A stretch of DNA of 32,585 bases from Alphaproteobacteria bacterium (lineage in GTDB: Bacteria > Pseudomonadota > Alphaproteobacteria > Caulobacterales > Hyphomonadaceae). The stretch lies in NCBI GenBank assembly GCA_018969425.1, contig JAGWYJ010000038.1, positions 1-32,585 of the forward strand, written 5' to 3'. A program made the position numbers and the translations under genes. The notes under the pieces were generated by a model. The model was not told where the DNA came from. It saw only the letters and a list, made by a program, of their open reading frames with translations, and did no database searches. Positions 1-32,585 of the stretch are shown here, piece by piece (the first letter of the stretch is position 1; each line of letters starts with the position of its first letter).

Positions 1-111
1 GACAGCACCTTCCTGATGATCCCGGACGCCGATCACAACGTCCATCTCGACGCGCCAGCCCTCGTGAACAGAACGATCCGCGACTGGCTTGATGCAAGAC
101 GGGAAGACTGA
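1..111 (+). CDS. Alpha/beta hydrolase, C-terminal fragment
   Basis: This is an open frame running from the window edge to TGA at 109-111; only the last 36 residues are present. The fragment reads ...MIPDADHNVHLDAP... followed by a short amphipathic helix ending RDWLDARRED. A histidine in a D-x-D-H-N-V-H-L context just before a final helix is the usual place of the catalytic His in alpha/beta hydrolase-fold enzymes, which is the basis for the call. The start, nucleophile and acid lie outside the window, so substrate cannot be inferred. It is separated from the next gene by a 381-bp gap and is probably a different transcription unit. Confidence 0.55.
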   Translation, partial: DSTFLMIPDADHNVHLDAPALVNRTIRDWLDARRED

Positions 112-492
112 CCGCAAAATCTGGCCAAGAACCTGCGGCGCTCAATCCGCCAAACCCCACCTCTCGTCAGAGGTTCGTCTCAGGACTGTCGCGATGGATG
201 ATGCGTGGCGATCCTGACGACCTCGACGACCAAGGGTTCAGACGGACTGAGACAAGGGGCTTGCGGCGGCGAGATGCGCCGCGCCCGCATCCATTCGGGA
301 CCGCTAACCCGAATCTCTCAGACCCGCCACCTCGTCGCCCAAGTAAAATACCAGAAAGGAAGCATTCTACAGAATTAGGAGAAAAAATACCGTTCATGGT
401 CGACTTGAAACGAAAATATCGGGAATCTGATATTTTACATTTCCTGGATTCCTGCTCATCTGCCCCTCGGTTTGACACAGTCGAGGCGCGGC
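112..492. other. Intergenic gap with AT-rich island
   Basis: This 381-bp stretch has no convincing gene. About 340-460 is conspicuously AT-rich against GC-rich surroundings. It holds two direct copies of AAAATACC (345-352 and 384-391, 39 bp start to start) and an inverted repeat at 413-436. The frames open here on both strands have no family-like content and no ribosome binding site. I interpret the AT-rich part as the promoter/operator region of the serine hydrolase that begins at 493. Confidence 0.5.
405..436 (+). promoter_or_regulatory. Putative promoter overlapped by inverted repeat
   Basis: TTGAAA at 405-410 and GATATT at 429-434 (18-bp spacer) form a plausible sigma70-like promoter. 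A perfect 8-bp inverted repeat, AAAATATC (413-420) and GATATTTT (429-436) with an 8-nt spacer, covers the spacer and the -10. No U-rich tail follows, so an operator is more likely than a terminator. It lies 57-80 nt upstream of the ATG at 493. No bound regulator is identified. Confidence 0.4.
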
Positions 493-2445
493 ATGCGAAA
501 GCTCTTACTGGTGGTGGCCCTTTGTCTTGCTCTGCCGACTATCGCCCGGCCGGCCATCGCTCAGACGCGTCCTGATCTGAGCGCAGCGGCGCTCTCGGCG
601 TGGGCAGATAGCGTCTATGGCGAAGCGGTCAGGAGAGGACGAATTGACGGCGCTGTGGTGAGCGTTGTCGTTGATGGCGAGCCGCGATTTCTGAGCGGGT
701 ATGGGTATGCAAACACCCAGACGCGCACCCCGGTTGACCCGGAAACGACAACGTTTCGCCTCGGCTCGGTGAGCAAAACCTTTGCAGCCGTCGCCATCGC
801 CCAGCTTCAGGCGAAAGGCCGGCTTCCCGGACTGAACGAACCGATCTCGTCGTTTCTGGGCGCACGCGCCCCGCTGGACGAGACAGATACGCCGATCACC
901 CTGCGCCATCTGCTGACCCACAGCGCTGGCCTCGATGAACAGCTCTTTGGGCTGGCGACATTCAGGCAGGACGAACAGACAAGCCCGCAGCCTCGCATCG
1001 TGCGCGCCCCCGGAATCTATACAAGCTATTCAAACACCGGCTTCGGACTGCTCGCGACAGCTGCGGAGAGCGCAAGCGGACTGAGCTATGCAGAAGTGCT
1101 GCAGCAGCAGATTTTCACACCTCTTGGGATGTCGGGAGCACGCCTGCGGACCACGATCGCCCCGGACACCTCCCTCGCCACAGGCTCCTATCGCGCTCCC
1201 GACGGGACTGTGTGGCCGATGGCGACCGACCGGATGCTTCGTCTCGATCGCGCCGCAAGCGGCGGCGTCGAGGCGAGCGGCAGGGATATGCAAGCCTACA
1301 TGATCGCCCTCCTCGATCGCGGCGCTGAAGGAAAGATCCCCGACCTGGACGCCTCAACATTCGCACCGCTTTTCCAGGAGCAGGCGCGAAGGCATCCAGC
1401 CGTCAACGGTTTCGGAATGGGGTTCTTCCTCTCTGACTGGAACGGCATGCGGGTTGTGGAGCATGGCGGCGTTCTGCCAGGAGCGCGGGCCTACCTTCAT
1501 CTGATTCCCGAATGGAATGTCGGAGTGTTCACCGCCATCAGCGGCGAGCCGGCCGCCCCCCCGCCTCTCACCGATCCCGCAAAATGGGCTTATGGACCGA
1601 AGGCAGGCCAGCCGGCGCTTCGCCTGCTGAGCCTGAGCGAGATGCGCGCAGAAAACCTCTCCATGCTGCTCGGCCCCCTTGTCGAACCGGCGCACGAGAC
1701 CACAGCGGGAACCGCCTTCGAGATCGCAGGAACCTACGCACCCGAGCGCCGGAACAGAACCAGCATCGAGCGGGCGCTGGATCTGGTGCGCGCAGAAGCA
1801 TTCGTGCGCCGCATCGAGGCGCTGTCGCCGACGAAAATTCGCGTCGATGGCCGGGAATTCGACGAAATTCGTCCCGGCGTATTCTGGCGAAAGGCCTCCG
1901 GCACAGGCGATACGATGGGTTTCTACGACACCCTCGTTCGCCTGCCTGGCGCAACCCGGGCCGACGACGCCTTCACCTTTGTCTACAATGACATGGATTT
2001 TGTCCGGGCCGGCCCCGCTGACAATATCGTGCTTCAGAAGGGACTTCTGCAACTTGGGACCCTTGCTGGTTTAAGCGGCCTGCTCTTCTGGCTGGGCGGG
2101 CGTTCAACCCGCCTGTCATCGATCTCGGCCCTGGGAATGACGGCAGGCGGGCTCTCCATGTTCGCAAGCCTCAACGCGGGCTTTTCTCAGAATCAGTCTC
2201 CGATCAGCGACTGGGGCGCAGGCGAGATCGGACGCGGGGTCCTCCTCGCCGCCTCAGGAAACCTCTTCGCCGCGAGCGCGCTTGGCGTGATCCTCGTCGC
2301 ACTCTATGCGGCCATACGAGGCCCGGGCGGCGAGGGTTGGATCAAGATCGTTCGCCTCAGCCATCATCTTCTGCTTTCGATTGCCGCCCTCGGGGCCCTG
2401 TTTGCGCTCTCCGCCCTTCAGCTTATCGGATGGAACGCACCGTAA
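493..2445 (+). CDS. Secreted serine hydrolase (beta-lactamase/PBP fold) with C-terminal membrane domain
   Basis: This is a 650-residue protein of the class C beta-lactamase/D-Ala-D-Ala carboxypeptidase-like superfamily. The ATG at 493 is chosen over an upstream TTG at 472 because GAGG (483-486) precedes it and it begins directly with a signal peptide (MRKLLLVVALCLALP...AIAQ, cut near residue 24). Active-site motifs are complete: SVSK (Ser92, Lys95), YSN (Tyr179) and HGG (His324). After a beta-rich linker, roughly residues 515-650 contain four hydrophobic segments, so the catalytic domain should sit in the periplasm, anchored by a four-helix C-terminal domain. Likely substrates are peptides, amides or esters; the fold alone does not decide. 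The gene has the same architecture as the one at 23142-25124, suggesting paralogues. Confidence 0.85.
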   Translation: MRKLLLVVALCLALPTIARPAIAQTRPDLSAAALSAWADSVYGEAVRRGRIDGAVVSVVVDGEPRFLSGYGYANTQTRTPVDPETTTFRLGSVSKTFAAVAIAQLQAKGRLPGLNEPISSFLGARAPLDETDTPITLRHLLTHSAGLDEQLFGLATFRQDEQTSPQPRIVRAPGIYTSYSNTGFGLLATAAESASGLSYAEVLQQQIFTPLGMSGARLRTTIAPDTSLATGSYRAPDGTVWPMATDRMLRLDRAASGGVEASGRDMQAYMIALLDRGAEGKIPDLDASTFAPLFQEQARRHPAVNGFGMGFFLSDWNGMRVVEHGGVLPGARAYLHLIPEWNVGVFTAISGEPAAPPPLTDPAKWAYGPKAGQPALRLLSLSEMRAENLSMLLGPLVEPAHETTAGTAFEIAGTYAPERRNRTSIERALDLVRAEAFVRRIEALSPTKIRVDGREFDEIRPGVFWRKASGTGDTMGFYDTLVRLPGATRADDAFTFVYNDMDFVRAGPADNIVLQKGLLQLGTLAGLSGLLFWLGGRSTRLSSISALGMTAGGLSMFASLNAGFSQNQSPISDWGAGEIGRGVLLAASGNLFAASALGVILVALYAAIRGPGGEGWIKIVRLSHHLLLSIAALGALFALSALQLIGWNAP

Positions 2446-2526
2446 GCCCTGTACCTGCCGCCCGCAGCCTCTCACACGATGACGATAAAGGTCCGACATG
2501 ACCGCAGAGGCCCGCACGCCGCGCCC

Positions 2527-3102
2527 TCAGGCCTTACGTCGTCCTCCGCGATCAGCAGGACGCCCCCCGCGCAATCGCGCTGACGGCTTGATCCTCGAAC
2601 GCTCCTTCGCTGGCGGGCGAGGCGGCGCTGACTTCGGCTCCCCTCGAAGAGGCAGCGCCGTCTGATACTTCACCTGCTTGAGCGCAAAACTTGACCTGAT
2701 CTGAGAGACGCCGGGCGTCTCGGACAAATGCCCGACTATAAAATCCCGCAGATGAGCGGTGTCCCGAACCACCACGCGCAGAAGGTAATCCGCATCGCCC
2801 GACATGAGATAGCACTCCATCACCTCGGGCATATCGGCGATCCGCGCCTCAAACACATCAAGCACCTCTCTGGACTGTCGCTCGAGAGACACCTGAATGA
2901 AAACGCTGACCACGGCGCCGACCGCTTCAGGATCAAGAAGCGCGACGTAACGCGATATGATCCCGGCCTCCTCCAGCGCTCTGACACGCGCAAGGCATGG
3001 CGAAGGCGAAAGCCCCACCCGGGACGAGAGATCCACATTCGAGAGACGTCCGCTGTCCTGAAGCTCGGAGAGGATCCGAATATCGATATCGTCAAGTTCC
3101 AC
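2527..3102 (-). CDS. Lrp/AsnC family transcriptional regulator
   Basis: This is a 191-residue feast/famine regulator. An N-terminal AsnC-type HTH (MELDDIDIRILSEL..., then VGLSPSPCLARVRALEEAG, about residues 1-55) is followed by the RAM ligand-binding/oligomerisation domain (about 65-145, with MPEVMECYLMSGDADYLLRV). The GTG at 3102 gives the canonical family N terminus and has GGAA six bases upstream; a TTG at 3114 would add four residues and lacks a ribosome site. The family is normally about 150-165 residues. Here a basic Pro/Arg-rich tail of about 38 residues follows the RAM domain. It is divergent from the 2-oxo acid dehydrogenase operon and probably controls it, as Lrp-type BkdR and MdeR control neighbouring 2-oxo acid dehydrogenase genes in Pseudomonas. 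The effector (amino or 2-oxo acid) is unknown. Confidence 0.9.
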   Translation of the reverse strand: MELDDIDIRILSELQDSGRLSNVDLSSRVGLSPSPCLARVRALEEAGIISRYVALLDPEAVGAVVSVFIQVSLERQSREVLDVFEARIADMPEVMECYLMSGDADYLLRVVVRDTAHLRDFIVGHLSETPGVSQIRSSFALKQVKYQTALPLRGEPKSAPPRPPAKERSRIKPSARLRGGRPADRGGRRKA

Positions 3103-3119
3103 GATCTGTTCCAATAAAT

Positions 3120-3162
3120 CTGAAAACTACACGTATAGCAGCATATAATGCCGATAATCGTG
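3120..3162. promoter_or_regulatory. Divergent promoter with 33-bp operator-like dyad
   Basis: A perfect TATAAT lies at 3144-3149, with CTGAAA at 3120-3125 as a weak -35 (18-bp spacer), reading toward the E1 gene. The -10 sits inside a dyad centred on 3146: core GCAT-ATA-ATGC (3141-3151), outer arms CACG (3130-3133) and CGTG (3159-3162), with 11 of 16 positions paired over 3130-3162. The position between a divergent Lrp-family gene and its presumed target makes it a good candidate binding site for that regulator, with repression by promoter occlusion and autoregulation both possible. Confidence 0.5.
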
Positions 3163-3242
3163 GAATAGAAGATAAGTTCGGCAGGACATGCGGCGCCCCA
3201 GAAACTAGTCTCCCGACGGTCAGCCCCCGTGGGAGTATGCTC

Positions 3243-5918
3243 ATGACCCGGCCTTTCGGCTTCCCATCACCTCGCCCGGCCGGATCCGACCCCGATCCGG
3301 AGGAAACCGCGGACTGGCTCGCCGCTCTTGAAAGCGTGGCGCGTGAGAGCGGGGACGAGCGGGCGCGTTTTCTGCTCGCGCAGCTGGAGCAGCACGCACA
3401 GGACACGGGCCTCGCGACCGGCGTCCTGCCGTATTCGCCCTACAGGAACTCCATCTCACTCGAACGTCAGCCGCCTTACCCGGGCGACCTTGCTCTTGAG
3501 GAGCGGATCACCTCGATCATGCGATGGAACGCCCTCGCCATGGTCGTTCGGGCCAACAAAGCCTACGGCGAACTGGGCGGGCACGTCGCCAGCTACGCCT
3601 CCGCGGCCGAGATCTTTGAGGTCGGCTTCAATCACTTCTTCAGGGGACCGGAGGCCAATGGCGGGGACCTTGTCTATTACCAGCCTCATTCAGCGCCGGG
3701 GATTTATGCGCGCGCCTTTCTCGAAGGCCGCCTCAGCGCCGACCACCTCGCCAACTATCGTCAGGAGATCTCAGGGCGCGGCCTGTGCTCCTACCCCCAC
3801 CCGTGGCTCATGCCCGACTTCTGGCAGTTCCCGACCGGATCGATGGGAATAGGCCCGATAAACGCCGTCTATCAGGCGCGCTTCATGCGTTATCTCGACA
3901 ACCGGGGCCTGAGCGACAACGCCCAACGGCATGTCTGGGGCATTTTCGGCGATGGGGAAATGGACGAACCCGAGTCGATGGCGGGACTGTCGATTGCAGC
4001 CCGCGAAGGGCTGGACAACCTGACCTTCATCATCAATTGCAACCTCCAGCGCCTCGATGGGCCCGTGAGGGGAAATGGGCAGATCATCCAGGAACTCGAG
4101 CGCTCATTCCTTGGCCAGGGATGGAACGTCATCAAGGTTCTCTGGGGATCCGAATGGGATCCGATTTTCGCGAGGGATACGAACCACGCCTTCCTCAGAC
4201 GCTTTGCAATGACGGTTGACGGCACCTACCAGACGCTTGGCGCCAAGGATGGGACTTACAATCTCGCCCGCTTCTTTCACGACGATCCGGAGATTAGGGC
4301 GCTGGTCTCACACATGTCGGCGAGGGATGTCGAGGGCCTGCGCCGCGGCGGCCATGACATGCGTAAGCTCCACGCCGCCTTCAGGGCGGCCCGTGAAACG
4401 AAAGGCCGCCCGACGGTTATCCTGGCGAAGACGAAGAAGGGCTACGGCATGGGTGACGCCGGCGAAAGCCGGATGACCTCGCATCAGGCCAAGAAGCTCG
4501 ATATCGACGCGCTTCTGGAGTTCCGTGACCGCTTCGATCTGCCGCTGACAAACGCGCAGGTCGAGGCGCTGGACTTTGTGCGTCCGGCTGACGCCTCCCC
4601 CGAGATCGAATACCTCCAAGACCGTCGGCGCGCCCTTGGCGGCCTCATCCCGACGCGACGCACCGCGGCCCCGAAGGTGAGCATCCCGAGGACAGGGGAG
4701 TACGCAGAGTTTGCGCTCGCCGCTGATGGAAAGGAGATGTCAACCACAGTCGCCGCCGTGCGTCTCCTGTCGAACCTCCTGAAAGATCCGGTCCTGGGAC
4801 CAAGACTGGTGCCTATCGTCGCTGACGAGGCGCGGACATTCGGCATGGCCAACCTGTTCCGTCAGGTCGGCATCTACTCGCCGTCCGGCCAGCTCTACGA
4901 ACCCGAAGATGCAGGTTCAATGCTCTCCTATCGCGAAGCCGTGAACGGTCAGCTTCTCGAGGAGGGCATCACCGAAGCAGGCGCTCTCTCATCATGGGTA
5001 GCGGCGGCGACCGCCTACAGCACGCACGGAATGCGCATGCTCCCCGTGTACATCTATTACTCAATGTTTGGTTTTCAGCGCGTGGGCGATCTCATCTGGG
5101 CGGCCGCCGATCAGCGCGCGCGGGGCTTCCTGATCGGAGCGACGGCAGGAAAGACGACCCTTGGAGGAGAGGGTCTTCAGCATCAGGACGGCGTCAGCCA
5201 CCTGATCGCCTCCACCATTCCGAACTGCCGGGCCTATGACCCCGCTTACGCCTATGAGCTGGCGGTGATCATGGATCATGGCGCGCGTCGCATGCTCGAA
5301 GAGGATAATGACGAGTTCTACTACCTCACCGCGATGAACGAGACCTATCCCCATCCCTCCCTGCCCGCAGGCGCGGAAGCCGACATCATTCGCGGCCTCC
5401 ATAGGATCTCGCCAAAACGAAAGGCGAAGGCTCAGGCCCGTCTTCTTGGATCGGGCGCCATCCTGCAGGAGGTTCGCGCCGCAGCCGATCTCCTGAAAAA
5501 CGACTGGGACATCGACGTCGACGTCTTCAGCGCCACAAGCTACCCGGAACTCGCCCGCGAGGCTCAGGAGATCGAACGCGCGAACCTGTTTGGAATCCCG
5601 GGAGCGCCCCGCCGGAGCCATATCGCCACTCTCCTGCCCGGTTCAGCGCCAGTGATTGCTACAACCGATTATGTCCGCGCGCTGCCCCAGCTGATCGCGC
5701 CTTTCGTAGAGGGTCGTTTCATAGCCCTCGGCGCTGACGGTTTCGGCCGATCCGATACCCGGACACGCCTGAGAGAGTTCTTCGAGGTCAGCCGGTTCCA
5801 CATCGTTCTTGCGACCCTCGGCGCCCTTGCAGAGGCCGGAGGCGACAGCGAACGCATCGCGCGCGCCATCACTCGCTACGGGCTGTCCGTCCCTCTCGAC
5901 CCGTCCTGGAGACGGTAG
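3243..5918 (+). CDS. aceE: Pyruvate (2-oxo acid) dehydrogenase E1 component, homodimeric type
   Basis: This 891-residue thiamine-diphosphate enzyme decarboxylates pyruvate (or a close 2-oxo acid such as 2-oxobutyrate) and reductively acylates the lipoyl group of E2. The length matches E. coli AceE (887). Visible landmarks are DWLAALESV near the N terminus, GGHVAS (His114), the ThDP/Mg motif GDGEMDEPES (236-245) with INCN (264-267) then LQRLDGPV, RRGGHD (His371), IADEARTFGM, EGLQHQDG and GTDGFGRSD-like GADGFGRSD near the C terminus. The ATG at 3243 is chosen because GGGAG (3231-3235) lies seven bases upstream; the ATG at 3237 is too close to it. It is the first gene of an E1-E2-E3 operon. Homodimeric E1 is less usual in alphaproteobacteria, which mostly use PdhA/PdhB, so this may be a second, inducible complex. 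MdeB of Pseudomonas putida is a homologous 2-oxobutyrate-related alternative. Confidence 0.93.
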   Translation: MTRPFGFPSPRPAGSDPDPEETADWLAALESVARESGDERARFLLAQLEQHAQDTGLATGVLPYSPYRNSISLERQPPYPGDLALEERITSIMRWNALAMVVRANKAYGELGGHVASYASAAEIFEVGFNHFFRGPEANGGDLVYYQPHSAPGIYARAFLEGRLSADHLANYRQEISGRGLCSYPHPWLMPDFWQFPTGSMGIGPINAVYQARFMRYLDNRGLSDNAQRHVWGIFGDGEMDEPESMAGLSIAAREGLDNLTFIINCNLQRLDGPVRGNGQIIQELERSFLGQGWNVIKVLWGSEWDPIFARDTNHAFLRRFAMTVDGTYQTLGAKDGTYNLARFFHDDPEIRALVSHMSARDVEGLRRGGHDMRKLHAAFRAARETKGRPTVILAKTKKGYGMGDAGESRMTSHQAKKLDIDALLEFRDRFDLPLTNAQVEALDFVRPADASPEIEYLQDRRRALGGLIPTRRTAAPKVSIPRTGEYAEFALAADGKEMSTTVAAVRLLSNLLKDPVLGPRLVPIVADEARTFGMANLFRQVGIYSPSGQLYEPEDAGSMLSYREAVNGQLLEEGITEAGALSSWVAAATAYSTHGMRMLPVYIYYSMFGFQRVGDLIWAAADQRARGFLIGATAGKTTLGGEGLQHQDGVSHLIASTIPNCRAYDPAYAYELAVIMDHGARRMLEEDNDEFYYLTAMNETYPHPSLPAGAEADIIRGLHRISPKRKAKAQARLLGSGAILQEVRAAADLLKNDWDIDVDVFSATSYPELAREAQEIERANLFGIPGAPRRSHIATLLPGSAPVIATTDYVRALPQLIAPFVEGRFIALGADGFGRSDTRTRLREFFEVSRFHIVLATLGALAEAGGDSERIARAITRYGLSVPLDPSWRR

Positions 5919-5948
5919 GCGTTAAGTGACTTGGCTGAGGAACCTGTC

Positions 5949-7262
5949 ATGACAAATGGTCAAACGGTGACGCTTCCCGATATCGGGGATTATCGGGACG
6001 TGCCCGTCATCGAAATCCACGTCGCCCCTGGCGACATCATCGCCGTGAACGATACGCTGGTCACAATTGAATCGGACAAGGCGACGATCGAGGCGCCCTC
6101 GCCCCTCGCAGGGACGATCAGGGAAGTTCTCGTCTCTCTGGGAACGAAAGTCTCACGTGGCTCGGCCATCGTGATCATCGAGCCATCCGTCATCGATGAG
6201 ACAGGCCCCTTAAGCAACCCTTCCGACCCGACGACGGATCGACCCGCCGAAACCGCCATACCGGAAGAGGACCCGCGCGAGACGCCGGCCCCACCGCCCG
6301 GACCGGCGCCCCAGCCGCCGCGTCCGCAATCTTCGCCGGACCGCCGGGCTGCTGATCAGCGCCCTGCCCACGCCAGCCCCTCGGTGCGCCAGCTGGCGCG
6401 GGAGCTCGGCGTCGACCTGTCGAAGGTCGCGGCAAGCGGGCCAAAGGGACGCATTCTGAAATCCGACGTTCAGGCGTTCGTGAAACGCGCCCTCAGCGCG
6501 CCGGCGGGCGCAGGCGTCGGTCAGATCGGCGCCGACCTCCCCCCCTGGCCCGCCATTGATTTCTCGCGCTTCGGACCGGTCGAGAAACAGGCCCAGTCGC
6601 GCATCCGCAGGATCTCTGCGGCCAACCTGTCCCGTAACTGGCTTCGCATTCCTCATGTCACGAATTTTGATCGCGCCGACATCACTGACCTCGAGACGTT
6701 TCGCAAGGAAGTGAACGAGGAGACCGGCGCCGACGGCGTCCGGCTGACAATGACAGCTTTTCTGATCAAGGCGTCCGCCAGCGCGCTTCGGAAATTTCCG
6801 CGCTTCAATGCGTCCCTCGAAGGCAATGATCTGGTTCTGAAGAGTTACGTCCATATCGGTTTTGCCGCCGACACGCCCGACGGCCTGATTGTGCCTGTTA
6901 TTCGCGACTGCGATCAGAAAGGGGTCTTTCAGATCGCCCGGGAACTGACCGAACTCGCCACGAAGGCTCGAGGCGGAGGCATGACCGCTTCGGATCTTCA
7001 GGGAGGCTGCTTCACGGTGTCCTCTCTGGGCGGCACAGGCGGAGACGGCTTCACGCCGATCATCAATGCGCCGGAAGTCGCTATCCTCGGATCCGGGCGG
7101 GCGAACATCCAGCCGTCGTGGAACGGATCCTCTTTCGAGCCGCGCCTGATCGTCCCGATAAGCCTGTCGTGGGATCACAGGGTCATCGACGGCGTCGGGG
7201 CGGCACGCTTTCTTGGCCATGTGGCGACCGTTCTCGGCGATTTTCGCCGCGCTCTGCTTTGA
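5949..7262 (+). CDS. aceF: Dihydrolipoamide acetyltransferase (E2) of the 2-oxo acid dehydrogenase complex
   Basis: This 437-residue core acyltransferase moves the acyl group from E1-loaded lipoyl arms to CoA. One N-terminal lipoyl domain (about 1-78, lipoylated Lys44 in ESDKAT) is followed by a long Pro/Ala/Arg-rich hinge (about 85-142), a peripheral subunit-binding domain (about 143-179, SVRQLARELGVDLSKV...GRILKSDV) and the catalytic domain with WDHRVIDG (His410, Asp414). E. coli AceF has three lipoyl domains; this has one. The ATG at 5949 has GAGGAA (5937-5942) six bases upstream, so the in-frame TTG at 5931 is not used. It begins 30 bp after the E1 gene and ends 12 bp before E3, which indicates a single operon. 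Confidence 0.93.
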   Translation: MTNGQTVTLPDIGDYRDVPVIEIHVAPGDIIAVNDTLVTIESDKATIEAPSPLAGTIREVLVSLGTKVSRGSAIVIIEPSVIDETGPLSNPSDPTTDRPAETAIPEEDPRETPAPPPGPAPQPPRPQSSPDRRAADQRPAHASPSVRQLARELGVDLSKVAASGPKGRILKSDVQAFVKRALSAPAGAGVGQIGADLPPWPAIDFSRFGPVEKQAQSRIRRISAANLSRNWLRIPHVTNFDRADITDLETFRKEVNEETGADGVRLTMTAFLIKASASALRKFPRFNASLEGNDLVLKSYVHIGFAADTPDGLIVPVIRDCDQKGVFQIARELTELATKARGGGMTASDLQGGCFTVSSLGGTGGDGFTPIINAPEVAILGSGRANIQPSWNGSSFEPRLIVPISLSWDHRVIDGVGAARFLGHVATVLGDFRRALL

Positions 7263-7274
7263 TGGGGCTCTCCC

Positions 7275-8987
7275 ATGACGAACCGGACAGTTGTGATCCC
7301 CGATATCGGCGACGTCTCCGACGCCCGCGTCCTCGAAGTGTGCGTGCGAGAGGGCGACAGGATTGCTCTCGACGACACCCTCGTCATCCTCGAGACGGAC
7401 AAGGCCACGCTTGATATTCCCTCTCCGGTCAGCGGGCGCGTGATCAGCATCGGGATCAGAGCGGGAGACGCAGGGTCTCCCGGGACAGTCCTGGCAGTGA
7501 TCGAGCCGGAGGATGCAGCACAGGACCTTCGCTCAATAATACCCCTGTCTTCGCTACCCGCCGCTGACCAGGTCCCCGACGAGACCTCAGCCTCAGCCTT
7601 CGACCTGGCCGTCATTGGCGCAGGACCGGGGGGCTATTCGGCGGCTTTTCGGGCCGCCGATCTCGGACTGAAAGTGGTGCTGATCGAGCGCCACGAGGCT
7701 CTCGGCGGCGTCTGCCTCAATGTCGGGTGCATTCCCTCAAAAGCGCTGCTGCATGTCGCTGCAGTGCGCGAGGAGGCGGAACGCCTGGCCTCCCTCGGAG
7801 TGACGTTTTCATCCCCCATAGTGGACCTTGAGCGCCTCCGATCCTTCAGAAGCGGAGTGGTCGGCAGACTGACCAGCGGCCTCGCCTCCATGGCCAGGAC
7901 ACGCAGGGTCGAAGTGATACGCGGCGCAGCGCGCTTCTCATCCGCCAACCGCCTCGAAGTCGCTGAAAGCTCGGGAGAGACAAGGACGATCGCCTTCAGT
8001 CACGCCGTCATCGCAACAGGATCTGCGCCTGTGCGCCTTCCCTTCCTCCCGAATGATCCGCGCATCGTCACATCGACCGGGGCCTTAGCCCTTCCCTTCA
8101 TCCCCACCCGCATGCTGGTCATCGGAGGGGGCGTGATCGGACTGGAGATGGCGACGATCTATTCATCCCTCGGAGCGCGCGTCGATCTGCTCGAAGTCGG
8201 CGAAGGCCTGCTCGCGGGCGTAGACCGGGACCTTGTCCGGATCTGGATGAAACGAAACGCTCACCGCTTTGACAGGATTCTGACCCGAACGGCTGTCTCC
8301 GCCGCAACCGCAACGAGTGAAGGCGTGCGTGTTGTCTTCGACAGACAGGACGCCGAAGCGGGTCGATACGACCTTGTCCTCCAGGCCGCCGGACGCCGGG
8401 CCGACACGGGTCCGCTCAATATCGCAGCCCTGGGCCTGAATCCGCGTCAGGACGGAACCCTCGAAACAGACCTCAGCATGCGCACAGCGGCCCGGCACGT
8501 GTTCGCCGTAGGCGATGTGACCGGCGCCCCGATGCTGGCGCACAGAGCGGTCCACCAGGGGCATGTGGCGGCCGAAACGATCGCGGGGCTGAAAGCCGGC
8601 TTCGATGCGAGCGTGATACCCTCGGTCGCCTACACGGACCCTGAAATCGCGTGGGTGGGAGTGACGGAGAGCGCGCCCGCCTTTAGCGAGACCACGCATA
8701 CAGTGGCGCGCTTCCCCTGGGCGGCCTCCGGACGAGCCATCGCCAATGGCGCTGACTATGGCCTGACCAAGCTCATCTTCGAGAGGACGAGCGGACGGAT
8801 CGTGGGAGGCGCCATCATCGGCCCCTCGGCCGGGGACATGATCGGGGAAATCTGTCTCGCGATCGAGATGGGAGCCGACGCCGTGGACATCGGCCGGACC
8901 ATTCACCCCCATCCCACCCTCGGCGAGACCATTGGCCTCGCCGCTGAGATCTCTCTGGGCGTCTGCACTGACATGCCTCCTGCATGA
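7275..8987 (+). CDS. lpdA: Dihydrolipoamide dehydrogenase (E3) with N-terminal lipoyl domain
   Basis: This 570-residue flavoprotein reoxidises dihydrolipoamide with NAD+. It is about 100 residues longer than a plain E3 because residues 1-78 form a lipoyl domain (Lys43 in LETDKAT), followed by a linker to about 108. The E3 body shows the FAD Rossmann motif GAGPGGYSAA (116-125), redox disulfide CLNVGC (Cys147/Cys152), NAD Rossmann motif GGGVIGLE (284-291), the second FAD motif VFAVGDVTG and the C-terminal HPHPTLGE active-site pair (His546, Glu551). Lipoyl-E3 fusions are known in beta- and gammaproteobacterial PDH complexes (for example Neisseria), typically alongside homodimeric E1. Here the extra lipoyl domain may compensate for the single one on E2. 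It is the last gene of the complex operon. Confidence 0.93.
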   Translation: MTNRTVVIPDIGDVSDARVLEVCVREGDRIALDDTLVILETDKATLDIPSPVSGRVISIGIRAGDAGSPGTVLAVIEPEDAAQDLRSIIPLSSLPAADQVPDETSASAFDLAVIGAGPGGYSAAFRAADLGLKVVLIERHEALGGVCLNVGCIPSKALLHVAAVREEAERLASLGVTFSSPIVDLERLRSFRSGVVGRLTSGLASMARTRRVEVIRGAARFSSANRLEVAESSGETRTIAFSHAVIATGSAPVRLPFLPNDPRIVTSTGALALPFIPTRMLVIGGGVIGLEMATIYSSLGARVDLLEVGEGLLAGVDRDLVRIWMKRNAHRFDRILTRTAVSAATATSEGVRVVFDRQDAEAGRYDLVLQAAGRRADTGPLNIAALGLNPRQDGTLETDLSMRTAARHVFAVGDVTGAPMLAHRAVHQGHVAAETIAGLKAGFDASVIPSVAYTDPEIAWVGVTESAPAFSETTHTVARFPWAASGRAIANGADYGLTKLIFERTSGRIVGGAIIGPSAGDMIGEICLAIEMGADAVDIGRTIHPHPTLGETIGLAAEISLGVCTDMPPA

Positions 8988-9073
8988 ATGAGGCCGTGAA
9001 CAGGCTTGATAGGGACCCATGATCGCCTTAGTGATATGTCAGAGATCGAGCCCTGATCCCCGGGAGACGGCTG

Positions 9074-10285
9074 ATGATGGCGGACATCCTCGCCCTGCCA
9101 TTCGCTGGCCTGGTTATCTCGGCCGGCGCACTGGCGCTGACGATCGCTGTTTGCATCATAGGGTTGAGGCATCGCCGAAAGCCATGGGGCGCGCTCGCCG
9201 GGGCGACGGGAGCTCTTGGCGCCCTTCTCGCCACAGGGCTTCTGAGCGGATCGGTCCTCTATGAGATCGGGTCCCGTCGGGAGCTGGCGACCTTCCCGCG
9301 CCCGGGCGTGATGATCGACGTCGGAGGCTATCGTCTCCATGTTGTCTGTGAGGGCGAGGCGAGCCCGGACAGACCCACGGTGGTCTGGATCTCAGGCGGC
9401 TACGCTCCGGGACTGGCCCTCAATCATCTCCATTCAGCCTGGAGAATGAAGGGACGCTCATGCTGGATCGACCGGGCCGGCGTCGGCTGGAGCGATGCGG
9501 GCCCAGAACCGCGATCCGTAAAGACCATCGTCAGGGAATTTCACACGGCGCTCTCCGGATCGGGCGAGACGCCTCGCTATCTTCTGGTCGGCCATTCGCT
9601 GGGAGGCATGATCGCGGCGAACTGGGCGGCGCGCTATCCTGAAGAGATCGCCGGGGTGATCACCCTCGACCCCACTCCGCACGAGATGATCGCCACCGGC
9701 GGCGTGCGCCGTCCCGGCGGATGGTGCGGCGCGCCGCCGGCAGCCCCGATCGTCGCGCAGGCGACATTCGGGCTTGGTTATCTGATGCCCTGGCTGCACC
9801 CCATGAACAGCGAGGGCTACAGACGCGAGAACGCCGCTCTGTCAGCCGAGCTTCCCGCCCTGAAAGCCCTGGAAAGCCGACCCAGCGCGCGCCGCGAAAC
9901 CCTCCGGCATTTTGAGATCAACTGTTACAGCGGCTATGAAACGATCCGTCACCCCGGAGCGCTGGGCTCGCTGCCCCTTCGCTCCATCGTCCAGCGCCTG
10001 AAGACCGGCGAGGAGGAACGCAAGACCGCCGAACGCTGGTCGGGCGTCTCAGACGATCTGGAGTGGGAGATCTACAAGCGCTCGATGAGGGCGGCCGCCG
10101 ACGAATATCCGCGCCTTTCCTCGCGCGGCGAACTCGTCTTCCTGCCGGACGACTGGGGACACAACTTCCCGCTGACCCATGCGGACTATGTCCTCGCGCA
10201 GGTCACAGAGTTCATCGATGAAATCAGGACGCCTGAGATCGATCCGGCGACGCCCGAACCCGGCGCCGAGACCGGGCGGAACTGA
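9074..10285 (+). CDS. Membrane-anchored alpha/beta hydrolase
   Basis: This is a 403-residue protein. Two hydrophobic segments at the N terminus (about 8-30 and 38-63) precede an alpha/beta hydrolase domain with nucleophile elbow GHSLGG (Ser175), a likely oxyanion loop WISGGY (106-110) and a candidate catalytic His363 in DDWGHNF. A conserved-looking DRAGVGWSD stretch (133-141) is typical of esterase/prolyl-iminopeptidase-like members. The start at 9074 has GGGAG (9062-9066) seven bases upstream; the adjacent ATG at 9077 would also work. The substrate is unknown (ester, lactone or peptide). It is 86 bp after E3 and about 110 bp before the regulator gene, on the same strand, so it could belong to either unit or be independent. 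Confidence 0.8.
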   Translation: MMADILALPFAGLVISAGALALTIAVCIIGLRHRRKPWGALAGATGALGALLATGLLSGSVLYEIGSRRELATFPRPGVMIDVGGYRLHVVCEGEASPDRPTVVWISGGYAPGLALNHLHSAWRMKGRSCWIDRAGVGWSDAGPEPRSVKTIVREFHTALSGSGETPRYLLVGHSLGGMIAANWAARYPEEIAGVITLDPTPHEMIATGGVRRPGGWCGAPPAAPIVAQATFGLGYLMPWLHPMNSEGYRRENAALSAELPALKALESRPSARRETLRHFEINCYSGYETIRHPGALGSLPLRSIVQRLKTGEEERKTAERWSGVSDDLEWEIYKRSMRAAADEYPRLSSRGELVFLPDDWGHNFPLTHADYVLAQVTEFIDEIRTPEIDPATPEPGAETGRN

Positions 10286-10319
10286 CGCGCGGCGTCCCTC
10301 ACACGCTTCAATGGCCGCA

Positions 10320-10366
10320 GTCTGGCGATAGCCCTTGACAAAGGCGGCCAGACGCTAACATTTCAA
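10320..10366 (+). promoter_or_regulatory. Promoter of the gntR-dgc-dpp operon with inverted repeat
   Basis: A perfect -35 TTGACA (10335-10340) is followed at 15 bp by TAACAT (10356-10361, four of six consensus positions). A 7-bp inverted repeat, GTCTGGC (10320-10326) and GCCAGAC (10347-10353), is centred on the -35. CTAACATTTCAA (10355-10366) over the -10 resembles the perfect palindrome at 27427-27438. A transcript from this promoter would start near 10368, which is after the ATG at 10366 and so favours the GTG start at 10396. Autoregulation by the GntR product is a reasonable inference. Confidence 0.5.
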
Positions 10367-10395
10367 TGAACGCTTGCTTTCAGGATAACCGCGTC

Positions 10396-11124
10396 GTGAC
10401 AGAGACATCGACCAACCTAAGAAATACCAAGACTGACAAGGTGTTTCGCCGGATTCGGCAGATGATTATCGACCTCGAGTTTCGGCCGGGCGCCGTCATC
10501 CAGAAAGAACAGCTGACCAGTCTTTTCGGCGTCTCCCGGGCGCCGATCAATGAAGCGCTGGCCCGCCTCCGGGAGGAGGATCTGGTCTACATCGCCCCTC
10601 AGCATGGAACGTTCGTCCAGGCCATTCACATCTCGAAGCTCAAGGAAGGACTGTTCTTCCGACGGGCCGTCGAACCCAAGGCGATCGCCGCGCTGGCGCT
10701 GTCGGCGACCCAGACCCTGATCGACCAGCTCGAAGACAACCTGCAACGGCAGCGATCGGCGGTTCGGGCGGGCGACCTCTCGGCCCTGCACAGCCTCGAC
10801 GACGCCTTCCACAGCCTGCTTCTTCAGGAAGGCGACCTGCAGCACACAGTGCGCCTTGTGCGAACCTTCAGCGCCCACCTCGAGCGCGCCCGCAACCTCG
10901 CCCATGTGACGAGGCGACGACCGAACGATACGGTTGAGGACCATGCCCAGATCGTCGCCGCCCTGGCGGCCCGCGATCCGCGGTGGGCGGAAAGCGCGAT
11001 GGATCTGCACCTCGCATCCGCTCTGGCGCCCCTGCGAAAGATGATCGAGGAGACCCCCGAAGTCTTTACGGCGGGCGAGGATCACGCAGCGACGATCAAC
11101 CGCCAGCCCCGGGCGTCGGCCTGA
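10396..11124 (+). CDS. GntR family transcriptional regulator, FadR/FCD subfamily
   Basis: This is a 242-residue regulator. The N-terminal winged helix (about 14-75) contains VFRRIRQMIIDLEFRPG, the recognition region LFGVSRAPINEALARLREEDLV and the wing GTFV. The C-terminal all-helical FCD domain (about 85-210) carries candidate metal/ligand-binding histidines: DAFHS (His139), EDHAQ (His183) and DLHLAS (His205). The GTG at 10396 is preferred because the best promoter would place the transcript start beyond the ATG at 10366; AGGA at 10382-10385 is a somewhat distant ribosome site. Using 10366 would add ten residues. It is the first gene of the D-glutamate/peptide operon, so it is the likely local regulator, with an acidic small molecule such as a D- or N-acyl-amino acid as effector. 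That effector role is inference. Confidence 0.9.
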   Translation: MTETSTNLRNTKTDKVFRRIRQMIIDLEFRPGAVIQKEQLTSLFGVSRAPINEALARLREEDLVYIAPQHGTFVQAIHISKLKEGLFFRRAVEPKAIAALALSATQTLIDQLEDNLQRQRSAVRAGDLSALHSLDDAFHSLLLQEGDLQHTVRLVRTFSAHLERARNLAHVTRRRPNDTVEDHAQIVAALAARDPRWAESAMDLHLASALAPLRKMIEETPEVFTAGEDHAATINRQPRASA

Positions 11125-11169
11125 CCGGTTCGCCTCGACCTGACCGAATTGAACCCATGGACGCCTCTC

Positions 11170-12219
11170 ATGACCGAGATCGACCCTCCGTCGCCATTGT
11201 CTCCTGCGATCATCCGGATCGAGACGCCCTACCTTATATTTCTGGGCGCCGTGACGTCGCGAAACGCCGCCAAGACAGCCTATGGCCTGCGTGACTGGAG
11301 ACCGGAAGCCTGCCTCGGGCAACTGAGACTGCCCGGGTGCAGCGAGGATCTTGGGATTGCGGACCTGTCGATAGAGGACGCCGCGCGAAAGGGTGCGCGA
11401 ACGCTGGTCGTCGGCGTCGCCCCGGTCGGAGGCAGACTCGAGCCCTCCTGGATCGCGGTGTTCGAAGCGGCGCTCAAAGCCGGGCTTGATATCGCAGCCG
11501 GCCTGCACACCCGCCTCGGCGAGAATGAACAGCTCGCCGCCCTCGCCCGCCGCCTGGACCGGCGTCTGACCGATGTTCGCATCCCGCCACCCGGCCTGCC
11601 CATTGCGAACGGCAGGAAGCGTATCGGGAAACGACTTCTGACCGTTGGAACGGACTGCGCGGTCGGAAAGAAGTATACCGCCCTCGCCATCTCAAAAGAG
11701 CTGCAGGGACGAGGACACGCAGCGAGTTTCCGTGCAACCGGCCAGACCGGCATCCTGATCGCCGGCAGCGGAATTCCTATTGACGCGACGGTCAGCGATT
11801 TCACGGCCGGCGCTGCGGAAATCCTGTCGCCAGACAATCATCCCGGCCACTGGGACATCATCGAAGGTCAGGGCTCGCTCTTCCATCCCGCCTACGCCGG
11901 CGTTTCGCTTGGCCTTCTGCATGGATCACAACCGGACGCCGTCGTCGTCTGCCACGAAGCCGGACGTGAGCGGATCTTTTTCTATAATGACTATCCGGTT
12001 CCCGATATCGCGGAGTGCATCGACCTGAACGTACGGCTGGGACGCCTGACGAATCCCGCCCTGCGGTGCGTCGGCGTGAGCGTCAACACCTCGGCGCTCG
12101 CACCCGACGAACGCCACAGCTACCTGTCCGATCTGAGCCGACGCCTAGGTCTCCCGTGCGTCGACCCGATCGCAACCGGCGTCTCCCCGATTGTCGACCG
12201 CATGATTGCGGAGGTCTGA
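11170..12219 (+). CDS. dgcN: DUF1611-type D-glutamate N-acetyltransferase DgcN
   Basis: This 349-residue protein belongs to the DUF1611 family. The N-terminal domain (about 10-140) is Rossmann-like; the C-terminal P-loop domain has GTDCAVGKKYTA (160-171), followed by ATGQTGI and DIIEGQGSLFHP motifs typical of the family. In the D-glutamate pathway described from marine proteobacteria, DgcN acetylates D-Glu to N-acetyl-D-Glu, which DgcA then epimerises. The adjacent dgcA-type gene makes this assignment strong. The ATG at 11170 is chosen over a TTG at 11149 because GGA lies eight bases upstream; neither site is ideal. The stop (12219) is one base before the dgcA ATG, implying coupled translation. 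A relaxed acceptor specificity toward other D-amino acids remains possible. Confidence 0.85.
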   Translation: MTEIDPPSPLSPAIIRIETPYLIFLGAVTSRNAAKTAYGLRDWRPEACLGQLRLPGCSEDLGIADLSIEDAARKGARTLVVGVAPVGGRLEPSWIAVFEAALKAGLDIAAGLHTRLGENEQLAALARRLDRRLTDVRIPPPGLPIANGRKRIGKRLLTVGTDCAVGKKYTALAISKELQGRGHAASFRATGQTGILIAGSGIPIDATVSDFTAGAAEILSPDNHPGHWDIIEGQGSLFHPAYAGVSLGLLHGSQPDAVVVCHEAGRERIFFYNDYPVPDIAECIDLNVRLGRLTNPALRCVGVSVNTSALAPDERHSYLSDLSRRLGLPCVDPIATGVSPIVDRMIAEV

Positions 12220-12220
12220 C

Positions 12221-13204
12221 ATGAGCGGATCGATCCGAATGACCGTGACAGAGGATCGGTGGCCTTTCCGCAAGCCGTTCCGGATCGCTTCAGGAACCCT
12301 CGAGACGGTTGACTTTCTGACCGTCACGCTCAGATGCGGCGACATAACCGGACAGGGAGAGGGCATCGGCGTGCTCTTTCGCGGCGAGACCCTTGAAAGC
12401 ATGCGCGAGGACGCCGAAGGCGTCCGGCTGGCGCTGGAAGGCGGTGCAGACAGAACCGATCTTCAGATGCTCCTTCATGCGGGCGGGGCTCGCAACGCCA
12501 TCGACTGCGCGCTTTGGGATCTTGAGTGCAAGATGGCGGGAGTGTCGATCTGGGAGAAGACCGGGTTAGCCGCGACCGCGCTTCAGACTGTCTACACGAT
12601 CGGGATCGACGACCCGCCGGCGATGATGGCCGATGCGCAGGCCTCTCGCGCGCGCATCCTCAAGATCAAGATTGCAGGACCAGGCGGCGTCGACCATGTC
12701 CGTCTGATCCGCAAGGCAAGACCGGACGCTCGCCTGATTGTTGACGCCAACAGATCTTTGTCGCGAAACGGTCTGGAGGCGATCCTCGGGGATCTGGCGG
12801 CCGAAGGGGTCGAGATGCTCGAGCAGCCGCTTCAACCCGGCGAGGATAAGTCGCTTGCCGACCTGAAATCCCCGATCCCACTCTGCGCCGACGAAAGCTG
12901 CCTCACCCGGGGCGACCTCGGCGCCGTGGCGTCCCTCTACGATATGATCAACATCAAGCTCGACAAGACCGGCGGCCTGACCGAAGCGCTCGCACTGGCG
13001 AAGGCGGCGCAGGAGCGCGGTCTGTCGCTCATGGTCGGCTGCATGGCCGGCACGTCCCTGTCCATGGCCCCCGCCTTCGTGATCGGCCAGATGTGCAGTT
13101 TTGTGGACCTCGACGGACCTCTGCTGATGGCGAGCGACCGGGACCCGGGCATGACCTACCTGAATGACGAGGTTCTTCCGCCTCGACCGGATCTGTGGGG
13201 ATGA
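12221..13204 (+). CDS. dgcA: Enolase-superfamily N-acetyl-D-glutamate racemase DgcA (dipeptide-epimerase-like)
   Basis: This 327-residue protein belongs to the muconate-lactonising/enolase superfamily. The catalytic set is intact: KIK (Lys148, Lys150), metal ligands Asp175 (VDAN), Glu201 (LEQPL) and Asp224 (CADES), and the opposite-face base Lys246 (INIKLDKTGG). This two-lysine pattern supports 1,1-proton-transfer epimerisation. By sequence alone it could be an L-Ala-D/L-Glu epimerase (YcjG type), but immediate coupling to the DUF1611 gene points to DgcA, which converts N-acetyl-D-Glu to N-acetyl-L-Glu. The ATG at 12221 has GGAGG (12210-12214) six bases upstream; an in-frame TTG at 12206 is inside that ribosome site region and is rejected. 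Both options place the enzyme in D-glutamate or cell-wall-peptide catabolism. Confidence 0.87.
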   Translation: MSGSIRMTVTEDRWPFRKPFRIASGTLETVDFLTVTLRCGDITGQGEGIGVLFRGETLESMREDAEGVRLALEGGADRTDLQMLLHAGGARNAIDCALWDLECKMAGVSIWEKTGLAATALQTVYTIGIDDPPAMMADAQASRARILKIKIAGPGGVDHVRLIRKARPDARLIVDANRSLSRNGLEAILGDLAAEGVEMLEQPLQPGEDKSLADLKSPIPLCADESCLTRGDLGAVASLYDMINIKLDKTGGLTEALALAKAAQERGLSLMVGCMAGTSLSMAPAFVIGQMCSFVDLDGPLLMASDRDPGMTYLNDEVLPPRPDLWG

Positions 13205-13205
13205 C

Positions 13206-13553
13206 ATGAACGATACAGCCGAACTGATCGTCCAAAGACAGGTCGAGGCCTATAACGCGCGAGATCTCGAGGCGTTTGCGGAATGCTTCTCGGACACGAT
13301 CGAGATCTTCGACTTTCCTGACCGGCTCATCCTGCGTGGCAAGCCGGCCCTGCGCGAACGCTACGCCCGGCGCTTCAGCGAATCGGAAGATCTGCATGCT
13401 GAGATCCGGGGCCGGTTCTCGAGCGGGACCTATGTCGTCGACATCGAGGATCTGACTGGCTCGGCTTTCGGGGCTGCTCCCGCAGCCGTGATCTATGAGG
13501 TCAGCCACAGCCTGATCACAAGAGCATGGTTCATCCGTAATGCGACCATCTGA
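13206..13553 (+). CDS. Small NTF2-like (SnoaL-type) protein
   Basis: This is a 115-residue protein with one base between the dgcA stop and its ATG. It starts IVQRQVEAYNARDLEAFAECFSD..., then has a short loop and LRGKPALRERYARRF, the helix-loop-helix opening of the SnoaL/ketosteroid-isomerase-like NTF2 fold, followed by a beta-rich half (TYVVDIEDL, AAVIYEVSHSLITRAWFIRN). Members range from isomerases and cyclases to non-catalytic ligand binders. No diagnostic catalytic residue can be assigned. The position inside a D-amino-acid/peptide operon, overlapping the binding-protein gene by 14 nt, implies a role in the same process, but I cannot say which. Confidence 0.7.
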   Translation: MNDTAELIVQRQVEAYNARDLEAFAECFSDTIEIFDFPDRLILRGKPALRERYARRFSESEDLHAEIRGRFSSGTYVVDIEDLTGSAFGAAPAAVIYEVSHSLITRAWFIRNATI

Positions 13554-15165
13554 GGTCATCCCTCGCCGGCTTCGCGCGCTTCCGGCGATCAGGCGGATGA
13601 TCGTCGCATCGTCGACCCTTCTTCTCACCGCTTTGAGCGTTTCATGCATCCGACAGGACACAGCGCGCACGGACGCGATCGTGATCAGCGTCCGCTCAAA
13701 CGTCGGCCCCCTCGATCCGGCGGTGTCTCCCGATACCGAGCAGCTTCAGATCATCTTCCCGGCCTATGACAATCTGGTCTCGATCACGTCGGATCCGGAA
13801 ACCGGCGAGGATGTTTTCCATCCCGAAATCGCATCATCCTGGACCGTCTCTCCGGACCGGCTGGTCTGGACCTTCACCCTCTCCGACCGATACGTGTTCG
13901 ACAGCGGGAGACGCGTCGACGCTGAGGCGGTTAAATTCACCTTTGATCGCCTGATGGCGATCAGCCGGGGTCCCTCAAGCAGCCTCAAAGAAGCCGTCGG
14001 GACAGTCGAGGTCCTGTCCCCGCAGACTGTTCGCTTCACGCTGAAGCGACCGCTTCCCTCATTTCTGCCGCTGATCGCCGATCGTGCGATGTTCATCATC
14101 GACCCGGGCGTCATGACACACGAAATCGACGGGGATCACGCCAGCCAGTGGCTCTCCACCCATTCCGCCGGCTCAGGGCCCTACAGGCTGGTGAAGCACT
14201 CCCCGAGAGACGTCTACATTCTCGAGCCAAATCCGTTCCGTCCCGATCCGCCCCGGCAGATTCAGAAGATTATCTACAAAGTCGCCAACGATCCCTCCGT
14301 GCGGGCGCTGCAGCTTGCTAAAGGCGATATCGATCTCGCTTATTTCCTTCCCGCCGAGCTGATCGGTCCCTTCCGGGAGGACCCCCGATACCGGGTCGAT
14401 GTCATCTCCTCACCCGCGATGAACTTTCTCGCCTTCAATATGGAGCGTCCGGCGCTGGCGGATCGCAGACTGCGGGAGGCGGTCGCTCACGCCATCGACT
14501 ATGAGGCGATCGTTCGGGACATAAAGTACGGCCTCGCCGAAGAATTTCGCGGTCCGTTGCTCCCCGGAATGATCGGCTACCGGCCGGACGAGTACCCTTA
14601 CGCCTATGACCCTGAAAAGGCGCGAGAGCTTGTAGCCTCCCTGCGCAGAGACGGACCTCTGCCCGAGATGACCCTGATTTATCCGGGCGTGTCTGCAGCG
14701 TCCGACACCATGGCCATATTCATCCAGTCCAGCCTCGCCGCAAGCGGGATCGACCTGAAACTTCAGAGACTGACGGTCCCTGCCGTCATCGATCGCATCC
14801 AGAGAGGCAATTACGACCTCCTGTTCATGGGATGGGTCTCAGCCTACGGCGACCCGTCCAACATCATGAATGTCTGGTTCGACCCGAAGTACAAAGGCGG
14901 GAGCGGAAACTACGCGCGGTACGAAAATCCTGAGGTGACAGAACTGCTCGCAAAGTCCCTGTCGGAGGGGGATCCACAGATCCGCGCCAGCCTTCTTCGG
15001 CAGTCCGTCGACCAGGTCAACCGCGACCTGCCTTACGTCTATCTTGTCAAGAATGCGGTCTGGACCGTCGCCTCGTCGCGCCTCCAGGGCCTGTCGTTCG
15101 ATCAGTACAATCTGTTCGATCAGGATTTTCATCTCATGACCCTGACAGAGGATGAGACACCATGA
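13540..15165 (+). CDS. Peptide ABC transporter substrate-binding protein (SBP family 5)
   Basis: This 541-residue extracytoplasmic binding protein is of the DppA/OppA class. After a basic N terminus and hydrophobic stretch (MIVASSTLLLTALSVSC, Cys36) it shows the family start LDPAVSPDTEQLQIIFPAYDNL, then LVWTFTLSDRYVFDSGRRVDAEAVKFTFDRL, and later NFLAFNMERPALADRRLREAVAHAIDYEAIV. The signal peptide could be a lipoprotein type with Cys36 as lipid anchor, though the box (L-S-V-S-C) is imperfect. The start at 13540 overlaps the SnoaL-type gene by 14 nt; an internal ATG at 13597 would give a shorter signal peptide. Substrate is probably a di- or oligopeptide; context suggests peptides with D-amino acids. 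Its permease and ATPase genes lie downstream, separated by three hydrolase genes. Confidence 0.9.
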   Translation: MRPSEVIPRRLRALPAIRRMIVASSTLLLTALSVSCIRQDTARTDAIVISVRSNVGPLDPAVSPDTEQLQIIFPAYDNLVSITSDPETGEDVFHPEIASSWTVSPDRLVWTFTLSDRYVFDSGRRVDAEAVKFTFDRLMAISRGPSSSLKEAVGTVEVLSPQTVRFTLKRPLPSFLPLIADRAMFIIDPGVMTHEIDGDHASQWLSTHSAGSGPYRLVKHSPRDVYILEPNPFRPDPPRQIQKIIYKVANDPSVRALQLAKGDIDLAYFLPAELIGPFREDPRYRVDVISSPAMNFLAFNMERPALADRRLREAVAHAIDYEAIVRDIKYGLAEEFRGPLLPGMIGYRPDEYPYAYDPEKARELVASLRRDGPLPEMTLIYPGVSAASDTMAIFIQSSLAASGIDLKLQRLTVPAVIDRIQRGNYDLLFMGWVSAYGDPSNIMNVWFDPKYKGGSGNYARYENPEVTELLAKSLSEGDPQIRASLLRQSVDQVNRDLPYVYLVKNAVWTVASSRLQGLSFDQYNLFDQDFHLMTLTEDETP

Positions 15166-16658
15166 AGCGGGTCTTCCTCGCCGCCCTCGCGACCGAGACA
15201 AACACCTTCGCCCCCATTCCAACTGAGCGGCGACACTTTGAGGAATGGTTCCTCTACCGAGCGGGTGAACACCCCCACGACGGGCCAACGCTGTTCACCG
15301 CCCCGCTGTGGAGCGCCCGCAAACACGCTGCAGAGTTCGGCTGGACCCTGATCGAAGGGCTCTGCACCGCCGCTTTCCCCTCCGGAAGGACAGTTCGGAG
15401 CGTCTACGAGGCGCTGCGCGACGAGCTTCTCGACGATCTGAGAGCGGCGCTTCCCGTAGACATCGTCCTGCTGGGCCTGCACGGCGCCATGGCGGCGGAC
15501 GGATATGATGACTGCGAGGGAGATCTTCTCCGCCGTATACGAAGCCTGTGCGGTCCCTCAACCATCATCGCTGCGGAGCTTGACCCTCACTGTCACCTCA
15601 CCGAGGACATGGTCGAAGCGGCCGACCTCCTGGCGGCGTTTCAGGAATATCCCCATACCGATGCGATGGAGCGGGCGGATCATCTGGTCAGGCTGGCCAG
15701 AGACGCCTCCGAGAAGAAGATCACGCCGGTGACGGCGGTCGCCGACGCACGCATGTCGGCTCAGGTCTTCACCACGCAGGCGCCGGCGCTGAATCTCGTG
15801 AACGCGATGAAGGCGGCCGAGCGCAGTGGAGAGGTCCTGTCCGCATCGCTCGGACATTCCTTCGCCGCAGGCGATGTCGCGGATATGACGGTCAGAGCCT
15901 GGGTCATCACCGACAACGCGCCGGAGCAGGCCATCCGGTCCGCCTGCGGATTTCGCGACATGGCCTGGGCGATGAAGGAGACATGCGGCGCGAGACGAAT
16001 GACAGGTCCTGAGGCCATCGAATTCATCGGCACAGTCTCGGATCGGGTGATCCTCGCAGAGGGCGCTGACAACTCAGGTGGCGGCGCGCCCTCAGACTCC
16101 ATGGAGCTGATCCGCGCACTGATGGACGCCAGCGTCGGTCCGATCGCCGCTGGACCAATCTGGGACCCCCTGGCCGTCGAGATCGCCCTGGCCCGCGGGG
16201 TCGGTGCAAGATTTGAGCTGAGGGTGGGGGGAAAGGCCTGCGCCCTGTCGGGACGACCGCTCGACCTGAACGTTGAGGTGATAGAGATCCGTCGAGGCGC
16301 AACGCAGTCCTTTGGCGGATCGATCTGGCCCATGGGCGACATGGTCGGACTGAAATCAGGCAACGTCTTCCTCGCCTTGTCGACGGTCCGCAATCAGGCC
16401 TTCACCCCGGAGATCTTCACCGGCGTCGGGATCGATCCGGAGGCGCAGCGCGTTCTCGTCCTGAAGTCCAATCATCATTTCCGGGACGCATTTGCGTCGC
16501 TTTCGAACCATATCCTCTACATGTCGACGCCCGGAGTTGCCGTTTGTGACCCTCGTGCAGCGCATTACTTGTCTGTCCGGCGCCCTCTCTGGCCCCTTGA
16601 CTCAGAGGCCTCCGCCCAGGCGGCGCAAACCAGCTGGCTGAAGGGATCGTCGCGATGA
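15162..16658 (+). CDS. M81 family metallohydrolase (MlrC-like), copy 1
   Basis: This 498-residue protein belongs to the M81/MlrC family, whose founding member MlrC cleaves the linear peptide from microcystin. It starts with the family signature LATETNTFAPIPT. The N-terminal catalytic domain shows LGLHGAM (His107), ELDPHCHLT (Asp141, His143) and the downstream EYPHTD (His165), the expected zinc-ligand pattern. The C-terminal MlrC_C domain has AEGADNSGGGAPSDSMELIRALMD-type sequence near residues 300-325. The ATG overlaps the stop of the binding-protein gene (ATGA), indicating translational coupling. There is no signal peptide, so it acts in the cytoplasm on imported peptide or amide. A role in hydrolysing N-acyl or iso-linked glutamyl compounds is an inference from context. 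Confidence 0.9.
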   Translation: MKRVFLAALATETNTFAPIPTERRHFEEWFLYRAGEHPHDGPTLFTAPLWSARKHAAEFGWTLIEGLCTAAFPSGRTVRSVYEALRDELLDDLRAALPVDIVLLGLHGAMAADGYDDCEGDLLRRIRSLCGPSTIIAAELDPHCHLTEDMVEAADLLAAFQEYPHTDAMERADHLVRLARDASEKKITPVTAVADARMSAQVFTTQAPALNLVNAMKAAERSGEVLSASLGHSFAAGDVADMTVRAWVITDNAPEQAIRSACGFRDMAWAMKETCGARRMTGPEAIEFIGTVSDRVILAEGADNSGGGAPSDSMELIRALMDASVGPIAAGPIWDPLAVEIALARGVGARFELRVGGKACALSGRPLDLNVEVIEIRRGATQSFGGSIWPMGDMVGLKSGNVFLALSTVRNQAFTPEIFTGVGIDPEAQRVLVLKSNHHFRDAFASLSNHILYMSTPGVAVCDPRAAHYLSVRRPLWPLDSEASAQAAQTSWLKGSSR

Positions 16659-18130
16659 GGATCTTCACAGCCACGCTCGGCACCGAAACCAATACGTTCG
16701 CACCGCTTCCTACGAACCTCGAGAGCTTCCGAGACCTTGTCTGTGTGTCGGGAGCTGACATCACAACGGGTCGAAGCGAGCCTTCCGCCGCGGGCCGGGC
16801 CCTCCTGAGTCTGCGTCAGGACAGACCCATTGAGATCATCCACGGCCTGTCTGCAACCGCACAACCCGGCGGCGTCACCACCCGAGCGGCCTACGAGCAT
16901 CTTCGGGGACAGTTACTGGACGATCTCGCAGCGGCCGGAAAAGTGAACGGCGTTCTGCTCAACCTTCACGGCGCGATGATCGCAGACGGATATCTCGACT
17001 GTGAGGGCGACATACTGCGCCGGGTTCGGGCGCACACAGGCCCCGACATACCGGTCTGCGTCGTGCTCGATCCGCACTGCCACCTGTCAGAGGAGATGCT
17101 GCAGTATGCGGACGCCATCAGCTGCTACAAGGAATACCCGCACACGGATGTCGAAGAATGCCTGATCCAGATGGCGGACCTTCTGGTCCGGATCGTGGAC
17201 GGCCGCCACAAACCGGTTCAGTCCGTTTTCGACTGTCGGATGATCTCCATTCTTCATACGCGAGAGGAGCCTGTCCGCTCGATCATCGACCGCATCCGGA
17301 TCCTTGAACAGACCGAGGCCGACATCCTGTCGATCTCGATCGTTCACGGATTTCCATGGGGAGACAGTCCAGACATGGGGACCCGTGTCCTGGTGATTAC
17401 CGATGCAGCGCCGGAAAAGGGCGCACGGATCGCCAGAGAGATCGGCATGGACCTGTTCGCCCATCGCGACTCCTCCGGGAAGAAGCTCCTCACCCTGGAG
17501 GAGGCGACCCGCGAGGCCCTGCGCGCCAGCGAGCGTCCGCTTGTTATCGCCGACTCCTCAGACAATCCCGGCGGAGGCGCCCCCTCTGATTCCATGCGCC
17601 TGATCCGATCGCTGATGGATCAGGGCGCAACCAACGCAGCAGCCGCTTTCATCTGGGATCCCGGCGCCGTCGCAATCGCCCATCGCGCTGGCGAAGGTGC
17701 AAGACTGCCCATTCGGATCGGCGGCAAGACCTCCGTCCTCTGCGGACCGCCGCTGGATCTGGACCTGACAGTGAAACGGGTGATGGAAAACCTGTCAGAG
17801 GTGTTCGCGGGCCTCACCTGGAACACAGGGCCAGCGGCCGTTGTGGAAGGCGGAGGGTTCGAGCTCGTTCTGACGACCAATCGCATTCAATGCTTCACCC
17901 CGGAGGCGTTCCGTCAGGCGGGCATCCGTCCCGAGGACAAATCGATACTCGTGGTCAAATCGAGCCAGCACTTCCGGAGCGCGTTTGAACCACTAGCGGG
18001 TCGCATCCTTTACGCAGAGCCGCCGGGCGTCCTCGACACGAGACTGGACACTCTGCCCTTTCGTCATGTTCAGCGCCCCCGGTGGCCGTTCGACCCGGAT
18101 CCATTCGGATCAGCCGGAGGACAGCCGTGA
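16655..18130 (+). CDS. M81 family metallohydrolase (MlrC-like), copy 2
   Basis: This 491-residue protein is a second M81/MlrC member directly after the first, with an ATGA overlap. It opens LGTETNTFAPLPT and conserves LNLHGAM (His105), VLDPHCHLS (Asp139, His141) and EYPHTD (His163), with the same spacing as copy 1, plus the C-terminal SSDNPGGGAPSDSM motif. Both copies therefore look catalytically complete rather than one being decayed. The sequences differ clearly outside the motifs, so this is an old duplication or two separately acquired genes, with likely different substrates or a heteromeric enzyme. There is no signal peptide. It is translationally linked to the next gene by a GTGA overlap. 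Confidence 0.9.
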   Translation: MRIFTATLGTETNTFAPLPTNLESFRDLVCVSGADITTGRSEPSAAGRALLSLRQDRPIEIIHGLSATAQPGGVTTRAAYEHLRGQLLDDLAAAGKVNGVLLNLHGAMIADGYLDCEGDILRRVRAHTGPDIPVCVVLDPHCHLSEEMLQYADAISCYKEYPHTDVEECLIQMADLLVRIVDGRHKPVQSVFDCRMISILHTREEPVRSIIDRIRILEQTEADILSISIVHGFPWGDSPDMGTRVLVITDAAPEKGARIAREIGMDLFAHRDSSGKKLLTLEEATREALRASERPLVIADSSDNPGGGAPSDSMRLIRSLMDQGATNAAAAFIWDPGAVAIAHRAGEGARLPIRIGGKTSVLCGPPLDLDLTVKRVMENLSEVFAGLTWNTGPAAVVEGGGFELVLTTNRIQCFTPEAFRQAGIRPEDKSILVVKSSQHFRSAFEPLAGRILYAEPPGVLDTRLDTLPFRHVQRPRWPFDPDPFGSAGGQP

Positions 18131-19512
18131 GCGCCTTGTCAGCTGAACGCCTGGGTCCTCATGCGGAGAGGCAGGCTGAACGTTTCGGAACGCCGGGAGG
18201 ACAGATAGCCCTTCTGACGCCTGAGGGCGTCTCTGTCCTGGCGATCGGGCGTTCAAGGTCTGATCTCAGCGACCGCGTCTCCCCTGAAACCCTGTTTCAG
18301 ATGGGATCGTCCACAAAAATGCTTACGGCCGCACTCTACCTTCACGCCGTCGATCGGGGACTGGTCCGTCTCGATACGCGCGTGAAGGACGTGCTGCCCG
18401 ACTTCCGACTGGGTGATCGCCATGCCGCAGCGCAGATCACAGCCCGCCACCTCCTCACCCATACTGGAGGATTTGACGGAGACTACTATCTCGACACCGG
18501 GTGCGATCCCGGATGCATCGGAACCTATGTCCGGGCATGTGCCGATCTCGAGCAGATCACGCCGCCCGGAGTCCGACACTCCTATTCGAACGCCGGTTTC
18601 GCCATCCTCGCGCACATGTGTGAGCAGATCCTCGAGGCGGAGTGGCCGCGCCTCGTTGTCGAGGTGATTGCACGTCCTGCCGGCATGACACACTTTTTCC
18701 CATCGCCGTCGGCGCCTCTCCCGCATACAGAGATCGCCTGGGGTCATACCCGCACGAGCGATGGTCAGACTATCCCGTCGCCTCCCTACGAGCACTGCTG
18801 TCTCGCTCCCTGCGGGGGCGGTCCCGTCTGCACGAGCACGGATCTTCTCTCCTTCATCTCCATGCTGATGAACGGGGGCGTGGCTCCAAGCGGGGCGCGC
18901 GTCCTGTCAAGGCAATCGGCGGCCGCCATGCTTCATCGGGAGATCGAAGGCCCCTGCTCCACCTTCGCCAGCGCCTGGGGACTGGGAACGATGCTGCACG
19001 ACTGGACGGGGGGGCAGACCCTGTTCGGCCATGATGGCGCCGTCCCAGGACAAACCACCTATCTGCGTGCGCACGCCCCGACCCGGACAGCGATCTGCAT
19101 CATGACCAATGGCGGAGAGGCGGACGGGTTCGCCGATGCGATCGTTCGTGAGAGCTTTTGCAGGATGATCGGGGCGGATCCGCAGGCGTCCCCGACCGTG
19201 TCGGAAGCGCGACGTCCCCTGTCGGACTATTGCGGGGTCTATTCGACACAGGGAGCGCGGCTGGATGTCGAAGAACAGGACGGCGGGCTCCGCCTGACCG
19301 TCGCGCCGGGCCGTCGCGGCCTTGGCGGGGTCCTCGCCATGGCCGTGGACCTGAAGCCTGTTGACGATGAGCGCTTCCTGGCCTCCTTTCCGGGGCGAAC
19401 CTTCGGACTTCTCCAGCGCTTCGTCGAGTTTGATGAGAGCGGCCGGGCAAGCGTTCTCAATTTCAGGGGGCGGGAGTATCGCCGCGACCCTGCCGGGGAG
19501 AAAGCGGCGTGA
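18127..19512 (+). CDS. Cytoplasmic serine hydrolase, D-aminopeptidase-like (beta-lactamase class C fold)
   Basis: This is a 461-residue protein with no signal peptide or membrane segment. The GTG start at 18127 overlaps the preceding stop (GTGA) and has GGAGG (18116-18120) six bases upstream, which decides it. Active-site motifs are SSTK (Ser61, Lys64), YSN (Tyr153) and HDG (His302). The D-aminopeptidase of Ochrobactrum anthropi uses Ser62, Lys65, Tyr153 and a C-terminal His-x-Gly, so the spacing agrees very well; that enzyme has two extra beta-barrel domains and about 520 residues, whereas here there is a single beta-rich C-terminal region (about 370-461). Release of N-terminal D-amino acids from imported peptides would fit the context. 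A plain esterase or amidase is the alternative. Confidence 0.85.
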   Translation: MSALSAERLGPHAERQAERFGTPGGQIALLTPEGVSVLAIGRSRSDLSDRVSPETLFQMGSSTKMLTAALYLHAVDRGLVRLDTRVKDVLPDFRLGDRHAAAQITARHLLTHTGGFDGDYYLDTGCDPGCIGTYVRACADLEQITPPGVRHSYSNAGFAILAHMCEQILEAEWPRLVVEVIARPAGMTHFFPSPSAPLPHTEIAWGHTRTSDGQTIPSPPYEHCCLAPCGGGPVCTSTDLLSFISMLMNGGVAPSGARVLSRQSAAAMLHREIEGPCSTFASAWGLGTMLHDWTGGQTLFGHDGAVPGQTTYLRAHAPTRTAICIMTNGGEADGFADAIVRESFCRMIGADPQASPTVSEARRPLSDYCGVYSTQGARLDVEEQDGGLRLTVAPGRRGLGGVLAMAVDLKPVDDERFLASFPGRTFGLLQRFVEFDESGRASVLNFRGREYRRDPAGEKAA

Positions 19513-20528
19513 TTATTCGTACGATCGCCCTGCGCCTCGCGCTCATGGGATTTGTCCTCGCCGGACTGATCCTCATCACCTTCATCATATCGAGACTGAT
19601 CCCCACCGATCCGGCGCGACTGATCGCCGGAGATTACGCAAGCCCCGACGTCGTGGCGGCAATCCGTCAGGAGCTCGGCCTGGACAAGCCTCTGATCGAT
19701 CAGTTCCGGATCTATGCGGAAGGTCTCCTGCGAGGCGATCTCGGGACATCCATCACCTCGCGTCGACCCGTCATCGACGATCTTGCGCGCTTCGCGCCGG
19801 CAACCATCGAACTGGCCCTGTCCGCGATGACGCTCTCGGTCGCCGGGGGTCTGATCTTCGGGGTTCTGTCCGCCGTCTATAAGGACTCATGGATTGACCA
19901 GCTGGTGAGGCTGATCGCCATGGTGGGCGTATCGACCCCGTCCTTCTGGCTCGCCCTGCTGTTGCTGCTGTTCTTTTATGGGCAGCTGGATCTCTTCCCT
20001 GCCGGAGGGCGGATCGATCCTGATCTCGCCGCTCTCCCGCAGCCAACGGGCCTGTACATGATCGACGGCGCTCTGGCCCTGCGCGGTGATGTCCTTTCGA
20101 GCGCTCTCGCCCATCTCTTTCTGCCATCGTTGTGCCTCGCGCTGATCACCATGGGCGGCTTCGCCCGGTTGATCCGGGCCTCCCTTCTGGAGGAGCTGGG
20201 CCGCTCCTATGTGCGCACGGCGAGGGCTATAGGCCTGACACGATGGCGCACGGTCCTTCGTCACGCCCTTCCCAACTCGCTCACCCCGTTCGTCACCCAG
20301 CTTGGACTGAGCTTTGCCGGCATGCTGACCGGAGCAGTTGTCACCGAGAGCATGTTCGGCTGGCCGGGCATGGGCGGATACATTCTGCAGGCGACCGAGA
20401 CGCTCGACTTTCCGGCGATCATGGGCTTCACCCTGGTGGTCGGGGTGATTTACGCCGTCCTCAACCTTGTCATCGACCTTTGTTACCTTCTCCTCGATCC
20501 TCGACTGAGAGAGGAGCACAGGTCATGA
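19509..20528 (+). CDS. Peptide ABC transporter permease (DppB-like)
   Basis: This 339-residue inner-membrane protein belongs to the binding-protein-dependent transport family 1. The first helix (about 9-28, MGFVLAGLILITFIIS) is followed by the DppB/OppB-type periplasmic region with LGLDKPLIDQF, RGDLGTSI and then five more hydrophobic segments. The cytoplasmic EAA loop is visible as RSYVRTARAIGLTRW...HALPN (about 235-258), the contact site for the ATPase. The GTG start overlaps the previous stop (GTGA). It pairs with the downstream DppC-like permease to form the translocation pore for the binding protein encoded at 13540-15165. Confidence 0.92.
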   Translation: MIIRTIALRLALMGFVLAGLILITFIISRLIPTDPARLIAGDYASPDVVAAIRQELGLDKPLIDQFRIYAEGLLRGDLGTSITSRRPVIDDLARFAPATIELALSAMTLSVAGGLIFGVLSAVYKDSWIDQLVRLIAMVGVSTPSFWLALLLLLFFYGQLDLFPAGGRIDPDLAALPQPTGLYMIDGALALRGDVLSSALAHLFLPSLCLALITMGGFARLIRASLLEELGRSYVRTARAIGLTRWRTVLRHALPNSLTPFVTQLGLSFAGMLTGAVVTESMFGWPGMGGYILQATETLDFPAIMGFTLVVGVIYAVLNLVIDLCYLLLDPRLREEHRS

Positions 20529-21415
20529 CGCCGGCGCCGTCCGCACAGGAGACCGCCGGTCCTTCCGGTAGCGGGGCTCTTGCCCTGATCCGGCGCGAGC
20601 TGGCCGCCTCGCTTCTCATGCGCACAGGCCTGTTCGGCCTTATTCTGGTGTTCAGTGCGGCGATGATCGGCCCGCTTCTGATCAGCCATGATCCCGATAC
20701 GATTGACCTCTCTGCGCGCCTCAGTGGCCCCACCCTTCGTCACTGGCTCGGCACCGACGAGCTGGGCAGGGACATCCTTGCGCGCGTTCTGAGCGGGGCG
20801 CGCATATCGCTCACCCTCGGGGTTTCGATCGCGCTGATCAGCTGCGTCCTCGGGACGATTACCGGATGCTATGTCGGCCTTCGTGGCGGCTGGCTGGACA
20901 CCGTCGCCATGCGGGCGGTGGATATCCTGCTCTCACTTCCCGGCCTTGTCCTCGCCATGGCCTTCACGGCGGCTCTGGGCCCAAGCCTGACCAATGCAAC
21001 CCTCGCGCTGACCCTGATCACCACTCCCGGGCTCATTCGTCTTGCACGGGGTCAGGCCCTGATGCTGCGCAATGAGCCCTATGTGGAGGCCTCGCTCCTT
21101 TACGGCGGATCCAGATGGCATGTGATGATCACGCACGTGATCCCAAATGCGGCGCCGGCCATCATCGTTCAGACGACGTTGTCGGTGGGAGCGATCATCC
21201 TGGCCGCAGCTGCGCTGAGCTTTCTGGGGCTTGGAGCCCAGCCTCCGACAGCCGAATGGGGCGCAATGGTCGCATCCGGGCGCAACTTCCTCACCATTCA
21301 GCCCCTCTATCCTCTGGCCCCTGGCCTCGCGATCCTCGTGACGGCTGTATCCTTCAACCTCCTCGGCGATGGCCTGAACGACGCCCTCAACCCAAGACGG
21401 GAGGGCCAGCTCTGA
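20525..21415 (+). CDS. Peptide ABC transporter permease (DppC-like)
   Basis: This is a 296-residue inner-membrane protein. A cytoplasmic N terminus with the DppC/OppC N-domain and one helix (about 31-53) precedes the hallmark HWLGTDELGRDILARVLSGARISL and the remaining five helices. The EAA loop is RNEPYVEASLLYGGSRWHVM...HVIPN, and the C-terminal SFLGLGAQPPTAEWG motif is characteristic. The ATG at 20525 overlaps the DppB-like stop (ATGA); the same frame is open much further upstream, but that is inside the previous gene and is not coding. It forms the permease heterodimer with the product of 19509-20528. Confidence 0.92.
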   Translation: MTPAPSAQETAGPSGSGALALIRRELAASLLMRTGLFGLILVFSAAMIGPLLISHDPDTIDLSARLSGPTLRHWLGTDELGRDILARVLSGARISLTLGVSIALISCVLGTITGCYVGLRGGWLDTVAMRAVDILLSLPGLVLAMAFTAALGPSLTNATLALTLITTPGLIRLARGQALMLRNEPYVEASLLYGGSRWHVMITHVIPNAAPAIIVQTTLSVGAIILAAAALSFLGLGAQPPTAEWGAMVASGRNFLTIQPLYPLAPGLAILVTAVSFNLLGDGLNDALNPRREGQL

Positions 21416-23094
21416 TGATCCCGGCACTCGAAATCGACAGCCTCGATATCTCCCTTTTGTCCGCCAGCAATCCTCCGGCGCCCATCGTGAAATCACTCTC
21501 CCTCAGACTGGATCCCGGAGAGATCGCCGGGCTTGCCGGCGAAAGCGGCTCGGGCAAATCGCTGACGGCGCTGGCGACCATGCGTCTGCTATCGCCCCGA
21601 TCGTTCAGGGTCGAGGCGCGATCAATGCGTCTGGCAGGCGTGGAGACAAGCCGGCTGTCGGATGAGGAGATGAGACAGCGTCGCGGATCCGACATCAGCA
21701 TGATCTTTCAGGAGCCCATGTCCTCGCTCAATCCCTCAATGAGGATCGGCGATCTTCTGGCCGAGACGATGCATCGTCGCCGGGAGAGGGATCCCGGCGT
21801 TATCCGCAAGGCCGCGATCGAGAGCCTGAGACGCGTTCGTCTGGACGACCCCGAACGGATACTTCGCGCCTTCCCTCATCAGCTCAGCGGCGGCATGAGA
21901 CAGAGGGTCATGATCGCGATGGCGTTCTGCAATTCCCCGAAGGTCCTGATTGCTGACGAGCCGACCACCTCGCTGGATGTGTCGATCCAGGCGGACATCC
22001 TCGGCCTGCTCAAAGATCTCGCGGGCGAGACCGGATGCGCCATTCTCATGATTTCTCATGATCTTGCGGTCATGTCCGGGATCTGCCGCACGATCCATGT
22101 GATGCGCGAGGGGAGGATCGTCGAGAGCGGCCCGGTCCCCGCGACCCTGCTGCAGCCAGCCCATCCCTATACGCGCCTTCTTCTCTCCTCCCTGCCCGAC
22201 AACCTTCCCCACAGGGCTCGTCTGCCCTTGGAGAGCACTGGGAGCGCATCAGGCGTCCCCCCCCGGGTCTTGACGCCTGATGCCGACAAGGCTCGCAAAG
22301 GGGATGGCGCCATTGTGGTGGAGGCCCGGGACCTGTCCGTCAGCTTCAAAATCGGGGGCTCTGCGCCCTGGACCTTCCAATCCGCTCTTCTCGCAGTCAG
22401 CGGGGTGACATTCGGGATCCGCAAAGGCGAGACGCTGAGCATCATCGGAGAATCCGGATCTGGAAAGACAACGCTGGCGCGCACCCTCGTCGGCCTTCAG
22501 GCGCCAACCTCGGGAAGCGTCGAGGTCCTGGGCGAGCCGCCGCGTCAGGCCGCCCGGTCGGGACGGCTTCAGATGATCTTTCAGGACCCGCGGACATCTC
22601 TGAGCCCAAGGCTTCCCGCCTGGCGTCTGGTTACAGAGCCGCTGTATCTGCACGGCGAGCGGCATGGGCTTCGCGCCAGGGCAGCCGAGCTTCTGGCCCG
22701 CACAGGCCTTCCCGCTGACGCCCTCGATCGGGGGCCGCGTGAGTTTTCGGGCGGACAGCGCCAGAGGCTTGCGATTGCTCGCGCCCTCAGCACGGATCCC
22801 GACATTCTCGTTCTCGACGAGCCGACCTCGGCCCTCGATGTGTCGGTTCAGGCCCGGATTCTAAATCTGCTTCTGGACCTGCAGGATGAGCAGGGACTGA
22901 CCTACATCCTCGTCACTCACGACATGTCCATCGTGGCCCACCTGAGCGATCGGATCGCCGTCATGAAGACGGGCCAGGTGATTGAGGAAGGACTGGCCGC
23001 TGAGGTTCTGAAGCGGCCGCGCAATCCCTATACGCAGGCCCTGATAGGCTCCACACCCCGACTTCCTGACGGCGTATGGCGGCCGTCTCATTAG
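21415..23094 (+). CDS. Fused double ATPase of the peptide ABC transporter (DppD-DppF type)
   Basis: This 559-residue protein carries two complete ABC ATPase domains. Domain 1 (about 4-265) has Walker A GESGSGKS (42-49), signature LSGGM (158-162), Walker B with ADEP (180-183) and switch His in MISHD. Domain 2 (about 300-555) has Walker A GESGSGKT (345-352), signature FSGGQ (444-448), Walker B LDEP (467-470) and VTHD. The oligopeptide-transporter C-terminal extension (HPYTRLLLSSLP; NPYTQALIGSTP) follows each domain. Both sites look active. The ATG at 21415 shares one base with the previous stop (TGATG) and has GGAGGG at 21400-21405. It energises the importer formed by the two permeases. Confidence 0.93.
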   Translation: MIPALEIDSLDISLLSASNPPAPIVKSLSLRLDPGEIAGLAGESGSGKSLTALATMRLLSPRSFRVEARSMRLAGVETSRLSDEEMRQRRGSDISMIFQEPMSSLNPSMRIGDLLAETMHRRRERDPGVIRKAAIESLRRVRLDDPERILRAFPHQLSGGMRQRVMIAMAFCNSPKVLIADEPTTSLDVSIQADILGLLKDLAGETGCAILMISHDLAVMSGICRTIHVMREGRIVESGPVPATLLQPAHPYTRLLLSSLPDNLPHRARLPLESTGSASGVPPRVLTPDADKARKGDGAIVVEARDLSVSFKIGGSAPWTFQSALLAVSGVTFGIRKGETLSIIGESGSGKTTLARTLVGLQAPTSGSVEVLGEPPRQAARSGRLQMIFQDPRTSLSPRLPAWRLVTEPLYLHGERHGLRARAAELLARTGLPADALDRGPREFSGGQRQRLAIARALSTDPDILVLDEPTSALDVSVQARILNLLLDLQDEQGLTYILVTHDMSIVAHLSDRIAVMKTGQVIEEGLAAEVLKRPRNPYTQALIGSTPRLPDGVWRPSH

Positions 23095-23141
23095 CGACAG
23101 GACACGCCGTGCGCGGCGGATCAGCTGGAAAGGTTAGATCG

Positions 23142-25124
23142 ATGCTCAAAGGGTCAGCTTCTGATCGCAGGCTGAAAACGCCCTGGCGCTCCATCACCCG
23201 CCTGACCCCTCTCAGGTCGATCGGGGCTTCCTTCTGGCGGATGACCATTCCCGCCCTGGCGCTTTTCATCGCCTGTCCGGCTGAAGCGCAGCAGGCGGAC
23301 GGCAGGACCGCAGAGGCGCCGGCGCTGACCGCACCAGATTTCGCCGCCCGTGCGCAGGAGATTGATACGGCGCTGCAGTCGGCCTTTAAGGACAATCGGT
23401 TCTCATCGGCGGCTGTCACCCTCGTTACGGAAGGCGGCGACACCTTCACACGCGCATACGGCATGGCGGATGCAGACGCCGGCGTGACCGCCAGCGCATC
23501 AGACACGACATTTCTGATTGCCTCACTGACCAAGACCTTCACCGCACTCAGCGTCCTCCAGCTCTACGACCGCGGGAAAATCGCCTCCCTCGATGATCCC
23601 GCCAACACCTACCTCAAGCGAACGCAGCTGCCCGACTGGAAAGGCGAAGAGGTCACCATCCGCCATCTTCTCAGCCACCGGAGCGGTCTTGAGACCATGG
23701 GATTTGGGATCATCCGACACTATCAGATGACCGCTCCGGCCTCAGCGGCCTTTGTCCGTGCGCACACCCCCAAACTCGTGCGCAGACCCGGCGAAGCGAT
23801 CATCTATTCGAATGAGGGCATCGCGCTTCTGGGCATGATGGTTGAGGATATCACAGGTATGACGCTTCAGAGGTATCTGGAGGCCGAGATCCTGACCCCG
23901 CTTGGAATGAACCGCTCCATCCTGAACTATTCGATCACAGAGCCCGCGGGCGCAGCCCGCGCCTACTCCATCGGCGACGGAGAATTCGTCAAAGCCCCCT
24001 TTGAGGCCAATACCCCCTTCATGGCGCCGGCCGGATCCATGATGGTCACCGCGGACGATATGGCGCGATATCTGTCGTTCTGGATGGATCGCGGCCGGAC
24101 ATGGTCATCGCAGATCCTCTCGGCTGCGACATTTCAGGAAGCCATAACCGAGCAGGCGCGTAATTTTCCGGAAGGATCCGGCGTCGGCCTTGGAATCTTC
24201 CTCACCGACTGGAACGGCGCGCCTCTGTTCGATCACACAGGCGCCTTCGCAGGATACTCAGCCTATATGGCGATCTCTCCGGACACAGGTCTGGCCGCCT
24301 TCATCGCCGTCGCCGGCCGACCCGCGGACAAGGAGACCCCCCCCTATATAGGCTACTCGGACGGCGCAGCCCTGCTCTCGCGGGCGATCACAGGTCGCTC
24401 CGCCAGAACCTATAGCCCGAAGCCGCTGACCGATGCGCGGGCTTATGAAGGCCTTTACATCAATGACCGCCGATTCACCCGCGGCGTTCCCGGAATGATG
24501 CAGCTGAGAACGCCCATGCGGGTAGAAGCGACGGATGACGGCTTTCTGACCATCAACGGCGCCGGTCCGTTCGGCCTCGTCGGTGAAAGCCTGGTCGCTG
24601 TCGCGGGCGACGGCGTTAAGGCGCCGACGCGTTACAGCCTGCCCACGCCGGATAACGGATATTTCCGCATGAATGTGGATCGGGCGCGTCGTGCGGGCCC
24701 TCTCCAAACACCCGTCAGTCTCGAACGCCTTCTGATCGCAGGCGTCATTCTGCTGGGCCTTGGCAGTCTGGGCGCCTTCCGCATCCGCGGGGCCCTTAAT
24801 CTGACCGACCGGATCACGATGTGGTCGCCCCACCTTGGTCTAGCCGCCGTGGGCGGCGCCCTTTCGGCGATCTTTCTCTTCTGGCCCAGCGGTCAGTCGA
24901 TCTTCAATGATCTGATCGCCGGAGAAAACCTGCGTGTGTCCGTCATAACAGCCTGCGCATGGCTCTCCATCGCTGCGGCGGCTCTTGTCGGCGTTCACCT
25001 CGCCTGCGCTCTGCAGACCCGCAAGACGCTGTGGTCGATCCTTGCTCTGGCAGGGCTTGCCGGATCCGCCTGCATCGCTCTTTTTATGGTGGCGACAGGC
25101 CTGACGGATCTCACCCAGATTTGA
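23142..25124 (+). CDS. Secreted serine hydrolase (beta-lactamase/PBP fold) with C-terminal membrane domain, second copy
   Basis: This is a 660-residue protein. The ATG at 23142 has GGAAAGG (23127-23133) eight bases upstream; it gives a long basic N region before the hydrophobic segment MTIPALALFIACPAEAQ, so the ATG at 23241 is an alternative start for a conventional signal peptide. Active-site motifs are SLTK (Ser128, Lys131), YSN (Tyr222) and HTG (His365). As in the protein at 493-2445, a beta-rich linker leads to about four C-terminal hydrophobic segments (roughly 545-655). The catalytic domain is therefore expected in the periplasm. It is the last gene of the operon, 47 bp after the ATPase. 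It could trim peptidoglycan-type or other D-amino-acid peptides before uptake (inference). Confidence 0.87.
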   Translation: MLKGSASDRRLKTPWRSITRLTPLRSIGASFWRMTIPALALFIACPAEAQQADGRTAEAPALTAPDFAARAQEIDTALQSAFKDNRFSSAAVTLVTEGGDTFTRAYGMADADAGVTASASDTTFLIASLTKTFTALSVLQLYDRGKIASLDDPANTYLKRTQLPDWKGEEVTIRHLLSHRSGLETMGFGIIRHYQMTAPASAAFVRAHTPKLVRRPGEAIIYSNEGIALLGMMVEDITGMTLQRYLEAEILTPLGMNRSILNYSITEPAGAARAYSIGDGEFVKAPFEANTPFMAPAGSMMVTADDMARYLSFWMDRGRTWSSQILSAATFQEAITEQARNFPEGSGVGLGIFLTDWNGAPLFDHTGAFAGYSAYMAISPDTGLAAFIAVAGRPADKETPPYIGYSDGAALLSRAITGRSARTYSPKPLTDARAYEGLYINDRRFTRGVPGMMQLRTPMRVEATDDGFLTINGAGPFGLVGESLVAVAGDGVKAPTRYSLPTPDNGYFRMNVDRARRAGPLQTPVSLERLLIAGVILLGLGSLGAFRIRGALNLTDRITMWSPHLGLAAVGGALSAIFLFWPSGQSIFNDLIAGENLRVSVITACAWLSIAAAALVGVHLACALQTRKTLWSILALAGLAGSACIALFMVATGLTDLTQI

Positions 25125-25151
25125 CACTCGGCAGCCGACAGGCCCTGAGAT

Positions 25152-25189
25152 CGCATTCAGGACCGGCCTCTGCGCCGGCTCAGAATGCG
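25152..25189. terminator. Hairpin between convergent genes
   Basis: An imperfect hairpin has outer arms CGCATTC (25152-25158) and GAATGCG (25183-25189), inner arms CCGGC (25163-25167) and GCCGG (25174-25178), and a 6-nt loop. It lies between two converging genes and overlaps the last codons of the minus-strand one. Neither side has a T tract, so it would be an atypical bidirectional terminator at best. Confidence 0.4.
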
Positions 25190-26463
25190 GTGCTCACCAT
25201 ATCGATGACCCGGTAATCGTCATCCACCACGACAATCGCTTTCCACTTGTCAAAGGTGGTGCACGGATGCGAGACGCCGAACCCGATCAGATCGCCGACC
25301 TCCGCCTTGAAATCTGCGGGCACATCCAGACAGGCATGCTGATCATAGAGCGCAGCGACGCTCGCTTCGCCCTGACAGGAACGGGGCGAGGCGTCGCGCC
25401 CCGGTGAGAACACCCACACCGGAACGGGGAAACCGGCGTCAGACCCGATATCCCTCTTGCCAACCGATGCGATGAGACGCGTCGCCTCCGGTCGAGACTG
25501 CACATGGCCCCAGACCTCAAGGGCCGGCTCGAACCGACCCAGTGCGCCGAGATGGCCGGAGCGCTCGAGGATGCGCGTGAAGGACCGCTCATAAAGGCTG
25601 CTGTCGTGCGTGAGGTAGCACCCGCTTCGGATCACCTGCAGGACCGGGCGGGAGAGACGGGGATCCCGAATGGCGCCAGCGGCAAGATCGAAGAACGCCG
25701 TTCCGCCCGCCGTGATCATGACCTCATCGCTGTCAAAGAGACCGCGTCGATCAATCTCCCGGGCGGCCTCACCCAGAAAATCGAGCAGACCGCAAACGGC
25801 GGCGTCGGGATCCGCCATCGCGGTGAATACGCCCTCGAACGTCTCGACGCCGGACAATCGAACCGCATCCCGGTTCGCCGCGCAGCAGGACGCAATCTCA
25901 AGAACGGCTTCGAGGTCTCTGGCGCCCGTCCTCTGCCCAGGCGCGCCCACTTCGAGGAGAACGCTGACGCGCCTGCCGGGCGCGCAGCGCCGCATGCCCT
26001 CACTCAGCTGAACCACGCCGGGAATGCTGTCCACGAGACAGTAGAATTCGACGTCCGGACGTTCAGCGATGATCGAGGCCACCGCCTCGATATTGGCGCG
26101 ACCGACAAGCTGATTGGCCATGAGTATCCGCTTCACGCCCATGCGCACATAGAGGCGCACGTGATGGGCGGTTGCGGCCGTCAGCCCCCACGCGCCATCC
26201 TCCAGCTGCATGGCGAAGAGCTCAGGGCTCATCGTTGTCTTGCCGTGCGGGCAAAGCAGCACCCCGGTTTTCTGAAGGAACTCCCGCATCCAACGTCGGT
26301 TGGTCTCAAGGGCAGAGCGTTTCAGCACAGCGGCTGGCAGGAGAAGCTCATCCGCCAGCAGACGCAGCCCGGAGGATGCGATCGCCCCACCCTCTCCTGA
26401 GGCGACGAGGTCGGGCAGCCCCTTGAGATAGCTCCCCCCATCATGCGCACCCTGCCTCGCCAT
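25180..26463 (-). CDS. PLP-dependent D-threonine aldolase / D-serine dehydratase-like enzyme (amino acid deaminase subfamily)
   Basis: This is a 427-residue protein of the fold-type III alanine-racemase-like group. The PLP lysine is Lys75 in CPHGKTTMSPELF. The barrel continues with DGAWGLTAATAHH, RILMANQLVG and GVETFEG, and the C-terminal domain ends in SHPCTTFDKW, where His399 and Cys401 match the metal-binding pair of D-serine dehydratases of this family. Known members cleave or dehydrate D-3-hydroxy amino acids (D-Ser, D-Thr, 3-hydroxy-D-Asp). The PHGKTT variant is that of proteins usually labelled amino acid deaminase. The ATG at 26463 is preceded by a GAAGAGGA-type ribosome site. It converges on the D-glutamate operon, consistent with a broader D-amino-acid theme, and lies 132 bp downstream of the SDR gene. 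Confidence 0.85.
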   Translation of the reverse strand: MARQGAHDGGSYLKGLPDLVASGEGGAIASSGLRLLADELLLPAAVLKRSALETNRRWMREFLQKTGVLLCPHGKTTMSPELFAMQLEDGAWGLTAATAHHVRLYVRMGVKRILMANQLVGRANIEAVASIIAERPDVEFYCLVDSIPGVVQLSEGMRRCAPGRRVSVLLEVGAPGQRTGARDLEAVLEIASCCAANRDAVRLSGVETFEGVFTAMADPDAAVCGLLDFLGEAAREIDRRGLFDSDEVMITAGGTAFFDLAAGAIRDPRLSRPVLQVIRSGCYLTHDSSLYERSFTRILERSGHLGALGRFEPALEVWGHVQSRPEATRLIASVGKRDIGSDAGFPVPVWVFSPGRDASPRSCQGEASVAALYDQHACLDVPADFKAEVGDLIGFGVSHPCTTFDKWKAIVVVDDDYRVIDMVSTAF

Positions 26464-26486
26464 CGTCCTCTTCCTTCTTCAGAACC

Positions 26487-26506
26487 CGCCCCCGGCGCCG
26501 GGGGCG
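26487..26506. promoter_or_regulatory. Perfect 20-bp GC palindrome upstream of the aldolase-like gene
   Basis: CGCCCCCGGC (26487-26496) is immediately followed by its reverse complement. It lies 24-43 bp upstream of the minus-strand start at 26463, between the SDR stop and that start. It could form a very stable hairpin that terminates or attenuates SDR read-through, or serve as a protein-binding site. No T tract follows in the minus direction. Confidence 0.4.
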
Positions 26507-26579
26507 ATCAGAGCCGCCGTCATCATCAGACGGGCGAGATCCGCCCTGCAGACTGACATGTTTTTGGTCGCAGACGCGA

Positions 26580-26591
26580 TCCGAATTCGGA
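26580..26591. repeat. Perfect 12-bp palindrome after the SDR gene
   Basis: TCCGAATTCGGA lies four bases beyond the SDR stop in its reading direction. It is a weak hairpin without a T tract, so a terminator role is doubtful and it is recorded only as a short dyad. Confidence 0.3.
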
Positions 26592-26595
26592 CCGC

Positions 26596-27372
26596 TCAGG
26601 ACGTCCTCTTATGGAGAACCCCGGCTGCAAGAAATCCTCCGTCCACCGCAAGAATATGACCGTTGATATAACTGGCCTCCTCGCTGGCGAGGAAGCGGGC
26701 GGCGGCCGCCACCTCTTCAGGGGACCCGTATCGGTCGACGGGGATGGCGGCCCGATAGACCCGCCGGGTCTCCGCCGAATGCATCCGAGCCACCAGGTCC
26801 GTCTCGATGGCGCCGGGGGCGAGCGCGTTCACGGTGACGCCATACTCCGCCAGCTCCACAGCCAGGACCCGTGTCAGCATGATCACGCCGCCCTTGGCCG
26901 CCCCGTAGGCGGCCCGGCCGGTGCCGCCGGCCACCCCCGCTGTCGATGCGATGTTCACAATCCGGCCATAACCCCTGTCCTTCATCACCCTTCCGGCAGC
27001 GCGATTGCAATAGAAGGCGCCGGTAAGGTCGATCCGGATGAGACGGTCCCAGTCCTCATCCGATGTCTCGAGAAAGCGTCGCTCGAGCCCGACCCCTGCA
27101 CTGTGGATCAGGATATCGAGGTCCCCGAAACGATCCAGGCCTGCGCGCACCATGGCGTCCACGCTGAGGCTGGAGGCGACATCGACTTCGACCGCGAGGG
27201 CGGCGTCCGCGCGGCCTGAGTTCAGGTCGGCTGCAAGACGCTCGACAGTCGGGCGGTTGAGATCGGCGAGAACAAGCCTCGCCCCTCTTTCTGCGAGGTC
27301 CAGCGCGATCGCCCGCCCGATGCCGCTCGCCGCGCCCGTCACCAGAGCCGTGCGTCCGGAAAACTGGGACAA
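26596..27372 (-). CDS. SDR family NAD(P)-dependent oxidoreductase
   Basis: This is a 258-residue classical short-chain dehydrogenase. Cofactor motif TGAASGIG (12-19), structural HSAG (90-93), catalytic Ser143, Tyr156 and Lys160 (AAYGAAKGG) and the PGAIETD loop are all present. The TTG at 27372 is chosen: AGGAG (27384 down to 27380) lies seven bases upstream and the result is a normal SDR N terminus and length. A GTG at 27405 would add eleven residues but lacks a ribosome site. Substrate is unknown; family members oxidise alcohols, sugars, hydroxy acids or acyl intermediates. It is divergent from the alpha-mannosidase gene and on the same strand as the D-hydroxy-amino-acid enzyme. Confidence 0.88.
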   Translation of the reverse strand: MSQFSGRTALVTGAASGIGRAIALDLAERGARLVLADLNRPTVERLAADLNSGRADAALAVEVDVASSLSVDAMVRAGLDRFGDLDILIHSAGVGLERRFLETSDEDWDRLIRIDLTGAFYCNRAAGRVMKDRGYGRIVNIASTAGVAGGTGRAAYGAAKGGVIMLTRVLAVELAEYGVTVNALAPGAIETDLVARMHSAETRRVYRAAIPVDRYGSPEEVAAAARFLASEEASYINGHILAVDGGFLAAGVLHKRTS

Positions 27373-27426
27373 AGCCTTTCTCCTCTTGGCGAACAGTCTG
27401 AACACGACTAATCAATGACCCCACAT

Positions 27427-27438
27427 CTAACATGTTAG
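27427..27438. promoter_or_regulatory. Operator-like palindrome between divergent SDR and mannosidase genes
   Basis: CTAACATGTTAG is a perfect 12-bp palindrome within the 95-bp gap between the two divergent coding starts (27372 minus, 27468 plus). CTAACATTTCAA over the gntR -10 (10355-10366) matches it at nine of twelve positions. A GntR-type or LacI-type repressor site is a reasonable guess; nothing in the sequence identifies the protein. Confidence 0.4.
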
Positions 27439-27467
27439 CAAGACAAAAGACGAGTGGGCATTCCGAC

Positions 27468-29711
27468 ATGACGCTGACCGTTCATATGATCGGAAATGCG
27501 CACCTCGACCCGGTCTGGCTGTGGCCCTGGCAGGAAGGCCTCGACGAGGCGCTGGCGACATTCCGTTCCGCGGCGGACCGCTGCGAGGAGTACCCGGAGT
27601 TCATATTCACCCGCGGCGAGGCCTGGCAGTACGAGAAGCTTCTGGAGATCGATCCGGACCTTTTCGAACGCGTGCGCCGACTGGCGGCGGCAGGACAGTG
27701 GTGTGTCGCCGGGGGCCAGTTCATTCAGCCGGACCTGAATGGGCCGACCGCTGAGAGCCACCGGCGTCAGTTCTCCCGGGGTCTCAGCTTTTTCGAAAAA
27801 CACTTCGGCGTCCAACCGCGCTCGGCGCTCAATGTCGACAGCTTCGGACATCCGGCGAGCTATCCGGACATTCTCGCTCCCTTCGGCATAGAGGGATACT
27901 CCATCCAGAGACCGAAGGCGTATCAGATGGACCTGCCTCAGGTCTTCCTCTGGCGAGGCTGCGGAGGCGGCGAGCTGATCACCTTCCGCATGTCCATGCC
28001 CTACACCTCGATGACGACCGGCGAGCTCAGCGCGGCGGTTGAGGCGGCGATCCGGGACACCGGCCCCGGCCTGTCGCACACCATGTGCTTCTACGGCATC
28101 GGCAACCACGGCGGCGGGCCCAGCAAGGCGCAGATCGAATGGATTCTTGAGCACAGGCGCTTCAGGGAAGGCGTAGAGCTCGTGTTCAGCACACCCGACC
28201 GCTACTTCGACGCCGTGCGCGCCGACAAAGGCCGCATGACGGTGATCACGGGCGACCTCCAGCACTGCTTCCCGGGTTGCTATTCGGTCATGCATGACAT
28301 TCATCAGACCCAGCGCCTGGGCGAACTGCAGCTCGTGCAGTCCGAGAGGCTGGCCGACTGGCTCTGCGCCGAGCCAGCGGAGCGCGCAGATTACGCGCGA
28401 CGCCTCGACCGCGCCTGGGATGATCTCCTGTTCACGGCGTTTCACGACATCCTCGCCGGCACGTCGGTACGTCGTTCCTGGGGCTCGGTGCGCGCCATGC
28501 AGGGGCGCGCGCTGATCACGGCGGAAGAGGTATCCCATCTGGCGAGCCGCAGATGGGCGCGCCGCCGCTTGGGTCTCTCCAGCGAGCATCGGCATATCGT
28601 TCTCAATCCCGCCCCTTACCGGCGGACCGGCATGATCGAGATCGAGCCCTGGCTCGAAGATTACGCCAACTGGGACGATCGATGGGTCTCGAATTCGGCC
28701 GGTGAGCCGATTGAATTCCAGCTCATTCAACCCGAAGCGAACATTCGCTCCCGCATCCTGGCGCCGATCGATCTGGGTCCGTTCCAGCACGAGACGCTTC
28801 TTATCCAGCCGGGACCACCGCCGGCGTCAGCTTATAAGCCGTCTCCCATACCCGCCGCGACGGCGGGCGAGGGCGTACTCGCCAACTCGCGCCTGCAGGT
28901 CGTGCTAGGCGAAGGCGGACTGGGCGCCATCATGCTCGACGGAGAGCCGATCCTGTCGGACCGCGGCTTTCAGCTCATTCTCCGGGACGATCCGCTGGAC
29001 TGCTGGGGAATGACCTCCGACAGACATACAGGCGAGATCGCGGAGCGTTGGAACGCAAATGACTGGGTCATTGAAGAAACCGGTCCGCTCCGAGCCCAGG
29101 CGCGCCTTGAGGGACGGATCGGAACCTCGAGGGTGCGCCTGCAGGTCAGCCTCGAACGCTCATCCCCGGCGATTGATATCTCCCTCATGGTCAATTTTGA
29201 CGAACGCCATCGTCTGCTTCAGGCCTGCCTGCACTGGTCCCGCCCGGCGATCTCGATCATCGACGGTCTCCCGGGGGGATGGATTGAACGTCCCCGGACA
29301 GAAACCGAATGGCCCTTTCAGGCCTTCAGCCTTCACAGGATGACCGGTGTTGAGGCGGCCCTCCTCTCCCATGACGCCTACAGTCTGAGCCATCGTGAAG
29401 ACGCGAGCATCATCTCTCTCCTGCGCGCGCCGATTATGGCAAGCGCAGGAAACACGCCGGCGATCTATCATGGCCGCGACGACCATACCGACCAGGGCGT
29501 GCACGAATTTCGGATGAGGCTTGTCGTCGGCGAAAACCTGGAACCTGCAGACCTGGTGGCGGCCGCTGAAGCCCTTGCGCTGCCTCCGATAAGCTTCGAT
29601 TTCTATGAGGGCATGAACCGTCCGCTTCCGCCGGCGGCGAACCCGACCCCTCCGCGCAGCATGCTCAAAGGAACCCTTCCCGCCACCCTGTCGGGCGCAA
29701 ACCGTCAGTAG
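27468..29711 (+). CDS. Glycoside hydrolase family 38 alpha-mannosidase
   Basis: This 747-residue protein is of the GH38 retaining alpha-mannosidase family. The N-terminal zinc motif GNAHLDPVWLW (His12, Asp14), the nucleophile region NVDSFGHP (Asp124) and the third zinc-side motif FHDILAGTS (His326) are all present, followed by the beta-sandwich domains. There is no signal peptide, so it acts in the cytoplasm on imported mannosides or mannosylated compounds. The ATG at 27468 gives the usual family start close to the zinc motif; an ATG at 27432 lies inside the palindrome at 27427-27438 and has no ribosome site. No sugar transporter is adjacent, so the substrate source is unclear. Confidence 0.9.
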   Translation: MTLTVHMIGNAHLDPVWLWPWQEGLDEALATFRSAADRCEEYPEFIFTRGEAWQYEKLLEIDPDLFERVRRLAAAGQWCVAGGQFIQPDLNGPTAESHRRQFSRGLSFFEKHFGVQPRSALNVDSFGHPASYPDILAPFGIEGYSIQRPKAYQMDLPQVFLWRGCGGGELITFRMSMPYTSMTTGELSAAVEAAIRDTGPGLSHTMCFYGIGNHGGGPSKAQIEWILEHRRFREGVELVFSTPDRYFDAVRADKGRMTVITGDLQHCFPGCYSVMHDIHQTQRLGELQLVQSERLADWLCAEPAERADYARRLDRAWDDLLFTAFHDILAGTSVRRSWGSVRAMQGRALITAEEVSHLASRRWARRRLGLSSEHRHIVLNPAPYRRTGMIEIEPWLEDYANWDDRWVSNSAGEPIEFQLIQPEANIRSRILAPIDLGPFQHETLLIQPGPPPASAYKPSPIPAATAGEGVLANSRLQVVLGEGGLGAIMLDGEPILSDRGFQLILRDDPLDCWGMTSDRHTGEIAERWNANDWVIEETGPLRAQARLEGRIGTSRVRLQVSLERSSPAIDISLMVNFDERHRLLQACLHWSRPAISIIDGLPGGWIERPRTETEWPFQAFSLHRMTGVEAALLSHDAYSLSHREDASIISLLRAPIMASAGNTPAIYHGRDDHTDQGVHEFRMRLVVGENLEPADLVAAAEALALPPISFDFYEGMNRPLPPAANPTPPRSMLKGTLPATLSGANRQ

Positions 29712-29971
29712 AGCGCGCAGGAGCGCCGTCCGGGTGTCGCACGGCTGAAGGCCCCCTCGCCCGCAGATCGGCCCAGCCTGTGGATAAGTCCCTCGGAACG
29801 ATCCGGCGCCAGACCGCTCGGGAAAAATCCGCACACCCCGCAGTGGCGTCCAACTGAAGGCTGTCCTCGCCCGCGGAACAGTGGTCATGATATCGGGACC
29901 ATCGCCTTGGTAGATCGCAGTCGGGTGACCCTGACAGATAAACCATACCCGACCGGACGCAGGACAGACCC
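29712..29971. other. Intergenic region with direct repeat and one DnaA-box-like 9-mer
   Basis: This 260-bp stretch has no gene. It holds an imperfect direct repeat, CTGAAGGC...CTCGCCCGC at 29745-29764 and 29854-29874 (109 bp apart, one-base length difference), and a single TGTGGATAA at 29779-29787, which matches the DnaA-box consensus on the minus strand. One box is not an origin. The promoter of the ketoacyl-synthase operon presumably lies in the last 100 bp, but no clear -35/-10 pair was found. Confidence 0.35.
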
Positions 29972-30967
29972 ATGGCCGATACGCGCCGTTTTGGACTTTC
30001 GGGAGCCGGCATCTACCTTCCGCGCAGGAGTCTGGAAGCCTCGGAACTGGACCAGCTGACTGGCCTGCCCCCAGGATCGGTTGAACGATCGTTCGGCGTG
30101 ACGTCTCGTCGTCGGGCCGCCCCGGATGAAACCTCCAGCTGGATGGCGGCTGAGGCGGCAACCGCCGCGCTCGAGGAGGCCGGCTGGACGGCCCGATCCC
30201 TTGACGTGATCATCTCCGCCTGCGGCGTGATGGAGCAGCCCATACCGGGCACCGCAACACTTGTGCAGCGGCGGATGGGACTGGGCGACAGCGGCATTCC
30301 CGCCTTCGACGTCAATGCGACCTGCCTGTCCTTCCTGATCGCCTTCGATCGGGTCCTCGCAGGCTTCGCCCTCGGGGAGTGGCGACGGGCGCTCATCGTC
30401 AGCGCGGACATCGCAAGCGCAGCCCTGGATTATTCTGATCCTGAGGCCTCAGTTCTGTTCGGAGACGGAGCCGCCGCTATCGCGCTGGACGCGGACGGAC
30501 CGCATGTTCGACTGGCGCAGGTGTTCCGCACCTATGGCGACGGGGCGGATCTGTGCCGGCTCGAAGCGGGCGGCACACGCCTGCGTCCGGACGAGGACAT
30601 GGACCGCTTCCTCGAGCACTCCAAATTCCGGATGAACGGACCCGGCGTGTTCCAGGCGACAGCCCGGCGCTTTCCCCGCTTCATGGACGACCTGTTGGGC
30701 GCCGCCGGGATTGCAGCCTCCGATCTCTCCTGCATCGTGCCCCACCAGGCCAGCCGCCCGGCTCTGGAACATCTCAGGCGTTCGCTTCCGGGCGCTGCCG
30801 AAAAAACGGTCGATCTGTTCGCGGAGGTTGGAAACCTTATCGCCACCAGCCTCCCCTTCACGCTGGCGACCGCGCGAAAAGAAGGGCGTCTGGTCGCCGG
30901 AGAACTGGGACTGCTCGTGGGGAGCTCAGCCGGCGTCTCGCTTGGCGGGGCGGTCATCCGATGGTGA
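29972..30967 (+). CDS. 3-oxoacyl-ACP synthase III (FabH/KAS III family)
   Basis: This is a 331-residue thiolase-fold condensing enzyme. The catalytic triad is visible: Cys118 (DVNATCLSF), His258 (VPHQAS) and Asn288 (EVGNLIATS). GDGAAAIAL (165-172) and the C-terminal GSSAGVSLGGAVI are family features. Primary FabH usually has GNTSAAS around the Asn; the GNLIATS here and the packing with non-fatty-acid genes suggest a specialised paralogue rather than the housekeeping enzyme. It would condense an acyl thioester with malonyl-ACP or another nucleophile. The ATG at 29972 has AGGA at 29961-29964. It overlaps the next gene by seven bases, so they are one operon. Confidence 0.88.
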   Translation: MADTRRFGLSGAGIYLPRRSLEASELDQLTGLPPGSVERSFGVTSRRRAAPDETSSWMAAEAATAALEEAGWTARSLDVIISACGVMEQPIPGTATLVQRRMGLGDSGIPAFDVNATCLSFLIAFDRVLAGFALGEWRRALIVSADIASAALDYSDPEASVLFGDGAAAIALDADGPHVRLAQVFRTYGDGADLCRLEAGGTRLRPDEDMDRFLEHSKFRMNGPGVFQATARRFPRFMDDLLGAAGIAASDLSCIVPHQASRPALEHLRRSLPGAAEKTVDLFAEVGNLIATSLPFTLATARKEGRLVAGELGLLVGSSAGVSLGGAVIRW

Positions 30968-31953
30968 GCGCCCGAACCGTTGTAACCGGCGCCACCGGCG
31001 GGATAGGCCAGGTCCTCGTCTCGCGACTTCTGGCTGACGGCCGGGAGGTCGCAGCGACCGGACGCAACACCACCCGCGGCGCCGGGCTCTCCCGGCTGGG
31101 AGCGGAGTTCCTCGCTGCCGACCTGGTTACGGACGATCTGTCAACGATCGTCCGGGGAGCGGACACGATCTTTCACCTCGCAGCGCTGTCCTCTCCCTGG
31201 GGACCTCGCGAAACCTTTGTCGCAGCCAATGAAATCGCAACGGAACGACTGATAAGCGCTGCCCGCCTCGCGGGGTGTCGCCGCTTTATCTTCGCATCGA
31301 CCCCTTCAATCTATACCCGTGCGGCCCACCAGATCGGTCTGACAGAAACCTCCCCTGTGCCCGGACGACCGGTCAACGCCTATGCGCAGACCAAGCTGAA
31401 CGCCGAACGGCGGGTGCTGGCGTCAGCGACGCCGGAGTTTTCCACACTTGCCCTGCGGCCGCGGGCGGTGATCAGCCCTTATGACACCGTCCTGCTGCCA
31501 AGGCTCCTCCATGCGGCGCGTCAGGGCCTGATGCCGCTGCCCGGCCATGGACGCACTCTGATCGAACCGACCGACGCCCGGGATGTCTGCTCAGCGTTTC
31601 TGGCGGCCGAACAGCACTGCGAGGCGCTCAGCGGAGAGGTTTTCAACATATCGGGGGGAGAACCGATCGAACTCAGGACGCTGGCCAGCCATGTGTTCGA
31701 CCGGCTGGGGCGGCGTGTCCGGTTCGTTCCTCTGTCGTCTCATCTGACCCTTGGGCTGGCCCACCTCGCCGAAGCCGGAGCAAAGCTGCGTCCGCAGTCA
31801 GGGGAGCCCGCCCTCACCGTCTACTCCGCCCTCGCTCTTGGCTGGTCGCAGACCTTCAATCTTGAGAGCGCGCGCGCCCGGCTGGGCTGGTCGCCGCAAT
31901 TCTCCCCCCGAACCGCAATCGACTGGGCCCTGGAGGAACGACGCCATGCGTGA
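30961..31953 (+). CDS. NAD(P)-dependent epimerase/reductase (extended SDR)
   Basis: This is a 330-residue extended short-chain dehydrogenase. The NAD(P) motif TGATGGIG lies at 9-16, AGCRRFIFASTPSIY supplies the Ser/Thr region and Tyr141/Lys145 form the YAQTK catalytic pair. The fold resembles 3-beta-hydroxysteroid dehydrogenase/dihydroflavonol reductase-type members rather than a sugar-nucleotide epimerase. The ATG at 30961 overlaps the ketoacyl synthase stop by seven bases. A role as a 3-keto reductase acting on the condensation product is an inference from the gene order, comparable to OleA/OleD pairs. Confidence 0.85.
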   Translation: MVSARTVVTGATGGIGQVLVSRLLADGREVAATGRNTTRGAGLSRLGAEFLAADLVTDDLSTIVRGADTIFHLAALSSPWGPRETFVAANEIATERLISAARLAGCRRFIFASTPSIYTRAAHQIGLTETSPVPGRPVNAYAQTKLNAERRVLASATPEFSTLALRPRAVISPYDTVLLPRLLHAARQGLMPLPGHGRTLIEPTDARDVCSAFLAAEQHCEALSGEVFNISGGEPIELRTLASHVFDRLGRRVRFVPLSSHLTLGLAHLAEAGAKLRPQSGEPALTVYSALALGWSQTFNLESARARLGWSPQFSPRTAIDWALEERRHA

Positions 31954-32585
31954 GGTGAGCGCGACGCCCCTCGTGACCGGGTCCTGTCGTCATCCCCAGG
32001 CGATGACGATACGCGGCGGAACCCTGCGACCGGTCGACTACGCCTCAATCGCCATGCTGCTGATCCACCCTGAAGAGGGACCGATCCTTTTCGACACTGG
32101 CTATGATCACGCCTTCATCGAGGCCACAGCGCCGTTCCCGGAGCGTCTGTATCGATGGGTGACACCGGTAGATCTGCCCCATGGACGAGACGCCGCCAGT
32201 CAGTGCCGGAAGATCGGTCATGATCCCCTCGAGGTCAGGCATGTGATCCTGTCGCATTTCCACGGGGATCACGTCTCAGGACTTCACGCCTTTCCCAACG
32301 CGACCATCCACTGCGCACGCGCCGGGCTGGAGGATGTTGGACGACGCGGGCGGATCAGTGCGACGCGACGAGGGCTCCTGCCGCGTCTGTTGCCAGCGGA
32401 TCTTCCCCGACGCGCACGATTTTTCGAGGATGCGTCCCTCACGCGTCTCCCGCGTGATCTTCTGCCCTTCGAAACGGGAGCCGATATCCTGGGCGATGGT
32501 TCGCTGATCGCCGTCGAACTGCCGGGTCATTGTCCAGGACACTGGGGTCTCGCCATCAACGATACGCGATGGGGCCTTCACCTGC
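31946..32585 (+). CDS. Metallo-beta-lactamase-fold hydrolase (3' end outside window)
   Basis: 213 residues are visible; the gene runs off the window. Zinc motif HFHGDH (His104, His106, Asp108, His109), the earlier LFDTGYD strand and a later PGHCPGHWG with the next metal His mark the MBL superfamily, in the lactonase/glyoxalase-II-like branch. The ATG at 31946 has GGAGGA (31932-31937) eight bases upstream and overlaps the preceding gene by eight bases. There is no signal peptide. A thioesterase or lactonase step in the pathway begun by the two upstream enzymes is plausible, but substrate cannot be read from sequence. Confidence 0.85.
   Translation, partial: MREVSATPLVTGSCRHPQAMTIRGGTLRPVDYASIAMLLIHPEEGPILFDTGYDHAFIEATAPFPERLYRWVTPVDLPHGRDAASQCRKIGHDPLEVRHVILSHFHGDHVSGLHAFPNATIHCARAGLEDVGRRGRISATRRGLLPRLLPADLPRRARFFEDASLTRLPRDLLPFETGADILGDGSLIAVELPGHCPGHWGLAINDTRWGLHL

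Follow-up and report, generated by a model that had tools for sequence, protein, structure and literature searches.

Plus-strand genes at 10366-25124 of a Caulobacterales genome, encoding a regulator, DgcN, DgcA, a SnoaL-like protein, a peptide importer, two M81 enzymes and two S12 hydrolases, are read here as an island for the catabolism of D-amino-acid-rich peptides whose residues include D-Glu (probability roughly 0.65). The features of the window, the whole stretch of 32,585 nucleotides that was analysed, are summarized in Table 1. Every gene type named in a preliminary description of this DNA was recovered on the plus strand by Pfam and NCBIfam profile matches; its list had overlooked the SnoaL_2 ORF in the gap between DgcA and SBP5. 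The unit reaches past the ends given there, to the alpha/beta hydrolase on one side and the PF14031 enzyme on the other, and the S12 protein at 493-2445 is perhaps a further member. Neither a tRNA nor an Rfam match reaching the gathering score was found in the window.

Table 1. Features of the window and the matches on which their assignment is based.
Feature	Position	Strand	Evidence
S12 (PF00144) serine hydrolase, possible outlying member	493-2445	+	PF00144 184.6 bits
Lrp/AsnC-type regulator, divergent from dehydrogenase operon	2527-3102	-	PF01037 86.1 bits
Homodimeric 2-oxo-acid dehydrogenase E1	3237-5918, start possibly 2997	+	TIGR03186 1499.7 bits
Dihydrolipoyl acyltransferase E2 (acetyltransferase type)	5949-7262	+	TIGR01348 533.8 bits (cut-off 552.1)
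Dihydrolipoyl dehydrogenase E3 with lipoyl domain	7275-8987	+	TIGR01350 439.1 bits
Alpha/beta hydrolase, N-terminal hydrophobic segment 1-33	9074-10285	+	PF00561
GntR/FCD-type transcription regulator	10366-11124	+	PF07729, PF00392
DgcN (D-Glu N-acetyltransferase type)	11149-12219	+	NF041892 477.6 bits; chain 7xrj 367.6 bits
DgcA (N-acetyl-D-Glu racemase type, enolase superfamily)	12206-13204	+	NF042940 399.2 bits
SnoaL_2-like small protein	13164-13553	+	PF12680 45.4 bits; dN/dS 0.11
SBP family 5 peptide-binding protein	13540-15165	+	PF00496 256 bits
M81 metallo-hydrolase a	15162-16658	+	PF07364, PF07171; zinc ligands kept
M81 metallo-hydrolase b	16655-18130	+	PF07364, PF07171
S12 serine hydrolase (D-aminopeptidase-like), start maybe later	18082-19512	+	PF00144 159.4 bits
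DppB-type permease	19509-20528	+	PF00528 162.3 bits
DppC-type permease	20525-21415	+	PF00528
Fused DppD-DppF ATPase	21415-23094	+	two PF00005 stretches, oligo_HPY
S12 serine hydrolase with four-segment membrane tail	23076-25124	+	PF00144 193.1 bits
PF14031 enzyme (D-serine dehydratase / D-threonine aldolase fold type)	25180-26463	-	PF14031 58.8 bits
SDR oxidoreductase, possible member	26596-27405	-	PF13561

The gene mix is not a chance one, because the set recurs, rearranged, in G038 and G462, which represent two genera of another family: DgcN, DgcA, SBP5, DppBCDF, two M81 enzymes, S12 hydrolases, the alpha/beta hydrolase and the PF14031 enzyme are all present there, while 20 control regions hold one DppDF match and otherwise none of the shared genes. 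This reshuffled recurrence in two other genera suggests that the island is probably a real pathway. Independent evidence for the full set may be limited to two cases, given that both genomes come from a single family and that their DppB genes form a pair in the tree (100/99). M81b groups with an M81 of the G038 island (97/86), and the PF14031 enzyme has 44-47% matches inside both islands. The putative counterparts of the alpha/beta hydrolase (35-36%) and of the S12 proteins at 493-2445 (31%) and 18082-19512 (29% identical) reach only 29-36% in pairwise matches. Neither the SnoaL_2-like protein nor the SDR oxidoreductase was found in the two islands; four dgcN loci (G001, G060, G075, G129) hold 66-71% matches to the latter.

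A joining of unrelated genes by chance or assembly would fit the lack of M81 in all 14 further genomes searched within the genus (1/15 with the own genome). This explanation has next to no probability and is already contradicted by the two other genera and by a separate Caulobacterales MAG, in which the genes from the alpha/beta hydrolase through the PF14031 enzyme lie together. Against this contig, 94-99% identical, every codon of 14 genes is read through, and the genes are under purifying selection, with dN/dS of 0.07-0.19 in 13 of the 14 and 0.49 in DppC, values that come from few changes between near-identical sequences. The overlap of nearly all junctions, proposed earlier, holds for the longest ORFs (10/10 from DgcN to the last S12, 1-49 nt, with 14 nt between the adjacent dgcN and dgcA). 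It is partly start-dependent, since the DgcN-DgcA, SnoaL-SBP5, M81b-S12 and DppDF-S12 junctions open into gaps with codon-scored starts.

Linkage across the order supports the reading as an island. The 11 genomes that carry both genes (3.9 expected) have 19 M81 copies, and 10 of these are found within 10 kb of dgcN (0.15 expected). On the genomic side, the preliminary description was to be abandoned if M81 and the serine hydrolases were missing near dgcNA in all relatives; this is not the case, because six other genomes among the 150 sampled, and G462 as well, have an M81 gene within 10 kb of dgcN. S12 hydrolases (28/44 dgcN loci of the order vs 1/20 control regions), TonB receptors (28/44 vs 0/20) and PF07969 amidohydrolases (19/44 vs 0/20) are enriched at dgcN loci and, together with the M81-dgcN proximity, back the D-Glu-linked peptide catabolism that had been proposed. 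Outside the order the two genes are rarely neighbours (M81 in 1/20 dgcN loci, dgcN in 0/20 M81 loci). M81 is common in the class, with 102 positive genomes among the 289 sampled. Its loci there include PF01266 oxidoreductases (5/20) and DppB (6/20), which favours the D-peptide reading; the sugar importers and RpiR regulators that neighbour Rhizobiales M81 genes speak against it.

The DgcN-DgcA D-glutamate pathway was described by Yu et al. (2023, ISME J), as cited in the excerpted text of PMC12363236. As in that pathway, dgcN and dgcA stand side by side in the island, whereas here they are embedded among a peptide importer and several enzymes of peptide-hydrolase type. Both proteins match their NCBIfam models over the full length, 2.4 bits (DgcN, cut-off 480) and 0.8 bits (DgcA, cut-off 400) below the cut-offs, and 7xrj is the closest solved chain to DgcN. 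DgcA, present in 39/44 dgcN loci of the order and 20/20 of the class, is an enolase superfamily relative of the L-Ala-D/L-Glu epimerases of YcjG type (chain 1jpd, 216.6 bits); in contrast to these, it adjoins dgcN and favours the DgcA model by 138 bits over the epimerase model PRK15129 (261.1 bits). The Dpp/Opp importer is complete, with SBP5, two permeases and two fused ATPase domains, and relatives of its DppB at E ≤ 1e-80 occur in 6 genomes, counting this one, out of 398 from the order.

SxxK, YSN and HxG motifs are kept in all three S12 proteins. The protein at 493-2445 (SxxK, YSN, HGG) has a hydrophobic segment at 3-24 and a C-terminal membrane tail. The one at 18082-19512 (SSTK, YSN, HDG) has no hydrophobic N-terminus and, judged by sequence features, is probably cytosolic and D-aminopeptidase-like. 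The one at 23076-25124 (SLTK, YSN, HTG) is probably periplasmic; by eye, AEA-Q is preceded by a stretch resembling a signal peptide, which the hydrophobicity scan did not flag. When MlrB, a periplasmic S12 SxxK hydrolase, is taken as the measure and compared by motifs alone, a hydrophobic N-terminus is flagged, among the three, only in 493-2445. The alpha/beta hydrolase is perhaps periplasmic and anchored. M81a, in which the scan found no hydrophobic segment, and M81b are both probably cytosolic.

The PF14031 enzyme contains conserved PHGKTT and SHPCTTFDKW segments, presumably the PLP and metal holders, and its closest chain is 3gwq (315.8 bits), named D-serine deaminase by its depositors. The E1 passes the cut-offs of both TIGR03186 (1408.3) and aceE (1378.1 bits, cut-off 859.9). 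The dehydrogenase operon (3237-8987) is linked to the G038 island too, where relatives of E1 (67-74%, beside the island), E2 (57%) and E3 (60%) occur. The linkage of the PF14031 enzyme and of the 2-oxo-acid dehydrogenase suggests that D-residues beyond D-Glu are also used; the preliminary description had not foreseen these two components.

Substrates, cell locations and step order of the following scheme are those we infer from gene content, motifs and linkage. Peptides would enter the periplasm, where the anchored alpha/beta hydrolase and the membrane-tailed S12 hydrolases would trim them; SBP5 would bind the trimmed peptides for import by DppB-C-DF. In the cytosol, the S12 hydrolase and the two M81 zinc hydrolases would free single residues. 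DgcN would acetylate D-Glu and DgcA racemise the product to N-acetyl-L-Glu, to be deacetylated to L-Glu elsewhere; neither an N-acetyl-L-Glu deacetylase nor a TonB receptor is among the 24 scanned gene calls of the window. The PF14031 enzyme would act on a beta-hydroxy D-residue of the D-Ser or D-Thr type, yielding a 2-oxo acid that the linked dehydrogenase complex may oxidise.

Two specific peptide sources are possible, if tentative. D-rich non-ribosomal peptides or lipopeptides, with D-Glu and D-Thr/D-Ser among their residues, might be used after the alpha/beta hydrolase opens an ester or lactone. Both other islands carry the PF14031 enzyme, the alpha/beta hydrolase and TonB receptors, and one the 2-oxo-acid dehydrogenase; however, no TonB receptor is among the scanned gene calls of the window, and no direct link leads to a named peptide. 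Equally tentative is murein peptide scavenging, in which L-Ala-gamma-D-Glu stem peptides would be imported, M81 would cleave between L-Ala and D-Glu, much as MlrC cuts the Adda-Glu bond (excerpted text of PMC12474180), and DgcN/DgcA would take D-Glu onward. AmpH is the best NCBIfam model of the two membrane-tailed S12s (89.7 and 103.8 bits, under the cut-off of 266), and dacB lies at the edge of a Sphingobium dgcNA stretch, ~8.7 kb off. Nevertheless, no muramidase, amidase or LD-carboxypeptidase family is among the window Pfam matches, and the PF14031 enzyme and dehydrogenase are left unexplained.

The general reading as a D-peptide island gains from the layout proposed for MlrB, MlrD and MlrC in the excerpted text of PMC12474180: a periplasmic S12, an inner-membrane peptide transporter and a cytosolic M81. 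With the sphingomonad mlr cluster (mlrC-mlrA-mlrD-mlrB), as represented there, the island shares these three types in the same proposed compartments, but no MlrA-fold protein was found, an ABC importer takes the place of the MFS MlrD, and dgcNA is attached. This logic, and the title ErkenSummer of the near-identical MAG, which we take as the lake, could speak for microcystin or nodularin degradation, yet a locus of that kind is very improbable, and the cyanotoxin substrate considered earlier is not borne out. PF02517 (the fold of MlrA, an Rce1-like protease) has no match in the own genome, 99.98% complete, while 11 of 14 control genomes are positive. The M81 proteins score 385.2 and 313.2 bits against the MlrC model NF041767 (cut-off 999) and are 40.4% and 34.4% identical to MlrC. 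Its zinc ligands D167, H169 and H191 are kept in 55/55 aligned non-MlrC sequences, both window M81 proteins included, and E39 in 54/55 (one gap). The pocket residues of MlrC are W59, E70, F96 and Q468 (excerpted text of PMC9982164); the corresponding positions are Y, L, A and H in M81a and V, E (alignment-dependent), T and H in M81b, so that W59, F96 and Q468 are not kept, and E70 is present in 2 of the 55.

The nearest MlrC relative in the sample (50.6% identity, 100/99) has all four pocket residues in common with MlrC. G053 and G107 have M81-Dpp islands with an MlrC-like M81 and a same-subfamily importer, whose permeases are 49-51% identical to those here. Unlike this island they contain an M55 D-aminopeptidase, an S58 peptidase, a PF01266 protein, a class III aminotransferase and AMP ligases; full dgcN was not found, G107 having none and G053 a partial match 46 kb off. 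The M55, S58 and PF01266 proteins beside such an importer also speak for the D-peptide reading, although the PF01266 protein, matched in G107 by no NCBIfam model at 1e-20, is only a candidate for acting on D-amino acids. We know of no M81 member with a tested substrate besides MlrC. M81 enzymes might generally cleave bonds adjacent to D-residues, among them (iso-linked) D-Glu, with mlrC-mlrB-mlrD recruited from such D-peptide islands; we regard this as rather unlikely but raise it because the nearest MlrC relative adjoins a same-subfamily importer and putative D-amino-acid-type enzymes. By tying two M81 enzymes to a peptide importer and to the metabolism of D-Glu, the island provides a concrete, testable substrate class for M81 and a possible starting point from which microcystin degradation arose. 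It further suggests a route by which the pool of D-amino acids in dead cells and in secondary metabolites might become accessible to bacteria.

The gene types named in the preliminary description are all present on the plus strand of the window between 10366 and 25124, and a SnoaL_2-like ORF is additional to them. The overlapping junctions that it also described hold for 10 of the 10 junctions from DgcN to the last S12 enzyme when the longest ORFs are taken, while four of these turn into gaps with codon-scored starts. The window is the complete contig of 32,585 bases, from a genome of 3.25 Mb that is 99.98% complete. The region 27432-32585 encodes a GH38 alpha-mannosidase, a KAS III-type protein and an NAD epimerase, none of which has a counterpart in the other islands compared, as well as a metallo-beta-lactamase fold ORF that runs off the contig.

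Features of the island and its flanks in the window
Feature	Position	Strand	Remark
Third S12 enzyme	493-2445		
E1-E2-E3 2-oxo-acid dehydrogenase operon	3237-8987	+	upstream of island run
Alpha/beta hydrolase (ABH)	9074-10285	+	upstream of island run
DgcN	11149-12219	+	
DgcA	12206-13204	+	
SnoaL_2-like ORF	13164-13553	+	additional to preliminary description
M81a	15162-16658	+	
M81b	16655-18130	+	
Putatively cytosolic S12 enzyme	18082-19512	+	
BLb-type S12 enzyme	23076-25124	+	
PF14031 enzyme	25180-26463	-	downstream of island run
SDR	26596-27405	-	downstream of island run

DgcN and DgcA align with their NCBIfam equivalog models along the full length, 2.4 and 0.8 bits under the respective cut-offs, and the DgcA protein scores 399 bits with the DgcA model versus 261 with the L-Ala-D/L-Glu epimerase model. 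All three S12 proteins carry the SxxK, YSN and HxG motifs; the putatively cytosolic one has no hydrophobic segment, and the other two carry membrane tails. E1 of the dehydrogenase operon scores 1499.7 bits (cut-off 1408.3) with TIGR03186, named alpha-ketoglutarate dehydrogenase, and 1378.1 bits (cut-off 859.9) with aceE. Since E2 comes closest to the acetyltransferase model (533.8 bits against a cut-off of 552.1), pyruvate or 2-oxobutyrate is favored as the predicted substrate. TIGR03186 presumably includes the 2-oxobutyrate enzyme MdeB, which we take to be likewise adjoined by an Lrp-type regulator.

A search of genome contigs with one protein returned one nearly identical locus, in the Caulobacterales MAG ErkenSummer, with an M81a that is 97% identical. 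Of 398 genomes from the order Caulobacterales, six carry a relative of the window DppB (E<=1e-80): the window's own (G000), G038, G053, G107, G462 and G479. An M81 gene lies in the same locus in five of the six, and on a separate contig in G479. On contig C128 of G462, one strand reads M81 - DppDF twice - DppC - DppB - PF14031 - PF07969, and the other SBP5 - S12 - alpha/beta hydrolase - M81 - S12 - TonB - DgcN - DgcA; contig C12 of G038 holds this gene set in a different order. Window genes matched in both islands are the third S12, ABH, DgcN, DgcA, SBP5, M81a, M81b, the cytosolic S12, DppB, DppC, DppDF, the BLb-type S12 and PF14031. The genes common to the three islands gave a single DppDF hit in 20 control regions from genomes of this order, whose positions were set by hand at round coordinates rather than randomly drawn. 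The GntR, SnoaL and SDR genes of the window are not shared with these two islands. Identities of shared genes range from 29% (S12) to 53% (DgcN); being this low, they make the S12 and hydrolase matches indicative of family and place, with orthology unproven. G038 and G462 belong to one family and their DppB genes pair at 100/99; the window unites with them at only 89/87 in the DppB tree. The dehydrogenase operon adjoins the G038 island as well (E1 67-74%, E2 57% and E3 60% identity). In G462, DgcA starts at ~21.46 kb on the 22.57-kb contig, so that the sequence beyond lies off the contig, and a further dgcN-M81 pair is present on contig C162.

Relatives of the PF14031 enzyme (E<=1e-60) were found in 13 of 396 genomes, three of them in the window, G038 and G462 islands; among the four genomes examined, that of G026 is ~14 kb from an M81 gene. 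The analysis establishes the gene content, motifs and linkage of the island and purifying selection on it. Chance assembly of its genes is rejected by the near-identical MAG locus, the same set in other islands, and this purifying selection. Within the genus, one genome out of 15 has M81, and the 12 others listed all lack a DppB relative, which makes the island an accessory trait.

The neighborhood co-occurrence of dgcN and M81 that the preliminary description proposed to look for is seen within the order. Among 150 genomes, DgcN is present in 37 (E<=1e-30) and M81 in 16 (E<=1e-20); both occur in 11 versus 3.9 expected (Fisher p 1e-4), including G053, whose DgcN match is partial. In these 11 genomes, 10 of 19 M81 copies lie <=10 kb from a dgcN, against 0.15 expected, two of the 10 being the window's own. 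The close pairs are distributed over seven genomes (G000, G001, G060, G075, G129, G143 and G038), and without the window's genome the counts are 8/17 copies and 6/10 genomes. This genome-wide distance test is strong evidence for the link, whereas the enrichment of M81 in dgcN loci over controls (7/44 vs 0/20, p 0.06) is weak by itself. For the latter, stretches of ~20 kb were fetched for 45 DgcN matches, out of 48 besides the window's own, and 44 of them counted; the G053 locus (L108) was uncounted, and G118:C1, G129:C32 and G129:C1 were unfetched. Also present in these loci versus the same controls are S12 (28/44 vs 1/20), TonB receptors (28/44 vs 0/20), PF07969 amidohydrolases (19/44 vs 0/20) and GntR/FCD regulators (10/44 vs 0/20), together with weak differences for M19 (8/44 vs 1/20, p 0.15) and S58 (5/44 vs 0/20, p 0.14).

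The PF07969 amidohydrolase near dgcN, e.g. at 11350-12909 of locus L071, scores 683.9 bits with NCBIfam PRK09061, a model that goes by the name of D-glutamate deacylase. None is present in the window; weaker relatives, 24-25% identical to the reference, occur in the G038 and G462 islands. A second layout, TonB - DgcN - DgcA - SDR - TetR-type ORF - PhyH - S12 - S58 - M81 - TonB, is repeated in loci L100, L101, L102 and L104 (the last without a DgcA call), with an SDR 66-71% identical to that of the window.

Class-wide linkage of dgcN and M81 was sought in 20 loci of each kind from Alphaproteobacteria and not found. The dgcN loci, from 72 genomes with a match, contain DgcA in 20, M81 in one and S12 in none; the M81 loci contain dgcN in none, DppB in six, SBP5 in four, PF01266 in five and S12 in one. 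The latter are the best-scoring matches, and the sample therefore leans to M81b relatives. Among the class matches listed, inspected by eye with up to five M81 candidates per genome, both genes are close only in G000, G001 and G241 (14 kb). Since class loci rarely pair the two, the link looks like a trait of this order. In two Rhizobiales plasmid loci (L183 and L184), M81 adjoins RidA, SDR, MurR/RpiR regulators, sugar ABC importers, and a D-TA family enzyme or beta-N-acetylhexosaminidase, with dgcN not among the annotations; this different context perhaps concerns amino-sugar peptides. A Novosphingobium plasmid locus (L180) groups a serine hydrolase, dipeptide epimerase, peptide MFS transporter, TonB receptor and DUF1611 (DgcN), a grouping that recalls mlrB and mlrD joined to dgcNA.

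The zinc ligands of the microcystin-degrading enzyme MlrC, which include E39, D167, H169 and H191 according to excerpts of PMC9982164, are kept in both window M81 proteins. In an alignment of 55 non-MlrC sequences including these two (55 of 56 locus hits passed the length and coverage filter), D167, H169 and H191 are found in 55/55 and E39 in 54/55. MlrC W59, F96 and Q468 are kept in neither M81a nor M81b; E70, present in 2/55, is missing from M81a, and in M81b its presence depends on the alignment. Among the 56 M81 sequences placed in a tree, the partner of MlrC is the G107 protein (100/99, 50.6% identity), which has W59, E70, F96 and Q468 in common with it. M81b pairs with a G038 island M81 (97/86), M81a is without placement, and the dgc-linked M81 proteins do not form one clade, with five changes on the tree.

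The G107 and G053 loci (L186 and L197) are near-identical islands holding this closest MlrC relative among sampled M81 proteins, the two copies being 94% alike. They encode a Dpp importer of the window's subfamily and two peptidase types, an M55 D-aminopeptidase and an S58 peptidase, together with a class III aminotransferase, AMP ligases and a PF01266 protein for which no NCBIfam model reached 1e-20. Both are candidates for the breakdown of a beta-amino-acid peptide, perhaps Adda-like. Their 26% PDH_E1 matches are transketolase-type and were left uncounted.

In the layout proposed for the mlr cluster, MlrB is periplasmic, MlrD is in the membrane, and MlrC cuts the Adda-Glu bond in the cytosol (excerpts of PMC12474180). 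The predicted compartment layout of the window is alike but lacks MlrA, and no PF02517 protein was found in the window's genome, against 11 of 14 control genomes with one. Microcystin degradation as the main reading is rejected on this absence, the MlrC-model scores, the pocket residues, and the identities to MlrC of 40.4% (M81a) and 34.4% (M81b). The cyanotoxin-like substrate suggested earlier is likewise not supported. A plasmid search with MlrC gave at best <=41.8% among the matches listed.

The gene dgcN is already published as a D-Glu catabolic gene (excerpts of PMC12363236 and PMC10845958). The preliminary description knew of no locus with its exact combination of genes. For dgcNA with M81 enzymes and a peptide importer, no description was found in the open-access text searched, which is no proof of absence.

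We infer that D-amino-acid peptides would be trimmed in the periplasm, imported, and cleaved in the cytosol by the S12 and M81 enzymes. D-Glu would be routed through DgcN/DgcA, with an N-acetyl-L-Glu deacetylase outside the window, and the PF14031 enzyme would turn beta-hydroxy D-residues into a 2-oxo acid on which the dehydrogenase would act. Murein alone, or microcystin, as the substrate fits poorly with the PF14031 enzyme and the dehydrogenase. Because these two are linked to the island, we argue for substrates that include D-Ser or D-Thr-type residues besides D-Glu. The island is, judging from its genes, a recurrent, putative variant of D-amino-acid peptide catabolism.
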